DNA from: Gillisia sp. Hel_I_86
GTDB lineage: Bacteria > Bacteroidota > Bacteroidia > Flavobacteriales > Flavobacteriaceae
DNA length: 64,000 bases
Direction: 5' to 3'
Assembly (NCBI RefSeq): GCF_007827275.1
Contig: NZ_VISE01000001.1
Location: forward strand, 2,604,001 to 2,668,000
Shown piece after piece: positions 1 through 64,000 of the stretch. The notes under the pieces are model-generated. The model was not told where the DNA came from. It did not search any database and saw nothing but the letters and a program-made list of their open reading frames with translations. The position numbers were made by a program, and so were the translations under genes. Position 1 is the first letter of the stretch. Each line of letters opens with the position of its first letter.

Positions 1-636
1 CAGCCCAAGCATGATACCGGACTTGGTCCTGGCGATACCCTGGTCTTTTAAATATTTTAAAACCTGTAAACTGCGCTCGTATTTTGCTTGGATCCTAACT
101 TCTCTTGTCAATCTCTTTACAGTTTCCATGTTATGGGAAACAATTTCTGGCTTCACTGCAATAATCCTATCTATATTTCTCTCGTTTCCTTGAAAATCTG
201 GAATAAGCGTTTCCAATGTTGTTTCAGGATTCATTCGCCGTATTGCTTTAACGGTTTCTGCCCAAACAATAGACCCCATATCTTTAATATCGTCTCTATC
301 TACACTGGTAATTACGGCATGCTTAATTTTCATAAGCTTAATAGATCTGGCCACTTTTTCTGGCTCGTCCCAATCTATAGTGTCTGGTCTTCCTGTTTTT
401 ACTCCACAAAATCCACAGGATCTCGTGCATACATTCCCTAAGATCATAAAGGTAGCGGTGCCTTCGCCCCAGCATTCCCCCATATTGGGACAGCTTCCAG
501 ATGTGCAAATGGTGTGTAGGTCGTATTTATCCACTAGGCTTCTAAGCTCTGTGTATTTTTTACCAGTTGGAAGTTTTACGCGCAACCATTTTGGTTTTGG
601 AGTGCGTTTTGGGGTAGCTAAAGTTTCTGTTGTCAT
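1..636 (-). CDS. lipA: Lipoyl synthase, C-terminus cut by window edge
   Basis: Radical-SAM enzyme that inserts two sulfurs into octanoyl groups on lipoyl domains of 2-oxoacid dehydrogenases and GcvH. The 212 visible residues begin [17 protein letters not shown]. They carry the N-terminal auxiliary-cluster cysteines ([13 protein letters not shown]) and the radical-SAM CxxxCxxC motif (CTRSCGFC). They continue through [14 protein letters not shown] to [13 protein letters not shown], where the window stops; family members are usually near 290 residues. The start at 636 is set by a TAnnTTTG box 17 nt upstream. The frame has no stop inside the window. Identification is secure from the paired cysteine motifs. 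Confidence 0.96.
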
Positions 637-653
637 ATCAAAAATCTATGGCT

Positions 654-661
654 CAAAGATA
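654..661 (-). promoter_or_regulatory. -7 promoter box of lipA
   Basis: On the minus strand the sequence is TATCTTTG, an exact match to the Bacteroidota -7 consensus TAnnTTTG. It lies 17 nt before the lipA ATG. No convincing -33 TTTG is seen at the usual spacing. Confidence 0.55.
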
Positions 662-712
662 CAATAATATGGTTAAATCGATAATAAGAAGGGCACAGTC
701 TTAAAATAGAAA

Positions 713-1282
713 TTAAGACTTTCGGGATTCTATTATTTGTGCAAGTAATTTTTTGGCACGTAAAAGTTTCACCTTTATATTGCTCATAGGTTCATGTAAG
801 TGAAATGCCATCTCTTTATAAGATTTTTCTTGAAAATACCGAAGATTAATTACCTCTTGATACGGTGGTTTTAATTGTTTAATGTCACTTAACAGTTCTG
901 CCAAATGTTGCTCATTAATTAAAATATCCTCCATAGTTGGGGTTTCGTCCATGATTTCATGAACATGTTCCACCATGGTGTCTGAAGTATTTGCTCTAAT
1001 AGAGGCTTTCTTTTTTCTTAAAAGGTCTATATGTATATTCTTGGAAATAGTGATGAGCCATGTTTTAAAAACGTACCTGTCATTAAAACTGTTTAGTTTG
1101 TCAAAAGCCTTGGAAAAGGTTTGAATGGTAATATCTTCAGCATCTGCTTCGTTTCTTGTTCTCTTTAGTTGAAAACTATAAACTTTCATCCAAAATGTGT
1201 CCAACAAAAATTTATAAGCTGCCTGATCTCCTTTTTTAGCTTTTTCAATTTCTTTAAGTAGGGCTTCGCTATTTATTTCCAA
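713..1282 (-). CDS. RNA polymerase sigma factor, ECF type
   Basis: A 189-residue sigma-70 family protein with only regions 2 and 4, as in ECF sigma factors. Region 2 covers roughly residues 30-95 (DAEDITIQTFSKAFDKL, then FKTWLITISKN, a region 2.3/2.4-like segment). Region 4 is a helix-turn-helix near residues 135-185 (YQEVINLRYFQEKSYKEMA). The ATG overlaps the last 10 bases of the upstream glycosyltransferase gene, so the two are translationally coupled. No anti-sigma gene is adjacent, which is unlike most ECF factors. An imperfect hairpin (697-720) overlaps the stop. The family call is secure; the target genes are unknown. Confidence 0.93.
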   Translation of the reverse strand: MEINSEALLKEIEKAKKGDQAAYKFLLDTFWMKVYSFQLKRTRNEADAEDITIQTFSKAFDKLNSFNDRYVFKTWLITISKNIHIDLLRKKKASIRANTSDTMVEHVHEIMDETPTMEDILINEQHLAELLSDIKQLKPPYQEVINLRYFQEKSYKEMAFHLHEPMSNIKVKLLRAKKLLAQIIESRKS

Positions 1283-2373
1283 TTGGTTGGTTTTGAAAAA
1301 ACATTCATGCTAAAGATACTTAATTGTGTTAAGATTAGGAACACTTCCAGGAAGGGGATTAACCATAAAAGATCCATCTCGTCCAATTTTTGGGCAGACT
1401 TGTAATACACTATATATTGTACAAGCAATCTTATCGCAAAAATTCCAAGAACAATTGGCCAATGAATTTTTAATAATAGCAAAGATATCAGCAAAATCCA
1501 AAAACCAATTTGTGAGAAATAAAAAGATGCTAATAAGTATTTATGTTTCTTCTTGTAAAATTTCGCCGTAGAGATATGTCTTCTTTTTTGATGTATCCAA
1601 GTAGAAAAACTCGTTTTTGGGATACTCCTGGTAATAGAAGGCCTATGGAAGTTAATCGCAGTATTTTCTTGAGTGCCTGCTTGGTTCACAAAAAGGTCGT
1701 CGTCTCCAGATCTAATGTGTAAGTGCGTTGCAAACCCATTTTGATTGTAAAATTCCTTTGCTGTGTATGCAAGGTTTCTTCCAACTCCCATGTAAGGCAT
1801 GCCCCATTTGGCAAATGAAAAATATTGGATAGCAGTTAACAAGGTTTCATAACGGATTAGTTTGTTCAAAAAAGAGCTTTTGTTTTTTAAATATCCTCCA
1901 TACCCAAGAACAATAGTTTTTTGATGCTCAAAACTTGAAGCCATTTCAGAAATCCACATATTGGATTCTGGTCTACAATCGGCATCTGTAAAAAGTAAAG
2001 TTGAATTTTTTGCCTTTTTGATCCCTAAGGTGAGGGCATATTTCTTCTTGCCCCAAAAAGCTTCATTGTTTTGCACATTTACCAATTGTACACGTGGATC
2101 CAGTTTCTCGAAATGTTCCATAACCTCCAAGGTGCTATCAGTAGAGGCATCATTTACAAGGACAACTTCGAAATCAGAATAGTTTTGTTCAAGGATATAT
2201 GGAATGAAATCTTTTAGGTTTTCAGCTTCATTCTTTGCGCATATCATTACAGAGACTGGGGGCGTGCCATTGGAAGTGGATTCCTTTGCCGAGGCAAAAC
2301 TAAAATATCCTATAAAAAATAGGATATTAACAAGGGTAACCAGAATAAATAATCCGAGTAAAAGTATTGCCAT
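1273..2373 (-). CDS. Membrane glycosyltransferase, family 2
   Basis: A 366-residue inner-membrane GT-A glycosyltransferase. An N-terminal membrane helix (about residues 1-27) is followed by the catalytic domain: VSVMICAKNEAENL, the nucleotide-binding VNDASTDST, the metal-binding DAD in FTDADCRP, and the base region GDDDLF with a QKRRH motif replacing the usual QxxRW. Two or three hydrophobic segments end the protein. This layout fits processive or lipid-linked sugar transferases; donor and acceptor cannot be told from sequence. It forms a unit with the downstream sigma factor through a 10-bp overlap. Confidence 0.9.
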   Translation of the reverse strand: MAILLLGLFILVTLVNILFFIGYFSFASAKESTSNGTPPVSVMICAKNEAENLKDFIPYILEQNYSDFEVVLVNDASTDSTLEVMEHFEKLDPRVQLVNVQNNEAFWGKKKYALTLGIKKAKNSTLLFTDADCRPESNMWISEMASSFEHQKTIVLGYGGYLKNKSSFLNKLIRYETLLTAIQYFSFAKWGMPYMGVGRNLAYTAKEFYNQNGFATHLHIRSGDDDLFVNQAGTQENTAINFHRPSITRSIPKTSFSTWIHQKRRHISTAKFYKKKHKYLLASFYFSQIGFWILLISLLLLKIHWPIVLGIFAIRLLVQYIVYYKSAQKLDEMDLLWLIPFLEVFLILTQLSIFSMNVFSKPTNWK

Positions 2374-2385
2374 ATTTTATAATTC

Positions 2386-2592
2386 CTATGCTTTGGAATC
2401 TGAGCAATCTTTCATTTCATCTGGAGATTTTCCGCAAAAACTACAAGCTTCCCCATCTTTGTTCAAAAACGGACTCTGGCTAGCGCAAGTTCCGGCAAAC
2501 TTACCATCTTTTTTCGCCCAGATCTTAATTGCAATTCCTGCAAACGCAAGGCCCAACAATATTATTGTAATTATAAGTAATTCCATGATCAT
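2386..2592 (-). CDS. Small membrane-anchored protein with paired cysteines
   Basis: A 68-residue protein with one N-terminal membrane helix (about residues 3-22) and a short soluble tail containing four cysteines, including CSFC. It ends EMKDCSDSKA. The tail resembles a small metal- or redox-binding knuckle, but no function is assigned. It lies 12 nt upstream of the glycosyltransferase gene on the same strand, so it probably heads the three-gene unit with it and the sigma factor. Confidence 0.75.
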   Translation of the reverse strand: MIMELLIITIILLGLAFAGIAIKIWAKKDGKFAGTCASQSPFLNKDGEACSFCGKSPDEMKDCSDSKA

Positions 2593-2751
2593 TAATTATG
2601 ATACAAAAATACGGATAAAAAAGGTCAAAAAAAACCATTTTTAGATTAGTATAACCTTTACAATATTTAACTAAACTTTAATTGCAAAATGTGCAATAAT
2701 CGTGGAATCTGTGTTAACTTACATCAATTAATTAACACAAAAAACCAAATT

Positions 2752-3378
2752 ATGAAAATTAAACATTTGTTAATAGTTGCTGTTTTATCTGTATTTGCTT
2801 TTACATCTTGTGAAGATAACAAGAAAAAAGAGCAGGAAGAGAAAATGGAAATGGAAAGAATGGAAGCTGAAGAGGCAAAAAGGGAAGCTGACATGAAAAT
2901 AGAGCAGGAGCGCATGGAAATGCAATCCAATAGTATTGCTGCTAAAGCCATGGCTACCGAAGATTTAAGTACCTTGGTTAGTGCATTGCAATCTGCTGAA
3001 TTAGCTCAAATGATGAACGAAGATGAGGGACCGTTTACAGTTTTTGCACCTTCGAATGATGCATTTGCCAAAGTACCAAAAGCTACTATGGATAAATTAA
3101 TGATGAAGGAAAATCAATCTGATTTACAAACTGTACTGAAATATCATGTTGTTTCAGGTAAAATTACTTCTGCAGATTTAGCTAAGGCCATTAAGGATAA
3201 CAAGGGTACTTATAAATTTAAAACTGTGGAAGGTGCTGAATTAACAGCTACGATGAAAGGGGATAAAATAATACTGAAAGATGGTAATGGCAAGACCGCT
3301 ACAATCGTACAAGCAGATGTTGATGCTTCCAATGGAGTTGTACATATTATTGATGCTGTGGTAATGAAGAAATCATAA
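2752..3378 (+). CDS. Fasciclin-domain lipoprotein
   Basis: A 208-residue secreted lipoprotein. The signal peptide ends in a lipobox (FAFTSCEDN, Cys at about residue 17). A highly charged Glu/Met/Lys-rich coiled-coil stretch (residues about 20-58) comes before a single FAS1 domain with the conserved FTVFAPSNDAF and the closing VVHIIDAVVM. The upstream in-frame ATG at 2689 would bury the signal peptide, so 2752 is chosen. FAS1 domains usually mediate adhesion or surface interactions. A strong bidirectional terminator follows the stop codon. Confidence 0.9.
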   Translation: MKIKHLLIVAVLSVFAFTSCEDNKKKEQEEKMEMERMEAEEAKREADMKIEQERMEMQSNSIAAKAMATEDLSTLVSALQSAELAQMMNEDEGPFTVFAPSNDAFAKVPKATMDKLMMKENQSDLQTVLKYHVVSGKITSADLAKAIKDNKGTYKFKTVEGAELTATMKGDKIILKDGNGKTATIVQADVDASNGVVHIIDAVVMKKS

Positions 3379-3402
3379 TTAGGCACAAAACCCTAATTTA
3401 GA

Positions 3403-3430
3403 AAAAAGTCCCGCAATTGCGGGACTTTTT
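3403..3430. terminator. Bidirectional terminator between fasciclin gene and murB
   Basis: Perfect 12-bp inverted repeat AAAAAGTCCCGC / GCGGGACTTTTT with an AATT loop. Runs of A and T on the two sides let it act for both convergent genes. Confidence 0.9.
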
Positions 3431-3433
3431 ATT

Positions 3434-4447
3434 TTAAATAATATTTACTTCGGGTTCTAAATGAATCTTGAATTTGGCACGTATTTCTGCCTGAACTTTA
3501 TGTGCCAGATCAAGGATTTCTTCCCCAGTGGCTTCCCCATAATTCACCAGTACTAAAGCCTGGTTTTTATGGACACCAGCATCCCCTTCCCGGTACCCTT
3601 TTAACCCAGCCTTGTCTATTAACCATCCCGCGGGTATTTTAACGCTATTTTGCCCTACAGGATAATTTGGTATTTCTGGAAATTGATTTTTTAAAATTTC
3701 AAATTCTTTCTCTGTAATTACAGGATTTTTAAAAAAACTGCCACTATTTCCTAACTCCTTGGGATCGGGTAATTTTTGCTGTCTTATTTTAATCACTGCT
3801 TTAGAGATGTCTCGAATGCTTGGATCAGCTACACCCATTTCATTTAATGCTTCATTGATTGCTCCATAATTGGTCAACAATGTATGATTTGTTTTCCTTA
3901 GTTTAAAGATCACATTGGTGATAATGTATTTTCCTTTAGCCTTGTTTTTGAAAATAGAATTTCTATAATCAAATTCACATTCTTCGGCTGTGAAATTTAT
4001 AATTTCCAGGGTTTGGATATCAATGGCGTCACAAGAGATAAAATGATCTTTTAATTCTACGCCGTACGCACCAATGTTCTGGATTGGGGAAGTGCCTACA
4101 TTTCCAGGGATAAGTGAGAGATTTTCAAGTCCGCCCCAATTTTGTTGGAGAGTATACAAAACAAATTCATGCCAGTTTTCCCCCGCATTCGCTTTTACAA
4201 ATACAAATTCTTCAGTTTCCCTAATAACTTCGACCCCTTTAATATCTATATGAACTACCGTGGCATCCACATTTTGGGTAAGCAACATATTACTGCCTCC
4301 CCCCAAAATAAAAAGATCTTCAGCATAATTTTTTTTAAGGACGGAAACCAACTCCCCTATACTGCGTACAGAAATCAGGGTTTTTGCCTTGACATCTATG
4401 CCAAAGGTGTTATAGGATTTTAAAGAAGCATTTTGGGAAACCTTCAT
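3434..4447 (-). CDS. murB: UDP-N-acetylenolpyruvoylglucosamine reductase
   Basis: Reduces UDP-GlcNAc-enolpyruvate to UDP-MurNAc, the second committed step of peptidoglycan synthesis, using FAD and NADPH. At 337 residues it has the long, type I (E. coli-like) form. Motifs seen: FILGGGSNML (FAD binding), SLIPGNVGTSPIQNIGAYG, GNSGSFFKNPV (catalytic Ser) and AGVHKNQALVLVN. Its ATG shares a base with the stop of the upstream aminotransferase gene, giving a coupled pair. It ends at the bidirectional terminator. Confidence 0.97.
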   Translation of the reverse strand: MKVSQNASLKSYNTFGIDVKAKTLISVRSIGELVSVLKKNYAEDLFILGGGSNMLLTQNVDATVVHIDIKGVEVIRETEEFVFVKANAGENWHEFVLYTLQQNWGGLENLSLIPGNVGTSPIQNIGAYGVELKDHFISCDAIDIQTLEIINFTAEECEFDYRNSIFKNKAKGKYIITNVIFKLRKTNHTLLTNYGAINEALNEMGVADPSIRDISKAVIKIRQQKLPDPKELGNSGSFFKNPVITEKEFEILKNQFPEIPNYPVGQNSVKIPAGWLIDKAGLKGYREGDAGVHKNQALVLVNYGEATGEEILDLAHKVQAEIRAKFKIHLEPEVNII

Positions 4448-5637
4448 TAGTCGTTGTAAACCGTTAGTGCATCTTTTAAAATTAGTATTGCCTTTTCTAA
4501 ATTTTCTTTTTTAAGAACATATGCAATCCTAACCTGATTTAAACCGGTATTTGGTGTAGAATAAAACCCAGCTGCGGGTGCAACCATGATGGTTTCATTA
4601 TCTAGCTGATATTCTTCCAATAGCCATTTTGCAAAATTATCGGCATTTTTAATGGGCAATTGGGCGATACAATAAAATGCCCCTTTTGGGGTGGCAACCT
4701 TTACACCTTCAATTGCTTCGAGGCCTTCGATAAGTAAGTTTCTTCTGGAAGTATATTCCTCTATAACTTCATCAAAATAACTTTGTGGGGTATCCAAAGC
4801 CGCTTCACTTGCAATTTGCTCAAAAGTGGGTGGACTCAACCTAGCCTGAGCAAATTTCATTGCAGTGTTGATTACTTCCTTATTCTTGGAAACCAAACAT
4901 CCAATTCGAGCCCCACACATGCTATATCTTTTAGAAACCGAATCGATCATAATAGCATGATCTTTCAATTTATCGATGCTCATAACAGAGTAATGCTTTG
5001 CGCCATCATAAGCAAATTCCCTGTAAACCTCATCGGCTACCAAAAAGATATCGTGTTTAATGGCCATTTCGGCCAATTGATCTATTTCCTCTTTGGTATA
5101 TAAATATCCAGTGGGATTCCCTGGGTTGCATATCAATATTGCTTTGGTTTTTGAAGTGATCAATTTCTCGAAATCTGCAATAGGAGGTAAGGCGAAATTT
5201 GTTTCAATTTTAGACTCAACAGGAACGATCTTTATTCCTGAAGCCGTAGCAAAACCATTATAATTTGCGTAAAATGGTTCCGGGATAATGATTTCATCCC
5301 CTGCATCGGCAATACTCCCCATGGCAAAAAGCAAAGCTTCAGAACCCCCTGTGGTAATTATTATTTCCTCAGCCTTTACAGGGATATCATGATTTTTATA
5401 ATAATTCGCCAATTTATTGCGGTATCCTTCAAAACCCGCAGAGTGGCTATAGGAAAGCACTTCAATAGTGTGCTTCCTAACAGCATCTAGTGCTACCGAA
5501 GGGGTTTTTATATCTGGTTGTCCAATATTTAGCTGATATATCTTTCGGCCTTTTTTAATGGCTGCTTCTGCGAAGGGAACTAATTTTCTAATTGGCGATT
5601 CTGGCATGGAATTACCTTTCACTGAAATTTTAGGCAT
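4447..5637 (-). CDS. PLP-dependent aminotransferase, class I (aspartate aminotransferase-like)
   Basis: A 396-residue fold-type I aminotransferase. Motifs: TTGGSEALLFAMG near the cofactor phosphate, CNPGNPTGYLYTKEE, VADEVYREFAYDG, and the Schiff-base lysine in SVSKRYSMCGARIG, then QVRIAYVL with the substrate carboxylate Arg. The family includes aspartate and aromatic aminotransferases; substrate preference is inference only. The gene is directly upstream of murB with a 1-base overlap. Its start is 103 bp from the divergent protease-like gene at 5741. Confidence 0.9.
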   Translation of the reverse strand: MPKISVKGNSMPESPIRKLVPFAEAAIKKGRKIYQLNIGQPDIKTPSVALDAVRKHTIEVLSYSHSAGFEGYRNKLANYYKNHDIPVKAEEIIITTGGSEALLFAMGSIADAGDEIIIPEPFYANYNGFATASGIKIVPVESKIETNFALPPIADFEKLITSKTKAILICNPGNPTGYLYTKEEIDQLAEMAIKHDIFLVADEVYREFAYDGAKHYSVMSIDKLKDHAIMIDSVSKRYSMCGARIGCLVSKNKEVINTAMKFAQARLSPPTFEQIASEAALDTPQSYFDEVIEEYTSRRNLLIEGLEAIEGVKVATPKGAFYCIAQLPIKNADNFAKWLLEEYQLDNETIMVAPAAGFYSTPNTGLNQVRIAYVLKKENLEKAILILKDALTVYND

Positions 5638-5740
5638 AACAATTTTTTATTTTTCAATGCAAAAATGCGAAATATAATGCAGAATGCAATTTTTTAGGAT
5701 TGCCATTTATACTCATATTTTTCGTAAATTAATTAAAAAT

Positions 5741-7075
5741 ATGTCTTACCCTATTTACATATTGTTTGTTCTTCTTTGTTTTTTCAATACTTCCATGGCT
5801 CAAGGAGTTTTTGAAATAGATGGAGGGAAAAATAAATTCGAGCTTTTATTCCAGTCTGTAAACGATCTTGTGGTTGTTCCAATAGAAATAAATGGGGTGG
5901 AACTTTCATTCTTGCTGGATACGGGCGTGGAATCCTCCATTATTTTCAGTTTGGAAGAGAAAGATTCTTTAAACGTGAAAAATGCCACCGATATCTTGCT
6001 TCGGGGATGGGGGGATGGAGAAGCAATCACCGCTATTAAATCTACAGGCAATACTGTGCGAATAGGAAATGCATCGCATTCCAATTTTACCGTTTATATA
6101 GTGTACGACCATCAAATTAGCCTTTCCAATAGAATGGGCTTGCCTATTCACGGAATTATTGGGTATGATTTTTTTAAGGACTTTGTCGTGGAGTTCAGTT
6201 ATACAAAAGAACGACTAGTTGCTTATATAGCAGATTCTTATGTTTATGATAAGTGTAAGCGTTGCGATGATTTCGATTTGGTGCTTCACAAAAACAAACC
6301 TTATATAAGTGTGTTAGTGAGTATAGATAATAAAGATTTTATTCCGATGGATCTATTGATAGATAGTGGTTCTGGGGATGCGCTTTGGATTTTCGAAGCT
6401 CCCAAGTTAGGGATAAAAATTCCTGATGAGAATTTTGAAGATTTCCTGGGATTTGGAATGGGTGGCAGTGTTTATGGAAGACGGGCTAGGGTTAATAATT
6501 TAAAACTGGGTAAATTCAAATTGGAAAGAGTCACTGCAAGTTTTCCTGATACCCTATACTTCGAAGGGGTTGCAACCTATAAATCCCGTAATGGAAGCTT
6601 GGGGTCCCAGATATTAAAACGATTCCATTCTACCTTCGATTATAAGAACAAGCGACTCCGGTTAAAGCCCAATAAAAATTTTAGCAAGCCGTTCGAGTAT
6701 GATATGAGCGGGATTGTACTTGCGCATGAGGGATATACTGTAGTGAAGGATTTTGAAAACAACAATTCTCCAGTTTTTAGTAAAACGGATAATGATTTTC
6801 AGGGTGTGGTAGTTTATAAGAGCTACTCTAAAGTTAAATTTAAATTGGAGCCTCAATATATTATTGTTGAAATAAGGCCAAATTCGCCAGCAGCCCTGGC
6901 AGGATTACAGGTTGGGGATTTGGTGGAGACCATCAATAAAAAACCTGCTTATAATTATGAGCTGTCCGAAATAAATAGAATGTTTAGTTCTGAAGAGGGA
7001 AAAACTGTTAGATTGAAAATTAAGAGAAATGGAGTTTTATTAAATATCCAGTTTAAGTTGAAAAGAGTGTTATAA
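5741..7075 (+). CDS. Retropepsin-like aspartyl protease with C-terminal PDZ domain, secreted
   Basis: A 444-residue exported protein. A signal peptide (about residues 1-20, ending SMAQ) is followed by two pepsin-type half-sites in one chain: DTG at residues 60-62 (SFLLDTGVESS) and DSG at residues 208-210 (LLIDSGSG). Each is followed by a hydrophobic-Gly segment such as HGIIGYDFF. A PDZ domain covers roughly residues 350-444 (NSPAALAGLQVGDLV). Two aspartyl motifs in one polypeptide suggest a pseudo-dimeric active site. The family is common and mostly uncharacterised in Bacteroidota. The in-frame ATG at 5684 would hide the signal peptide, so 5741 is preferred. Confidence 0.85.
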   Translation: MSYPIYILFVLLCFFNTSMAQGVFEIDGGKNKFELLFQSVNDLVVVPIEINGVELSFLLDTGVESSIIFSLEEKDSLNVKNATDILLRGWGDGEAITAIKSTGNTVRIGNASHSNFTVYIVYDHQISLSNRMGLPIHGIIGYDFFKDFVVEFSYTKERLVAYIADSYVYDKCKRCDDFDLVLHKNKPYISVLVSIDNKDFIPMDLLIDSGSGDALWIFEAPKLGIKIPDENFEDFLGFGMGGSVYGRRARVNNLKLGKFKLERVTASFPDTLYFEGVATYKSRNGSLGSQILKRFHSTFDYKNKRLRLKPNKNFSKPFEYDMSGIVLAHEGYTVVKDFENNNSPVFSKTDNDFQGVVVYKSYSKVKFKLEPQYIIVEIRPNSPAALAGLQVGDLVETINKKPAYNYELSEINRMFSSEEGKTVRLKIKRNGVLLNIQFKLKRVL

Positions 7076-7078
7076 AAA

Positions 7079-7096
7079 CTCCCGATTTCTCGGGAG
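7079..7096 (-). terminator. Probable terminator of the DUF1573 gene
   Basis: Stem CTCCCGA / TCGGGAG with a TTTC loop. On the minus strand it is followed by GTTTTTAT, fitting termination of the leftward gene at 7178. A repeat-like stretch (7097-7170) lies between. Confidence 0.5.
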
Positions 7097-7177
7097 GAAA
7101 AAAACTTTAAAAATTTCGAGACAAACTTCCGGGAACCTGTCCGCAACCGGTCAGGCGGATTAAACCCTCAATGAGGA

Positions 7178-7567
7178 TTAAGATTTTTCATCAGGATCAA
7201 GAACCCGCCCTTTTATTTTTACCGCTTTCGTAGGTTCATCTGCATTAGAATAAATGGTAATCGTTCTTCTAATAGGTCCAACTCGAGTAGTGTCATATTT
7301 TACTTGGATTTCCCCAGTTTTTCCTGGCGCAATTGCCGCCTTGGTCCAAGTAGGAACAGTACAGCCACAGCTGGAATAAACATTTTCGATAATTAAGGGT
7401 TCGGTGCCCACATTTTTAAATTGAAATGTTCTAACTCCATCGCTTCCTTTTTCTATATCTCCATAGTCTATAACTTCAGATTTAAATTCAAATTTAGCAG
7501 TATTTTGAGCGTTCACAGTAGAAAAACCAGTTACTGTCAGTATCAATATTGTAAGGAATGTTTTCAT
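7178..7567 (-). CDS. DUF1573 domain secreted protein
   Basis: A 129-residue exported protein: signal peptide about residues 1-20 (ending VNAQ), then one DUF1573 immunoglobulin-like domain with the hallmark EPLIIENVYSSCGCTVP and PGKTGEIQVKYDT. Such domains are abundant in Bacteroidota and have no firm biochemical role. It is divergent from valS, with about 130 bp between the starts. Confidence 0.88.
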   Translation of the reverse strand: MKTFLTILILTVTGFSTVNAQNTAKFEFKSEVIDYGDIEKGSDGVRTFQFKNVGTEPLIIENVYSSCGCTVPTWTKAAIAPGKTGEIQVKYDTTRVGPIRRTITIYSNADEPTKAVKIKGRVLDPDEKS

Positions 7568-7663
7568 GATTTCTAATTTTCAATTAAGTAAAGGTAAGTC
7601 GTTTTGAATAAACTCAAAAACATATAACCAAAACAACTTCTTTTATAATCTTCAACTTATAAG

Positions 7664-7671
7664 TACTTTTG
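7664..7671 (+). promoter_or_regulatory. -7 promoter box of valS
   Basis: TACTTTTG matches TAnnTTTG. It lies 27 nt before the ATG at 7699 and overlaps the alternative upstream start at 7669, which rules that start out. Confidence 0.6.
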
Positions 7672-7698
7672 CAGATATTTTCAAAAACCAGACCAACT

Positions 7699-10329
7699 AT
7701 GTCAGCATCCCAAAAATACAATTCTCAACAGGTAGAGGAGAAATGGTACAACTACTGGATGGAGCAAGGTTATTTTCATTCTGAAGTAGATGAAAGGACT
7801 CCATATACCATTGTTATTCCTCCACCCAATGTGACGGGAGTACTGCACATGGGCCATATGCTCAATAATACAATTCAGGATGTCCTTATAAGGAGGGCAA
7901 GGTTAAAAGGCTTTAATGCATGTTGGGTACCTGGAACAGATCACGCATCGATTGCTACAGAAGCAAAAGTTGTTGCTAAATTAAAGGAAGAGGGGATAAA
8001 CAAAAAGGATCTTTCCCGAGAGGAGTTTTTGGAGCATGCTTGGGACTGGACCCATAAACACGGAGGGATTATCCTGGAACAGCTTAAAAAGTTGGGTGCT
8101 TCTTGCGATTGGGAACGTACCAAGTTTACCATGGACGAGAACATGTCTGCTTCGGTTATAAAAGTATTTGTGGACCTATATGAAAAAGGCCTTATTTATA
8201 GGGGCTATAGAATGGTAAATTGGGATCCGGAAGCGAAAACAACCCTTTCCGACGAAGAAGTTATTTATCAGGAAAAACAAGGGAACCTTTACTATCTAAC
8301 TTATAAAATAGAAAATAGTGAGGAGACTGTAACTATTGCGACCACTCGTCCAGAGACCATTTTGGGGGATACTGCTATTTGTATCAACCCAAACGATGAG
8401 CGTTTTAATCATCTTAAAGGTAAAAAAGCGATCGTGCCCTTGGCAAATAGGGCTATCCCAATTATAGAAGACGATTATGTAGATGTGGAGTTTGGTACGG
8501 GATGTTTAAAGGTAACCCCAGCCCATGATATCAACGATAAGGAAATAGGGGAGCGCCATAATCTGGAAGTGATTGATATTTTTAACGATGATGCCACATT
8601 AAATGAATTTGGACTGCACTATCAAGGAAAAGATAGATTTGTTGCCAGAAAAGAGATCGTTAAAGAATTAGAGAGTTTGGGTATTTTACTAAAGACCGAA
8701 ACCCATATCAATAAAGTGGGCACCAGTGAGCGTACCGGTGCGGTGATAGAACCCAAGTTAAGCGACCAATGGTTCCTTAAAATGAAAGAATTGGCGCAAC
8801 CAGCCTTGGATGCAGTGCTTAATAAAGACGTGAACCTTGTTCCAGACAAGTTTGTGAATACTTACAGGCACTGGATGGAAAATGTGAGGGATTGGAACAT
8901 TTCAAGACAATTATGGTGGGGGCAGCAAATCCCTGCGTATTATTATGGAAGTGGTAAAAATGATTTTGTAATTGCAGAAACAAAGGCGGAAGCGCTAGAG
9001 AAAGCAAAAGCACAAACAAATAATCCTGAGCTTAAACTGCAAGATCTTAAACAAGATTCAGATGCTTTGGATACATGGTTCTCTTCTTGGTTATGGCCGA
9101 TGAGCGTGTTTAATGGAATTTTGGAGCCGGACAATCCAGAAATAAATTACTACTATCCAACCAACGATTTGGTAACTGCTCCAGAAATTTTATTCTTTTG
9201 GGTTGCCAGAATGATCATAGCCGGGTATGAATATAGAGGTGAAAAACCCTTTACGAATGTTTATTTAACCGGAATTGTGAGGGATAAGCAAAGACGAAAA
9301 ATGTCCAAATCGCTTGGTAACTCTCCTGATCCTATTAAACTTATAAACGAATACGGGGCAGATGGGGTTCGAGTTGGAATGTTGCTGAGTTCTCCCGCAG
9401 GGAATGATTTAATGTTCGATATAGATCTTTGTAAGCAAGGAAGCGGATTTATAAATAAAATTTGGAATTCGTTTAAATTACTGAAAAGTTGGGAGGTAGA
9501 TAAAGAAATTCCGCAACCTAGATCTTCAGAAATTGCAATAAACTGGTATAAAGCCAAGTTTCAGGAAACCTTATTAGAGATAGAAGATCATTTTTCTAAA
9601 TATAGGATGAGTGATGCCTTAATGTCCACTTACAAACTTATTTGGGACGATTACTGCTCTTGGTTCTTGGAAATGGTAAAACCAAATTTTGGAGAAGCGA
9701 TAGACGAAAAGACCTATAAAGACGTAATTTCAATTTTAGAAGATAATTTAAAAATATTGCATCCTTTTGTTCCTTTTGTTTCTGAAGAAATATGGCAACA
9801 ATTGGGCACTCGGACTAAAGAAGAAGCTTTAATCGTATCTCAATGGCCAGAATCGGTTTCAATAGATAAAAAGATTATTTCTGAATTTTCTTTTGCTTCA
9901 GAAGTGATCTCGGGAATAAGAAATATTAGAAAATCCAAAAACATCTCCTTCAAGGATCAAATTTCCCTTCAGATATTGAACAATGAAAACACATCTGCTA
10001 CCTTTAATGAGGTGATAACGAAACTTGGGAATGTTTCCCATCTAGGATATGTAGCTCAACAAGTAGAAGGAACTCTTTCATATAGGGTGAAATCCAATGA
10101 ATATTTTATCCCAATTCAAGGGGCGATAGATGTAGAGGCTGAAAAAGGGAAAATTCAGGAGGAATTAAAATATACTGAAGGCTTTCTAAAATCTGTTCAG
10201 AAAAAACTTTCCAATGAGCGTTTTGTAGGGAATGCGCCAGATGCTGTTGTTGCTATAGAAAAAGCAAAACAGGCTGATGCCGAGGCGAAAATCCAAATGT
10301 TAAAGGCTAGTTTGGCTGGGCTGGAGTAA
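7699..10329 (+). CDS. valS: Valine--tRNA ligase
   Basis: Class I aminoacyl-tRNA synthetase charging tRNA-Val. From MSASQKYNSQQVEEKWYNYW the protein has 876 residues, a normal length. Visible: the HIGH motif (PPPNVTGVLHMGHM), the CP1 editing domain (TTRPETILGDTA), GTDHASIATEAKV, the KMSKS loop (RRKMSKSLGNSPDP), an anticodon-binding helical domain and the C-terminal coiled-coil arm (EELKYTEGFLKSVQKKL). It is monocistronic, and its 3' end faces the leftward acyl-CoA-binding protein gene. Confidence 0.98.
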   Translation: MSASQKYNSQQVEEKWYNYWMEQGYFHSEVDERTPYTIVIPPPNVTGVLHMGHMLNNTIQDVLIRRARLKGFNACWVPGTDHASIATEAKVVAKLKEEGINKKDLSREEFLEHAWDWTHKHGGIILEQLKKLGASCDWERTKFTMDENMSASVIKVFVDLYEKGLIYRGYRMVNWDPEAKTTLSDEEVIYQEKQGNLYYLTYKIENSEETVTIATTRPETILGDTAICINPNDERFNHLKGKKAIVPLANRAIPIIEDDYVDVEFGTGCLKVTPAHDINDKEIGERHNLEVIDIFNDDATLNEFGLHYQGKDRFVARKEIVKELESLGILLKTETHINKVGTSERTGAVIEPKLSDQWFLKMKELAQPALDAVLNKDVNLVPDKFVNTYRHWMENVRDWNISRQLWWGQQIPAYYYGSGKNDFVIAETKAEALEKAKAQTNNPELKLQDLKQDSDALDTWFSSWLWPMSVFNGILEPDNPEINYYYPTNDLVTAPEILFFWVARMIIAGYEYRGEKPFTNVYLTGIVRDKQRRKMSKSLGNSPDPIKLINEYGADGVRVGMLLSSPAGNDLMFDIDLCKQGSGFINKIWNSFKLLKSWEVDKEIPQPRSSEIAINWYKAKFQETLLEIEDHFSKYRMSDALMSTYKLIWDDYCSWFLEMVKPNFGEAIDEKTYKDVISILEDNLKILHPFVPFVSEEIWQQLGTRTKEEALIVSQWPESVSIDKKIISEFSFASEVISGIRNIRKSKNISFKDQISLQILNNENTSATFNEVITKLGNVSHLGYVAQQVEGTLSYRVKSNEYFIPIQGAIDVEAEKGKIQEELKYTEGFLKSVQKKLSNERFVGNAPDAVVAIEKAKQADAEAKIQMLKASLAGLE

Positions 10330-10368
10330 GAAATGATTCAGAGTAAAATAGATATTGGGCGAATCGTG

Positions 10369-10635
10369 TTATATTTGCCCAATATATTTTTCCACCATTT
10401 CTATATATTTCTGTTTGGCTTCCAATTGGGAGAGTTGTTCTACTTGTACAAGCGCATTGGCTTTAAAGCCACTTCGCACATCCTCTTCATCTTTTGTGTT
10501 GTAGGAACCATTTAGCGTTGTAGCTCGCTTGTAATAAGCATAAAAATGAAGCATGATGTCTGGAGGAAATCTCAAACTGGTGTTGTTTGCCATTTCGTAA
10601 GCCTTTAAAAATTTTTGATCTGAAGAATCTGTCAT
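10369..10635 (-). CDS. Acyl-CoA-binding protein
   Basis: An 88-residue ACBP-family four-helix protein that binds long-chain acyl-CoA thioesters in the cytosol. Hallmarks: KFLKAYEMANNTSLRFPPDIMLHFYAYYKRAT, given here only as its parts FLKAYE, PPDIMLHFYAYYK (acyl-CoA contact) and SQLEAKQKYIEMV. The ATG at 10635 (MTDSSDQ) leaves a 10-nt gap after psd; a longer start at 10662 would overlap psd. It is the last gene of the leftward rsfS-ftsH-LUD-cdsA-psd run, which suits a role in supplying acyl groups for phospholipids. Confidence 0.88.
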   Translation of the reverse strand: MTDSSDQKFLKAYEMANNTSLRFPPDIMLHFYAYYKRATTLNGSYNTKDEEDVRSGFKANALVQVEQLSQLEAKQKYIEMVEKYIGQI

Positions 10636-10645
10636 TGTAAATTTC

Positions 10646-11299
10646 TTAGTCGAGATTGGCAATTACACTTACACCACCTTTAACTTTATCATTTAACTTT
10701 ACATTGATCTTAGTACCGATCGGCAAAAACACATCTACACGAGATCCAAATTTTATAAATCCACTATCGCTTCCTTGAACCACTTCTTGACCTTCTACAG
10801 CATAGTTTACTATACGTTTTGCCAAAGCGCCTGCAATTTGCCTGTATAGTATTTCTCCGGCTACCTTGTTCTCTACCACAACAGTAGTTCGCTCATTTTC
10901 TTCACTGGATTTTGGATGCCATGCAACCAAGAACTTTCCCGGATGATATTTGCTGAATTTCACCAATCCACCAATAGGATGCCTGGTTACGTGTACATTT
11001 ATTGGGGACATAAATATAGAAACCTGTAGGCGTTTTTCCTTGAAGTACTCCTTTTCCATTACTTCCTCTATCACAACAACTTTTCCATCCACAGGTGAAA
11101 CCACACTAGCATCATTAAGTTGTGTAGGCCTTTTTGGATTTCTAAAGAACTGTACAATTAATAAAAAGAACAAGATACTAAGGGCCAGGATAGAAAATTT
11201 TACCCAATAGGTATTAATATATAAATAGGACAGTACGTTCCCTACAATTAATATAATTGCAGTAACTGTCATCATCTTATAACCTTCTTTATGAAACAT
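10646..11299 (-). CDS. psd: Phosphatidylserine decarboxylase
   Basis: Makes phosphatidylethanolamine from phosphatidylserine. The 217-residue protein is the short, archaeal/Bacteroidota type. Two N-terminal membrane segments (about residues 9-26 and 31-50) are followed by SPVDGKVVVIEEV, MSPINVHVTRHPIGG, and the self-cleavage Gly-Ser in FIKFGSRVDVFLP, where Ser becomes the pyruvoyl group. The start overlaps the end of cdsA by 11 bp, so the two phospholipid genes are coupled. Confidence 0.95.
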   Translation of the reverse strand: MFHKEGYKMMTVTAIILIVGNVLSYLYINTYWVKFSILALSILFFLLIVQFFRNPKRPTQLNDASVVSPVDGKVVVIEEVMEKEYFKEKRLQVSIFMSPINVHVTRHPIGGLVKFSKYHPGKFLVAWHPKSSEENERTTVVVENKVAGEILYRQIAGALAKRIVNYAVEGQEVVQGSDSGFIKFGSRVDVFLPIGTKINVKLNDKVKGGVSVIANLD

Positions 11300-12092
11300 A
11301 ATCTATAATCAATAAATAAGCATAAACAAATGGACTGGAAAATATAATGCTATCTAGTCTATCCAACAATCCACCGTGGCCCGGCATTAATTTTCCACTA
11401 TCTTTTACTCCAGCCTGACGTTTGAATTTGGACTGTATTAAATCTCCCAGAGTACCAAAAATACTCAATAAAATGGCTAATCCCAACCAAAATTCAACAT
11501 TCAGATAACGGGTAAAATAGAACAGGAAGTATGCGGCAACACAATTAAATACAATTCCGCCCAAAAATCCTTCAATTGTTTTGTTGGGGGATATTTTTTC
11601 GTACAATTTAGTTTTTCCAAAATTCTTTCCTACCAAGTACGCAAAAGTGTCATTGGTCCAAATAAGCACAAAGACCCCAACTATTAAACTGGGATTGAAT
11701 GTTCCAGAATACGTTGGTATCAAGGTAAGAAAAATGGTAGAAGAGATTAAGTAGAAAATAAGGATGATATATTTTTTCTTTTCAAACACCGGTATTTTCC
11801 GAATGAACAGTAAGTCCTTCACTAAAAATAAATTCACGAAAAGTGTGATTATTAAAAGTAGTAAGGTCGCATTTGCGTTGAATTTTAGATAACTGAAGAA
11901 AAAGAACAAAATAACATGCAATCCATATAAAGCATAACTTTTTAATCTTAATAGTTTTTCGAGTTCTAAAAGGCAAACAAAACCAATAAGAAAGAAGAGG
12001 CCAATAAAGATCAATTCGGAAGAAAGAATTGATGCTACTAAAATGGATACATATAGTAATCCAGATATTGCCCTAATAATAGTTTCCCTCAT
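11289..12092 (-). CDS. cdsA: Phosphatidate cytidylyltransferase
   Basis: Integral membrane enzyme that makes CDP-diacylglycerol, the precursor of all phospholipids. The 267-residue protein has about seven or eight hydrophobic segments and the CTP-transferase signature near the C-terminus (SKFKRQAGVKDSG, LMPGHGGLLDRLDS). It also has TNDTFAYLVGKNFGKTKL and SPNKTIEGFLGG, both family hallmarks. It sits 3 nt after the LUD gene and overlaps psd, so substrate and product enzymes are made together. Confidence 0.96.
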   Translation of the reverse strand: MRETIIRAISGLLYVSILVASILSSELIFIGLFFLIGFVCLLELEKLLRLKSYALYGLHVILFFFFSYLKFNANATLLLLIITLFVNLFLVKDLLFIRKIPVFEKKKYIILIFYLISSTIFLTLIPTYSGTFNPSLIVGVFVLIWTNDTFAYLVGKNFGKTKLYEKISPNKTIEGFLGGIVFNCVAAYFLFYFTRYLNVEFWLGLAILLSIFGTLGDLIQSKFKRQAGVKDSGKLMPGHGGLLDRLDSIIFSSPFVYAYLLIIDYVS

Positions 12093-12095
12093 ATT

Positions 12096-12701
12096 TTATA
12101 AATCTTCCAGAAGCAGCAAATATAGGTTTTTTGTACTACTTCCATAACTCATAAAATTACCTTCCTTTTGGGTTTCAAAACTTTTTATTGTGGTGATGTT
12201 GGAGGGGATTCGCTCCTTGTTGTTGAATTTAATTCCTCTTAAACCTTCACCAATGTTATCTACTAATTGACTCGTGGAGGCCAAGATTATAAAATTTTCG
12301 GGTAGCTCATTAAATCTCTTTTCTTTTATTTGATTTGAAGAAATTAAAATGGATCCGTCGTTCGCAATCAGATATTCGCAGGTAGAGAGAAAAAATGCAG
12401 AATCTCCAGATTTATTGAATTCTAAATTGAATTTATCGAACCTGTTTTTTAAGTTAGGGTCGAAACAACATGTTGGTTTTTCGTACCAATCATTTTCCAA
12501 TAGAATATTGTCGAAGGCGTCTGTCACTTCCTCTTCGTTCTCGCAGTACAAGAATTTCCCACCATTGTTTTTGAAGTTGAGCATGAACCGCTCATCGGTA
12601 GGCAGTTTAACATCCGGCATATACTTGCCCCGGTCAGAATTTTCAGAAACGTCCTGACCTTTGTCTGGTTTAGGGTTTAAAAAATTTCTAAATAGACTCA
12701 T
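12096..12701 (-). CDS. LUD-domain (LutC/YkgG-like) protein
   Basis: A 201-residue cytosolic protein of the DUF162/LUD family found in lactate-utilisation proteins LutB and LutC. Seen here: STCEYLIANDGSILISSNQ (the degenerate nucleotide-binding core), FIILASTSQLVDNIGEGL and the C-terminal FMSYGSSTKNLYLLLLEDL. There are no iron-sulfur motifs and no lutA or lutB genes nearby. The stand-alone gene sits between ftsH and cdsA, so a housekeeping role is possible; function is not established. Confidence 0.8.
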   Translation of the reverse strand: MSLFRNFLNPKPDKGQDVSENSDRGKYMPDVKLPTDERFMLNFKNNGGKFLYCENEEEVTDAFDNILLENDWYEKPTCCFDPNLKNRFDKFNLEFNKSGDSAFFLSTCEYLIANDGSILISSNQIKEKRFNELPENFIILASTSQLVDNIGEGLRGIKFNNKERIPSNITTIKSFETQKEGNFMSYGSSTKNLYLLLLEDL

Positions 12702-12801
12702 ATTGAAAATTCGGGGTTTTTTTTGGCACCTTTCAAATCAAAGGTAAAAAATCTTAATTTAAATTAAGATAAATTAAGATTTTTTCCTATGTGGTATTTA
12801 A

Positions 12802-14817
12802 TTATTTATTCGCTTGAGTTTCTTCCTCAATTTCGCTGTCTTTCGAAGCGGAATCTTTGGAATTGGTTTTTTTGGTAATCAATGGAACTTCTTCCTTTTC
12901 AGGGAATGGCCTGTTTCCAAATATCTTTTGAAGATCGTCTTTAAAGATCACCTCTTTTTCAAGTAAAATATCTGCTAATTGAGACAATTTATCTTTATTA
13001 GCCTCTAGCAATGCAATTGCTCTTTGATATTGGGTTTCAATTAGATTTGAGACCTCCCTATCAATAAGTTCAGCGGTTTTCTCGCTATAAGGTTTTGTGA
13101 AGTTGTATTCACTCTGGCCGGAAGAATCATAAAAAGTTAGGTTTCCTACCTTTTCATTTAAACCATAAATGGTAACCATTGCCCTGGCTTGCTTTGTGAC
13201 TTTTTCCAGATCGCTTAATGCACCTGTGGAAATTCTATTGAAAACCACTTTTTCTGCGGCTCTTCCTCCTAAGGCAGCACACATTTCATCCAACATTTGT
13301 TCTGGATGTACAATTAATCGTTCTTCAGGAAGATACCAAGCAGCTCCTAGGGATTGTCCTCTAGGCACTATAGTAACTTTTACCAATGGTGCGGCATGTT
13401 CCAACATCCAACTGGCGGTGGCGTGTCCAGCTTCGTGATAAGCGATCGCTTTCTTCTCGTCTGGGGTAATGATCTTGTTTTTCTTTTCAAGACCTCCCAC
13501 AATTCTATCTACAGCATCAAGAAAATCTTGTTTTCCAACGGCTTTGTTTCCCTTTCTGGCAGCAATTAAAGCAGCTTCGTTACATACGTTTGCGATATCT
13601 GCCCCAGAGAAACCTGGTGTTTGCTTAGCAAGGAATTCAATATCCAACTCGTTTGCCACTTTTTTGATGGGACGAAGGTGTACTTCAAATATTTCTTTTC
13701 GTTCTCTTACATCTGGTAGATCCACATAGATCTGCCTGTCGAAACGGCCAGCTCTCATCAATGCCTTATCCAGCACATCTGCACGGTTGGTTGCAGCAAT
13801 AACAATAACATTGGTATTGGTCCCAAAACCATCCATTTCTGTTAATAACTGGTTCAATGTGTTTTCACGCTCATCATTAGATCCAGAAAAGTTGTTTTTT
13901 CCCCTGGCCCTACCAATGGCATCAATTTCATCTATAAAAATAATGGAGGGGGATTTTTCTTTTGCTTGTTTAAAAAGATCACGTACCCTGGAAGCTCCTA
14001 CACCAACAAACATTTCTACAAAATCTGATCCGGATAAAGAGAAAAATGGCACTTTTGCCTCACCTGCAACGGCTTTGGCCAATAAAGTTTTTCCTGTTCC
14101 CGGAGGACCTACCAAAATAGCTCCTTTTGGGATCTTACCACCTAGGGAAGTGTATTTTTCCGGCATTTTCAAGAAATCTACAATCTCTTGGACTTCCTCT
14201 TTTGCTCCTTCCAGCCCTGCTACATCCTTAAAGGAAGTTTTAACATCGGTGTTTTGGTCGAAAAGCTTGGCTTTGGACTTACCAATATTAAAGATCTGTC
14301 CGCCAGGACCACCTCCACCACCAGAGCTCATCTTACGCATTATGAAAATCCAAATCCCAATTATTAACACAAAAGGTAAAAGGGTCATTAAAATTTCTCC
14401 CCAAACGTTGGTTTGAGTATTATAGGTAACAAAAGTGTCTAAATTGTTTTCAGATTTTATTTCTTGAACTTTGTTTTCAAAATTCTGAAGATCTCCAAAC
14501 TCAAAACTATAATCTGGGGAATCACCGGTAGCAAATAATTCGTCGTCACCGGTTTTTTTATGTATATCCTTGGCTTTGGCATCTTCAGTTAAATAAACCT
14601 TCGCCTGGTTTCTATTTACGATTACTACTTTTTTAACATCACCGTCCCTTAGGTAGCTTTCAAACTCTGCAGGATTTGTTTTTGTTGGTTCATTGAACCC
14701 GGACCCACCAAAAAAATTGATACCTAGGAATATGATAATAATAGCTCCATAAATCCAGTAAGCACTGAACTTAGGTTTTTTAGGCTCTATTTTTTTATTT
14801 GGTTGTTGCTTCGACAT
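12802..14817 (-). CDS. ftsH: ATP-dependent zinc metalloprotease FtsH
   Basis: Membrane-anchored AAA+ protease that removes misfolded membrane proteins and regulatory targets. The 671 residues show a helix at about 20-36, a periplasmic FtsH-extracellular domain, a second helix at about 141-160 and a Gly-rich linker. The AAA+ core has Walker A GPPGTGKT (237-244), Walker B IIFIDEID (292-299) and the pore motif FVEMFVGVG. The zinc site HEAGH is at 461-465. The acidic Lys/Ser/Glu-rich tail is typical. It lies 17 nt after rsfS. Confidence 0.98.
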
Positions 14818-14834
14818 TCTTTTTTAATTAGTTT

Positions 14835-15206
14835 TTAATACTTTGTTTCAATTGAGGTTACTTTGGCATCTCCCCACAAACCCTCTATATCATAATATTC
14901 CCTAATATGCTTTTGGAAAACATGAACGACTACGTTCACATAATCCATTAAAATCCACTCGGCATTATCACTTCCTTCTATATGCCAAGGTTTGTCTTTT
15001 AGAGATTTGCTTACGGTTTTTTGTACGGAGCTTACAATGGCATTTACCTGTGTGTTTGAAGTACCATTACAGATAATGAAATAATCACAAACAGTGTTTT
15101 CAATTTCCCTTAAGTCAAGAATATCAATATCGTTTCCTTTTACTTCTTCTATTCCTTTTATGATATGAGCAATAAGTTGATCGTTGTTCGTTTCTTTTTT
15201 TGCCAT
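14835..15206 (-). CDS. rsfS: Ribosomal silencing factor RsfS
   Basis: A 123-residue DUF143/Iojap protein that binds uL14 on the 50S subunit and blocks subunit joining during starvation. Conserved parts: DILDLREIENTVCDYFIICNG (in pieces ILDLREI, CDYFIICNGTS) and WILMDYVNVVVHVF. The start at 15206 (MAKKETNND) is chosen over 15227 because a TAnnTTTG promoter box overlaps the longer start. It heads the ftsH-LUD-cdsA-psd-ACBP run. Confidence 0.95.
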   Translation of the reverse strand: MAKKETNNDQLIAHIIKGIEEVKGNDIDILDLREIENTVCDYFIICNGTSNTQVNAIVSSVQKTVSKSLKDKPWHIEGSDNAEWILMDYVNVVVHVFQKHIREYYDIEGLWGDAKVTSIETKY

Positions 15207-15224
15207 TAAATTTATTTCTTTGCG

Positions 15225-15232
15225 CAAAGTTA
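15225..15232 (-). promoter_or_regulatory. -7 promoter box of the rsfS-ftsH run
   Basis: TAACTTTG on the minus strand matches TAnnTTTG, 18 nt before the rsfS ATG. It lies between two divergent genes, rsfS and birA. Confidence 0.55.
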
Positions 15233-15300
15233 TTACTTTTTAGTCTTTTTAGTGCTCTGTTGTTACAAACATTTAACACCATTCTTAACTACAATTATAT

Positions 15301-16032
15301 ATGCATATTATCAAAGTTAGTGCCACCGAATCTACTAATTCCTTGGCTAGGGAATGGTTTAATACTAATAAATATGATTCCCCAATTTGTATTATTGCCA
15401 GTAATCAAACTTCTGGAAGAGGACAACGTGGAGCGAGATGGGTTTCCAATGCGGGAGAAAACCTCACATTTAGTGTTATTTACCCAAAGCCAAGCGTGGA
15501 TATTACAGATCAATTCCTTATTAGTGCTGCTGTGGGATTACAGCTATTAAAGGCATTAAAGCAACTAAAAATTAACAATTTAAAGCTGAAATGGCCTAAC
15601 GACATTATGGCAGATGGCTATAAAATAGGTGGCGTGCTCATTGAAAATATCCTGCAAAACAATCAAATAGGAGCCAGTATTATTGGAATAGGCCTTAACG
15701 TGAATCAAGTTGACTTCCCAGAGCTCCCAAAGGCAGCTTCCCTAAAAAATCTTACAGGAACTATTTATGCTACTGAAGAAGTTCTTTCTGTTATTCTGGA
15801 ACATTTAGAAAAAATGATAACATCCAATGATAATTCGTTTTTTGAAGCTGTCCTAGAAGATTATGAAACCAATTTATTCCGAAGAAAAAAAGCTTCCACC
15901 TTTCAATTAAAAGATGGAAGCTTGCTTATAGGTATTATCTTGGGAGTTACCCCCTCTGGCCTTCTTAAATTAAAAGTGGAAGATGAAGAAATAAGGACGT
16001 TCGATCTTAAAGAACTTAAGTTGCTCTTTTAA
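15301..16032 (+). CDS. birA: Biotin--[acetyl-CoA-carboxylase] ligase, monofunctional
   Basis: Attaches biotin to carrier-protein lysines via biotinyl-5'-AMP. The 243-residue protein lacks the N-terminal helix-turn-helix of E. coli BirA, so it is the non-repressor type. Motifs: the adenylate-binding GRGQRG (residues 39-44), KWPNDIMADGYKIGGVLIE (contains the catalytic KWPND and KIGG) and IGIGLNVNQ. A small SH3-like C-terminal domain follows. A substrate is in the same window: the biotinyl domain of pyruvate carboxylase at 29739. The 3' end overlaps the convergent SRPBCC gene by 4 bp. Confidence 0.95.
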   Translation: MHIIKVSATESTNSLAREWFNTNKYDSPICIIASNQTSGRGQRGARWVSNAGENLTFSVIYPKPSVDITDQFLISAAVGLQLLKALKQLKINNLKLKWPNDIMADGYKIGGVLIENILQNNQIGASIIGIGLNVNQVDFPELPKAASLKNLTGTIYATEEVLSVILEHLEKMITSNDNSFFEAVLEDYETNLFRRKKASTFQLKDGSLLIGIILGVTPSGLLKLKVEDEEIRTFDLKELKLLF

Positions 16033-16418
16033 AGAGCAGCCATGTTTTCGCTTAAGGTGGCAATAAATTTCTTTAACGGGCCCTTTACCATCATCCCCAT
16101 CATCGCATTGAATTTTCCATCGAATAACAATTGGGCATCACTTTGATCTCCACTTGGTTCAATAATAATATTCAATGAAAAATTGAATTTATCTGATGTG
16201 GATCCCAAAACCACTAATTCTGGTTCAACGGTTTCCTTGATTTCCAATTCTATTTCCGGCATTCCTTTTAAGCTAAAAAGAAACGTGTCTGGCTTGGTAA
16301 CTTCGAATTTCTCGATACTGTCTGGCATCAATTCTTTATAATTCCCTACATCGGTTAGAAAATTATATAATTCTTGCTGACTTTTTTGGGTGGTAACTTT
16401 TGGACTTTCTAAATTCAT
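16029..16418 (-). CDS. SRPBCC (START-like) protein
   Basis: A 129-residue protein with the layout of the SRPBCC lipid-binding fold. It starts MNLESPKVTTQKSQQELYNF, with the family's usual N-terminal sequestering helix (ELYNFLTDVGNYKELMP), and ends in the long C-terminal helix MVKGPLKKFIATLSENM. The ligand is unknown. It follows pyrE by 1 nt and is probably co-transcribed with it. Confidence 0.75.
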   Translation of the reverse strand: MNLESPKVTTQKSQQELYNFLTDVGNYKELMPDSIEKFEVTKPDTFLFSLKGMPEIELEIKETVEPELVVLGSTSDKFNFSLNIIIEPSGDQSDAQLLFDGKFNAMMGMMVKGPLKKFIATLSENMAAL

Positions 16419-16419
16419 G

Positions 16420-17061
16420 TTATGGTTTCCATTTGCTGGGATCTTGTCTCCAGGTTTTTAATGTTTCTGCCTCACTGGCATTAATATAGTTCGTTCTTAA
16501 AGCGGTTTCTATTAAATGCTCGTAATTCCCCAAGGTATGTAAATCTACCTTTGCTTTTTTGAAATTCTCTTCAGCAATATCAAAGCCATACGTGAAGATG
16601 GCAAGTAAACCTTTAATGTTCACATTGGCTTCTCTTAAGGCTTTTACCGCATGAATACTGCTTCCGCCTGTACTAATAAGATCTTCAATTACAACCACAT
16701 TTTGACCGCTCTCCACATGTCCCTCGATCTTATTTTTTCTTCCATGTCCTTTGGCTTCCGGTCTTACATATACAAAAGGAAGGTTCATATAGTCTGCCAC
16801 CAGCATTCCAATGCCAATGGCACCAGTAGCTACTCCAGCTATCACATCTGGCTTTCCATAAAGTTCTTCAATTTGCTTGGCAAACTGCTCTCTTATGTAA
16901 TTTCTAATGGGAGGATAAGAAAGGGTTATTCTATTGTCGCAATAGATTGGCGACTTCCATCCGCTTGCCCAAATGAAGGGTTGTTGTGGTTCCAATTTAA
17001 TTGCTTTAATTTGCAACAGCAATTCAGCTGTTTTAATTGCTGTTTCTTTATTTAAAATCAT
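16420..17061 (-). CDS. pyrE: Orotate phosphoribosyltransferase
   Basis: Converts orotate and PRPP to OMP in pyrimidine synthesis. The 213-residue protein shows ASGWKSPIYCDNR (orotate binding), the flexible-loop region RPEAKGHGRKNKIEG and the PRPP motif VVVIEDLISTGGSS. The ATG at 17061 gives the normal family N-terminus (MILNKETAIKTAELL). An extension to 17115 would cross the promoter and the Nudix start. The promoter box ends only 4 nt before the ATG, so the mRNA is probably leaderless. Confidence 0.97.
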   Translation of the reverse strand: MILNKETAIKTAELLLQIKAIKLEPQQPFIWASGWKSPIYCDNRITLSYPPIRNYIREQFAKQIEELYGKPDVIAGVATGAIGIGMLVADYMNLPFVYVRPEAKGHGRKNKIEGHVESGQNVVVIEDLISTGGSSIHAVKALREANVNIKGLLAIFTYGFDIAEENFKKAKVDLHTLGNYEHLIETALRTNYINASEAETLKTWRQDPSKWKP

Positions 17062-17065
17062 ACTG

Positions 17066-17073
17066 CAAATGTA
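17066..17073 (-). promoter_or_regulatory. -7 promoter box of pyrE, overlapping the Nudix start codon
   Basis: TACATTTG on the minus strand matches TAnnTTTG. It ends 4 nt before the pyrE ATG and covers the first codon of the divergent Nudix gene. Confidence 0.6.
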
Positions 17074-17692
17074 TAAAGTTTTTGTAAATGATATCCCTAT
17101 TATTCTTTCAACCAAGAAAGAAATAGGTGAAAATTATACTGCGTTTCCCATTAAAACGGTTAAGCTGAAGCAGGTTATCCAGAAAATAAATGATGGGGAA
17201 TTGGTATATGTAAACCTTTATCATAAAAATGAGGAGAAACTCTTTAAACACCTTCTAAAAAAACTCCCTGTGGTTACTGCCGCTGGTGCAATGGTATTTA
17301 ACGAAAACAAAGAAATTTTATTTATCTACCGTAACAAGCGTTGGGACTTGCCAAAAGGAAAAACCGAAAAAGATGAAAGTTTAGAAGAGTCTGCAATTAG
17401 GGAAGTGATGGAGGAGACTGGAGTGCAGGACCTTGAAATTGTTAGGTTCCTTAGAAAGACCTATCATATATTTAAGCGCAAGGATAAATACAGGTTGAAA
17501 GTGACACATTGGTACGAGATGAAAACTTCATTTACAGGGGAATTGGTTCCCGAACACTCTGAAGGAATTAAAAAAGTTAAATGGAAGAACTTTGCAAAGT
17601 CTCAAAAAGCACTCACAAAATCGTATGCCAATATTAAATTGTTGTTCCCAAAAGAATATCTAACGACTCATCCTAAAGATAGGGTAGCGTAA
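17069..17692 (+). CDS. Nudix hydrolase
   Basis: A 207-residue protein with a complete Nudix box (GKTEKDESLEESAIREVMEETGV, i.e. G-x5-E-x7-REVMEETG), which binds Mg2+ and cleaves a nucleoside diphosphate linked to another moiety. The N-terminal 70 residues (MYKVFVNDIPIIL onward) are an extra domain usual for flavobacterial members. An earlier in-frame ATG at 16973 lies inside pyrE and is rejected. Only 7 bp separate this ATG from that of pyrE. The 3' end overlaps the convergent carboxypeptidase gene by 33 bp. Substrate unknown. Confidence 0.9.
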   Translation: MYKVFVNDIPIILSTKKEIGENYTAFPIKTVKLKQVIQKINDGELVYVNLYHKNEEKLFKHLLKKLPVVTAAGAMVFNENKEILFIYRNKRWDLPKGKTEKDESLEESAIREVMEETGVQDLEIVRFLRKTYHIFKRKDKYRLKVTHWYEMKTSFTGELVPEHSEGIKKVKWKNFAKSQKALTKSYANIKLLFPKEYLTTHPKDRVA

Positions 17693-19411
17693 ATAGGCTT
17701 TTTCCAACCGACCCGATTTTTTATACAACCAATTCAATTGAGCTGACGAGTTTCGGGAAAATTCTTGGTCGGTATTCTTCTTTTCCTGAAATTCTTCATT
17801 TAAAGCAGGATTTTTATCTAGTAGATCCTTTGCGAAATCTTCAAAAACATAGGGTGAAAAGCCTTCTTTTTGTTGAAGCACGGTATCGAAAAAGTTCCAA
17901 TTAAAGAAAGAATCAGGAGCTGTGGGTTCTAATGTTTCCAATAAATAGCGAACAGAAGGCTGAAAGCTTTTTATATAGAGGTCCCCTTTTCTGAAATTGA
18001 TACTATCTTTAGTAGTGGTCACTTTGGTTTCGTAATGAGGATAATGACCCTCATAAGGGTTTGGAGAAGTTTTATAATCTTCGATAGTATAGGTTTCCAC
18101 CCACATGGTGGTATCCTTTTTAAATGCGGTCATCTCTACATTGTTTGCCTTTAAAATGGCTGTCACGTTCCACCAGCCTTGAGGGATAATATAGGCTCGT
18201 GGGATTTCGATCTGGCCTTGTGAAATGAAATTGTTGTAATAATCAATTTCTTTTTTGAAAGGCTTTTTTCCATCATATTTTAACCTTGAACTGCCAGTAA
18301 TTTCGCTGGTGATTTCTTCTCCTTCATATCCCTTAAATTGAAGTTTGGTGATATTTGTACTATCAACTTTAAAATTTACGGGGTAAAAGCGCTCTGTAAG
18401 ATACTTTCTCTGTGCCCTTGCTCTAAGATCTTTGATCTTTGCCCGATCTCTTTCAGCAATATCTATGACAGATCGTAAAGTTCTATAAGTACCCATCACC
18501 CTTTTTTTGTAGGGTTTCAGCATATGGGTTTCTATCATTAGTGCCAATGTATTCCATAAGGCCGCATAGCCGGTAGAATATCTTGGAGTATCCATAAACT
18601 GCGTGAACCCTTTTTCAGGAAGCTCGTTATGAACATTTACGTAAGGAGTGATATCCCATTCATTTTCCCATAAGGAGGCTTGCAAAGCAGGCATCATTTT
18701 GTTATTGAGATAATCTCCTAATTCCCCACCAAGCTTGTTGTGTTGGGTAAAAAGATGGGAGAGGGTATATTGATAATCTGCACCATTGCTCACATGGGTA
18801 TCAACAAAAATATCTGGTTTTACTTTATGGAAGATCTCAGAGAAACTTCTGGTATTTTTTGTGTCGGCTTTTATAAAATCGCGGTTGAGATCATAATTAC
18901 GGGCATTCCCTCTAAAGCCATATTCCTCGGGTCCATTTTGATTGATCCTGCTGGTCGAATTTCTATTAAGCGCACCTCCTATATTGTAAATAGGAATAGT
19001 TGCAATAATTGTGTTCTTTGGAATGGGTATGGAATCTTGTGCCAAATCCCGAAAAAGCATCATGGTGGCATCTATGCCGTCGCTTTCACCCGGATGAATG
19101 CCATTATTTATTAAGACAATAGTATAATTTTCCCTAATCTCATCTAAGCTAAAATTTTCGGTAGGGCTAAAAATAGCTAAATGCATGGGTTCTCCACTAT
19201 CGGTCTTTCCAAATTTCGTTAGCTGAACAGAGGTAAAGGCATCATCTAATTCTTCGTAATATTTTATAACTTCCGGATAGGTAGGAGTTTGTGTTCCACC
19301 AGATTTTTCGAAAACTGTTTCAAAATCGTACTCTTTTATCAGCTTATATTTAGATAGATCACACGAAATAAAAACACAAGCTAATAGGGAGGCTATAAAA
19401 ATTTTCTTCAT
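17660..19411 (-). CDS. M14-family zinc carboxypeptidase, lipoprotein
   Basis: A 583-residue peptidase-M14-like protein. The signal peptide ends in a lipobox (ACVFISCDLS). The catalytic domain has the zinc-binding HxxE in NNGIHPGESDGID, the DLNRDF substrate-binding motif, the third zinc ligand in FVDTHVSNGAD, and a catalytic-Glu region ALMIETHMLKPYKKR. A long beta-rich C-terminal part follows. The start at 19411 (MKKIFIASLL) keeps the signal peptide; the longer frame to 19522 does not. Likely a periplasmic or surface peptidase; specificity unknown. Confidence 0.87.
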   Translation of the reverse strand: MKKIFIASLLACVFISCDLSKYKLIKEYDFETVFEKSGGTQTPTYPEVIKYYEELDDAFTSVQLTKFGKTDSGEPMHLAIFSPTENFSLDEIRENYTIVLINNGIHPGESDGIDATMMLFRDLAQDSIPIPKNTIIATIPIYNIGGALNRNSTSRINQNGPEEYGFRGNARNYDLNRDFIKADTKNTRSFSEIFHKVKPDIFVDTHVSNGADYQYTLSHLFTQHNKLGGELGDYLNNKMMPALQASLWENEWDITPYVNVHNELPEKGFTQFMDTPRYSTGYAALWNTLALMIETHMLKPYKKRVMGTYRTLRSVIDIAERDRAKIKDLRARAQRKYLTERFYPVNFKVDSTNITKLQFKGYEGEEITSEITGSSRLKYDGKKPFKKEIDYYNNFISQGQIEIPRAYIIPQGWWNVTAILKANNVEMTAFKKDTTMWVETYTIEDYKTSPNPYEGHYPHYETKVTTTKDSINFRKGDLYIKSFQPSVRYLLETLEPTAPDSFFNWNFFDTVLQQKEGFSPYVFEDFAKDLLDKNPALNEEFQEKKNTDQEFSRNSSAQLNWLYKKSGRLEKAYLRYPIFRMSR

Positions 19412-19578
19412 AAGAAATAATCCATTTTGCGCTATAAACTTAGTTAAAACTGCAATGGCAGCCAAAACTATTATATGTGAGTTCGTTTTTTTGGAAGTAG
19501 TTAAAGTAAACCTAATGCACACATAATATTTTAATCCATTTAAATTATAGCCTATTTTTAATTTTTATTCGAAAAACC

Positions 19579-20862
19579 ATGAAAAATATCACGTTTAGTT
19601 TACTGCTTGCCGGGACTATTTTAACCTCCTGTTCACCAATGAAAGGAGTAAAGGAATTTAATGAGCAAGAAAAGCAAAAGTTGTCACAGCGCCCTGCCAA
19701 TGTAGTTGAAACTGCAGTTGGAAAATTAGGGATTCCAGCACCGTTTCACTCCAAGTCTATCCAAAAAGTAAGTAAAGTTGTTGGTTGGAAAGAGGGCGAA
19801 ACACCAAAAGCACCTGAAGGCTTTAAAGTGGAAGTTTTTGCTGATGGATTTGAGCATCCACGGTGGACCTATGTGGCTCCAAATAAGGATGTTTTCGTTG
19901 TAGAAGCCAATACAAAAAATAGTGCTAACAGGGTAACTATTTTAAGAGACCAAGATGGAGATGGCACATTTGAACATCGCGGTGCTTTTAAGGAAGGCTT
20001 AAACCAGCCTTTTGGGATGTTGGTTTTGGGCGATTATTTCTACATCGCTAATACAGATGGGCTTTATAGATATGCTTATAAGCAAGGAGATCTTAAACTG
20101 GAATCTGATGGCGAAAAAATAGTGGATCTGCCTGCTGGTGGCTATAACAATCACTGGACCCGAAATCTAATTGCAAATGCAGATGGCAGCAAGATCTATA
20201 TTTCTGTAGGTTCTGCCAGTAATGTAGGGGAATATGGAATGGATAAGGAAGTTCGTAGGGCTGGGATTTTAGAAATTAACCCTGATGGTTCTGGGGAGCA
20301 GATATATGCCAGCGGGATCAGGAATCCAGTTGGAATGGACTGGAACCCTGTTACCGGGGAATTATGGACTGCAGTTAATGAAAGGGATAAGTTGGGAAAC
20401 AATTTAGTGCCAGATTATATTACGAGTGTGAAAAAAGGGGGCTGGTATGGGTGGCCTTATTCTTATTATGGGCAAATCAAGGATCCGCGTTGGGAAGATA
20501 ATCCGCATAATGAGCTAGTTGAAAAATCTATCATGCCAGATGTGCCTGTTGGACCACATACAGCCTCTCTAGGTTTGACTTTCTATACACACGATGCTTT
20601 TCCTGAAAAATATAAAAACGGGGCTTTTGTAGGTCAGCATGGTTCCTGGAACCGCGATCCGCTTTCTGGTTATAAAGTTGTTTTTGTGCCTTTTGTAGAC
20701 GGACAACCACAGACACCAGAGGATTTTTTAACAGGGTTCATAGCAAACGAAGAAACTGGGGAAGTACATGGAAGACCAGTTGGGGTGACCACTTTACCAG
20801 ATGGTTCATTATTGGTAAATGATGATGACTCCAATGTAATCTGGAAAATTTCTGCGGAATAA
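19579..20862 (+). CDS. Sorbosone dehydrogenase-like PQQ-type beta-propeller lipoprotein
   Basis: A 427-residue exported lipoprotein (lipobox TILTSCSPM) of the glucose/sorbosone dehydrogenase fold, a six-bladed beta-propeller that in characterised members binds PQQ. Seen: GFEHPRWTYVAPNKDVFVVE, the NNHWTRNLI segment, ISVGSASNVGEYG, YASGIRNPVGMDWNP, VKKGGWYGWPYSYYG and GAFVGQHGSWNRDP. No PQQ synthesis genes are in the window. The TonB-receptor gene begins 11 nt downstream, so the two probably form one nutrient-utilisation unit. Substrate unproven. Confidence 0.85.
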   Translation: MKNITFSLLLAGTILTSCSPMKGVKEFNEQEKQKLSQRPANVVETAVGKLGIPAPFHSKSIQKVSKVVGWKEGETPKAPEGFKVEVFADGFEHPRWTYVAPNKDVFVVEANTKNSANRVTILRDQDGDGTFEHRGAFKEGLNQPFGMLVLGDYFYIANTDGLYRYAYKQGDLKLESDGEKIVDLPAGGYNNHWTRNLIANADGSKIYISVGSASNVGEYGMDKEVRRAGILEINPDGSGEQIYASGIRNPVGMDWNPVTGELWTAVNERDKLGNNLVPDYITSVKKGGWYGWPYSYYGQIKDPRWEDNPHNELVEKSIMPDVPVGPHTASLGLTFYTHDAFPEKYKNGAFVGQHGSWNRDPLSGYKVVFVPFVDGQPQTPEDFLTGFIANEETGEVHGRPVGVTTLPDGSLLVNDDDSNVIWKISAE

Positions 20863-20873
20863 AACTATTAATA

Positions 20874-23162
20874 TTGAAAAAATTTATTCTTGTTTTTCTC
20901 CTACTTTCTAGTATTTCTGAAGCTTTAGCACAAGTGGTAAAAGGTAAAATAATTGATGCAACAACTTTAGGACCTATCGAAAATGCAAAGGTTTTGGAAG
21001 TTGGTTCCGGTGTTTTTACCTTTTCCGGTGCCAGCGGAAATTTTGAAATAGAAACTTCAACTACAAATATTATTTTAGAAGTTTCTGCTTTGGGGTATGT
21101 CACGCGTCAAATTAAGGCAAACCCTAATTCAGTAAAAAGCATTTCACTAATTCCATCTAGGGAAAATCTTTCTGAAGTAGTTATAACCGGCGCGCTTATT
21201 TCCAAAACACTTCAAAATACGCCAGCGTCAATAAGTGTTTTAAGTACTAAAGATCTTCAGAAAATTGATAATTCAAACCTTGCGCAAGTTTTTAATGCTG
21301 TTCCCGGGGTGTATGTAAATCAAGGAGCTTTAAATACCACAAAATTAAATATTCGGGGGATTGGGGCACGATCTCAGTATAGCACAAACAGGATTCAGGC
21401 TTATTTTAACGGGATTCCCTTAACATCTGGAGAGGGTGAGTTAACGATCGATGATTTTGATGTTGAAGCCATCTCTAAAATTGAAGTTATTAAAGGGCCT
21501 ACCTCCAGCATGTATGGGGCAGGTTTGGGCGGAGTCATTAATATGTATGCCGGTAATGCTGAAATTGATAAAGCCCAAATCGGAATTTCTTCGCAAGTAG
21601 GAAGTTTTGGTACATATAAAAAAACGGTTTCTGCTTCTCATGGAACAAAGAGCACTTCCTTATTTGCCACTTTTAATGATCTGGAAAGCGATGGGTACCG
21701 GGACAATGGCTCTTATAAAAGACAATCTGGATTGATAAATGCAAATGTTTTTACCGAGAATGGAAATAAACTTTCCTTTCTCGGAAATTTCACAAAACTA
21801 AAAGCGTTTATTCCGAGCTCACTAAATGAAAACGATTATGTAAACGATCCTGAAAAAGCTGCTTTTACTTGGGGGAAATCTCGAGGCTATGAGTCTTATG
21901 AAAGAGGCCTCTTTGGGGTTTCATACATACATCACTTTTCAACAGATTTCGCAAACCAAACGAGTTTGTTTGTTAATTTTAGGGACGCTTATGAGCCGCG
22001 ACCTTTCAATATCTTAAAAGAAAAAAGAGTGGCTACCGGAGCAAGGACAAAGTTCAATTTGCAATTAAAGCTATTTAAATTGGATTCAGAACTGAGTTTT
22101 GGAGCCGAATATTATAAGGAATGGTATTCTATGCAAACCTTCGAGAATTTATACCAGGATTTTGAAGATCAAGGAAGCGTGTTGGGAGCTGTTTTAAGCA
22201 ATAACGAGCAAGATAGAAACTATGCAAATTTCTTCGGCCAGCTAAACTTGGAGCTCTCCAAAAAACTGAATTTGGAGACAGGCTTCAACATAAATACAAC
22301 CAGCTATGGTTTAGAGGATTTGTATGTAGCCGATGAGATCGATCAATCTGGGGACTATCGCTTTAAAACCACTTTTTCGCCACGCATGGGACTTTCTTAT
22401 GAGATTGTTCCGGGGAGGAATATTTATACAGCTATAAGCCATGGTTTTTCCACACCCACAGTAGAAGAAACTTTAACCCCGGAAGGACAAATCAATACCG
22501 ATTTAAAACCCGAGACAGGAATTAATTATGAAATTGGTTTTAAAGGGAATTGGCTGGACAATAGATTATATACTGAAATTGCTTTGTATTCTATCCAAAT
22601 CGACAATTTATTGGTCGCCCAACGGATTTCGGAAGATCAATATGTGGGGATCAATGCCGGTAAGACCAATCACAACGGAATTGAAACGACTATTAAATAT
22701 AATGTTCAGTTAACTCCTAAAATCAGGATCCAACCTTATTTTAATGCTGCTTTCAATTATTTTGAATTTGAAGAATTTGTAAATAGGGAAGAAGATTTCA
22801 GCGGAAATAAATTACCAGGGGTGCCAAAAAGCACTTTCAATTCAGGTTTTGAAATTGGATATGCCAATAATTTCACACTTTTCACCAATCTATTAGCTGT
22901 TGGGGAAATAATGCTGAACGATGCCAATTCCCTAAGCACTGATAATTATCAGGTGATCGATATAAAAGCCCGATATGATTTTAAGGTATTCAATAATTTT
23001 GAAGCAAATATTTCGGCAGGAATCAATAATGTATTGGATGAAAAGTATGCTTCCAGTGTCTTGCCAAACGCGGTAGGATTCGGCGGTGCTGCCCCGCGAT
23101 ATTATTATCCGGGGAATCCGAGAAATTATTTTGTTGGTGTTGGGCTGAATTATGTTTTTTAA
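20874..23162 (+). CDS. TonB-dependent receptor
   Basis: A 762-residue outer-membrane active transporter. It has a signal peptide, a carboxypeptidase-regulatory-like N-terminal domain (VKGKIIDATTLGPIENAKVL), a plug domain (NTPASISVLSTKDLQ, LNIRGIGARSQYSTNR, IEVIKGPTSSMYGAGLGGVI) and a 22-strand-type barrel ending in NYFVGVGLNYVF with the C-terminal aromatic. The only fitting start is a TTG at 20874 (TTG AAA AAA TTT), 11 nt after the preceding gene. Coupling to the beta-propeller lipoprotein suggests uptake of a sugar-like or PQQ-related compound, but this is inference. Confidence 0.9.
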   Translation: MKKFILVFLLLSSISEALAQVVKGKIIDATTLGPIENAKVLEVGSGVFTFSGASGNFEIETSTTNIILEVSALGYVTRQIKANPNSVKSISLIPSRENLSEVVITGALISKTLQNTPASISVLSTKDLQKIDNSNLAQVFNAVPGVYVNQGALNTTKLNIRGIGARSQYSTNRIQAYFNGIPLTSGEGELTIDDFDVEAISKIEVIKGPTSSMYGAGLGGVINMYAGNAEIDKAQIGISSQVGSFGTYKKTVSASHGTKSTSLFATFNDLESDGYRDNGSYKRQSGLINANVFTENGNKLSFLGNFTKLKAFIPSSLNENDYVNDPEKAAFTWGKSRGYESYERGLFGVSYIHHFSTDFANQTSLFVNFRDAYEPRPFNILKEKRVATGARTKFNLQLKLFKLDSELSFGAEYYKEWYSMQTFENLYQDFEDQGSVLGAVLSNNEQDRNYANFFGQLNLELSKKLNLETGFNINTTSYGLEDLYVADEIDQSGDYRFKTTFSPRMGLSYEIVPGRNIYTAISHGFSTPTVEETLTPEGQINTDLKPETGINYEIGFKGNWLDNRLYTEIALYSIQIDNLLVAQRISEDQYVGINAGKTNHNGIETTIKYNVQLTPKIRIQPYFNAAFNYFEFEEFVNREEDFSGNKLPGVPKSTFNSGFEIGYANNFTLFTNLLAVGEIMLNDANSLSTDNYQVIDIKARYDFKVFNNFEANISAGINNVLDEKYASSVLPNAVGFGGAAPRYYYPGNPRNYFVGVGLNYVF

Positions 23163-23621
23163 TAATACTATTTGTCATTCCGACGAAGGAGGGATCTCTA
23201 ACGGGAGAGAATATTTTTCTTTGAGATCCTTCGACAGGATGACATTCAAGGCTTTGGTCACTTCGAGCGGAGTCGAGAAGTCATTAATTTGATATGTTGA
23301 TTTCAATGAGATTCTTCACTTCGTTCAGAATGACATTGACAATTGTCACTTCGAGATCCGTGATAAAAAAATTATCCAGCGTTGGAAATTGACGTGTTTT
23401 TTATATAAGCTGATGGGATGGGATGCTGAAACAAGTTCAGCATGACGATAATTCCGCATCGTCACCCTGAACTGGTTTCAGGGTCTTGGATTCACAAATA
23501 AATAAAAAACACGTCAATGGTAGCGGAGTCGAGAAGTCTTTAATGTGAGAAAGTGACTTTTTTGGGATCCTTCGACAAGCTATCAGGATGACATTTGAGT
23601 AGTTTGTCATCCCGACGGCAG
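23163..23621. repeat. Repeat-rich intergenic stretch with no gene
   Basis: No credible coding frame. From left to right: a 70-bp hairpin unit (23172-23245) whose arms are GTCATTCCGACGAAGGAGGG and its imperfect complement GATCCTTCGACAGGATGACA; a half copy of the GAGCGGAGTCGAG repeat near 23263-23280; a palindromic element at 23388-23518; a second GGATCCTTCGACA half unit near 23568; and another GTCATCCCGACGGCAG unit that is broken by the IS element. Confidence 0.75.
23388..23518. repeat. Palindromic element with perfect 17-bp terminal inverted repeats
   Basis: ATTGACGTGTTTTTTAT (23388-23404) is the exact complement of ATAAAAAACACGTCAAT (23502-23518). Between them lie two hairpins, ATGCTGAA...TTCAGCAT and ACCCTGAA...TTTCAGGGT, resembling the two hairpins of the 150-bp MITE family but with different ends. 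Confidence 0.7.
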
Positions 23622-23637
23622 CTATCGTGTGGACACA
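23622..23637 (+). repeat. Left terminal inverted repeat of the IS element
   Basis: CTATCGTGTGGACACA, identical to the complement of the right end. The 8-bp target duplication GACGGCAG directly precedes it. Confidence 0.92.
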
Positions 23638-23681
23638 ATTATTTAATATTTTAAGGGATTAGCATTAATTTTACTCAAAAA

Positions 23682-25076
23682 ATGAGAAGGGGGTTCACAG
23701 GCTTAGGGGATAAACGGTTGGTTTATCGGGGCAACAAGATTTTATCGGACCTGTTCAGCAAGAGCGTCCATTCGATCCGTCAGCTCAGCAGGAACGAATC
23801 AGACGCAAAGGCCGTTTACCGTTTTTTGCAGAACGATAGGGTCAGTGAAGGAGATATAGTAGAGAACTTGGTACATAATTGCCAGATGGCTTGTGCGGGC
23901 AAATTTGTTGTCTGTATCCAAGATACCACGGAGGTCAACCTAAGCAGCCATGGTAATAGGATCAATAAAGATGGCTTTGTGGGCACGACCAATGCGAAGA
24001 ATTCCCAGGGACTGGGGTTCTTCATCCACCCAAGTTTGGTCTTGGATGCCGTGAGCGGCACCCCCTACGGCTATTCTGATATAAAGATCTGGAACAGGCC
24101 CTTGGAGTTCGCATCAAAGCATGAAAGACAGTACGGCAAGCTGCCCATAGAAGAAAAAGAGTCCTATAAGTGGATAGAAGTTTCCAAAAACACACAGGCC
24201 TCGCTAAGGGGCGTGGTAGCGGGAATGGTGATCGTACAAGATAGGGAAGGCGATATCTACGAACAGTTTGCAACCATACCAGATGCACAAACAGATCTAT
24301 TGATAAGGGCCCGTACGGATAGGACCTTGGCGGATGGGTCAAAATTGTTTAGCTGCCTGGCGGACCAACCCTATCAAGGATCCTATGAGGTACAGGTGGA
24401 TGCCTGTGCAAAGACCAGAAGAAAAAAAAGGATTGCAAAAATTGAAATCAGATATAAAGAGGTGGAACTTAAAAGGACCAGGGCGGCAAGCAAAGCAGTG
24501 GCACCCAGCATAAAACTATACCTGGTAGAGGCCAAAGAGGCGAACCGTACCGGGCCGGACAGGGTGTGCTGGAGGTTGTTGACAAGCCTGCCCATAGAGA
24601 CTCTGGAAATGGCAGAAATGTGCGTGGAATGGTATAAGTGGAGGTGGACCATAGAAGAGGTGTTCAAGATATTAAAAAAAGAGGGCTACAATATCGAGGC
24701 GTCAGAGCTGGAGTATGGGTCATCGGTAAGAAAACTGAGCTTGTTGATAATGGAGGTCATCATCAAACTGTTCTTGATGCGGCTGGCGTATGCGGTACCA
24801 GAAGGAGAGATGAGCGCCGATAGCTGTTTCACGGAAGAAGAACAAACGTTTTTAGAGCACCAGATAATAAGACTGGAAGGTAGGACAGAGAAACAAAAAA
24901 ACCCGTATAAGGAAAAAGGGCTAAAGAGATATGTTTGGGCGATAGCAAGACTTGGCGGATGGAAAGGCTATGAAAGCAAAAGGCATCCGGGCATAACGAC
25001 CCTATGGATAGGATTGAAATATTTTAAGGCTGCCATGGAAGGGTGGACCATTCATAAAGATGTGTCCACACGATAG
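23682..25076 (+). CDS. IS4-family transposase (Tn5/IS50-like)
   Basis: A 464-residue DDE transposase. An N-terminal DNA-binding region (LGDKRLVYRGNKILSDLFSK, then DAKAVYRFLQNDRVSEGDI) resembles that of Tn5 transposase. Catalytic residues: D81 in CIQDTTEVN, D187 in VIVQDREGDIY, and E325 in the signature Y318-(2)-R321-(3)-E325-(6)-K332. The spacing matches the Tn5 triad D97/D188/E326. The reading frame is intact. The stop codon TAG is formed by the last three bases of the right inverted repeat, so the gene runs to the very end of the element. Codon choice is more GC-rich than in neighbours. Confidence 0.95.
   Translation: MRRGFTGLGDKRLVYRGNKILSDLFSKSVHSIRQLSRNESDAKAVYRFLQNDRVSEGDIVENLVHNCQMACAGKFVVCIQDTTEVNLSSHGNRINKDGFVGTTNAKNSQGLGFFIHPSLVLDAVSGTPYGYSDIKIWNRPLEFASKHERQYGKLPIEEKESYKWIEVSKNTQASLRGVVAGMVIVQDREGDIYEQFATIPDAQTDLLIRARTDRTLADGSKLFSCLADQPYQGSYEVQVDACAKTRRKKRIAKIEIRYKEVELKRTRAASKAVAPSIKLYLVEAKEANRTGPDRVCWRLLTSLPIETLEMAEMCVEWYKWRWTIEEVFKILKKEGYNIEASELEYGSSVRKLSLLIMEVIIKLFLMRLAYAVPEGEMSADSCFTEEEQTFLEHQIIRLEGRTEKQKNPYKEKGLKRYVWAIARLGGWKGYESKRHPGITTLWIGLKYFKAAMEGWTIHKDVSTR
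25061..25076 (-). repeat. Right terminal inverted repeat of the IS element
   Basis: TGTGTCCACACGATAG; it includes the transposase stop codon and is followed by the second GACGGCAG target copy (25077-25084). Confidence 0.92.
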
Positions 25077-25107
25077 GACGGCAGGAGGGATCTCTTTTAA
25101 AAAAAAA

Positions 25108-25557
25108 CTACTTAACCACCTCTGGCACCATAAAAGAAAAGTCGCCACCATTTTTTCTCACATCTCGAACTACACTGGAAGAAATATGTCCTTTTCCGGA
25201 AGAAGAGATCAAGAAAACGCTTTCTATTCCAGACATTTTATAATTGGTTTGTCCTATGGTCTTTTCAAATTCAAGATCTATGGCATTTCGGAGTCCTCTT
25301 AAAATAAATGCCGCATGTTCCTTTTTACAGAAATCTACCGTAAGTCCTTTGTAGGTCATTACTTTAACCTTGGTTTCATTTTTAAAGGTTTCTTCTAAAA
25401 ACCGAACCCGATCTTCTAAGGAGAACATGTATTTTTTATCGGCATTAATGCCAATTGCAAGAATAATTTCATCAAAAAGAAGTAACGCACGTTCTATTAT
25501 ATCCACATGGCCCAAAGTAATGGGATCAAAAGACCCTGGAAAAACTGCTCTTTTCAT
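25108..25557 (-). CDS. coaD: Pantetheine-phosphate adenylyltransferase
   Basis: Adenylates 4'-phosphopantetheine to dephospho-CoA, the penultimate step of coenzyme A synthesis. The 149-residue protein has the nucleotidyltransferase motif FPGSFDPITLGHVDIIERA with the TxGH element, plus FILRGLRNAIDLEFEKTIGQ and the C-terminal ISSSVVRDVRKNGGD, all hallmarks of the family. It is 53 bp downstream of ddl on the same strand, and the IS element lies just beyond its 3' end. Confidence 0.97.
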   Translation of the reverse strand: MKRAVFPGSFDPITLGHVDIIERALLLFDEIILAIGINADKKYMFSLEDRVRFLEETFKNETKVKVMTYKGLTVDFCKKEHAAFILRGLRNAIDLEFEKTIGQTNYKMSGIESVFLISSSGKGHISSSVVRDVRKNGGDFSFMVPEVVK

Positions 25558-25610
25558 GAAGTTGTGTTTCTAATGTCCAACAAATATAGCTAATTAGTGC
25601 AAGTTCAGAA

Positions 25611-26591
25611 TTATTTAAGATTCAAAGCGGCTTCTATCGCGCTTCCAAAAAGTTGGGGCAAACCAATCCCTGCTTTTTCGGCTTGTTGAGGTAAAATACT
25701 GGCTTCGCTAAGTCCTGGGGTAGTATTCATCTCAATAAAATGTGGCTCATTGTTATGAAATATAAATTCTGATCGCGTAAATCCTTTCATTTTTAATTTC
25801 GAATAGATCAATTTAGAAATATCCTGTACTTTTTTAGTTTGTTCTTTGGAAATTCTTGCAGGAGTGATCTCTTCAGACTTTCCTAGGTATTTGGCTTCAT
25901 AATCGAAAAATTCATTTTCAGAAACAATTTCGGTTACAGGCAATGCCAAAATCTTTCCTTTATACAGGATCACGCCAACAGATACTTCGGTACCATCCAA
26001 AAAAGATTCAATGATAACTTCATCATCCTCCTTTAAGGCTATTTTTACGGCTTGCTCCAGGTCTTCCGCAACTTTCACCTTGGTAATTCCAAAACTGCTT
26101 CCAGCTTTGTTCGCTTTTACGAAACAAGGCAAGCCTACTTTCTTGACTATTTCATCAACTTCAACTTCATCGCCTTTATCAAGAAAATAGTTCACAGCAG
26201 TTTTAATTCCGTAGGGCTTTAAAACACTTATAAGATCGCGTTTGTTAAAGGTAAGCGCCGCTTGATAAGATCCGCAGGAAGTTTGAGGAATGCCAACAAG
26301 ATCTAAATATGCCTGTAAAAGTCCGTTTTCACCGGGAGTTCCATGAATAGTATTGAAAACACAATCGAACTGAATTTTTTTATCCTTGATCTTTACTGTA
26401 AAATCGTTCTTGTTTATCGGGTAAGGGGTGTCATCATCTGCCACCACAAACCATTCGTTTTGCATGATATGTACCCGATATGGCTCATAAAGAGAACGGT
26501 CCAGATTTTTATAAACCACATTCCCACTATTAATGGAGATCCTGTATTCACTGGAATAACCTCCCATGGCGATGGCAATTCTTTTCTTCAT
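25611..26591 (-). CDS. ddl: D-alanine--D-alanine ligase
   Basis: ATP-grasp ligase joining two D-Ala for the peptidoglycan stem peptide. The 326-residue protein starts MKKRIAIAMGGYSSEYRIS and shows the N-terminal HGTPGENGLLQAYLDLVG, the flexible loop with PCFVKANKAGSSFGI, and the metal/D-Ala site FIEMNTTPGLSEASILP. It precedes coaD and is divergent from the PASTA gene; repeat family D fills the space between. Confidence 0.97.
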   Translation of the reverse strand: MKKRIAIAMGGYSSEYRISINSGNVVYKNLDRSLYEPYRVHIMQNEWFVVADDDTPYPINKNDFTVKIKDKKIQFDCVFNTIHGTPGENGLLQAYLDLVGIPQTSCGSYQAALTFNKRDLISVLKPYGIKTAVNYFLDKGDEVEVDEIVKKVGLPCFVKANKAGSSFGITKVKVAEDLEQAVKIALKEDDEVIIESFLDGTEVSVGVILYKGKILALPVTEIVSENEFFDYEAKYLGKSEEITPARISKEQTKKVQDISKLIYSKLKMKGFTRSEFIFHNNEPHFIEMNTTPGLSEASILPQQAEKAGIGLPQLFGSAIEAALNLK

Positions 26592-26631
26592 ATTTAATAA
26601 TTAGCTTTAATCCCTCATTGAGGGCTTAATT

Positions 26632-26704
26632 CTTCGAGGTTTACCTCGAATTTTTAAAAATATTTTTCAATTCATACCTCATGGGCTTGCCCCGAGGCTC
26701 TTGA
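26632..26704. repeat. Dispersed repeat family D, copy 1
   Basis: Contains stem TCGAGG/CCTCGA near 26634-26650 and GGGCTTGCCC near 26683-26692, then GAGGCTCTTGA. A second copy with the same order of motifs is at 43877-43951. Non-coding. Confidence 0.65.
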
Positions 26705-26762
26705 TTTGAGGTTAACAAAAATATGATTAATACTGGGTGCGACCAAAACCCCGGCGTTTTTA

Positions 26763-26770
26763 TATCTTTG
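26763..26770 (+). promoter_or_regulatory. -7 promoter box of the PASTA-rluD unit
   Basis: TATCTTTG matches TAnnTTTG, 17 nt before the PASTA-protein ATG. Confidence 0.55.
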
Positions 26771-26787
26771 CCTTTTATAAATAATTT

Positions 26788-27420
26788 ATGAGCCTACTTA
26801 GATTTATCTTCAGCAAAACCTTTTTAATCCAAATAGGTTTGGCAATTGTGGCCCTTGTGGTGCTAGCGTTCTTAACGATGCAATGGTTGGAATATTCTAC
26901 CAATCAGGATGAACGCATAAAAGTTCCAGATCTTGCAAAACTGTCGTTGGGCAGGGTAGAGATTACCTTGGAGGAATTGGATCTTCGATATGAAATATTG
27001 GATTCGGCAAATTTTAATCCCGATTATCCAAAATACTCTGTGATAGATCAAGTTCCGCAACCAGGAAAATTTGTAAAAGAAAATAGAAAGATTTATATCA
27101 CATTAAATCCTTCCGGTTATGGAAAAGTAATGGTTCCAGATCTTATAAGAAGAACAAGAAGACAGGTAGAACCTACTTTACGATCGCTAGGTTTCGAAAT
27201 AGGTTCTGTAACCTATAAACCAGACATCGCCAAAGATGCGGTTTTGGAATTGAGGCATAAAGGAAAACTGGTAGAAGCAGGGGATGAACTTATGAAAACC
27301 GCCAAAATAGATTTGGTGCTAGGGGATGGCTCAGGAAGATATACCGGCGATTTGGAAGAAAATGATAGCATAGATGGTGATGAAGGCGATAATGAAAATG
27401 AAAACAATGACGAATTCTAA
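26788..27420 (+). CDS. PASTA-domain membrane protein
   Basis: A 210-residue protein with one N-terminal membrane helix (about residues 12-33) followed by PASTA repeats: IKVPDLAKLSLGRVEITLEE, a second unit closing DQVPQPGKFVKENRKIYITL, and VMVPDLIRRTRRQVEPTLRS. The tail is very acidic (EENDSIDGDEGDNENE). PASTA units usually bind peptidoglycan fragments. There is no kinase or penicillin-binding domain. The end overlaps rluD by 14 bp. Confidence 0.88.
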   Translation: MSLLRFIFSKTFLIQIGLAIVALVVLAFLTMQWLEYSTNQDERIKVPDLAKLSLGRVEITLEELDLRYEILDSANFNPDYPKYSVIDQVPQPGKFVKENRKIYITLNPSGYGKVMVPDLIRRTRRQVEPTLRSLGFEIGSVTYKPDIAKDAVLELRHKGKLVEAGDELMKTAKIDLVLGDGSGRYTGDLEENDSIDGDEGDNENENNDEF

Positions 27421-28468
27421 ATCAATAGGTCCAGAACTGGAAGACACCCAAGACGACAATCTTTTCGAACACCATAAATTTACGGCAGATAAAGGGCAAC
27501 AGCCACTTAGGGTAGATAAATACCTTATGAACTATATAGAGAACGCCACCAGAAGTAAGATCCAAAAAGCGGCAAAAGATGGCAATATCTATGTAAACAA
27601 TGCAACGGTAAAATCCAATTACAAGGTAAAACCAGGGGATGTGGTGCAGGTAATGTTCGAACATCCGCCTTATGAGTTCTTGCTTACCCCAGAGGATATT
27701 CCGTTAAACATCGTTTATGAGGATGATTCCCTAATGGTGATCAACAAACCGGCAGGAATGGTGGTGCATCCAGGTCATGGAAATTATAGTGGCACGCTCA
27801 TAAACGCGCTTATTTTTCATATCGATAATTTGCCGAATAATAGCAGCGAGCGCCCAGGATTGGTGCATAGGATAGACAAGGACACCAGCGGATTGTTGGT
27901 GATTGCCAAGACAGAAACAGCGATGGCACATCTTTCCAAGCAGTTCTTTAAAAAAACAAGTTCTCGCGAGTACGTGGCTTTGGTTTGGGGAAATGTGGAA
28001 GAAGATGAAGGCACCATAGAAGGAAATATTGGGAGACACCCAAAGAACAGATTACAAAACACCGTATATATGGATGATGCCGAGGAGCAAGGAAAACCTG
28101 CCGTTACCCATTTCAAAGTTTTGGAACGTTTAGGCTATGTAACGCTGGTTTCCTGTAAGTTGGAAACCGGGAGAACGCACCAAATTAGGGTTCATATGAA
28201 ACATATTGGGCACACTTTGTTCAACGATGAGCGCTATGGAGGCGATAAAATCTTAAAAGGCACCACTTTTACCAAATACAAGCAGTTCGTGGACAATTGC
28301 TTTAAGGTGCTTCCGCGCCAGGCCTTGCATGCAAAAACACTCGGATTCATGCATCCCGAGACCAGGGAGTGGATGAGTTTCGATTCCGAAGTACCACAAG
28401 ATATGCAGGCATGTATCGAAAAATGGCGTAAATATTCTTCAAACCAGAAGGATTATATGGATTCTTAG
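27407..28468 (+). CDS. rluD: Ribosomal large-subunit pseudouridine synthase, RluD-type
   Basis: Converts uridines of 23S rRNA to pseudouridine. The 353-residue protein has an N-terminal S4 RNA-binding domain (LRVDKYLMNYIENATRSKIQ) and the RluA-family catalytic domain with GLVHRIDKDTSGLLVIAKT, where Asp is the nucleophile, plus ETGRTHQIRVHMKHIGH. The start at 27407 (MTNSKSIGPE) gives a 14-bp overlap with the PASTA gene; a start at 27374 is possible but longer than family norm. RluD-type is the best fit; exact target uridines are not proven. Confidence 0.92.
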   Translation: MTNSKSIGPELEDTQDDNLFEHHKFTADKGQQPLRVDKYLMNYIENATRSKIQKAAKDGNIYVNNATVKSNYKVKPGDVVQVMFEHPPYEFLLTPEDIPLNIVYEDDSLMVINKPAGMVVHPGHGNYSGTLINALIFHIDNLPNNSSERPGLVHRIDKDTSGLLVIAKTETAMAHLSKQFFKKTSSREYVALVWGNVEEDEGTIEGNIGRHPKNRLQNTVYMDDAEEQGKPAVTHFKVLERLGYVTLVSCKLETGRTHQIRVHMKHIGHTLFNDERYGGDKILKGTTFTKYKQFVDNCFKVLPRQALHAKTLGFMHPETREWMSFDSEVPQDMQACIEKWRKYSSNQKDYMDS

Positions 28469-28802
28469 GGCGTGCCCCCAATAAAAATTGGGGTCGGGCT
28501 TTTGGCGGTCGCTTCCCGATAAAAATCGGGAGAGCTCCAACAACGCCTCAATCCCTCACGCAAATAAAAACTTTTGATACTTATATCAAGAAGAAAATAA
28601 AACTTCGGTTTAAATCTTCTTGATATAATGTTATTTTTGGAGGGTGATTTTAGGGATGTCAGGTTGAGCGGAGTCGAAACCTCCCTTTTAAGCTGAAAAG
28701 TTTTCGACTGCGCTCGAACAGACAAAACGAGATGTTCTAACTTTTTGAAAACCAATAATAAGAATCGTACAAAATTATCTACCAACCTCTAAAAAATAAA
28801 TC
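28469..28802. repeat. Intergenic hairpins and repeats, no gene
   Basis: Contains two hairpins right after rluD (CCCCAAT AAAA ATTGGGG near 28477-28494, and TCCCGAT AAAA ATCGGGA near 28516-28533). A perfect 13-bp inverted repeat TATATCAAGAAGA / TCTTCTTGATATA follows (28582-28594 and 28615-28627). Family A copy 1, in reverse orientation, is at 28656-28732. The first hairpins may end rluD transcription, but they lack a T-run. Confidence 0.7.
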
Positions 28803-29564
28803 ATGAAAATTGTCCTTTCCCCCGCTAAAAGCTTGGATTTCGAATCTAAATTGCCCACAACTCGTGGTACACAACCACAATTTTTAGAAACTGCTATTAA
28901 GATAAACAGGAAAATGTCCAGAGCATCCAAAAAGGAAATCTCCAAATTAATGGATATTAGCGACAAATTAGCCGATCTTAATTATACCCGCTATAAAGAT
29001 TTTCAGGAAGAACATACTTCCCAGAATTCCAGGCCCGCGATATATGCCTTTAATGGGGATGTATATACGGGATTGGATGCCTATTCCTTACCGGTAGAAA
29101 AACTGGATTTCATTCAAGATAGGTTAAGGATTCTCTCTGGGCTTTATGGCGTTTTAAAACCTTTGGACCTCATTCAGCCTTATAGGTTGGAAATGGGAAC
29201 CAGCCTTGGTCTTTATTCAAAAAAGAATCTTTATGAGGTTTGGCAAAAAAAGATCACAGATTCATTGAACAAGGAGATGGAAATAGAGGAACTTTTCATC
29301 AACCTTGCCAGTAACGAGTATTACAAAGCGGTGAACGAAAAGAAATTAAAAGGAAAAGTGATCACCCCCGTTTTTAAAGACTTTAGTAAAGGGAAACTTA
29401 AGATCGTGAGTTTCTTTGCTAAAAAAGCACGCGGAGCTATGGTACGCTATATTGTAGATACAGAAGCAAATACCATGGAAGATTTAAAAGGTTTTGATTA
29501 TGAGGGTTATAAATTCAGCGAAAAGGAACCTTCACACGATACGGAATTGGTATTTACAAGGTGA
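28803..29564 (+). CDS. yaaA: Peroxide stress protein YaaA
   Basis: A 253-residue DUF328/UPF0246 protein. In E. coli YaaA lowers free iron during peroxide stress and has a DNA-binding fold. Conserved: [15 protein letters not shown] at the N-terminus, [37 protein letters not shown], and [16 protein letters not shown]. The length is typical. It stands alone between repeats and pyc. Confidence 0.94.
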
Positions 29565-29738
29565 TATTTTCAGGATCCAATAATTATTAGGCCTTATTTT
29601 TTCAGATACTTAAAAAGCTGTCAAATTATGGCTTTTTTTGTTAATTCTTTGTTTTAATCAGGCTCCCTACTTGCCGCGTACCTGTTTTATTTAATAACTT
29701 TCGAGCCATAGAATTTTAATTTTCAAAGACATCAACAT

Positions 29739-32700
29739 ATGAAGATCAAAAAGGTTTTAGTCGCAAATAGAGGGGAAATTGCCATCAGGATTTTTCGGGC
29801 ATGTACCGAAATCGGATTAAAAACGGTCGGGATCTACACTTTTGAGGATAGGTATTCCCTACACCGCTATAAAGCCGATGAATCTTATCAGATTGGGGAA
29901 GACAACGATCCCTTGAAACCTTATTTAAACATCAAGGCAATCATCCAAGTTGCTAAAAAGAACGAGGTAGATGCCATCCATCCAGGTTATGGGTTTCTTT
30001 CAGAAAATGCAGAATTCGCAAAACAATGTGAGGAGAATGGAATCATTTTTATTGGTCCTAAAGTAAGTGTCTTAAGATCTTTAGGAGATAAAGTAATGGC
30101 CAAAGAAGTTGCTGTTGCTAATAATGTTCCTATTATAAAAAGTAATTCACAAGATTTAGACTCTATAGAGATAGCTATAGAAGAAGCAAAGATAATTGGG
30201 TATCCGTTAATGTTAAAAGCTGCCTCTGGAGGTGGAGGACGAGGAATGCGGGTGATTAGGGATGAAGAACAATTAAAAAAAGCGTTTCCAGAATCTAAAA
30301 GGGAAGCCGGAAGTGCCTTTGGAGATGACACTGTTTTTTTAGAAAAATTCGTTGAGAATCCAAAACATATAGAAATTCAGATCGTAGCCGATAATCACGG
30401 GAATATGGTGCATCTTTATGAACGGGATTGCTCTGTGCAAAGGCGCTATCAAAAAGTGATCGAATTTGCACCGTCTTTAGGATTAAAGGATGAAACAAAG
30501 AACAAGCTTTATAAGTATGCGCTAGATATATGTAAAGCGGTGAATTATAATAATATTGGAACGGTAGAATTCTTGGTAGAAGACGAGGAGATCTATTTTA
30601 TAGAGGTAAATCCGAGAATTCAGGTAGAGCACACAGTTACCGAGGTAATCACGGGAATAGACCTGGTAAAAGCTCAAATTTTCATTGCTGGTAATTACAA
30701 ATTGTCCGATACCCAAATAAAAATTGAAAGTCAGGAGAAGCTAAAAACCAATGGTTTTGCGCTGCAATGCAGAATTACAACTGAAGACCCCGAAAATGAC
30801 TTTAAACCCGATTATGGCACGATCACTACCTATAGAAGTGCTTCTGGTTTTGGGATTCGTTTGGATGCAGGGAGTATTTACCAAGGGGTAACAATTTCGC
30901 CATTTTTCGATTCTATGCTGGTAAAAGTTTCTGCGAGTAGCAGGACCTTGGATGGAGCATGTAGAAAGATGAGACGGACCCTGGCAGAATTCAGGGTAAG
31001 AGGTGTGAAAACCAACATGAGCTTTCTGGATAATATCTTGGCTCATGAAACCTTTAGACAAGGAAATGTTACTGTTAATTTTATAAATAGGAACCCCGAT
31101 CTATTCAAAATTAAGGAATCCAGAAACAGGGCGAATAAAATTGTTAGTTTTCTAGGGGATATCACTTTAAATGGGAATCCAGATGTGAAAATCAAAAATC
31201 CATCTGCGAAATTTCTTATTCCACACGTTCCTAAATTCGATGAGTTTGCGGACTACCCAAAAGGAACCAAAGATCTTCTTACAGAAATGGGCCCGGAGAA
31301 ATTTTCTCGTTGGCTAAGGCATCAAGGTAAAGTTCAATATACAGATACCACGATGCGCGATGCACATCAAAGTTTATTGGCCACCAGGATGCGGACCTAT
31401 GATATGATGAAGGTTGCTGAAGGCTTCGCTAAAAACCATCCCAATATTTTTTCTATGGAAGTTTGGGGAGGTGCTACTTTCGATGTTTGTCTTCGGTTTT
31501 TAAAAGAGAATCCTTGGGAACGATTGCAATTATTGAGAAAGGCAATGCCAAATGTGTTGCTGCAAATGTTGTTGAGAGGTTCCAATGGAGTAGGCTATAC
31601 CGCATACCCGGATAATCTTATCGAGAAATTTGTAACAGAATCTTGGGAGCAAGGGGTGGATGTTTTTAGGATATTTGATTCCTTAAACTGGATGAAGTCC
31701 ATAGAGCCTTGTATAAAATATGTACGGGAAAATACAGGCGGACTTGCAGAGGCCTCTATTTGTTATACAGGAGATATTCTAGATCCCAATAGGACAAAAT
31801 ACACCTTGGAATATTACATCCAATTGGCAAAGCAAATGGAAGATGCCGGAGCACATATATTAGGAATTAAGGATATGGCCGGACTTCTAAAGCCATATGC
31901 TGCCGAGGAATTGATTTCAGCATTAAAATCCAGGATAAACATTCCTATACATTTACATACACATGATACATCTTCGATCCAATCGGCTACGTATTTAAAA
32001 GCTATTGAAGCAGGGGTGGATGTTGTAGATGTTGCGTTGGGAGGGCTTTCGGGATTGACCTCGCAACCCAACTTCAATTCGATTGTGGAAATGATGAAGT
32101 TTGAAAGTCGTGCAAACGATTTTGATATGGATAAATTGAACGAATACTCCAACTATTGGGAAGCAGTGCGTAGTTATTATTATCCATTCGAAAGTGGTCT
32201 GAAAGCTGGATCTGCTGCCGTATACAAACATGAAATTCCCGGAGGGCAGTATTCCAATTTAAAACCGCAGGCAGAATCTTTGGGGCTTAGCAACAGGTTC
32301 CATGAGATTACAAAGATGTATGCAGAGGTAAATGACCTATTTGGAGATATAGTAAAAGTTACACCGAGTTCCAAGGTGGTGGGGGATATGGCACAATATT
32401 TAGTGAGCAATAACTTTTCTATAGATGATGTATTGGAACAAGGAGAAAACATCTCATTTCCGGAATCTGTAAGGAGCTTTTTTGAAGGGAGCTTAGGACA
32501 GCCTGTAGGAGGATTTCCAGAAAAGATCCAAAAGTTGGTATTAAAAGATAAAAAACCCTTTACTGAAAGACCAAATGCACATTTGGAACCAATAGACTTC
32601 GATAAGGAGTTGATGGAATTTAAAGAAGCTTTCAAAGATGGCATGGGGCGGGAATTGAACATGTCCGATTTCTTATCTTATAAACTTTATCCAAAAGTTT

Positions 32701-33188
32701 TTACGGATGCTTACAATCATCATAAAGATCATGGCAACGTAATATCTATTCCAACCAAGAATTTTTTCTATGGACTGGAAATAGGAGAGGAGATCATTGT
32801 GGAGTTGGATAAAGGAAAAACCTTGTTGATAGAGCTTGTTTCGGTGGGTGAAGCTAACGATGAGGGAATGGCAACAATTTTCTTCAAAGTAAACGGTCAA
32901 ACCAGGGCGGTCGAAGTTCAGGATAAATCCATCAAGGTTGAAAAGGTTGTACATCAGAAAAAAGAGAAGGGGAACGATCTTGAAATTGGTGCGCCATTGC
33001 AAGGTTCCTTGGCATCTGTATTGGTGAAGTCGGGTCAAAAAGTGAAAAAGAACGAGCCTTTATTTATAATCGAAGCCATGAAGATGGAAACAACAATTAC
33101 AGCTCATTCCGATGGCGAAGTAGATAAAGTGGTGCTTACGGAAGGGCAAATGGTGTTTTCAGACGATTTAATTGTAGTAATGAAGTAA
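29739..33188 (+). CDS. pyc: Pyruvate carboxylase
   Basis: Biotin enzyme that carboxylates pyruvate to oxaloacetate, refilling the TCA cycle. The 1149 residues hold the full single-chain order. Biotin carboxylase: KVLVANRGEIAIRIFRA, ATP-grasp SGGGGRGMRV, FIEVNPRIQVEHTVTE. Carboxyltransferase: YTDTTMRDAHQSLLATRMRT, LHTHDTSS. A tetramerisation region and a C-terminal biotinyl domain follow, with the acceptor lysine K1115 in EAMKMETT. Biotin would be loaded by BirA, encoded at 15301. It appears monocistronic. Confidence 0.98.
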   Translation: MKIKKVLVANRGEIAIRIFRACTEIGLKTVGIYTFEDRYSLHRYKADESYQIGEDNDPLKPYLNIKAIIQVAKKNEVDAIHPGYGFLSENAEFAKQCEENGIIFIGPKVSVLRSLGDKVMAKEVAVANNVPIIKSNSQDLDSIEIAIEEAKIIGYPLMLKAASGGGGRGMRVIRDEEQLKKAFPESKREAGSAFGDDTVFLEKFVENPKHIEIQIVADNHGNMVHLYERDCSVQRRYQKVIEFAPSLGLKDETKNKLYKYALDICKAVNYNNIGTVEFLVEDEEIYFIEVNPRIQVEHTVTEVITGIDLVKAQIFIAGNYKLSDTQIKIESQEKLKTNGFALQCRITTEDPENDFKPDYGTITTYRSASGFGIRLDAGSIYQGVTISPFFDSMLVKVSASSRTLDGACRKMRRTLAEFRVRGVKTNMSFLDNILAHETFRQGNVTVNFINRNPDLFKIKESRNRANKIVSFLGDITLNGNPDVKIKNPSAKFLIPHVPKFDEFADYPKGTKDLLTEMGPEKFSRWLRHQGKVQYTDTTMRDAHQSLLATRMRTYDMMKVAEGFAKNHPNIFSMEVWGGATFDVCLRFLKENPWERLQLLRKAMPNVLLQMLLRGSNGVGYTAYPDNLIEKFVTESWEQGVDVFRIFDSLNWMKSIEPCIKYVRENTGGLAEASICYTGDILDPNRTKYTLEYYIQLAKQMEDAGAHILGIKDMAGLLKPYAAEELISALKSRINIPIHLHTHDTSSIQSATYLKAIEAGVDVVDVALGGLSGLTSQPNFNSIVEMMKFESRANDFDMDKLNEYSNYWEAVRSYYYPFESGLKAGSAAVYKHEIPGGQYSNLKPQAESLGLSNRFHEITKMYAEVNDLFGDIVKVTPSSKVVGDMAQYLVSNNFSIDDVLEQGENISFPESVRSFFEGSLGQPVGGFPEKIQKLVLKDKKPFTERPNAHLEPIDFDKELMEFKEAFKDGMGRELNMSDFLSYKLYPKVFTDAYNHHKDHGNVISIPTKNFFYGLEIGEEIIVELDKGKTLLIELVSVGEANDEGMATIFFKVNGQTRAVEVQDKSIKVEKVVHQKKEKGNDLEIGAPLQGSLASVLVKSGQKVKKNEPLFIIEAMKMETTITAHSDGEVDKVVLTEGQMVFSDDLIVVMK

Positions 33189-33350
33189 ATTAAGAATATT
33201 ATAAATATCCACCTTATGCAGATGATTGAGAAACTTTATAAGTTTAGTTGTTTTGTCTCCCTGAGCGAAGTAGAAGGGTTAAAAAGCATCTCGACTCCGC
33301 TTGATGTGACATTTATTTATAATTCTTATACGAAAGCGGATACATAAACT

Positions 33351-34010
33351 ATGTTTCATCACACCCATCCATACGAACCATTTATTCCTAAGAATGCAAC
33401 TAAATTAATTGTTGGTACGTTGCCACCTCCTAGGTTTACTTCCGGGGAACTAAAACCAGACGACGTGAATTTCTGCTACGGGAGTAGAGATGGCTTGCTT
33501 TGGCCGGTTTTGGATAAATTGTTCGATCTAAACTTGAAGTATGAAAATAACGAAGCAGCAATAATTCAGCGAAAGGAATTTTTAGCGAAACGCGGAATTG
33601 GAATTTGTGATGTGGTGGAAAGCAGTAGAAGAAGTAAAATAGATGCATCGGACCTGGGAATGCAAAAAGTGGAACTTCGGGATCTAATTGGGATATTAAG
33701 GACAAATGTAAAAATTGATACCTTACTTTTTACCGGAGGAAACAGTAAAAATGGTCCTGAATATTTTTTCAGAAGACATTTAAAAAGTTTGGAGGAAGAT
33801 ATTACGTTGAAAGTAATTTCCAATGAAGTTCCTAGGGTGCATCAATTTGTTTTGGATGGAAGATTGATTAAAACGGTGTCTCTAACTGCGCCTTCAGGCT
33901 CTGCAAATAGAGCCATTGGGAGTATGGAGCTCTATAAAAATACCAAAACGAAGAATCCTGAATTCAATACTATCGATTTCAGGATTCTTCAATATAAAGG
34001 GTATTTTTAA
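33351..34010 (+). CDS. Uracil-DNA-glycosylase-superfamily protein
   Basis: A 219-residue protein whose N-terminal LIVGTLPPPRF and C-terminal LTAPSGSANRAIG match the two active-site motifs of the UDG/MUG fold (GxxPxx and the PSxSxxN-type loop). HTHPYEPFIP at the start and GICDVVESSRRSKIDASDL, seen in pieces, are typical of the Bacteroidota group. Activity on uracil or mismatches is inferred from fold only. It lies between degenerate repeats and the THX gene, which is convergent with it. Confidence 0.78.
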   Translation: MFHHTHPYEPFIPKNATKLIVGTLPPPRFTSGELKPDDVNFCYGSRDGLLWPVLDKLFDLNLKYENNEAAIIQRKEFLAKRGIGICDVVESSRRSKIDASDLGMQKVELRDLIGILRTNVKIDTLLFTGGNSKNGPEYFFRRHLKSLEEDITLKVISNEVPRVHQFVLDGRLIKTVSLTAPSGSANRAIGSMELYKNTKTKNPEFNTIDFRILQYKGYF

Positions 34011-34027
34011 AGAAGTTTTAAACGGGG

Positions 34028-34162
34028 TTATTTCAGCTCTTTCTTATCATGATCTGAAATTGCAGAAGGTTTGGTTTTAAACTTTCCTCTTTTAGGCCTT
34101 AATCTTCCTCTTGTTCCTAAAGCTATTTTTCCGCGTTTTGTTTTCCTATCTCCTCTCCCCAT
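34028..34162 (-). CDS. 30S ribosomal protein THX
   Basis: A 44-residue, very basic protein starting MGRGDRKTKRGKIALGTRG and continuing RLRPKRGKFKTK. This is the MG(K/R)GD-KKTKRGKI pattern of ribosomal protein Thx, which sits in the head of the 30S subunit. It is adjacent (2 nt) to a 42-residue gene upstream on the same strand. Its shortness makes it easy to miss. Confidence 0.85.
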   Translation of the reverse strand: MGRGDRKTKRGKIALGTRGRLRPKRGKFKTKPSAISDHDKKELK

Positions 34163-34164
34163 AA

Positions 34165-34293
34165 TTACTTTTTGTTTTGTTGTTTCTTAATTGTCTTTTC
34201 ATCGATGTCCACTCTATTGGTTTTTTGATTTCTATCACCAGTAGGATTGGTAGGATTCGTTTGTTCGGTTTTTCTTTCAAACTTCTTTTCCAT
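34165..34293 (-). CDS. Small hydrophilic protein upstream of THX
   Basis: A 42-residue, Lys/Asn/Thr-rich frame (MEKKFERKTEQTNPTNPTGD, ending VDIDEKTIKKQQNKK). It ends 2 nt before the THX ATG, consistent with co-translation. No domain is recognised and it is low in complexity. A competing longer frame (34146-34328) in another register has no such spacing. Confidence 0.5.
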   Translation of the reverse strand: MEKKFERKTEQTNPTNPTGDRNQKTNRVDIDEKTIKKQQNKK

Positions 34294-34381
34294 GATACTT
34301 TATTTTTAAATTCATTTAAAGATAGCACTAAAGAATCATAAAAAGTATTAATAGCGTGTTAGAGTATGGTTAAAGCTATTT

Positions 34382-34531
34382 TGTATATCCGTAAAGTATC
34401 ATAAAATGATAAATAACGTCATTCTGAACTTGTTTCAGAATCTCATAGCACTAATAATCAATACAGTAAATAGAGACCCTGAAATGAATTCAGGGTGACA
34501 AAACAACTATAGGGCAAAAAACGGATATACA
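34382..34531 (+). mobile_element. 150-bp MITE-like element, copy 1
   Basis: Exact 11-bp terminal inverted repeats TGTATATCCGT / ACGGATATACA. Internal hairpins ATTCTGAA/TTCAGAAT (34421-34441) and ACCCTGAA/TTCAGGGT (34476-34496). It is flanked by a perfect 10-bp direct repeat AAAGCTATTT (34372-34381 and 34532-34541). It lies directly beyond trpA, whose stop codon falls in the right-hand duplication. It is non-coding. Confidence 0.88.
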
Positions 34532-34535
34532 AAAG

Positions 34536-35300
34536 CTATTTAATCGTTTTAATGAATTCTGGGATTTGCTCAATTCCATTTTTAGTTAGGTGTTTTATAA
34601 AAGCACTTCCAATAATAGCTCCATTGGAATATTCTGTAGCTTCTTTAAAACTTTTCTTGTCGCTTATCCCAAAACCAACTATTTGTGGATTCTTAAGTTG
34701 CATGTTATCTATTCGTTTAAAATAATCCTTAGTTTGATTTCCGAAACCAGAAGTTGCCCCGGTTACACTAGCGCTACTTACCATATAAATAAACCCGTGG
34801 GATACCGAATCTATAAAACGAATGCGCTCTTCTGAAGTTTGGGGCGTAATTAGAAATACATTGATGAGGTTGTGTTTTTCGAAAATAGCCTGATATTTTT
34901 CTGAATATACATCCACCGGGAGATCCGGAATTATCAACCCATCGATCCCAATCTCCTCACATTTTTTGCAGAATTCCTCCACTCCATATTGAAGTATCGG
35001 ATTAAAATATCCCATAATGATCAATGGGATATTCACTGTTTTTCGGATGTTCTTAAGTTGATGAAATAACTTTTCTGTGGTCATTCCATTTCTTAATGCC
35101 TGAGTGCTGCTTGCCTGAATGGTAGGGCCATCTGCGAGGGGATCGCTAAATGGCAAGCCGATCTCTATCATATCTACTCCATTCTTTTCAAGGTCTTGAA
35201 TAATAGATACGGTATCGTTAATTTGAGGATAGCCCGCTGTAAAATAGATGGAAAGAAGCTTTTTACCTTCTTGTAATTTCGATTGAATTCTATTCATCAC
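34536..35300 (-). CDS. trpA: Tryptophan synthase alpha chain
   Basis: Cleaves indole-3-glycerol phosphate to indole and passes it to TrpB. The 254 residues include the active-site Glu in MIEIGLPFSDPLADGPTIQ (Glu and Asp of the family), LSIYFTAGYP, GLIIPDLP and the phosphate-binding VGFGISDKKS. It is the last gene of the operon. The stop TAG lies inside the 10-bp target duplication of MITE copy 1, so insertion did not alter the protein. Confidence 0.97.
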   Translation of the reverse strand: MMNRIQSKLQEGKKLLSIYFTAGYPQINDTVSIIQDLEKNGVDMIEIGLPFSDPLADGPTIQASSTQALRNGMTTEKLFHQLKNIRKTVNIPLIIMGYFNPILQYGVEEFCKKCEEIGIDGLIIPDLPVDVYSEKYQAIFEKHNLINVFLITPQTSEERIRFIDSVSHGFIYMVSSASVTGATSGFGNQTKDYFKRIDNMQLKNPQIVGFGISDKKSFKEATEYSNGAIIGSAFIKHLTKNGIEQIPEFIKTIK

Positions 35301-35638
35301 TGTTTTTTTAATTCTTTTATAAAGTTTCCTTTTTGTTTATCATTTAGTAATCACGTCACCCTGAATTTATTTCAGGGTCTAAGAAAATAATTTTTTAAGT
35401 GTCCCAATGATCATAGTTACAGAATTTACATAGGTGTAATTATAGTAGAGTTTAGTAAATAGCTTAATGCGATCATTATCATTTATTTTAATAATTTTAA
35501 ACAATTAAAATAATTTGTTTTGTCCGTTCGAGCGCAGTCGAGAACTTTTTAGCTTAAAAGGGAGGTTTCGACTCCGCTCAACCTGACATTCCTCCTTCAC
35601 ATATTTTTTTTATATGAGGATAACAACTGACCTCTATA
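35301..35638. repeat. trpB-trpA intergenic region filled with repeats
   Basis: A half MITE unit (35352-35381, CACCCTGAA...TTTCAGGGT) and family A copy 2 (about 35510-35592) occupy much of this 338-bp gap. The remainder is AT-rich with no coding frame. The gap is unusually long for neighbouring trp genes. Confidence 0.7.
35510..35592 (+). repeat. Dispersed hairpin repeat family A, copy 2
   Basis: Core GAGCGCAGTCGAGAACTTTT, then AGCTTAAAAGGGAGGTTTCG and ACTCCGCTCAACCTGACAT. The two ends pair (CGAGCGCAGTCGA with TCGACTCCGCTCA, one mismatch). Other copies are at 28656-28732 (reverse) and 39691-39770. Confidence 0.75.
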
Positions 35639-36820
35639 TTATAAATTAAAGTATTCTATATAAGTGCTAAGATCCTTATCGCCACGTCCCGAAAGATTTA
35701 CAACCACAATATCATCTTTCTTGAATTTTCGATCTTCAAAAATAGCAAGCGCGTGAGAAGTTTCGATTGCCGGGATAATCCCTTCTAGCTTTGCCAACTT
35801 CTGCCCAGCTTTCATTGCATCTGCATCTGTTACAGAAATAAATTCTGCTCTTCCAGATCTGAATAGATTGGCATGCATCGGCCCAATTCCAGGGTAATCC
35901 AAGCCCGCAGAAATTGAATAAGGTTCTGTGATCTGTCCATCTGGAGTTTGCATTAATAAGGTTTTGCTTCCGTGGATAATGCCTTCTTTTCCCAATGCAG
36001 AAGTCGCAGCACTTTCACCAGATAGAACACCTTTTCCGGCAGCTTCCACGGCAATAATTCCCACTTCTGGATTATCCAAATAATGATAATAAATTCCTGC
36101 GGCGTTACTCCCTCCGCCTACACAAGCTACCACATAATCTGGCGCTTCCCTTCGTTCTTTTTCCTTCAATTGCACTTTAATTTCCTCGGAGATCACACTT
36201 TGAAATCGCGCCACCATATCTGGATAAGGATGAGGTCCTACTACAGAACCAATAATATAATGCGTGTCTACCGGATTATTTATCCAATCCCGTATAGCTT
36301 CGTTCGTGGCATCCTTTAGAGTTCTACTTCCAGATTTTGCTGGAATTACAGTAGCACCCAGCATTTTCATACGGGCAACATTTGGAGCTTGACGGTCAAT
36401 ATCTATTTCACCCATGTAAACGATGCATTCAATTCCCATCAGGGCACATACTGTAGCAGTGGCAACCCCGTGCTGTCCCGCACCAGTTTCGGCAATAATC
36501 CTGTTCTTGCCCAAACGTTTTGCCATTAAAATTTGGCCTATTGTATTGTTCACCTTATGAGCACCGGTATGACAAAGATCTTCACGTTTCAAGTAGATCT
36601 TGGTGTTGTATTTCTCACTTAATCTGGAAGCAAAATATAACGGAGTGGGTCTTCCTACATAATCTTTTAAAAGGTCCTTAAATTCCTTCTGAAAAGATGC
36701 TGACTGCATGATCTGTATATATTGCTGCCTTAATTCTTCAACATTGGGATACAGCATTTCCGGGATATAAGCTCCTCCAAATTCCCCGTAATAGCCTTTT
36801 TCGTCTGCCTGATATGTCAT
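35639..36820 (-). CDS. trpB: Tryptophan synthase beta chain
   Basis: PLP enzyme that joins indole and serine to give tryptophan. The 393-residue protein has the Schiff-base lysine in [15 protein letters not shown], the phosphate-binding [21 protein letters not shown] and [18 protein letters not shown] at the N-terminus. Its ATG is 16 nt from the severed original end of trpF (stop at 36837-36839), showing that the two genes were once tightly spaced. Confidence 0.98.
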
Positions 36821-36836
36821 ATTTTCTATTTTATAA

Positions 36837-36873
36837 TTAGCCCAAGCCTAATTTTAATTTGTCTTTAAATAAT
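36837..36873 (-). pseudogene. Severed 3' end of trpF
   Basis: Beyond MITE copy 2 the minus strand reads in the trpF frame as [12 protein letters not shown]-stop. Its first codons (AAA TTA TTT AA) repeat those at the present trpF break (AAG TTG TTT AA) with two silent differences, as expected of an aged target-site duplication. Confidence 0.7.
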
Positions 36874-37023
36874 TGAATATCCGTAAAGTATCCTATAATG
36901 ATAAATAACGTCATTCTGAACTTGTTTCAGAATCTCATAATACTAAGCATCAATACAGTAAATAGAGACCCTGAAATAAATTCAGGGTGACAAAACAACT
37001 ATAAGACGAGAAACGGATATACA
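36874..37023 (+). mobile_element. 150-bp MITE-like element, copy 2, inserted in trpF
   Basis: Ends TGAATATCCGT / ACGGATATACA (one mismatch). Both internal hairpins are conserved and length is 150 bp. Flanks show an imperfect 10-bp duplication (TTAAATAATT / TTAAACAACT, offset by 1-2 bases from the element ends). It supplies a new stop codon to trpF. Confidence 0.85.
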
Positions 37024-37663
37024 AATTAAACAACTTTAATTTTTGAGGGTCTTTTAAACCTGCTTCTATTTCAAATTTACTGTTCACATCCAGTCCGTTA
37101 AACAAATGTGATTTCCCCAACTTTTCGAGATGTGCATTGAATTCTTCTATTTTTAAAACTTCATTTAAACCAATTCCTCCACTTAGAAAGAATGGAGTAG
37201 AAGAGGGATATTTTTTTAAAAGCTCCCAATTGAAAGTGATTCCGTTCCCTCCTTTGTTTTTTCCTTGGGTATCGAAAAGGAAGAAATCTACAATACCTTC
37301 GTAAGGTTTAAGCTCCTCAAAATTGAAGCTTTCCTTTACGGAAAACACTTTTATAATCTCTACTGAATTATTCTGATCCAATGCTGCTCTTAATTTTTTG
37401 CAATAATCAGCTGATTCTTTTCCGTGAAGCTGAATGGCTTCAAAATTATATTTTCTAAGCTTTTCTAAAATAAATTTGATCCCGGCATCTACAAAAACGC
37501 CCGTTTTATTGATCGCTGGATCTATTTCCGGAATTTCTCCTGAAAAATTTCTGGAAGATTTTTCATAAAAGATAAAACCTAAATAATCGGGTTTTAAAGC
37601 GGCTACCTCCAGAATGTTTTCTGGCTGCTTCATGCCGCATATTTTCAGTTTGAGATCGCTCAT
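36950..37663 (-). CDS. trpF: Phosphoribosylanthranilate isomerase with MITE-encoded tail
   Basis: Amadori isomerase of tryptophan synthesis. Conserved: LKICGMKQPENI with the catalytic Cys, GFIFYEKSSR, VGVFVDAG-type segment (NKTGVFVDAG), FFLSGGIGLNE and FNGLDVNSKFEIEAGLKD. The 237 residues exceed the usual 205-215. The last 24 or so (from about NLYIRFSSYS to LYLLY) are translated from MITE copy 2; the original end, KDKLKLGLG, is stranded at 36837. The catalytic body is complete, so activity is likely kept. The start is 1 nt after trpC. Confidence 0.95.
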   Translation of the reverse strand: MSDLKLKICGMKQPENILEVAALKPDYLGFIFYEKSSRNFSGEIPEIDPAINKTGVFVDAGIKFILEKLRKYNFEAIQLHGKESADYCKKLRAALDQNNSVEIIKVFSVKESFNFEELKPYEGIVDFFLFDTQGKNKGGNGITFNWELLKKYPSSTPFFLSGGIGLNEVLKIEEFNAHLEKLGKSHLFNGLDVNSKFEIEAGLKDPQKLKLFNLYIRFSSYSCFVTLNLFQGLYLLY

Positions 37664-37664
37664 T

Positions 37665-38453
37665 TTAGTTACTTGCTAATTCTTGAATAAATTGAGCGGC
37701 GCTTTTTCCGGGATCATCGGTCTTCATAAAATTCTCTCCAATTAAAAAGCCTTGATACCCATAATTTTTTAGATCCTGAATAGCTTCCACACTGCTTATT
37801 CCACTTTCCGAAACCTTTACAAAATCGGTTGGGATCTTTTCTGAAAGCTGTTTGCTGATATCGGTGCTGACTTCAAAAGTTTTTAAATTTCTGTTGTTCA
37901 CTCCCAACATATCCAAACTTGGCATGATGGATTTTTCCAATTCTTCCAAGTTATGAACTTCTAAAAGCACTTCTAAATCCAGACTTTTAGCCAATTCAGA
38001 AAATGTTTTTATTTCATCTCGAGTCAACACAGCTGCTATTAGCAGAATAACATCTGCACCATAAGCTTTTGCTTCCAGGATCTGATATTCATCAATTATA
38101 AATTCCTTTCTCAACAAAGGCATTTTCCCAGCTGCTCTCGCCAAAATAAGATCATCCAACGAACCTCCAAAATATTTTCCATCTGTCAATACCGACATTC
38201 CGCACACCCCTGCATTTTCATACCCCAAAGCAACATCCTGTACATTAAGATCCTGATTGATCACAGATTTAGAAGGCGATCTTCGTTTATGCTCTGCAAT
38301 AACTCCGCTAGAACTATTTTTTAGGGCAGTTGCCAAAGAATTTGTTTTATAACCGAAAAGGGGATAATGTTCTAAATCTTCAGCAGAAATAAGCTTCTTT
38401 TTAAGAGTAACCTCATTTCGTTTATCAGCAATAATTTTATCTAGAATATTCAT
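37665..38453 (-). CDS. trpC: Indole-3-glycerol phosphate synthase
   Basis: Closes the indole ring from CdRP. The 262-residue protein has the catalytic lysine in IAEHKRRSPSKS, LRKEFIIDEYQI, VNNRNLKTFEV and the phosphate site SESGISS. The start at 38453 (MNILDKIIADKR) is the family norm. An extension to 38513 would be translated from MITE copy 3 and is rejected. It is 1 nt upstream of trpF. Confidence 0.97.
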   Translation of the reverse strand: MNILDKIIADKRNEVTLKKKLISAEDLEHYPLFGYKTNSLATALKNSSSGVIAEHKRRSPSKSVINQDLNVQDVALGYENAGVCGMSVLTDGKYFGGSLDDLILARAAGKMPLLRKEFIIDEYQILEAKAYGADVILLIAAVLTRDEIKTFSELAKSLDLEVLLEVHNLEELEKSIMPSLDMLGVNNRNLKTFEVSTDISKQLSEKIPTDFVKVSESGISSVEAIQDLKNYGYQGFLIGENFMKTDDPGKSAAQFIQELASN

Positions 38454-38472
38454 TTTATTGTTTTCAATATTA

Positions 38473-38621
38473 AGTATAACCGTAAAGTCTCGTAAAATGA
38501 TAAATAACGTCATTCTGAACTTGTTTCAGAATCTTATAATACTAAAAATTAATATAGTAAACTGAGACCCTGAAATAAATTCAGGGTGACGATACGACTA
38601 TAGTACATAAACAGGTATACA
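38473..38621 (+). mobile_element. 150-bp MITE-like element, copy 3, between trpD and trpC
   Basis: The most diverged of the five good copies: ends AAGTATAACCGT and ACAGGTATACA, 149 bp, both hairpins kept. No clear target duplication remains. Without it, trpD and trpC would be about 20-30 nt apart. Confidence 0.8.
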
Positions 38622-38631
38622 ATTCATTTAT

Positions 38632-39627
38632 TTATACAGCACTTAATTCTTGTAATTTCTTCAGTGCTATCAAAGCTTTTCCAGAATTCAATGATTCTTG
38701 TGCTTTCGTAAAACCTTCCATGGGTGTACATCCCGTAGAAGTTGCAATAGCCATGCCTGCATTGGCACAAACCACATTGTTTTGGGGAAGGGTACCTTTT
38801 CCTTTTAATACATCGACAAATATTTTAGCTGAATTTTCAATGGAGCTGCCACCCGAGATTTCTGAAGCTTTCAAAGCTTCCACTCCAAAATCTGAAGGGT
38901 GCAACATTCCTTCCGTAGCATTGGAAATAGTTTTCGTAGCACCAGTTAAAGAGATCTCATCGTAACCATCCAATGCGTGTAAAATAGTGAAGTTCTTATC
39001 GGTGTTCTGATAGAGATACCCGTACATTCTTGCCAATTCCAAACTAAAAACCCCCACCAACTGGTTCTTCGGAAATGCAGGATTTACCATGGGCCCCAAC
39101 ATATTGAAAAAGGTTTTTACCGCCAGGGATTTCCTGATAGGAGCAACATTTTTCATGGCCGGATGAAATAGGGGAGCGTGTAAAACACATATCCCGGCCT
39201 TATCTATACAACGCTCTAAAAAGTCGGCTTTATTGCTGAATTTGATTCCCAAAGCTTCCATCACATTTGAACTTCCACTTATGGAAGAAACTCCATAATT
39301 ACCATGCTTGGAAACTTTAATTCCTGCACCGGCAGTTACAAAAGAAGATAGGGTAGAGATATTAAAAGTGTTTTTTCCATCACCTCCTGTTCCACAAAGA
39401 TCTATCGCGTTATAATCACTAAGATCTACCGAAAGACACAGATTTAGCAAGGCATCCCGAAATCCTTCCAATTCATCTATAGTGATACTCCGCATCATAT
39501 AAACGGTTAGAAATGCCGCGATCTGACTCTCGTTATATTCTCCTCTCGAAATATTCACCAAGACTTCGCTGGCTTCCTGTTTCGAAATGGTTTCGTGATT
39601 GATTAACCTGTTAAGTATATGTTTCAT
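38632..39627 (-). CDS. trpD: Anthranilate phosphoribosyltransferase
   Basis: Transfers phosphoribosyl from PRPP to anthranilate. The 331-residue protein has the PRPP-binding DLCGTGGDGKNTFNIST, the anthranilate-site KHGNYGVSSISGSSNVMEALG (HGN and GS motifs) and MLGPMVNPAFPKNQLVGVF. It is a separate protein, not fused to TrpG as in enteric bacteria. It lies 185 bp after trpG; family A copy 3 takes up about half of that gap. Confidence 0.97.
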   Translation of the reverse strand: MKHILNRLINHETISKQEASEVLVNISRGEYNESQIAAFLTVYMMRSITIDELEGFRDALLNLCLSVDLSDYNAIDLCGTGGDGKNTFNISTLSSFVTAGAGIKVSKHGNYGVSSISGSSNVMEALGIKFSNKADFLERCIDKAGICVLHAPLFHPAMKNVAPIRKSLAVKTFFNMLGPMVNPAFPKNQLVGVFSLELARMYGYLYQNTDKNFTILHALDGYDEISLTGATKTISNATEGMLHPSDFGVEALKASEISGGSSIENSAKIFVDVLKGKGTLPQNNVVCANAGMAIATSTGCTPMEGFTKAQESLNSGKALIALKKLQELSAV

Positions 39628-39690
39628 TTGTCTAGATAAATTTATTTAGAGTTTTTAGATACTGAATACGATTTCTATTCAGTCATTTAA

Positions 39691-39770
39691 TATCTCGTTT
39701 TGTCTGTTCCAGCGCAGTCGAGAACTTTTAACTTAAAAAGAAGGTTTCGACTCCGCTCAACCTGATATCC
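39691..39770 (+). repeat. Dispersed hairpin repeat family A, copy 3
   Basis: ATCTCGTTTTGTCTGTT, then AGCGCAGTCGAGAACTTTT and GGTTTCGACTCCGCTCAACC. Same orientation as copy 2 and close to copy 1 reversed. It sits in the trpG-trpD gap. Confidence 0.75.
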
Positions 39771-39812
39771 TACTCAACATTGTAAATCTTTTATTGTTAT
39801 AAATTGTAATAG

Positions 39813-40445
39813 CTACTTTCTAACTTCCAAAACCCAGTTCTTCATTATTTGTTTTCCCATAGGAGTCAACACCGATTCCGGATGAAATTGAACCCCTTTT
39901 ACATCGTATTCCCTATGGCGCAAGGACATTACCTGCCCATTTTCATCGAAAGAGGTGGCTTCCAAGGCTCCCGGCAAATTTGGATCTACCACCCAGGAGT
40001 GATATCTCCCTACCATTAGTTCCTTAGCTATGTTTTTAAACAAGCTTTCATTTTCTACCGAAACATTGATCTTGGTGGAAACCCCGTGAAAAACCGATTC
40101 TAAGTTGATCAACTTTCCGCCGAAAACTTCTCCAATGGCTTGTTGTCCTAAACAAACGCCCAAAATGCTTTTTGTTGGTGCGTAGCGAATAATTATCTCT
40201 TTTAGTAAACCAGCTTCATCGGGAATTCCGGGACCGGGAGAAAGCAAGATCTTGTCGTATTTGGCGATCATGTCCAGATCCACTTCGTTATTTCTAACTA
40301 CTGTTACTTCGCAATCCAATTCTTCCAAGTAATGCACCAAATTATATACAAAGGAATCGTAATTGTCTATGACCAAAACCGAAGTTCTCTTACCAGTTTG
40401 AAATTCGACCTTTTGTGCTATGTTTTTATTTTCGTTCACTTTCAT
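39813..40445 (-). CDS. trpG: Anthranilate synthase component II (glutamine amidotransferase)
   Basis: Supplies ammonia to TrpE from glutamine. The 210-residue protein has VLVIDNYDSFVYNLVHYLEE, the oxyanion LLSPGPGIP, nucleophile Cys in LGVCLGQQAIGEVFGG and the His/Glu pair in GVQFHPESVLTP. The start at 40445 (MKVNENKN) leaves 1 nt after trpE but gives about 22 residues before the usual N-terminus (VLVIDNYDSF); no later ATG exists before the core, so the extension seems real. Confidence 0.95.
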   Translation of the reverse strand: MKVNENKNIAQKVEFQTGKRTSVLVIDNYDSFVYNLVHYLEELDCEVTVVRNNEVDLDMIAKYDKILLSPGPGIPDEAGLLKEIIIRYAPTKSILGVCLGQQAIGEVFGGKLINLESVFHGVSTKINVSVENESLFKNIAKELMVGRYHSWVVDPNLPGALEATSFDENGQVMSLRHREYDVKGVQFHPESVLTPMGKQIMKNWVLEVRK

Positions 40446-40446
40446 T

Positions 40447-41841
40447 TTAAATTTCTTCAGCAATTTCAATTGCCTGAGTTAATGCGCCCAACTTGTTATA
40501 TACTTCCTGCAATTCATTTTCTTCATTAGATTCTGAAACAATTCCTGCTCCCGCCTGATAATGCAATTGATGGTTCTTGCTCACAAAAGATCTAATGATG
40601 ATGGCATGGTTATAATTTCCGTTGAAATCCATGAATCCAATGGCACCCCCATAAGCACTTCTATTTACATTCTCATATTTTTCGATGAGCGTCATTGCGC
40701 TATGTTTTGGTGCTCCGCTAAGCGTTCCTGCAGGAAAAGTATCGGCAACAATTTGCATGGTGCTGATTTTCCCATTTTTCGTCCCTGTAACTTTACTAAC
40801 CAAATGAATAACATGGGAGAAAAATTGCACTTCCCTGTATTTCTCCACTTTTACATTGGTGCTATGTCTGCTTAAGTCATTTCTGGCAAGATCCACCAAC
40901 ATCACATGTTCTGCATTTTCCTTATCGTCTTCAGAGAGTTTTTTAGCCAATGCTGCATCTTGTTCATCATTTCCGGTACGCTTAAAAGTTCCGGCTATTG
41001 GATGGATCTCCGCTTTTCCGTTTGAAACCACTAATTGCGCTTCCGGAGAACTCCCGAAGATCTTAAAGTCGCCATAATCGAAATAGAACAAATAAGGGGA
41101 TGGATTGATACTTCTTAATGCGCGATATACATTAAATTCGTCTCCTTTAAAACTTTGAGAAAACCTGCGGGATAATACCAATTGAAATACATCCCCGCGC
41201 TGACAATGCTTTTTCCCCAAAGCTACATTTTCTTTAAATTCTGAATCGGTTAAGTTTGAAATCGCAGCATTTTCCCTTCTGAAATTATAGCTCGCGAAGT
41301 TCTTCACTTTTATTAACTGCGTAATTTCTTCCAGCTTGTTTTCTGAATTGAATTTGTGGTCGAAAATATAAGCTTCGTTATTGAAATGGTTGATGGCTAT
41401 GATGTTTTGATACACTGCGTAGTAGACTTCCGGGATTTCAAGATCCCCTTTCTTTTTGGTGATCTTAATATTTTCGAAATATTGAACCCCATCATATGCA
41501 GTATATCCGAAAAGACCGTTATTTATAAACTTGAAATTGGAATTCCCTGTTTTAAATAAGGAAGAGAAATTTTGAATAACGGCCGGGACTTTAATTTCAG
41601 AAGTTATAGAAGTCACTTTTTTTGAACCATCCGGATAAAGCTCTTCAATAATGTCATTTTTTACCTTTATGGAGGCGATGGGATTGCAACATATATAGGA
41701 AAAACTATTATCGTTGGCATGATAATCGCTACTTTCCAGCAATAAGCTATTTGGATATTTATCCCGAATTTTGAGATACACGCTCACGGGAGTAAGCGTA
41801 TCTGCAAGTAGTTTTTTATAAGTGGTCTTTAAGGTATACAT
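40447..41841 (-). CDS. trpE: Anthranilate synthase component I
   Basis: Converts chorismate to anthranilate with ammonia from TrpG; first committed step of the pathway. The 464-residue protein shows the tryptophan feedback motif SLLLESSDYH, and the chorismate-binding core with VLSRRFSQSF, PIAGTFKRTG, LVDLARNDL, TFPAGTLSGAPKHSAM and AYGGAIGFMDF. The intact LLES element suggests feedback inhibition. It is the first enzyme gene and follows the attenuator. Confidence 0.97.
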   Translation of the reverse strand: MYTLKTTYKKLLADTLTPVSVYLKIRDKYPNSLLLESSDYHANDNSFSYICCNPIASIKVKNDIIEELYPDGSKKVTSITSEIKVPAVIQNFSSLFKTGNSNFKFINNGLFGYTAYDGVQYFENIKITKKKGDLEIPEVYYAVYQNIIAINHFNNEAYIFDHKFNSENKLEEITQLIKVKNFASYNFRRENAAISNLTDSEFKENVALGKKHCQRGDVFQLVLSRRFSQSFKGDEFNVYRALRSINPSPYLFYFDYGDFKIFGSSPEAQLVVSNGKAEIHPIAGTFKRTGNDEQDAALAKKLSEDDKENAEHVMLVDLARNDLSRHSTNVKVEKYREVQFFSHVIHLVSKVTGTKNGKISTMQIVADTFPAGTLSGAPKHSAMTLIEKYENVNRSAYGGAIGFMDFNGNYNHAIIIRSFVSKNHQLHYQAGAGIVSESNEENELQEVYNKLGALTQAIEIAEEI

Positions 41842-41850
41842 GTTATTGCT

Positions 41851-41894
41851 TCAAAAAAAATTAAATAAAAAAGGCTTGTCGTGAGACAAGCCTT
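41851..41894 (-). terminator. trp operon attenuator (rho-independent terminator)
   Basis: On the minus strand: stem AAGGCTTGTC / GACAAGCCTT (41894-41885 and 41880-41871) with loop TCAC, followed by TTTTTTATTTAATTTTTTTT. A segment at the end of the leader ORF, GTCGTGA, can pair with TCACGAC of the loop and 3' arm, giving a rival antiterminator. It lies between the leader peptide and trpE. Confidence 0.88.
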
Positions 41895-41918
41895 GTATGA
41901 GAAAATACTATAGCAGTG

Positions 41919-41981
41919 TTACTTCACGACGTTTTGACGTAAGTTGTTCCACCACCAAGTATGTACTGTATTATTTTTCAT
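41919..41981 (-). CDS. trpL: trp operon leader peptide with three tandem Trp codons
   Basis: A 20-codon frame, ATG to TAA, whose peptide begins MKNNTVHTWWWNN; codons 9-11 (41957-41949) are TGG TGG TGG. It sits between a strong promoter and a terminator hairpin just upstream of trpE, the classic arrangement for attenuation. Stalling at the Trp codons when charged tRNA-Trp is scarce would leave GTCGTGA free to pair with TCACGAC and open the terminator. The ATG is only 5 nt from the -7 box, so the peptide is probably read from a leaderless mRNA. Confidence 0.88.
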   Translation of the reverse strand: MKNNTVHTWWWNNLRQNVVK

Positions 41982-41986
41982 CGGTT

Positions 41987-42017
41987 CAAATATAGGTATC
42001 CAAATTGAATTGACAAA
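41987..42017 (-). promoter_or_regulatory. trp operon promoter
   Basis: Minus strand TTTG (42017-42014), 19 nt spacer, TATATTTG (41994-41987): an exact fit to the Bacteroidota -33/-7 consensus. Predicted transcription start is 1-4 nt before the leader-peptide ATG. Confidence 0.8.
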
Positions 42018-42061
42018 GGTTTTTTTCAACTGAAACGCTATTTGATCTTTATGATTAATAT

Positions 42062-42631
42062 TTAGAACTTCAAATTCACTTCCAAATCAAAATTATCGTA
42101 GATCGTTTTATCACCTAAATTATCAAAAAAGCTTCCAGAACCGTACTTTACATCGTATTTAGATCTATCTATGGTCAATTTGGCATTTGCTGTATCTCCA
42201 TTCATTTTAAGATCGAAAGTCACAGGCTTTGTGATATTCTTGATGGTCAAGTTACCAACAACCCCATAAGAGCCATTTCCTTTTTCAGCGATACTGGTAA
42301 TTACCAATGTGGAGGTTGGGTGTTTTTCTACCCCAAAGAAATCTTCAGATTTCAAATGTCCTTCCAATTTCTGTTTGTTTTCACCAGATAGATCTGTATT
42401 GGAAATGCTGGTCATATCCATTACGAATTCTCCCCCAATTAATTTATCATTCTCTATATTCAAAAATCCGCTTTTTAAATTGATAGTCCCAATATGAGAG
42501 CCAGTTACTTTTTCACCCCTCCAGGTAACTTTACTTTCTTCAACATCAATTTCCTTTTTTATACTTGTAAAAGCCACTGTGGATAATACAATTACTGAAG
42601 CCGCTAGGCCTTTTAAAACATTCTTTTTCAT
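42062..42631 (-). CDS. YceI-family secreted lipocalin-like protein
   Basis: A 189-residue exported protein: signal peptide about residues 1-22, then the YceI domain (EESKVTWRGEKVTGSHIGTI, FVMDMTSISNTDLSG, GNLTIKNITKPVTFDLKM). YceI barrels bind isoprenoid chains in characterised members; the ligand here is unknown. It lies 20 nt after the nitroreductase gene and completes a MarR-nitroreductase-YceI operon. Confidence 0.9.
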   Translation of the reverse strand: MKKNVLKGLAASVIVLSTVAFTSIKKEIDVEESKVTWRGEKVTGSHIGTINLKSGFLNIENDKLIGGEFVMDMTSISNTDLSGENKQKLEGHLKSEDFFGVEKHPTSTLVITSIAEKGNGSYGVVGNLTIKNITKPVTFDLKMNGDTANAKLTIDRSKYDVKYGSGSFFDNLGDKTIYDNFDLEVNLKF

Positions 42632-42651
42632 AACAATTTTCTTTTTTTGGT

Positions 42652-43284
42652 TTATATGGTATTTATTAAATTATTCTTGCTTTTTCTAACTTTTGCCGCG
42701 AACTGAGTTTGATCTTCTTTGCTTCTATAACCAACAGTCGCAATAACGGCAGTGGTTAATCCTTTTTCTTTTAAATTTAAAAGTGCGTCATATTTTGCCA
42801 CATCAAAACCTTCCATTGGGCATGTATCTATTCGCATATTTGCAGCCGCAGATAGTAGGTTCCCCAATGCGATATATGCTTGTTTTGCAGCCCAAGCGCT
42901 TTGATCTTCCGGATTAAGTTTTAAAATGGTAGATTCCAACATTTCTTTTAGACCTTGTAAATCTTCAATCTTAAGATCCCTTGTTTGTACAATATCTTGT
43001 AAATAAGAATCCACATAAGCCGGGGTAATGTAGGTTTTATTTGCAAAAACTATAACTTCAGAAGCATCTGTGATCTGTGTTTGGTTCCATGAAACCATTT
43101 TTAATTTTTCTCTTAGAACAGCATCTTTAACCACGATAATTTCATAAGGTTGCAATCCATAAGAGGAAGCAGTAAGTTGAATAGCTTCTAAAAGGGTTTC
43201 TAGATCTTCAGAAGAAATTTTTTTATTGGCATCAAATTGTTTGGTGGCGTATCGCCAGTTTAAATCTTCGATATAATTTTTCAT
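42652..43284 (-). CDS. NAD(P)H-dependent oxidoreductase, nitroreductase family
   Basis: A 210-residue FMN-dependent nitroreductase-like protein. Visible: NWRYATKQFDANKKIS (Arg/Lys FMN contacts), QLTASSYGLQPYEIIVVKD, AYIALGNLLSAAANMRIDTCPMEGF in pieces, and ATVGYRSKED. It resembles NfsB-type enzymes that reduce nitro compounds and quinones. It begins 4 nt after the MarR gene, so it is probably controlled by it, perhaps in response to quinones or electrophiles. Confidence 0.9.
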   Translation of the reverse strand: MKNYIEDLNWRYATKQFDANKKISSEDLETLLEAIQLTASSYGLQPYEIIVVKDAVLREKLKMVSWNQTQITDASEVIVFANKTYITPAYVDSYLQDIVQTRDLKIEDLQGLKEMLESTILKLNPEDQSAWAAKQAYIALGNLLSAAANMRIDTCPMEGFDVAKYDALLNLKEKGLTTAVIATVGYRSKEDQTQFAAKVRKSKNNLINTI

Positions 43285-43288
43285 AGTA

Positions 43289-43741
43289 TTATTTTAATAG
43301 TTTTTGTAGTGTTTCATATAAAGTTGTGATCTCAGAAAGACTTAAATTTTCGGTAAGTTCAGATTCCGTTTCATTTATAGTTGGATCTAGCTCTGAGAGT
43401 AGATCCAATCCTTTTTTGGTAATCGTGATTTCTACTTTCCGCCTGTTCTTTTCGCAAATCATGCGGGAAACAAGGTCTTTGGCAATGAGTTTGTCCACTA
43501 ATCTTGTGGTGTTGCTCATTTTGCTCACCATTCTTTCCTGAATTGTGGAGAGATTGGCGGGTTTTCCCTTTTGCCCCCGTAAAATCCGTAACACATTGAA
43601 TTGAGGGATACTCAACTCGAATGGTTTTAAGGTTTCCGCAATTGTATCGTTAATCACATTTGTAGAAAGTAAAATACTTAGAATTAATTTCCTTGATGGG
43701 GGCAATTCATTTTCAGTATTTATTATTTTTTCAATTTTCAT
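43289..43741 (-). CDS. MarR-family transcriptional regulator
   Basis: A 150-residue winged-helix regulator: KPFELSIPQFNVLRILRGQ (recognition region), LSTIQERMVSKMSNTTRLVDKL (helix-turn-helix) and the wing VSRMICEKNRRKVEITITKKG with the conserved Asp/Arg-type wing. The start at 43741 (MKIEKIINTEN) is downstream of the promoter. A perfect 7-bp inverted repeat covers the promoter, fitting autorepression. It is first in the operon with the nitroreductase and YceI genes. Confidence 0.9.
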   Translation of the reverse strand: MKIEKIINTENELPPSRKLILSILLSTNVINDTIAETLKPFELSIPQFNVLRILRGQKGKPANLSTIQERMVSKMSNTTRLVDKLIAKDLVSRMICEKNRRKVEITITKKGLDLLSELDPTINETESELTENLSLSEITTLYETLQKLLK

Positions 43742-43754
43742 TTGTTTAGACAAA

Positions 43755-43773
43755 ATTTGTACATACAAATGTA
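43755..43773 (-). promoter_or_regulatory. MarR operator overlapping its -7 promoter box
   Basis: Perfect palindrome ATTTGTA-CA-TACAAAT (43755-43770) overlaps TACATTTG on the minus strand (43773-43766), a TAnnTTTG match. A repressor bound here would block RNA polymerase. Confidence 0.65.
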
Positions 43774-43876
43774 GTTGAATTAATGAAATGAAAATCCAAT
43801 TTTTTGTTAAAGTTTTTTAAAGAGGAACAAGGGGCGTTGTGAATTTTAAAATAAATGAAAATAATATGCGTTAAAT

Positions 43877-43951
43877 CCCCGAGACATGTCCTCGAATTTC
43901 TTAAAATTATTTTCCAATGCTTACTTGTGGGCTTGCCCCCGAGGTTCTTGA
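43877..43951. repeat. Dispersed repeat family D, copy 2
   Basis: CCCCGAGACATGTCCTCGAA, then GTGGGCTTGCCCCCGAGG and TTCTTGA. Same motif order as 26632-26704. Non-coding, between the MarR and rhodanese genes. Confidence 0.65.
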
Positions 43952-44058
43952 CTAAAATGGGATTGTTTAAAATTATTGAATTTAGGACTAATTAAGTAAA
44001 TTGGTTTACATTATATTTACGCCTCAATTGATTATTAGTTCAGCATAAAAATTAAAAT

Positions 44059-44370
44059 ATGAAAAACCTTACACAAGAACAGTGGTCCAAAGAAGTACGC
44101 GAAGATGAAAAAGCGGTAATTCTAGATGTACGCACAGAAGAAGAATTTATTGAAGGCTACATTCCAAACGCAAAAAATATAGATATATATAAAGGACAAG
44201 GATTTTTGGATGAAGTTGAAAAGCTGGATAAGTCTAAAAATTACTATGTGTATTGCAGGTCTGGTGCGAGAAGTGCTCAAGCTTGCGCATTAATGAAACA
44301 ACAAGGTTTTGATAATGCTTCCAATCTTATGGGAGGTATTACAGATTGGGAAGGTGATATTCAAAAATAA
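44059..44370 (+). CDS. Rhodanese-like sulfurtransferase, single domain
   Basis: A 103-residue cytosolic rhodanese domain: AVILDVRTEEEFIEGYIPNA, the active-site loop YVYCRSGARS with the catalytic Cys, and LMGGITDWEGD. It could carry persulfide sulfur or detoxify cyanide. The next gene, a lipoprotein with a related fold but no Cys, starts 10 nt downstream. Confidence 0.92.
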   Translation: MKNLTQEQWSKEVREDEKAVILDVRTEEEFIEGYIPNAKNIDIYKGQGFLDEVEKLDKSKNYYVYCRSGARSAQACALMKQQGFDNASNLMGGITDWEGDIQK

Positions 44371-44380
44371 CTTTTTGTAT

Positions 44381-44761
44381 ATGGTTAGAGTTTTTTTTAG
44401 TTTAGTGTTAATCACTGTTTTTTCGCAAGGCTGTGTCCAACCCAAAGCGAAGGAGATTCATGCAATCACCCCAGCTGAGGTTCGGACTGAAATTAAATAT
44501 GCAGCCGATAAAACCGAGGTTCAATCTAAGAAAGATTTCAAAAAATCCCATCTTATTAATGCTGAGAGCCTGGTTGCTAAGAAAAATGTAAGAGAACGTT
44601 TAAATAAGCTGGACAAGGGTTTGCCAATTGCTGTATATTTTACTTCTGAAAATAAATCCCACGAAGCTGCCTTAATCCTACAAGATCTAGGATTTCAGCA
44701 AATTTATATTTTAGATGGGGGAATTAAGAAATGGACAATGGGAAAGATAGAAGCCAAATAA
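44381..44761 (+). CDS. Rhodanese-like lipoprotein lacking the catalytic cysteine
   Basis: A 126-residue protein with a lipobox signal peptide (VFSQGCVQP), then a rhodanese-like core: SHLINAESLVAKKNVRERLNK and LDKGLPIAVYFTSENKSHEAA, where the loop that should hold Cys reads YFTSENKS, ending IYILDGGIKKWT. With no active Cys anywhere in the loop, it is probably a binding or scaffold version. The start at 44381 keeps the signal peptide. Likely co-transcribed with the active rhodanese before it. Confidence 0.75.
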   Translation: MVRVFFSLVLITVFSQGCVQPKAKEIHAITPAEVRTEIKYAADKTEVQSKKDFKKSHLINAESLVAKKNVRERLNKLDKGLPIAVYFTSENKSHEAALILQDLGFQQIYILDGGIKKWTMGKIEAK

Positions 44762-44999
44762 AAATAGGCATGTCCAATTAAGATATCAGACTGCTTCGCT
44801 TTTGGATAATAGAAATTGGGCTTGTTCTTAATCCATCAAAAACAAGCATATCGAATTTTACAACACTACTAAGTTCTAGAATTATAATTCTAATTGAAAA
44901 AGCAAGCGGTAAATATTCAAATACATCGTTTCTTCGCACCATTGCCAATACAAGAATAACTTTTAAATTTGTAACCGATACTAATGAAATAAAATTTTT
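44762..44999 (-). other. Gene-free stretch with a possible small remnant frame
   Basis: No recognised gene. On the minus strand one frame stays open for about 75 codons and includes ATG at 44942 to TAA at 44778 (54 residues, MVRRNDVFEYLPLAF at the start). No homology is recognised and codon use is not convincing. MITE copy 5 lies directly upstream of this frame and could have cut a longer gene. Confidence 0.3.
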
Positions 45000-45148
45000 T
45001 GTATATCCGTTTTTTGTCCTAATAGTTCTCTCGTCACCCTGAATTTATTTCAGGGTCTTAATATTGTATTGATTTACATTGTAATGAGATTCTGAAACAA
45101 GTTCAGAATGACGTCCTTTTTCAGTTTAGGATACTTTACGGACAAACA
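45000..45148 (-). mobile_element. 150-bp MITE-like element, copy 5 (reverse orientation)
   Basis: Ends TGTATATCCGT and ACGGACAAACA (partly decayed), 149 bp, with both hairpins in reverse order relative to copies 1-4. A 12-bp direct repeat AATAAAATTTTT abuts both ends (44988-44999 and 45149-45160). Confidence 0.85.
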
Positions 45149-45257
45149 AATAAAATTTTTCTTTCTAATAGATAGCCTTATTATTGAATATTATTTTTTA
45201 GGTTTTTTTAGAATTGCATAATTTTTTTATTTTTGAAGCGTTTATCAGAAGAACAAC

Positions 45258-45287
45258 TTTGTAATAGCTATTAAAACAATATATTTA
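45258..45287 (+). promoter_or_regulatory. Probable promoter of the outer-membrane barrel gene
   Basis: TTTG at 45258-45261, 18-nt spacer, TATATTTA at 45280-45287 (one mismatch to TAnnTTTG), 37 nt before the ATG. Confidence 0.5.
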
Positions 45288-45324
45288 CCGAATATAGCCA
45301 CCTATTAGACTAACCTCTTACATA

Positions 45325-46044
45325 ATGAATAAATTAGTTTTCGCCCTCCTTATAAGCTTAACTAGCTTTTCTTTTTCACAAATGAATGCCCAACAATTTC
45401 AAGTTGGTGTAAAAGGAGGAATCAATAAAACATCTGGTGGACAAATTACTGGAATAGATTCAGGGCTTCCTTTACAATATACAAGCGATACTTTTGAAGC
45501 AGTAGGAAATATTGGTTACCATGGTGGGGGTTGGGTGCAAGTTAATTTTGGTAAATTTTTTATAAGGCCAGAACTTGTTTATTCAAATCTTGAATCTACG
45601 TTCGAATTTCAGAATTATGATGCTTTATATAATATCGAGGAGTTAAGCGTGCCGGTTCTCGTTGGGTATAATGTATATGGACCATTAGATCTTTATGTGG
45701 GGGCAGCCTATAAGAATATAATTGATGTTAGCTTATTTGGGTTGGAAGATGTACCTAACGCCACGCCACCTTCAGGATTAGTTGTACAGAACACTCCTTT
45801 TTCTGCCCAGATAGGCGCAAAAGCTCAATTCGGAATTATTGGGGTAGATGTAAGATATGATTATTCTCTTTCTTCTGAAGAAAAACAGAATTTAGATTTT
45901 TTTAACGGTGGGAATTTTGGAATTAATAAAGCAACATTCGATGATCCTAGATTAAACCAACTTATAGTTAGCCTTACTTTGAAATTATGGGATTCTGAAA
46001 ACAAAGGTAAGAGACGGAGAAAGGGCGGAAGCTGTTATTTCTAA
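45325..46044 (+). CDS. Outer-membrane beta-barrel protein, PorT-like
   Basis: A 239-residue exported protein: signal peptide about residues 1-22 (ending MNAQQ), then alternating strands of a small barrel (FQVGVKGGINKTSGG, YHGGGWVQVNFGKFFIRPEL, YNIEELSVPVLVGYNVYGPLD in parts, FGIIGVDVRYDYSLSSE). It ends in a basic tail GKRRRKGGSCYF. It matches the PorT/OMP_b-brl_2 type seen in Bacteroidota. No partner gene is adjacent. Confidence 0.8.
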   Translation: MNKLVFALLISLTSFSFSQMNAQQFQVGVKGGINKTSGGQITGIDSGLPLQYTSDTFEAVGNIGYHGGGWVQVNFGKFFIRPELVYSNLESTFEFQNYDALYNIEELSVPVLVGYNVYGPLDLYVGAAYKNIIDVSLFGLEDVPNATPPSGLVVQNTPFSAQIGAKAQFGIIGVDVRYDYSLSSEEKQNLDFFNGGNFGINKATFDDPRLNQLIVSLTLKLWDSENKGKRRRKGGSCYF

Positions 46045-46064
46045 TTAAGATGCATTTTATAAAC

Positions 46065-46096
46065 AAAAAGGAGCAAATTTTATTTTGCTCCTTTTT
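46065..46096. terminator. Bidirectional terminator
   Basis: Perfect 13-bp stem AAAAAGGAGCAAA / TTTGCTCCTTTTT between convergent genes, with A/T runs on both sides. Confidence 0.9.
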
Positions 46097-46099
46097 TAT

Positions 46100-46696
46100 T
46101 TAACAATTTTTGTACTTATCATTAAGACTTTTTCCCGCTAAAATTAAAGGGATTATTTTATCTATTCTATTTTGTTTGGTGGCTTTTCTTTTGGCTTCAA
46201 TAATATATACGGAGTATTCTTTTTGTTTCCCTGGGGTAAGTGTATCAAAAGCTTTGTTAAGCTCAATATTAGCATTTAATTCCTGTTGTAGTTCATTGGG
46301 AATTTCAACTTTTTTGGGAGTGGTTAACTTTGCTGTTTTTCCTTGATCGTGGAGGCTTATAGTTTCTTCCACATATCGTTTTAGAATATCCAAATGGATT
46401 TCAGAAGTTTCGTCAAACTTAATTTGTCTCATCGCTTGGGTCTTTCCCTCTTGGGCATTCACCAATAATTTTGTGTTTTTTTGAAGCAATGCTCCTTGAA
46501 AAAACCATAAACCAAAGTGATTCTTAAAAGCACCAATTCCAATCAAGTTTTTGCTGTCTTTGGTGTATACCGGAGCACCCCATTTTATGGTTTCAGATAG
46601 GTTGCAAGAAAGCAACAACTGTCTTAGCTTAAGCAATTGAGCTTTCCATTTTGGATGAGCATCTATGTATTGCCCTACATTTTCAATCTTGGCCAT
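46100..46696 (-). CDS. YdeI/DUF1801-family protein
   Basis: A 198-residue protein with an N-terminal DUF1801 domain (DAHPKWKAQLLKLRQLL, SETIKWGAPVYTKDSKNLIG, HFGLWFFQGALL) and a C-terminal YdeI/OmpD-associated segment (FDTLTPGKQKEYSVYIIEAKR, then RIDKIIPLILAGKSLN). Members have been linked to resistance to antimicrobial peptides, but the biochemical role is unclear. It starts 8 nt after pepT and is probably co-transcribed. Confidence 0.85.
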   Translation of the reverse strand: MAKIENVGQYIDAHPKWKAQLLKLRQLLLSCNLSETIKWGAPVYTKDSKNLIGIGAFKNHFGLWFFQGALLQKNTKLLVNAQEGKTQAMRQIKFDETSEIHLDILKRYVEETISLHDQGKTAKLTTPKKVEIPNELQQELNANIELNKAFDTLTPGKQKEYSVYIIEAKRKATKQNRIDKIIPLILAGKSLNDKYKNC

Positions 46697-46704
46697 AACA
46701 ATAA

Positions 46705-47946
46705 TTATTTATGTTTTTCTGAAGTCAGTTCTGCAATTTTAATGATTACTTCTGTAGCTCTTTGCATGCTTTCCACAGGAACATATTCGTACCTTCCATG
46801 GAAATTATGGCCCCCGGCGAAAATATTGGGACAAGGTAATCCCATAAAACTCAATTGGGAACCATCTGTCCCGCCCCTAATTGGTTTTATGATTGGCGTG
46901 ATATTTAGTTGCTTCATAGCTTCTTCAGCAATATCCACAATATGCATTACAGGTTCTACTTTTTCCCGCATATTAAAATATTGGTCTTTAATTTCGATAC
47001 GTATCGCTTCCCTTTCATGTTGGGAATTAATTTCCTGAGCGAGATTGCTAATCATTTCCTTTCTAGCTTCAAAATGGCTTTTATCGTGATCCCTAATAAT
47101 ATATTTTAGGGTTGTTTCTTCTACATCTCCATCGATATCCGTTAAATGGAAAAAACCTTGTCTATCCTCGGTATGTTCCGGCGTCTCCAATCTTGGAAGG
47201 GAATTAATGAAATCCTGTGCGATATACATGCTGTTTATCATTTTGTCCTTGGCATATCCCGGATGTACGATCTTTCCTTTAATTTTCACAACAGCTGCTG
47301 CAGCATTGAAATTTTCATATTCCAGTTCTCCAATTTGGCTACCATCCATCGTGTAGGCCCATTCGGCCCCAAATTTTTTAACGTCAAATTTATGGGCGCC
47401 TCTTCCTATTTCTTCATCTGGTGTAAATCCCACGCGGATCTTTCCATGCGGAATTTGCGGGTTAGTTATTAAATATTCCATGGCGGTTACTATTTCGGTA
47501 ATTCCTGCTTTGTCATCTGCGCCTAGTAAGGTAGTTCCGTCTGTAGTGATCAAGGTTTGTCCTTTGTATTGCAAAAGATCATCAAAATAATCTGGCGATA
47601 GGATAATGTCTTGTTCTTTATTCAAGATAATATCTTTTCCGTCATAATCTTCAATTATTTGGGGTTTCACGTTTGTTCCGGTAAAATCTGGAGATGTATC
47701 AAAGTGCGATACAAAACCAATTACAGGAACCTCATGGGCAACATTAGCGGGCAGCGTCGCCATGATATATGCATTTTCATCTATTTCCACTTCCTCCATT
47801 CCAATTTTTTTAAGCTCTACGGCAAGCCTATTAGCGAGATCCCATTGCTTTTCTGTGCTAGGGGTTTTATTGCTGTCTGGATCACTTTGGGTATCTATAG
47901 TTACGTAACTAATAAACCTATTGATGATATTTTTTTTTGAAATCAT
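46705..47946 (-). CDS. pepT: Peptidase T (tripeptide aminopeptidase)
   Basis: Zinc M20-family exopeptidase releasing N-terminal residues from tripeptides. The 413 residues carry the zinc-binding His in [15 protein letters not shown], the bridging Asp in [15 protein letters not shown], catalytic Glu in [16 protein letters not shown] and a dimerisation domain. [19 protein letters not shown] and [14 protein letters not shown] close the active site. Length is normal. It shares a unit with the YdeI-like gene. Confidence 0.97.
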
Positions 47947-48045
47947 TTAAAATATTTAATTATTAGTAATAATTTATGTTAATAAATCAGTGATAAGTTC
48001 ATATAGGATACTCATTGGCTTATAACAATGGCCCAAAATTTTCAC

Positions 48046-48053
48046 TATCTTTG
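48046..48053 (+). promoter_or_regulatory. -7 promoter box of the TonB receptor gene at 48077
   Basis: TATCTTTG, an exact TAnnTTTG match, 23 nt before the ATG. Confidence 0.5.
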
Positions 48054-48076
48054 ATTAAAATCAAAAATATAAACTT

Positions 48077-50995
48077 ATGAAGAATTTTTACGTAATGTTC
48101 TGTTTGTTTTTTGTTGCTTGGGCTGCTCAAGCTCAAACACAAGAAATCACGGGAACTGTTATAGATGACCAAGCACAACCTTTAGGGGGCGTATCTGTTG
48201 CTATTGAAGGCACCAATAGAGGAACAATTACAGATTTTGATGGAAAATTTACTATTGAAGCAAGCATGGGGCAAACCTTGGTGTTTTCATTTGTAGGATT
48301 TGACACCAAAAAAATGGAGATTCAGAGTGCTGTGATGAATGTAACAATGGTTTCGGGAATGGCTTTAGGTGAAGTAATGCTGGTAGGTTCCCGTAATCCA
48401 AGTAGGACCGTTGTGGAATCAACAGTGCCCATTGATGTATTGGATATAAAAGAATTAGCTTCAGCAGTACCACAAGTGAATTTAAATCAGATGCTGAATT
48501 ATGTAGCACCTTCATTTACATCGAATACCCAAACAATTTCAGATGGAACAGATCATATAGATCCTGCTTCTTTAAGGGGATTGGGACCAGATCAAGTGTT
48601 GGTACTTGTAAATGGAAAGAGAAGGCATAACACTTCTCTGGTAAATGTAAATGGAACCTTTGGTAGGGGAAGTGTAGGAACCGATTTAAATGCGATACCT
48701 GCGGCTGCTATTCAACGAATAGAGGTTTTAAGGGATGGGGCTGCAGCGCAATATGGGTCTGATGCTATTGCCGGGGTTATAAATATTGTGTTGAATAAAA
48801 ATGTAAATGAATTGAATCTTACTGTGACTACGGGGGCAAATTTCACTGAAAATGCAAACGACCAAACAGGAGGAGTAGATGGAGAAACAGTAAATGTGGC
48901 TGCCAGTTATGGGATTCCATTAGGTGAGAATGGTGGGTTTGTTAATTTCTCCGGGGATTTTGACTATCGTGAAGATTATAGTAGAATGAAGGAATGGGAA
49001 GGCGAAATTTTTAAAGGGTACAACGCCATTGAAAATGTTGCATTTAATGCAGGAGCAGATATTGCCAGTTTAACCGATGCTGAAATTCAGCAGTATGCTC
49101 AAAACGTGCCTTATTTTAGTGAGCAACTAAAAGATGATATTAATAATGCCCCAGATAGAGCAACTTTACAGTCGTTGTTAAACTTTGATGTTACTGAAGA
49201 TGAATTAAATGCGCGTGGGCAAGAAAGAAGCGATTATAATATGAGAGTGGGACAATCTGCACTTAGGGGTGGAAGGTTCTTCGCTAATTTTTCATTGCCA
49301 TTGGACGATGCTGGAACCGAGCTTTATTCTTTTGCGGGAATTAGTTCAAGAAATGGAAATTCTGCAGGATTCTATAGGTTGCCAAACCAAAATAGGACAT
49401 ATACACCTATTTATATCAATGGTTTTTTACCAGAGATCAACTCTAAAATCAATGATAAATCCATTGCAGCAGGGATAAAAGGAAAAATTGGGGACTGGGA
49501 TGTGGATTTTAGTAATACATGGGGAAGAAATGAATTCTTATATCTTATTTCCAATACCTCGAACGCTTCGCTAAAACAAGCAAGCCCTACTACTTTTGAT
49601 GCGGGAGGATTTTCTTTTGCTCAAAACACGACCAATTTAGATATTTCTAATTTTTACGAGGATATGTTTTCTGGAATGAATGTCGCTTTTGGTGGAGAGT
49701 ATAGGCTGGAAAATTATGAAATAGTCGCTGGGGAAAGAGCTTCTTATGAGCAGTATACAGAAAATGGAACTCCTATAACATTAGCTTCTCAGTCGCCTTC
49801 AACTGACTTCTTTGGTCGTGGTAGACCAGGAGGTTCACAAGTATTCCCAGGGTTTAGTCCAAAGAACGAATTGTCCAGAGAACGAAGTAGTATTGCTGGT
49901 TATTTTGATATTGAAGCAGATCTTACTGAACAATTTTTGTTAACCTTTGCCACTAGATTTGAAGATTATTCAGATTTCGGTTCTACAATTAACTTTAAAT
50001 TGTCATCAAGATATAAGTTAACAGATAATATTAATATTAGGGGAGCAGCCAATACAGGTTTTAGAGCCCCTTCTTTGCATCAGTTAAATTTTAACTCAAC
50101 TTCTACAATTTTTGATAATGAAGGAAATCCTCAAGAAGTAGGAACTTTTTCTAACGATAGTCGTGCCGCAAAATTATTAGGGATCCCTCAATTAAAGGAG
50201 GAAACATCTAGAAGTTTGAGTGTTGGATTTACTGCACAAATTCCAGATGCAAATCTTTCTTTGACAGTGGATGGTTATTTTGTAGCTATAGATGATAGGG
50301 TAGTTTATACGGGGCAATTTCAACCTACACCAGATCCCGGGACTGGCACCAACGGTGTTCCGGCTGTATATTCTGGAGCACAATTAGAACTTTTTAATTT
50401 GTTAAGACAAGCAAATGCCACCGCTGCATCATTCTTTGCCAATGCCATAGATACCGAGTCCAAAGGTGTGGACTTGGTCTTAACTCACAATGCAACATTT
50501 AACAACGGATTCAGATTGAAATCTGATCTTGCTGCCACTTTATCCAAAACAAAGCAAGTAGGAGATATTAAAGCTTCAGACCTATTAATTAGAGCTGAGA
50601 AAGTAGGCACTTATTTTCCAGAAGACAGTAGGGTGTATTTAGAAGAAGCAGTTCCAAGAACAAAAGTGAACCTTACCAATAGCTTAACTGCCGGAAAATT
50701 CAATGTTTTTCTAAGAAATGTGTTCTTTGGAGAAGTTACCGAAGCTACCACCACTATTGCCAACCAACAAGTATTTGGTTCTAAGATCGTGACAGATTTG
50801 TCCCTAGGATATAAAGTATCTGAACCTCTTACGCTTACAGTAGGAGCAAATAATTTATTGGATGTGTATCCAGATAGGGCAGAACAAGATTTTGGAAATA
50901 GAAGCGATGGTCGTTTCGATTGGTCCAGACGGGCACAGCAATTTGGAATTGGAGGACGATTCCTTTTTGCAAGACTTGCATTTACGCTGAAGTAA
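48077..50995 (+). CDS. TonB-dependent receptor with CarboxypepD_reg-like domain
   Basis: A 972-residue outer-membrane transporter. Signal peptide (ending AAQAQTQ), carboxypeptidase-regulatory-like domain ([20 protein letters not shown]), plug ([57 protein letters not shown]) and a barrel ending [16 protein letters not shown]. There is no SusD gene downstream, so it is not a standard glycan pair. Substrate unknown. A good terminator follows. Confidence 0.93.
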
Positions 50996-51016
50996 AAACA
51001 ACTATTTATAAATTTT

Positions 51017-51042
51017 AAAAAACAGCCTTCGGGCTGTTTTTT
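51017..51042 (+). terminator. Rho-independent terminator of the TonB receptor gene
   Basis: Stem AAAAACAGCC / GGCTGTTTTT with a stable TTCG loop and a run of T. It follows the stop by 22 nt. Confidence 0.9.
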
Positions 51043-51065
51043 TATGCAGATGATTAATGGAAGTA

Positions 51066-51215
51066 TGTATATCCGTAAAGTGTCATAAAATAATAAATAA
51101 CGTCATTCTGAACTTGCTTCAGAATCTAATAAGACCAAGAATTAATATAATAAAATGAGACCCTGAAATAAATTCAGGGTGACGAAAGAACTATAGGACA
51201 TAAAATGGATACACA
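51066..51215 (+). mobile_element. 150-bp MITE-like element, copy 4
   Basis: Ends TGTATATCCGT / ATGGATACACA (two mismatches), exactly 150 bp, both hairpins kept. Flanked by AATGGAAGT on both sides (9 of 9; 51056-51064 and 51216-51224). It is between a terminator and pyrD. Confidence 0.87.
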
Positions 51216-51283
51216 AATGGAAGTTCCCTGGTTGACTGTTTTAAAGTCCTTTCAAATAATTACTTCCATTTTGCGAAATAAGC

Positions 51284-51291
51284 TACTTTTG
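51284..51291 (+). promoter_or_regulatory. -7 promoter box of pyrD
   Basis: TACTTTTG matches TAnnTTTG, 16 nt before the pyrD ATG. It lies outside the MITE, so the promoter is not supplied by the element. Confidence 0.55.
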
Positions 51292-51307
51292 CACAAAGAT
51301 CGTTACT

Positions 51308-52336
51308 ATGTATAAATCCCTGATAAGACCGCTTTTATTCAAATTTGATCCTGAAGAGGTTCATGATTTTACTTTTGATGCGCTTAAACTACTTTTTAGG
51401 GCCCCAGGAATTTCGTCTCTTTTGAAAAATAAATTTCAAATGAATGACCCAAGATTGGAGAGAAAAGTATTTGGACTAAGCTTTAAAAATCCGGTTGGAC
51501 TGGCTGCGGGCTTCGATAAAAATGCGGTTTTATACAAGGAGCTGGATGTATTAGGGTTTGGGTTTGTGGAGATTGGTACTGTTACCCCAAAAGGCCAGCC
51601 AGGAAATGATAAAAAACGATTGTTCAGGCTTAGGGAAGATTCAGCTATTATTAATAGGATGGGATTTAATAATGAGGGAGTGGAGGCAGCAGTAAAACGG
51701 TTAAAACCCAACAAGAATGTTCTAATTGGAGGGAATATTGGCAAGAATAAAATCACTCCCAACGAAGAAGCGGTTTCAGATTATAAAATATGTTTTGAAG
51801 CATTGTTCGATCATGTAGATTATTTTGTGGTTAATGTAAGTTCCCCAAATACGCCAAATTTACGAGCCCTTCAGGATAAAGAACCGCTAACGGATCTTTT
51901 GAATACGCTTCAGAAATTAAACGAAACCAAAGCAAAATCGAAACCCATTCTTTTAAAAATAGCTCCAGACCTTACTAATGAGCAATTATTGGACATAATT
52001 GATATAGTTGCAGGAACTGGGATTGCAGGGGTAATTGCTACTAATACCACAATTTCAAGGGAAAGCCTTCAGTCTGGGAATAGAGATGAAATGGGAGGCC
52101 TAAGTGGAAAGCCATTAAAAAATAGAGCTACGGAAGTGATTCGTTTTCTTTCGGAAAAAAGCAATAAAGCATTTCCAATAATCGGTGTTGGTGGAATTCA
52201 TTCGGCCGAAGATGCTCTTGAAAAACTGGAAGCAGGAGCTAGTTTAATTCAGCTTTACACAGGGTTTATTTACGAAGGACCTAGTTTGATTAAAGAGATC
52301 AATAAAGCTGTTTTATTGGCATCCAACAAAAAATAG
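51308..52336 (+). CDS. pyrD: Dihydroorotate dehydrogenase (quinone), class 2
   Basis: Membrane-associated FMN enzyme oxidising dihydroorotate to orotate with quinone. The 342 residues include the class-2 N-terminal membrane-binding helices ([20 protein letters not shown]), [15 protein letters not shown], the catalytic Ser in [12 protein letters not shown], and the FMN phosphate sites [15 protein letters not shown] and [13 protein letters not shown]. Orotate made here feeds PyrE (encoded at 16420). The LysE gene follows by 15 nt. Confidence 0.97.
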
Positions 52337-52351
52337 CAAATCCACGTATTA

Positions 52352-52960
52352 GTGTTAGTACAACTTATTCCATTTATAACGGCTTCCATATTATTGACCC
52401 TCTCCCCGGGACCAGATATTATTTATGTTTTGGTGCAGAGTATTTCAAACGGGAAAAAGGCTGGAATAATAACAACTTTAGGCTTGGTTTCAGGGATTTT
52501 AATTCACACCAGTTTAGTTGCATTTGGAGTTTCAGCAGTTATTAAAGCTTCCCCAATATTGTTCACTTTAATTAAGATATTTGGTGCTTTGTACCTATTT
52601 TATCTAGCCTATAAGGTTTTTAAAAGCGATAGCTCCATTGCGATACGTGATGTTGCGGCCAAAAGGATGGGAAATTTATTTCGCCAAGGTTTTATCATGA
52701 ACGTTTTAAACCCAAAAGTGACTGTTTTCTTTTTAGCTTTCTTTCCTGGCTTTTTATGGGAACCAGAAGGGAATACTATTCTTCAATTTTATATACTTGG
52801 CATCTTGTTCCTGCTGCAGGCTTTATTGATCTTTGGAGCAGTTGCCCTTTTAGCAGGGAAGATCTCCCATTATTTATTGCAGCACAAGCAATCGGGGGTT
52901 TTGTTGAAATGGATCCAGATTGTTGTTTTCATTGGAATAGGAGTATTGATCTTGATTTAG
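52352..52960 (+). CDS. LysE-family amino-acid exporter
   Basis: A 202-residue inner-membrane protein with about six hydrophobic segments. It starts with GTG at 52352. The family motif ILLTLSPGPDIIYVL-VQS near residues 12-30 is intact, as is GNLFRQGFIMNVLNPKVTVFFLAFFPGF (in parts). The family exports lysine, threonine, homoserine or leucine; substrate unknown. It is likely co-transcribed with pyrD. Confidence 0.9.
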   Translation: MLVQLIPFITASILLTLSPGPDIIYVLVQSISNGKKAGIITTLGLVSGILIHTSLVAFGVSAVIKASPILFTLIKIFGALYLFYLAYKVFKSDSSIAIRDVAAKRMGNLFRQGFIMNVLNPKVTVFFLAFFPGFLWEPEGNTILQFYILGILFLLQALLIFGAVALLAGKISHYLLQHKQSGVLLKWIQIVVFIGIGVLILI

Positions 52961-53062
52961 AATAAAAGATCACCGCAATATCCTAATTTTCAGTGCTTAA
53001 TTCCCATGGGATTTTCCATCTTCCCATTGTGCTTCTTTATTTTTATATATATGCTAAAATAC

Positions 53063-53070
53063 TATCTTTG
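53063..53070 (+). promoter_or_regulatory. -7 promoter box of HMG-CoA lyase gene
   Basis: TATCTTTG ends only 4 nt before the ATG at 53075, implying a leaderless mRNA. It rules out an in-frame upstream start at 53006. Confidence 0.6.
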
Positions 53071-53074
53071 GGCT

Positions 53075-53938
53075 ATGGATAAAATAAAGATTATTGAATG
53101 TCCCAGAGATGCCATGCAAGGCATTAAAACCTTTATTCCTACTGGGGAGAAAATTCAATATATCCAATCTTTGCTACGATGTGGTTTTGATACCATAGAT
53201 TTTGGGAGTTTTGTTTCTCCTAGGGCAATTCCGCAAATGGTAGATACAGCCGAGGTTTTATCTAAACTAGATCTCTCTGCAACTCAAAGTAAATTGCTCG
53301 CCATTATTGCAAATGTTCGAGGTGCTCAGGATGCTTCTCAACATCCAGAAATACAATATTTGGGATATCCTTTTTCTATTTCCGAAAATTTTCAGATGCG
53401 GAATACCCATAAGACCATCGATGAATCTGTAGAAACTTTAAAACAGATATTAGAAATAGCAAATGCTTCCAATAAAGAAGTTGTTGCCTATTTATCCATG
53501 GGTTTTGGAAATCCTTATGGTGACCCATGGAATGTGGAGATAGTTGGAGAATGGACTGAAAAGATGTCTAATATGGGGGTGAGCATCTTATCACTTTCCG
53601 ATACTATTGGGAGTAGTACGCCCGAGATTATTTCATATTTGTATTCTAATCTAATTCCAAAATACCCAAAAATAGAGTTTGGGGCTCATCTACATACAAC
53701 GCCCACCTCTTGGCATGAAAAAATAGATGCAGCTTATACTTCGGGTTGCAGAAGATTCGATGGAGCCATTCAAGGTTTTGGAGGTTGCCCGATGGCAAAA
53801 GATGAATTAACAGGGAATATGCCTACCGAAAAAATGCTTTCTTACTTCAATTCTAAAAAAGCAGATTCCAATATTAAAATGACCAGTTTTGAATCCTCTT
53901 ATAATGAGGCAACTAAAATCTTCTCAGCTTATCATTAG
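53075..53938 (+). CDS. Hydroxymethylglutaryl-CoA lyase
   Basis: Splits HMG-CoA to acetyl-CoA and acetoacetate, the last step of leucine breakdown. The 287-residue TIM-barrel protein starts MDKIKIIECPRDAMQGIKTF and has FDTIDFGSFVSPRAIPQM, LSDTIGSSTPE, FGAHLHTTP and the catalytic cysteine loop FDGAIQGFGGCPMAKDELTGN in parts (GGCPMA). It is the short bacterial form. It stands alone; other leucine-degradation genes are not in view. Confidence 0.93.
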   Translation: MDKIKIIECPRDAMQGIKTFIPTGEKIQYIQSLLRCGFDTIDFGSFVSPRAIPQMVDTAEVLSKLDLSATQSKLLAIIANVRGAQDASQHPEIQYLGYPFSISENFQMRNTHKTIDESVETLKQILEIANASNKEVVAYLSMGFGNPYGDPWNVEIVGEWTEKMSNMGVSILSLSDTIGSSTPEIISYLYSNLIPKYPKIEFGAHLHTTPTSWHEKIDAAYTSGCRRFDGAIQGFGGCPMAKDELTGNMPTEKMLSYFNSKKADSNIKMTSFESSYNEATKIFSAYH

Positions 53939-54000
53939 TATTATCGATACTTCTTCGGTTTTTTATTGTTAAATATTATTTAAAATTAATCTAAATAAGT

Positions 54001-54031
54001 TTTGTGTAACTAGAATTCGTTTTTATATTTG
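54001..54031 (+). promoter_or_regulatory. Promoter of the DUF4856-imelysin-HTTM-TonB operon
   Basis: TTTG (54001-54004), 19-nt spacer, TATATTTG (54024-54031): an exact consensus pair, 45 nt before the first ATG. Confidence 0.75.
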
Positions 54032-54076
54032 CACTCGAAACAGATCACTATTTTAATTCAGTCTAAATAAATATTC

Positions 54077-55285
54077 ATGAAAAGATTAGCTTTAATTGCG
54101 TTCACCGCAGGATTAACTTTAACCTCTTGCAGCTCAGACGACGCACAATTACCAATGGAAAACACGCTTGTAATCCCACAAAATTACACTTTTGAAAGAG
54201 GGAATGCAACTACCGTAAATTTCGAGGGGCAAACTACCAGACTCCAAATGTCTGCCGAAATTCTGTCTTCTTTCACTGATTTTGAAAATGCCACAGCAGA
54301 ATCACTTTCCAATATGTTCTCCAATGAAAATTCACCTTTTTCTTCAGCTGCATTAAATGAATCTTCAAAAAGTGTGAAATCTAAAGTAGCAGCATCTAGC
54401 TTATATTTTTCATCAAACACAGTAGAAAGCACAGAAATAAAAGCAGACTTTGAAGCATTTATTGAAGAGCAAATGACTGTTGTAAAAGCAAACAAGGATC
54501 TATTAGCTGAACCCGGAGTTGCTGGACAAATTGCCGCAGGATCTGGCGTAAGATATGTAAATGGAAAAGGTCTTGAATTAAACCAAGCATTTGCGAAAGG
54601 TTTAATTGGAGGGCTTGTGCTGGATCAAATTATAAACAATTATTTAACTACGGCAGTTCTTGATGAAGGGGATAATAGGATAAAGAATGCGAATGGAGTT
54701 GTTGAAGATGGAACAAATTTTACCACAATGGAACATACATGGGATGAAGCCTATGGATATCTATATGGCGATCCCTCTATTCCTTCTGCAAATCCTAATT
54801 CGGTTTTAGGCCAGAGTCAAGATAAATTACTATTCGATTATTTAGGCGAGGTTGATGCCGATCCAGATTTTGCAGGCTTGGCAACAAGTACTTTTGATGC
54901 CTTCAAAAAAGGTAGAGCGGCAATAGTTGCTGAAAATTATGAAATTCGCGATGAGCAAGTAAGTATCATTAGTAGTAACCTTTCTAAGGTTATTGGTGTA
55001 AGGTCCGTTAGGTACTTGCAAAATGCAAAAAAAGCTTTTGAAAACAATAATAAAGGTAGGGCATTTAATCAGTTATCTGAAGGTTTTGGATTTGTCTATA
55101 GCTTGAGGTTTACTAATAATCCCGCTACTAATATGCCATATATCAATAAAGCACAGGTAGATGAGTTTAAAGCGCAACTTTTAGCCGGAAACGGATTTTG
55201 GGATGTAACTCCGCAAACCTTGGATAGCATTTCTGAAGAAATAGCTACTGCATTTGGTTTCACAGTTGCACAGGCTGCAGAATAA
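54077..55285 (+). CDS. DUF4856 lipoprotein
   Basis: A 402-residue exported lipoprotein (lipobox LTLTSCSSDD, Cys 18). It has the DUF4856 pattern: YTFERGNATTVNFEGQTTRL, MSAEILSSF, NGKGLELNQAFAKGLIGGL, TTMEHTWDEAYGYLYGDPS in parts, and RSVRYLQNAKKAFENN. Its helical layout recalls imelysin, a periplasmic iron-linked family. It is first in the operon, with the imelysin gene 55 nt downstream; a role in handling iron or haem at the outer membrane is inference. Confidence 0.87.
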   Translation: MKRLALIAFTAGLTLTSCSSDDAQLPMENTLVIPQNYTFERGNATTVNFEGQTTRLQMSAEILSSFTDFENATAESLSNMFSNENSPFSSAALNESSKSVKSKVAASSLYFSSNTVESTEIKADFEAFIEEQMTVVKANKDLLAEPGVAGQIAAGSGVRYVNGKGLELNQAFAKGLIGGLVLDQIINNYLTTAVLDEGDNRIKNANGVVEDGTNFTTMEHTWDEAYGYLYGDPSIPSANPNSVLGQSQDKLLFDYLGEVDADPDFAGLATSTFDAFKKGRAAIVAENYEIRDEQVSIISSNLSKVIGVRSVRYLQNAKKAFENNNKGRAFNQLSEGFGFVYSLRFTNNPATNMPYINKAQVDEFKAQLLAGNGFWDVTPQTLDSISEEIATAFGFTVAQAAE

Positions 55286-55340
55286 AAATAATCGTCTGGG
55301 GCCGAATTAATTTCTGCCCCAGATTTTAAAATTCAATATT

Positions 55341-56453
55341 ATGATTAAAATTTCGAAATTTTTATTTTTAGCGCTATTTGTTTTTGCTGCCTGCACTTCA
55401 GATAATGATGGCGAAGAACCAATTAGTGGAGGTGAAAATTCTTTTGACCGTAAAGCTATGTTAGCCAATTGGGCCGATAATATTATTGTTCCGTCTTTTG
55501 AGAATTTTGCATCTTCCACACAAAATCTTCAGGAAAAAACCAACTCTTTTACAACCGATCCTTCTGAAGGGAACTTGGTGCAATTAAGAGCTGCATATAA
55601 AAAGGCATATCTTGATTTTCAGACGGTTTCTATGTTCGAGATTGGCAAAGCTGAAGAATTAAACTACAGAAATTTCTTAAATACTTACCCTACAAATGTT
55701 AGTGCAATTATAAACAAGATTGAAAGTGGGGATTATAATCTTACACTTCCAAGCACTTATAATGAGCAGGGTTTTCCTGCCTTGGATTTATTAATAAACG
55801 GGCTGGCTGATAGTGACCAGGAAATAGTTAACATCTATTCTTCAGAAAAATATAAAAGTTACTTATTAGATGTTTCTAAAAGGATAAATAACCTTACAAG
55901 TGAAGTTAATGCTTCTTGGCAAGGAACTTTTAGAGATAATTTTGTAAATAATACAAGCTCATCCAGTACTGGTTCTGTAGATAAGTTTACGAATGATTAC
56001 GTTTTGTATTTTGAAAAATTCCTTAGGTCCGGTAAAATTGGTTTTCCTGCAGGGGTCTTTACTGGAGAGCCTTCTCCAGGAAATGTAGAGGCTTTATACT
56101 CTCAAGATCTTTCTAAGGAATTATATATTAAATCGGTAAAAAGCGTGCAAGATTTTTTTAACGGTAAATATTATGCTAGTAGCCAAACAGGGCCTAGTTA
56201 TAAACAATATCTGGATTATCTAGATTCTATGAAAGACGGGCAAATATTAAGTACTTTAATCAATAATCAATTCGATACTATTTTAAGTCAGGCTACAGGT
56301 TTGGATCAAAGTTTAAAATCTCAGGTGCAAACAAATAATACCGTAATGCTGCAAGCATTTGATGAATTGCAGAAGGAGGTTATATTATTGAAAGTAGATA
56401 TGATGCAGTCACTTTCCATTAGTGTAGACTATGTAGATTCAGATGGGGATTAG
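55341..56453 (+). CDS. Imelysin-family (M75) lipoprotein with altered metal motif
   Basis: A 370-residue lipoprotein (VFAACTSDND, Cys 18) with the helical imelysin-like fold. The expected GxHxxE motif reads GFPALD (in NEQGFPALDLLINGL): His is replaced by Pro and Glu by Asp, so classical metal binding through this site is unlikely. Other family parts are kept (LRAAYKKAYLDFQTVSMFEIG; SKELYIKSVKSVQDFFNG in parts). It is second in the operon, 12 nt before the HTTM gene. Confidence 0.87.
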   Translation: MIKISKFLFLALFVFAACTSDNDGEEPISGGENSFDRKAMLANWADNIIVPSFENFASSTQNLQEKTNSFTTDPSEGNLVQLRAAYKKAYLDFQTVSMFEIGKAEELNYRNFLNTYPTNVSAIINKIESGDYNLTLPSTYNEQGFPALDLLINGLADSDQEIVNIYSSEKYKSYLLDVSKRINNLTSEVNASWQGTFRDNFVNNTSSSSTGSVDKFTNDYVLYFEKFLRSGKIGFPAGVFTGEPSPGNVEALYSQDLSKELYIKSVKSVQDFFNGKYYASSQTGPSYKQYLDYLDSMKDGQILSTLINNQFDTILSQATGLDQSLKSQVQTNNTVMLQAFDELQKEVILLKVDMMQSLSISVDYVDSDGD

Positions 56454-56465
56454 TCTTTTTTTTAA

Positions 56466-57830
56466 ATGAGGCTTCAGATCAATAAATATTTCAATTCTTA
56501 TACGGAAGCTGCCCCTCTGGCAGTCTTCCGTTTATTTTTTGGGAGTATGATGTTGGCAAGTATTATCCGTTTCTGGTTGAATGGATGGATCGAAAAGCTT
56601 TATATAAATCCTAAATTATTTTTTTCCTATTATGGGTTTGAATGGGTGAAACCGCTGGGCGATTTTACCTATTTAATTTTTATCCTGTGCGGAGTATCAG
56701 CTTTTTTTGTTGCCATCGGTTATAAGTACCGCCTGTTTATCATCAGCTTTTTTTTGAGTTTTACGTACATCGAGTTGATGGATAAAACCACCTATTTAAA
56801 CCATTATTACTTCATAAGTATTCTTAGTTTTTTAATGATTTTTCTTCCTGCAAATGCTTACTTTTCTTTAGATGCTTGGAAAGATCCTAAAAAAGCTTTT
56901 CAACAGATTCCCGCTTGGTGCATAGACTCCTTAAAATTATTGCTGGCTATTGTTTATTTCTATGCAGGGCTTGCCAAATTAAACTCGGATTGGTTGCTGC
57001 GTGCTATGCCATTAAAGATATGGCTGCCTTCCAAATACGATCTTCCTTTGCTTGGAAATCTTATGCAACAGGAATGGGTGCATTATGCCTTTAGTTGGAG
57101 TGGGATGTTGTACGATCTAACAATTCCATTTTTATTACTTTGGAGAAAAACCCGTTTTTTTGCATTCCTTTTGGTAGTTATATTTCACGTTATGACCCGG
57201 GTTCTATTTCCTATTGGGATGTTCCCGTATGTAATGATCGTAAGTGCGCTGATATTTTTTAGTCCCAAGGTGCACCATAAGATTCTCCGTAAAATTTCTA
57301 GTTTCTTCGGAATTAATAAATCGAAATTTGACAATTCTCTAGGCTTAGTCTTTCAGCCTGTAAAAAGAAAGATTTTCCTTTCTGTAGTAGCCGTATTTTT
57401 CTTTATTCAGATCTTGCTTCCGTGGAGATATTTAGCGTATCCAGGAGAACTTTTCTGGACCGAAGAAGGATTTCGCTTTTCCTGGAGGGTCATGTTGATA
57501 GAAAAAGCTGGATATTCGCAGTTTAAAATTGTTGACAGTGAAAGTGGAAGAAGATTTTATGTGGACAATTCCGACTTTTTAACGCCATTTCAGGAAAAAC
57601 AAATGTCTTTTCAACCCGATTTTATGTTGCAGTATGCTCACTTTCTTGCTGAGCATTTTAGAAAAGATGGGCATAAAAATATTGAAGTTTATGTAGAAAA
57701 TTACGTGGCGCTAAATGGCAGAAAAAGTGCTCCCTATATAGATCCTGAACTAAATCTGCTAAATTTTGACGATTCGTTTAAACATAAATCTTTCATATTA
57801 CCATTTCAAGATGAAATTAAAGGCCTTTAG
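56466..57830 (+). CDS. HTTM (vitamin-K-dependent carboxylase-like) membrane protein
   Basis: A 454-residue integral membrane protein with about seven or eight hydrophobic segments in the HTTM arrangement: AAPLAVFRLFFGSMMLASI, YLNHYYFISILSFLMIFLPA, LLAIVYFYAGLAKLNSDWL and FPIGMFPYVMIV. A soluble C-terminal beta-rich domain follows. Animal relatives carboxylate glutamates using vitamin K; bacterial members mostly have no known activity. The catalytic lysine of the animal enzyme cannot be placed by eye. The end overlaps the TonB receptor gene by 20 bp. Confidence 0.85.
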   Translation: MRLQINKYFNSYTEAAPLAVFRLFFGSMMLASIIRFWLNGWIEKLYINPKLFFSYYGFEWVKPLGDFTYLIFILCGVSAFFVAIGYKYRLFIISFFLSFTYIELMDKTTYLNHYYFISILSFLMIFLPANAYFSLDAWKDPKKAFQQIPAWCIDSLKLLLAIVYFYAGLAKLNSDWLLRAMPLKIWLPSKYDLPLLGNLMQQEWVHYAFSWSGMLYDLTIPFLLLWRKTRFFAFLLVVIFHVMTRVLFPIGMFPYVMIVSALIFFSPKVHHKILRKISSFFGINKSKFDNSLGLVFQPVKRKIFLSVVAVFFFIQILLPWRYLAYPGELFWTEEGFRFSWRVMLIEKAGYSQFKIVDSESGRRFYVDNSDFLTPFQEKQMSFQPDFMLQYAHFLAEHFRKDGHKNIEVYVENYVALNGRKSAPYIDPELNLLNFDDSFKHKSFILPFQDEIKGL

Positions 57831-60276
57831 TATATTTTTTTTAGTTACATTTTTCGTTCAAGCGCAGTATTCCCTCAGCGGAAAAATACTTTCTTCAGAT
57901 TCAGGTGAACCCATTTCGAATGCAGAGGTATGGAACAAAACAATTGGTAAAATGACTGTGGCAGATGTGAATGGAAATTTTATAATGAAAGATCTTGCAG
58001 TTGGAGTTTACCAATTTGCCGTATTTAGTTACGATTATGAAATTGAAGAACGGCAAATTAGTATTAATCTAGATACCACGGCAGAATTTAGGTTGTCGCC
58101 CTTGGCAGAAAGATTAAGCGAGGTTTTACTTACTAACCGAAGGGAACAGATTTTTGCTTTAAGGCAACTAAGGAAAGTAGAAGGAACTGCGATTTATGCC
58201 GGTAAAAAAAGCGAGGTAGTCCTATTGGGTAAGGTTGCTGGGAACTTGGCAGCCAACAATGCCAGACAAATTTACAGTCAAGTGGTTGGACTAAATATTT
58301 ATGACAATGGCGATGCAGGTCTCCAACTAAATATCGGCGGTAGGGGATTGGACCCCAACAGGACCCAGAATTTTAATACTAGGCAAAATGGTTATGATAT
58401 TTCTGCAGATGTTTTAGGATATCCGGAAAGTTATTACACCCCACCTCCAGAAGCATTAAGGGAGATCCAGGTGGTACGTGGAGCTGCATCACTTCAATAT
58501 GGAACCCAGTTTGGAGGGCTTATTAATTTTAAATTTAAAGAGCCAGTTCCAGATAAGGAAATTGAACTTATCTCCAGACAATCTGTGGGGTCGTATAATT
58601 TGTTTACCAGTTTTAACAGCTTAAGCGGTACCATTGGGAAATTCAGTTATTATACATACTATAATTATAAAAGTGGGGAAGGCTTCCGGCCAAATTCTGA
58701 ATATGATTCTCATAATGCTTTTGCTTATATAGGTTGGAAGTTCAATGAAAAAACTAAAATAAGTTTCGAATATACTTTTTTAGATTATTTGGCTCAGCAA
58801 CCCGGCGGTCTCACAGATGCCCAGTTTTATGAAAACCCTAATTTTTCCAATAGGGAACGTAACTGGTTTGATGTGAACTGGAATTTATTTGCGCTAAAAC
58901 TTCAACATAAAATTTCAGAGAGAACAGATTTTAGTTTAAATATATTTGGCCTTGATGCTACAAGAAAAGCAGTGGGATTTCGAGAAAATAGGGTTTCCCA
59001 AGCAGATGATCCAGCTGCGCCTAGAGAATTATTGGTGGACAATTTCTCCAATTGGGGAGCAGAAGCCCGTGTTTTAACAAGATATAATTTCTTGGGTGAA
59101 GAATCTGTTCTACTATTTGGAAGTAAGTATTATGATGCAAAAAATAATCAGCGCCAAGGACCGGGAAGTGCGACTGCAGGTCCTGATTTCGATTTTGCTA
59201 AACAGCAATTTCCCAGTTATTCAAGACAATCTGAATTTGTTTTTCCAAATAAAAACCTCGCTTTTTTCGGTGAGAATATCTTCAACATTACCAACAGGTT
59301 TTCCATTACACCAGGATTTCGATATGAATATATAAATACCCAAGCAGAGGGAGATTATAAATTTATACTTGAAGATTTGGCAGGAAATATTCTTGTAAAC
59401 CAAACCATTCCCGATAACAGGAAATTTGACAGAAACTTTGTTTTACTTGGAATTGGCAGTAGCTTCAACTTGAATACAACTAACGAACTGTACGCTAATT
59501 TTTCCCAGAATTATCGCTCTGTTACCTTTAATGATATACGGGTGATAAATCCGGTTTTTCAGGTAGATCCAAATATCAAGGATGAGGAAGGTTTTACATC
59601 AGATCTTGGAATTCGTGGTAGGCTTAAGGATTTCGTTTCTTATGATTTTAGTGTTTTTGCTTTGAAATACAATAAAAGGATTGGCGAGGTTTTAAAGTCT
59701 GAAACTAGGGAAAATGCCCAAGGAGAAGTTGAAGAAACTGGAAGGATCGTGCGTTTTAGAGGAAATATAGGTGATGCCTTTATCTATGGATTGGAAACTT
59801 TTGCTGATTGGAACCTTAGAAACACTTTTTTCGATTCGGCAAAGAATTACAAATTGAATGTTTTTATAAACGCCGCGTTTACAAAATCGGAATACACTAG
59901 TTCCCAAGAGGTTAATGTTAAAGGAAATCAAGTGGAATTTATTCCTGAAGTCAATCTTAAGACGGGATTGAACTTTGGATATAAAAACTTTCTCGCTGGA
60001 TTGCAATACACTTATTTATCCAGTCAGTTTACAGATGCAACCAATGCTCCACAGGATTTAAATGACAATCAGCGTGGAATTGAAGGAAGCATTCCCGCCT
60101 ACGGAATAATGGATCTTTCCACTTCCTATTCCTTGGGAAAATTTAGAATAGAGACAGGTATTAATAATTTATTGGATAAATCTTATTTTACGCGGAGGGC
60201 AACAGGATACCCAGGTCCGGGAATAATTCCGGCACAACCTCTTACTTGGTATGCTACTTTACAAATAAAGTTGTAA
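57811..60276 (+). CDS. TonB-dependent receptor, FecA-like
   Basis: An 821-residue outer-membrane transporter. Signal peptide (ending FFVQAQ), carboxypeptidase-regulatory-like domain (YSLSGKILSSDSGEPISNAE), plug (AANNARQIYSQVVGLNIYD, LNIGGRGLDPNRTQNFNTRQ, IQVVRGAASLQYGTQFGGLI) and a barrel with NNLLDKSYFTRRATGYPGPG, ending TWYATLQIKL. The IYDNGDAGLQLNIGGRG pattern is typical of FecA-type iron-citrate receptors. The start at 57811 overlaps the HTTM gene by 20 bp, so the operon is tightly coupled. Confidence 0.92.
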   Translation: MKLKAFSIFFLVTFFVQAQYSLSGKILSSDSGEPISNAEVWNKTIGKMTVADVNGNFIMKDLAVGVYQFAVFSYDYEIEERQISINLDTTAEFRLSPLAERLSEVLLTNRREQIFALRQLRKVEGTAIYAGKKSEVVLLGKVAGNLAANNARQIYSQVVGLNIYDNGDAGLQLNIGGRGLDPNRTQNFNTRQNGYDISADVLGYPESYYTPPPEALREIQVVRGAASLQYGTQFGGLINFKFKEPVPDKEIELISRQSVGSYNLFTSFNSLSGTIGKFSYYTYYNYKSGEGFRPNSEYDSHNAFAYIGWKFNEKTKISFEYTFLDYLAQQPGGLTDAQFYENPNFSNRERNWFDVNWNLFALKLQHKISERTDFSLNIFGLDATRKAVGFRENRVSQADDPAAPRELLVDNFSNWGAEARVLTRYNFLGEESVLLFGSKYYDAKNNQRQGPGSATAGPDFDFAKQQFPSYSRQSEFVFPNKNLAFFGENIFNITNRFSITPGFRYEYINTQAEGDYKFILEDLAGNILVNQTIPDNRKFDRNFVLLGIGSSFNLNTTNELYANFSQNYRSVTFNDIRVINPVFQVDPNIKDEEGFTSDLGIRGRLKDFVSYDFSVFALKYNKRIGEVLKSETRENAQGEVEETGRIVRFRGNIGDAFIYGLETFADWNLRNTFFDSAKNYKLNVFINAAFTKSEYTSSQEVNVKGNQVEFIPEVNLKTGLNFGYKNFLAGLQYTYLSSQFTDATNAPQDLNDNQRGIEGSIPAYGIMDLSTSYSLGKFRIETGINNLLDKSYFTRRATGYPGPGIIPAQPLTWYATLQIKL

Positions 60277-60353
60277 ACAGATGCTGATTGTTCCTTTTCA
60301 GAATAAATCCAAGATTAGCTGATTTTCAGACTATTTCCTTGTTTTAAATTACG

Positions 60354-60361
60354 TATATTTG
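60354..60361 (+). promoter_or_regulatory. -7 promoter box of guaB
   Basis: TATATTTG matches TAnnTTTG, 24 nt before the ATG at 60386, and overlaps a rejected TTG start at 60359. Confidence 0.6.
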
Positions 60362-60385
60362 CACGCAATTAAATCTTTAATTGCT

Positions 60386-61858
60386 ATGACTGCACACGAT
60401 TCCAAAATTGTTGGGGAAGGACTTACATACGACGACGTATTATTGGTTCCCGCATTTTCAGAAATTCTACCCCGCGACGTAAGTATTCGCTCAAAATTCA
60501 CAAAAAATATTACTATTAATTTGCCGATAATATCCGCAGCCATGGATACGGTTACCGAGAGCAAGATGGCTATCGCCATGGCTCGGGAAGGTGGTATTGG
60601 TGTGTTGCATAAGAATATGAGCATTGAGGAACAAGCCCTGAAGGTTCGTAAGGTGAAACGTGCGGAAAGTGGGATGATTATAGATCCGATTACCTTGCCA
60701 TTGTCCGCAAAGGTGATCGATGCCAAAAATAATATGAAGGAGCACAGTATTGGGGGAATTCCAATTATAGATGCCCATGGGAAGTTATTGGGTATCGTAA
60801 CCAATAGGGATCTAAGGTTTGAGAAAAACAATAGTAGACCAATTGCTGAAGTTATGACTTCAGAGAATTTGGTTACGGTTTCTGAAGGGACTTCTTTGGA
60901 AGAAGCTGAGGTGATCTTGCAAAAAAATAAGATTGAAAAATTACCGGTTGTAAACGATCAGGATAAATTGGTTGGATTAATTACATTCCGTGATATTACA
61001 AAACTTACCCAAAAACCAAATGCCAATAAAGATGGCTACGGAAGGCTTCGCGTTGCAGCGGCTATCGGTGTAACTGCAGATTCTGTAGAACGTGCCAGTG
61101 CTTTGGTGAAAGCAGGTGTAGATGCTATTATCATAGATACTGCTCACGGTCATACCAAAGGAGTGGTTGAAGTATTAAAAAATATAAAAGCAAAATTTCC
61201 AGATTTAGAAGTTGTTGTTGGAAATATAGCAACTGCTGAAGCTGCCAAATATTTGGCCGATGCAGGTGCAGATGCCGTAAAAGTTGGAATTGGACCTGGA
61301 TCTATTTGCACCACAAGAGTTGTGGCCGGAGTAGGATTCCCTCAGTTCTCTGCAGTACTAGAAGTTGCAGCTGCTCTTAAAGGAACCGGTGTTCCTGTAA
61401 TTGCAGATGGAGGAATTCGGTATACAGGAGATATTCCAAAGGCTATTGCGGCTGGAGCAGATTGTGTAATGCTGGGATCTCTTCTTGCGGGAACAAAAGA
61501 ATCTCCAGGTGAAACCATTATTTATGAAGGTAGAAAATTCAAGTCATATCGAGGAATGGGATCTGTAGAAGCTATGAAACAAGGTTCCAAAGACAGGTAT
61601 TTCCAGGATGTGGAAGACGATATCAAGAAGTTGGTGCCAGAAGGAATTGTAGGACGTGTGCCTTATAAAGGAGAATTAGAAGAAAGCATCCATCAATTTG
61701 TAGGTGGTTTAAGGGCCGGTATGGGGTATTGTGGTGCAAAGGATATTGAAACTTTAAAAGAGACCGGGAAGTTTGTGAAGATCTCTTCTTCTGGAATCAA
61801 TGAAAGTCATCCTCATGATGTAACCATCACTAATGAATCTCCTAACTATAGTAGATAA
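60386..61858 (+). CDS. guaB: Inosine-5'-monophosphate dehydrogenase
   Basis: Oxidises IMP to XMP, the entry step to guanine nucleotides. The 490-residue protein has the N-terminal [19 protein letters not shown], two CBS domains (about residues 95-205), the catalytic-Cys loop [15 protein letters not shown], the flap with [18 protein letters not shown] and [20 protein letters not shown] in parts. Length is normal for the family. It is monocistronic. Confidence 0.98.
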
Positions 61859-62131
61859 TTTTATGGTCATATTAGGCATGTCGAAATATGGAGAGATACT
61901 AAATAATGTATATCCGCTTTTCGTCAAACAAGGCACTTGACCACGTTGGCATACTGAACTACTTTCAGGGTCTGTACTGGATTAAATGGGATACTGAAAC
62001 AAGTTATGTATGACGAGTAATCTGAGCTGTCATTCTGAAGGAAACGTAGTGGACTGAAGAATCTCAATAAAACAGCATCAATTTAACTAGAGATCCCTCC
62101 CAGCGTCGGGATGACATTTGATTAATACAAC
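61859..62131. repeat. Gene-free stretch with decayed repeats
   Basis: Begins with a MITE end TGTATATCCG (61907-61916) in the copy-5 orientation, followed by broken forms of both hairpins (CATACTGAA...TTTCAGGGT and GATACTGAAACAAGTT) to about 62015; the other end is lost. Then come GTCATTCTGA (about 62031-62040) and GAGATCCCTCCCAGCGTCGG (about 62091-62110), half units of other families. Confidence 0.6.
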
Positions 62132-62168
62132 AAAAATGCTGCTTCAATAATTTTGAAGCAGCATTTTT
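62132..62168. terminator. Bidirectional terminator before ompH
   Basis: Perfect 16-bp stem AAAAATGCTGCTTCAA / TTGAAGCAGCATTTTT with a short AT loop; the T-run TTTTTTTT follows on the plus strand and the A-run on the other side serves the leftward ompH-like gene. Confidence 0.88.
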
Positions 62169-62185
62169 TTTACATTTAATTGAAC

Positions 62186-62698
62186 TTACTCTTTTGGTAA
62201 TTCTATACCTAACTTTTTCATCACGGCATCCGTGATATCATACTTTTCGTCTGAATAGGCCAATCCATTCACACTTGTATTGAAGATTTGGGTGTACTTT
62301 TCTGTAGCGATAATCATTTTCATCGCTTCGTCAATTTTCACGTAAAGGGGTTGTGTTAATTCGTTACGTCTTACTTGCATAAGGACGGAAGCCTTTTGCC
62401 TGAAGTTTTTGATATCATTTTCAATTGAAATAATTTCAGATTCTTTGCTCTTTTTTTCCTCTTCGGTAAATGTGGTGCTATTGGTTTGGTAGCTGGCCAC
62501 CAAATCTTCATATTTTGTAATAGTTGTTTGTAGATCTTCCTGAAGTTTGGTGTTATAGGTTTTTAAGCCTTCCTCAACAGCTGCAATTTCAGGCATTTGA
62601 GACATTATAAATTCAGCATCTATTGTTCCTACTTTTGTTTGAGATTGAACACTTAAACTTGTAATAAAAAGGGCTAATGCCAGTAATGTGTTTTTCAT
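62186..62698 (-). CDS. OmpH/Skp-family periplasmic chaperone
   Basis: A 170-residue exported protein: signal peptide about residues 1-19 (ending SVQSQ), then the Skp pattern TKVGTIDAEFIMSQMPEIAA, a long helical tentacle region (LQEDLQTTITKYEDLVASYQ; FTEEEKKSKESEIISIENDI) and a C-terminal YDITDAVMKKLGI strand. Skp escorts unfolded outer-membrane proteins across the periplasm. It stands alone, not next to bamA. Confidence 0.9.
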   Translation of the reverse strand: MKNTLLALALFITSLSVQSQTKVGTIDAEFIMSQMPEIAAVEEGLKTYNTKLQEDLQTTITKYEDLVASYQTNSTTFTEEEKKSKESEIISIENDIKNFRQKASVLMQVRRNELTQPLYVKIDEAMKMIIATEKYTQIFNTSVNGLAYSDEKYDITDAVMKKLGIELPKE

Positions 62699-63227
62699 GA
62701 TTTTTTATTTTTCCAAATATAATGGAGACAGTTAAATAATTACAAGATTTATCATAAAAAGATTGATTGTCCATACAGTAACCTAAATTGATAATGGGCG
62801 TTATTCTGTTCCGATAACTATCGGAATTGTTTCAGAATCTCATAACACTGTAAATCAACAAAATAAATTAAGACCCTGAAATAAATTACCATTGACGGAT
62901 TCGTAAAATACATCAATTTCCTATGCTATATATTTTTATCAACGCTTTTAGGATGGCTAACAATAAACAGGGTCCTTGGCCACGAATGCACGAATTATTG
63001 GTTTTAAAAATCCTGGAAAATTATTCGTGAATTCGCGGCAATATCCAGAGAACCAACAAAACGCCTAACGATGCTAAACTGGTCTCAACATCTTAAAAAC
63101 CTGGAAATAAATTTTCTCTAATAGAATTTTAAACACGTCAATTTCCTACGCTAGATAATTTTTTTATCACGGGTCTCAGGGTGACAAGTTAACTTTTATG
63201 TCAAATATTAAGAGATACATAAAAAGA
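62699..63227. repeat. Gene-free stretch with decayed repeats
   Basis: About 62769-62905 is a decayed MITE copy in copy-1 orientation; its first hairpin is split by a smaller palindrome, TTCCGATAACTATCGGAA (near 62808-62825). Two copies of family C (CGTCAATTTCC-TACGCT-like, then ATAATTTTTTTATCACG) occur at about 62911-62950 (decayed) and 63131-63170; a third is reversed at 23361-23400. No coding frame is credible. Confidence 0.6.
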
Positions 63228-63470
63228 TCACTTTTCGTAGACTGTTGCTCTATTTGGCTTTAATACATCCCTATATTTTTTGATCTCGGATTCTGGCACT
63301 ACCCAAAAAGCAATGGCATGTAAATCGCTTAATCCTTCAAAACCTGTAAGGTCCCGATCTGTTATTTTTTCAGCTTTGATAAAATCTTTTAGGTGAATCT
63401 CGTGATGTTTGGCAATAGAAAATGCTTGGGGACCCCTAAAGTCCCAGATAAGTTTAATTTGTCTCTCCAT
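63228..63470 (-). CDS. Small conserved-type protein of unknown function
   Basis: An 80-residue soluble protein (MERQIKLIWDFRGPQAFSIA, KHHEIHLKDFIKAE, HAIAFWVVPESEIKKYRDVL, ending NRATVYEK). No motif of known function is seen. Its ATG shares one base with the stop of the SRPBCC gene before it (TAATG), so the two are translationally coupled and may act together. Confidence 0.78.
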   Translation of the reverse strand: MERQIKLIWDFRGPQAFSIAKHHEIHLKDFIKAEKITDRDLTGFEGLSDLHAIAFWVVPESEIKKYRDVLKPNRATVYEK

Positions 63471-63928
63471 TAGGGTTGTTCGTTTAATACGCTTGTACCA
63501 TTTTCAGCAAAAGTTTTAAAGTCTTTCATGTATTTATAGGTTTGGTTCATGAAAGAAGCGGGCATCAAAAATGCGATTATTTTCATAAAGCCCGAAAATT
63601 CAAATTCATTGTCTGAGATCCATTTGGTCGAATTGTTTTCAACTTCTTCAAAATAATTCTTCTGCCTGTTAAAGACTCTTTTGGCATCATAGCTTACAAA
63701 AAGTTTTTTTGGGAGATTGTTTTTTTCGATAGTTTCTATCATTTCCATTTCCCGTTTCCCCATTTTATACTTTAACTTGGATCGCGCTTGCTCGTGGCCA
63801 GGTTCTCCACTTAGGTGTTTATATGAAATAAAACCCTTTTGCCAGTGCTTAAAATTATTGGGGTCTTCCATTTTGGCAATTACTTCTTCCCTGGGTAGAT
63901 CGATGATAATTTCTTTTGAATATTTCAT
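63470..63928 (-). CDS. SRPBCC (START-like) family protein
   Basis: A 152-residue protein with the SRPBCC pattern: KEIIIDLPREEVIAKMEDPN-NFKHWQKGF at the N-terminus, alternating strands in the middle (RSKLKYKMGKREMEMIETI) and a long C-terminal helix MPASFMNQTYKYMKDFKTFA. Family members bind hydrophobic ligands in a helix-grip pocket. It heads a two-gene unit with the 80-residue protein. The 72 bp upstream to the window edge show no clear promoter. Confidence 0.82.
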   Translation of the reverse strand: MKYSKEIIIDLPREEVIAKMEDPNNFKHWQKGFISYKHLSGEPGHEQARSKLKYKMGKREMEMIETIEKNNLPKKLFVSYDAKRVFNRQKNYFEEVENNSTKWISDNEFEFSGFMKIIAFLMPASFMNQTYKYMKDFKTFAENGTSVLNEQP

Positions 63929-64000
63929 CTTGGTATCATTTTAGTTGGTATCAAGATACTTCAGAAAATTAAATTTTTTGACTATAATTTCTTGAAATTT

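Follow-up and report, generated by a model that had tools for sequence, protein, structure and literature searches.

The window analysed here, a stretch of 64,000 bp from the single contig of Gillisia sp. Hel_I_86 (NZ_VISE01000001.1, positions 2,604,001 to 2,668,000), contains trp genes among which, and beyond which, a repeat of about 150 bp recurs (Table 1). All five copies listed in a preliminary description of this DNA were recovered at the same coordinates and with the same lengths; a sixth copy and a degenerate relic had been overlooked there. Copy 1 is located between the gene at 33351-34010 and the 3' end of trpA, and its two hairpins, here designated REP1 and REP2, carry their tags outermost, that is, form a head-head dimer. 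The REP2 tag, TGTC in this copy, is CGTC in most copies. At gathering thresholds, the sole Rfam match in the window is the Bacteroid-trp leader, with none for the repeat.

Table 1. Miniature elements (MITEs), REP hairpins and an altered gene in the window
Feature	Position	Strand	Remarks
MITE copy 1, 150 bp	34382..34531	+	10-bp flanking duplication AAAGCTATTT
REP1 of copy 1	34417..34444	+	tag CGTC, 8-bp stem ATTCTGAA/TTCAGAAT, 5-nt loop CTTGT, tail CTC
REP2 of copy 1	34473..34500	-	tag TGTC, 8-bp stem ACCCTGAA/TTCAGGGT, 5-nt loop, tail CTC
Single CGTC REP	35354..35381	+	trpB-trpA spacer, without MITE ends
MITE copy 2, 150 bp	36874..37023	+	inserted in the 3' end of trpF
trpF	36950..37663	-	reading frame terminates within MITE copy 2, giving an altered C-terminus
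MITE copy 3, 149 bp	38473..38621	+	trpD-trpC spacer, decayed ends
MITE copy 4, 149 bp	45000..45148	-	12-bp duplication AAAAATTTTATT, left-end subtype TGTTTGTCCG
MITE copy 5, 150 bp	51066..51215	+	exact 9-bp duplication AATGGAAGT
MITE copy 6	62764..63219	+	an insert splits hairpin 2; the 9-bp duplication TAAAAAGAT is exact
Degenerate MITE relic	61907..62025	-	starts TGTATATCCGC; by eye, far boundary approximate
Free copy of the module interrupting hairpin 2	23355..23521	+	two REPs, tags facing inward

According to the preliminary description, the copies end in inverted repeats and three of them have direct repeats touching these ends. The ends are real as a property of the family (TGTATATCCGT...ACGGATATACA, imperfect in many copies), but both are present in exact form in just one of the five copies. 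Similarly, the duplications of copy 1 and of copy 4 (given originally as AATAAAATTTTT, its form on the opposite strand) touch the ends, whereas that of copy 5 is exact but separated from the left end by one base. The duplication of copy 2 is eroded (TTRTTTAA by eye, with a duplication score of just 3.5), and in the flanks of copy 3 no duplication was found (score 0).

Orthologous sites in congeners are clearly empty for three of the window copies. The copy 1 site is unoccupied in all 11 comparable congeners, one of which (G014) has the uninterrupted target GTTAGAGTATGGTTAAAGCTAT; at the copy 2 site, the 260 bp preceding trpB are free of MITEs in all 15 congeners examined; and the copy 5 site is unoccupied in five of five comparable congeners, the interval measuring 312 bp here and 151-154 bp in four of them (312 - 153 = 150 + 9). 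Copy 4 is merely absent: none of nine comparable congeners has a MITE there, but the intervals differ in other ways too. Occupation of the same place in relatives, named in the preliminary description as evidence against mobility, is seen in part at the copy 3 site, where MITE-like sequence occurs in three of 12 congeners (G003, G006 and G012) and in none of the other nine. Since copy 3 is common to these three genomes at the same place, it is an old insertion.

The repeat as a genome-wide family of miniature transposons

A BLAST search with copy 1 against the single contig of 4,245,106 bp that makes up the genome, a check proposed at the outset, returned at least 51 matches at E<=1e-3, and a second query revealed further matches beyond these. 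Placement of the ends by local alignment in the fetched candidates gave 65 end pairs, one of which (386149-387014) was removed because of a spurious left end. As 40 of 271 candidates from the copy 1 query and 40 of 254 from the second query were scored, the resulting 64 delimited copies are a lower bound, and seeding by likeness to copy 1 biases this set towards copies with intact REPs. The copies fall into three length classes: 29 of 146-152 bp, with a mean identity of 82.8%, 16 of 158-175 bp, and 19 of 259-1147 bp, which contain inserts in those cases that were examined. At no more than one mismatch, TGTATATCCGT occurs at 188 sites in the genome, compared with 65 for a reversed-pattern control. 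When flanks were joined, an open frame spanned the junction in 4 of 36 cases by a weak stop-to-stop criterion, a result that was set aside.

Duplications were assessed by comparing each left flank with the right flank of the same copy, the right flanks of other copies serving as the control, in 63 copies (copy 3671996, for which a flank is missing, was left out). Scores of at least 8 were obtained for 21 of the 63, against 0.26 expected, and scores of at least 6 for 31, against 1.89 expected; in 16 of the 63 this comparison detected no duplication. Counting the duplication together with the bases left unmatched at the ends, the best geometries have a register of 10 or 11, which is what 8-9 bp with one extra base on each side would produce; a duplication of 8-9 bp with a single unmatched base per side is among these best geometries. 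The family thus agrees with the definition of MITEs, being short, non-coding, multicopy and near-constant in length, with terminal inverted repeats, target duplications and empty sites. The original proposal that these sequences moved as units is upheld by the defined ends, the duplications and the empty sites.

REP hairpins inside the element

The hairpins of the MITE fit the CGTC class of REPs in tag, 8-bp stem, 5-nt loop, 3-nt tail and arrangement as a head-head heterodimer; REP1 and REP2 both lie within the limits applied here, namely a CGTC (or TGTC/CCTC) tag, a stem of 8-9 bp, a loop of 4-5 nt and a 3-nt tail. The genome has 170 canonical REPs, 79 of which could be placed, as they lie in DNA fetched around MITEs (the other 91 lie outside that DNA); 69 of these are inside MITE copies and 10 outside. 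Within the window, 10 of the 12 REPs are in MITEs. A strict head-head pattern, whose spacer range was set around the MITE spacer and therefore favours MITE dimers, occurs as 20 dimers in the genome (40 strand-wise matches). Eighteen of them are in delimited MITEs, and the remaining two (C1:3084846 and C1:3226197) have, by eye, recognisable but decayed MITE arms. The loop of REP1 holds another palindrome in 22 of the 64 copies, and at orthologous sites (own copy 1055541 compared with G003, own copy 3357992 with three congeners) the loop has been replaced in place.

Between copies, the REP cores are more conserved than the arms. In an alignment of 28 own copies (out of the 29 in the 146-152 bp class) and one copy from G043, the mean pairwise identity of the 28 is 95.5% for REP columns, 75.9% for arms and spacer and 79.9% for terminal repeats, figures that favour REP conservation because copies chosen by length omit replaced loops. 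At orthologous sites, strong preferential conservation is found at just one of five. This is the trpD-trpC site, where across four species the REPs vary in 3 of 52 columns, as against 51 of 97 in the rest of the element, and are 96-98% identical, compared with 78-81% for the neighbouring coding DNA. Six further shared-site sets were aligned and four of them were counted along with the trpD-trpC set, own_87623/G006_L316 and G005_L353/G006_L333 being left out as they align only in part. In these four sets the identity is 0.89 (409/459) for REPs and 0.84 (556/660) for the rest, and the REPs are less conserved than the rest in two of nine pairs; the pooled p-value for these sets draws on pairs that are non-independent. 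The difference is small and partly reversed, and does not establish conservation of REPs after insertion as a general rule.

Two explanations of what keeps the element bear on these data. The REP hairpins may be an RNA or DNA regulatory element maintained by the host, for instance a stabiliser of mRNA 3' ends, and spread by transposition. The high identity of REP columns among the 28 own copies and the near-invariance of the REPs at the trpD-trpC site are in line with this explanation, as are a compensatory stem difference in the trpB-trpA spacer and the folding of four sequences as RNA at z -5.2 to -7.3; still, we consider it rather unlikely in view of the bias introduced by length-chosen copies, the behaviour of the four other orthologous sets and the frequent replacement of REP1 loops. 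Alternatively, REP cores could be kept alike not by function but by gene conversion, or by repair templated on hairpins, between the numerous REPs of the genome, for which the number of canonical REPs and the replacement of loops by other palindromes at orthologous sites would provide some grounds. A unit of 25-30 bp offers little length for recombination, and the loops are conserved too, which repair templated by the arms does not explain, so that this explanation is likewise doubtful.

Candidate parent and mobiliser

A full-length IS with the ends of the repeat, for which a search had been recommended in the preliminary description, is present in the genome: TGTATATCCGT...ACGGATATACA inverted pairs lie exactly 998 bp apart at six places. 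These are near-identical ISs, and as all six have C before and G after the 998-bp unit, the length of the IS is taken to be 1000 bp. It encodes a transposase of 305 aa assigned to the IS1595 family by both NCBIfam NF033547 (188.7 bits, cut-off 75) and Pfam PF12762 (80.1, cut-off 27). By eye and without a control, duplications of 8-9 bp flank five of the six copies, four being of 9 bp (one of them mismatched) and one of 8 bp; no duplication was seen by eye at the sixth. Duplications in the IS1595 family are of about 8 bp, and both the IS, at 8-9 bp by eye, and the MITE geometries of 8-9 bp agree with this; the duplication register is the same for the MITEs and their own IS.

The consensus MITE ends match the ends of this IS at 17/20 and 18/20 positions with the correct handedness, and the left-end subtype TGTTTGTCCG matches at 15/20. 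The bases just outside the ends are C and G in the IS and mostly T and A in the MITEs. One of the matching IS ends reaches into the transposase gene and takes in its final codons; the MITE therefore resembles an IS in which other sequence has taken the place of the middle. The 150-bp repeats are thus real miniature transposons that share their ends with a full-size IS1595-family IS of the same genome, and the family very probably consists of non-autonomous DNA transposons derived from such an IS, with a CGTC REP pair inside. In comparison with IS1595 (ISXO2-like) ISs of Bacteroidota, the MITE is alike in ends, handedness and duplications of 8-9 bp but has no transposase gene, its interior consisting of two REPs.

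Other ISs fit the MITE ends equally well (L092, 18/20 and 17/20), and the own IS is therefore a candidate parent that is not singled out. IS1595-like relatives in other Bacteroidota have related ends, those of the Bacteroides type differing more. Where their matches are longer, the other IS1595-like transposases of the genome are 56% and 22-29% identical, and the exact sequence TGTATATCCG is absent from their loci (L201-L214). As the IS copies are nearly identical, compared with the 82.8% identity among MITEs, most of the MITEs may predate the present IS. No transposase match at E<=1e-60 was found in seven MITE-bearing congeners (G003, G005, G006, G008, G012, G014 and G015), four of which are drafts of 93-99% completeness, and the congeners that do have such a match (G010 and G011) have no match to the MITE. 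A likely mobiliser is this IS1595-family IS of the same chromosome, and its location outside the window is as had been anticipated.

The hairpins invite comparison with the REPINs of the RAYT system, in which REP doublets are dispersed as units, as they are here; unlike REPINs, the MITE has DDE-type ends and target duplications, and no link to a RAYT was found among the Y1 loci that were read. Fixed ends and duplications are not known as hallmarks of RAYT activity. That the copies are scattered REP/BIME-type hairpins mobilised by a RAYT, their apparent ends being incidental, would be compatible with the hairpins being REPs and with the 13 Y1_Tnp matches in the genome, one of which (C1:2130761) is RAYT-like; the duplications and the empty sites speak largely against it, and it was rejected as highly improbable. 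CGTC REPs do not flank the RAYT-like gene, which is flanked by other palindromes, and among the 10 of 13 Y1 loci read with 1500-bp flanks, nine have no canonical CGTC REP and one has a single REP about 650 bp away; the ends of the insert in hairpin 2 are also absent from these 10 loci. The same absence of association is reported in the accessible text of Di Nocera et al. 2013 (PMC3733652). An IS4-type mobiliser, proposed in the preliminary description and favoured by the exactness of some duplications over 10-12 bp, is almost certainly wrong and was rejected, as the ISs with these ends in the genome encode an IS1595-family transposase (NF033547) and the register of 10-11 fits 8-9 bp plus one base on each side.

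With an IS1595-family IS as the mobiliser, the ends of the MITE would be IS ends, one being TGTATATCCGTAAA...CCTAA and the opposite one TGTATATCCGTTT..TGTCC; in the IS, the latter holds the last transposase codons. A DDE transposase of the IS1595 type, acting in trans, would bind these ends and move the unit into AT-rich, mostly intergenic targets, and each insertion would come to be flanked by duplications of some 8-9 bp plus about one extra base per side. The ends then decay, as is seen at the old copy 3 site, and leftover REP dimers could come to look free-standing. We infer both that the own IS1595 transposase itself causes the movement and the route by which the REP pair entered the MITE.

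Recurrence in Bacteroidota and relation to known repeats

In a set of 40 genomes searched for relatives, which includes the own genome, 14 yield a match to copy 1 at E<=1e-5. Within this set, matches spanning most of the element do not extend beyond the genus, and those outside it (G020, G021 and G026) cover parts of at most 87 positions; at locus L232 of G020, a REP dimer with decayed IS1595-like ends is recognisable by eye. Of 11 genomes reached via named records, seven match, with full-length copies in two Christiangramia MAGs. The MAG of Christiangramia sp. LH_M82 encodes a transposase that is 87% identical and has 44 MITE matches. Twenty Christiangramia copies among the best matches were fetched, 18 from LH_M82 and two from the other MAG, and their ends were placed by explicit end patterns; 17 (one of them from the other MAG) could be delimited and three have no end pair. 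Duplication scores of at least 8 were obtained for 9 of the 17, against 0.06 expected. The mean identity of 16 fetched LH_M82 copies is 95.5%, a value biased upward by taking the best matches first.

The same anatomy recurs in Draconibacterium orientale between the ends of an IS1595 subtype of its own. This species (Bacteroidia, Marinilabiliales) was counted as another class of Bacteroidota. Its genome has at least 11 loci of this other subtype, with ends TGAATATCCG...CGGATATTCA as read for four of them, and 10 MITE copies of 150 or 159 bp, with ends of the TGAATGTCCG/TGGATGTCCG type to the CGGATATTCA/CGGATAATCA type, each holding a REP pair. In the 159-bp form a palindrome replaces the REP loop, as in the own genome, and the spacer part TGATTATTAGTG is, by eye, common to the MITEs of both. 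Duplications reach a score of at least 6 in 7 of the 10 copies (0.89 expected), at least 7 in five (0.67 expected) and at least 8 in two (0.33 expected), a signal that is clear at the lower thresholds and weak at the highest. Apart from the ten copies and a further, partial one, 19 loci were read in this genome (L366-L384, mostly single REPs): 18 have no IS end within 200 bp, and the nineteenth (L382) adjoins one of the ten copies.

REPs are also found without the element. Congeners that have no full-length MITE still have canonical REPs (G007 15, G013 14, G010 10, G002 3, G001 2 and G004 1), and the head-head-like dimers at L233 and L287 have no IS1595-type ends nearby. Since many single REPs, and some dimers, lack such ends, the MITE is to be regarded as a vehicle for REP pairs rather than as the demonstrated source of all REPs. 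The name G. forsetii presumably denotes the species currently called Christiangramia forsetii. It is listed among the CGTC-positive species in the accessible text of Di Nocera et al. 2013 (PMC3733652), and the CGTC REPs described there share with the present ones the CGTC tag, 8-bp stem, 5-nt loop, 3-nt tail, head-head heterodimers and conserved spacer. They differ in that no associated transposase is reported in that text, for which reason their spread was left open in the 2013 survey, while the dimers described here lie inside a transposon with identified ends.

MITEs of this kind are already known, and what is new is the combination of an IS1595-family MITE with a CGTC REP pair as cargo; no report of an IS1595-derived MITE carrying such a pair was found in the open-access PMC literature, and a term search of the accessible text of a review of prokaryotic MITEs (PMC10969869) gave no occurrence of IS1595. 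The closest precedent is QMITE2 of Coxiella burnetii, which, in the accessible portion of its description (PMC5896051), is likewise a MITE, of 150-190 bp, with variable duplications of 7-11 nt and a REP inside, but the REP is of the GTAG type, whereas the present REPs form a pair of the CGTC type and a candidate for the parent IS has been identified. Two other MITEs of Bacteroidota, as far as the accessible parts of their descriptions go, are BrickBuilt of Porphyromonas gingivalis, which unlike the present element holds a 23-nt tandem repeat (PMC4596501), and a MITE of Cardinium, whose parent IS, by contrast, belongs to the IS982 family (PMC9769881).

We tentatively propose, while giving it somewhat less than an even chance, that CGTC REP pairs are carried recurrently, throughout the phylum, by IS1595-family MITEs: DDE transposition would spread them as dimers with outward tags, the ends would rot, and the cores would persist, whether through selection or through exchange between REPs, while their loops stay open to other palindromes. 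If true, this phylum-wide reading would mean that CGTC REPs, or at least their dimers, do have the transposase reported as missing. The MITE provides a concrete and testable vehicle, which could explain the outward orientation and the conserved spacer of CGTC dimers, and it carries a warning that seemingly free REP dimers may be MITEs with decayed ends.

MITEs and REPs in the trp operon

The 4.3 kb of the trp operon listed in the table hold three MITEs, the non-autonomous elements of about 150 bp with IS1595-type ends, together with a single REP, a CGTC-tagged palindrome. The C-terminus of trpF is altered because of a MITE insertion near the 3′ end of the gene. The stem of the REP in the trpB-trpA spacer differs compensatorily (C:G versus A:T) in two congeners, in one of which another palindrome occupies the loop. 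A Bacteroid-trp leader RNA (RF01692) is also found in the window.

Positions of the repeats and associated features
Feature	Position	Copies or counterparts
trp operon segment	window 34382-38621	
trpF	window 36950-37663	
REP, trpB-trpA spacer	window 35354-35381	loci L263 (congener G006), L266 (congener G005)
Bacteroid-trp leader RNA	window 41885-42001	
Second module	window 23355-23521; ~62888-63176	Gillisia contig C1, e.g. 1520838, 3866275
Tandem MITE array (L041)	G000:C1:3357482-3358156	
RAYT-like gene	G000:C1:2130761-2131012	

A second module inside hairpin 2

An end of a second module was detected in 18 of the 65 pairs of left and right MITE ends in the Gillisia genome, and its insertion point in the second hairpin is constant across MITEs of different subtypes. 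The shortest forms of this module measure about 150-170 bp and have termini near GACCCGTGATAAAAAAATTATCTAGCG and ACGTCAATGGT, with no obvious inverted ends. At 23.3 kb of the window, the module occupies another palindrome, not hairpin 2 of a MITE.

Related elements and other repeat classes

Draconibacterium orientale (NZ_CP007451.1, loci L355-L364) carries 10 IS1595-type MITEs with a CGTC REP pair, and in the 159-bp form a REP loop is replaced by a palindrome. In Gillisia, four copies of the MITE lie in tandem at one locus, repeating about every 170 bp. The palindromes flanking the RAYT-like gene are of the type GTGCGGAATTGCATTCCGTGC, a repeat class different from the CGTC REPs. Ends of the type TGTATATCCGT enclose other interiors at loci L080, L082, L172, L176, L179 and L189, which possibly represent additional families of MITEs belonging to the same IS group.
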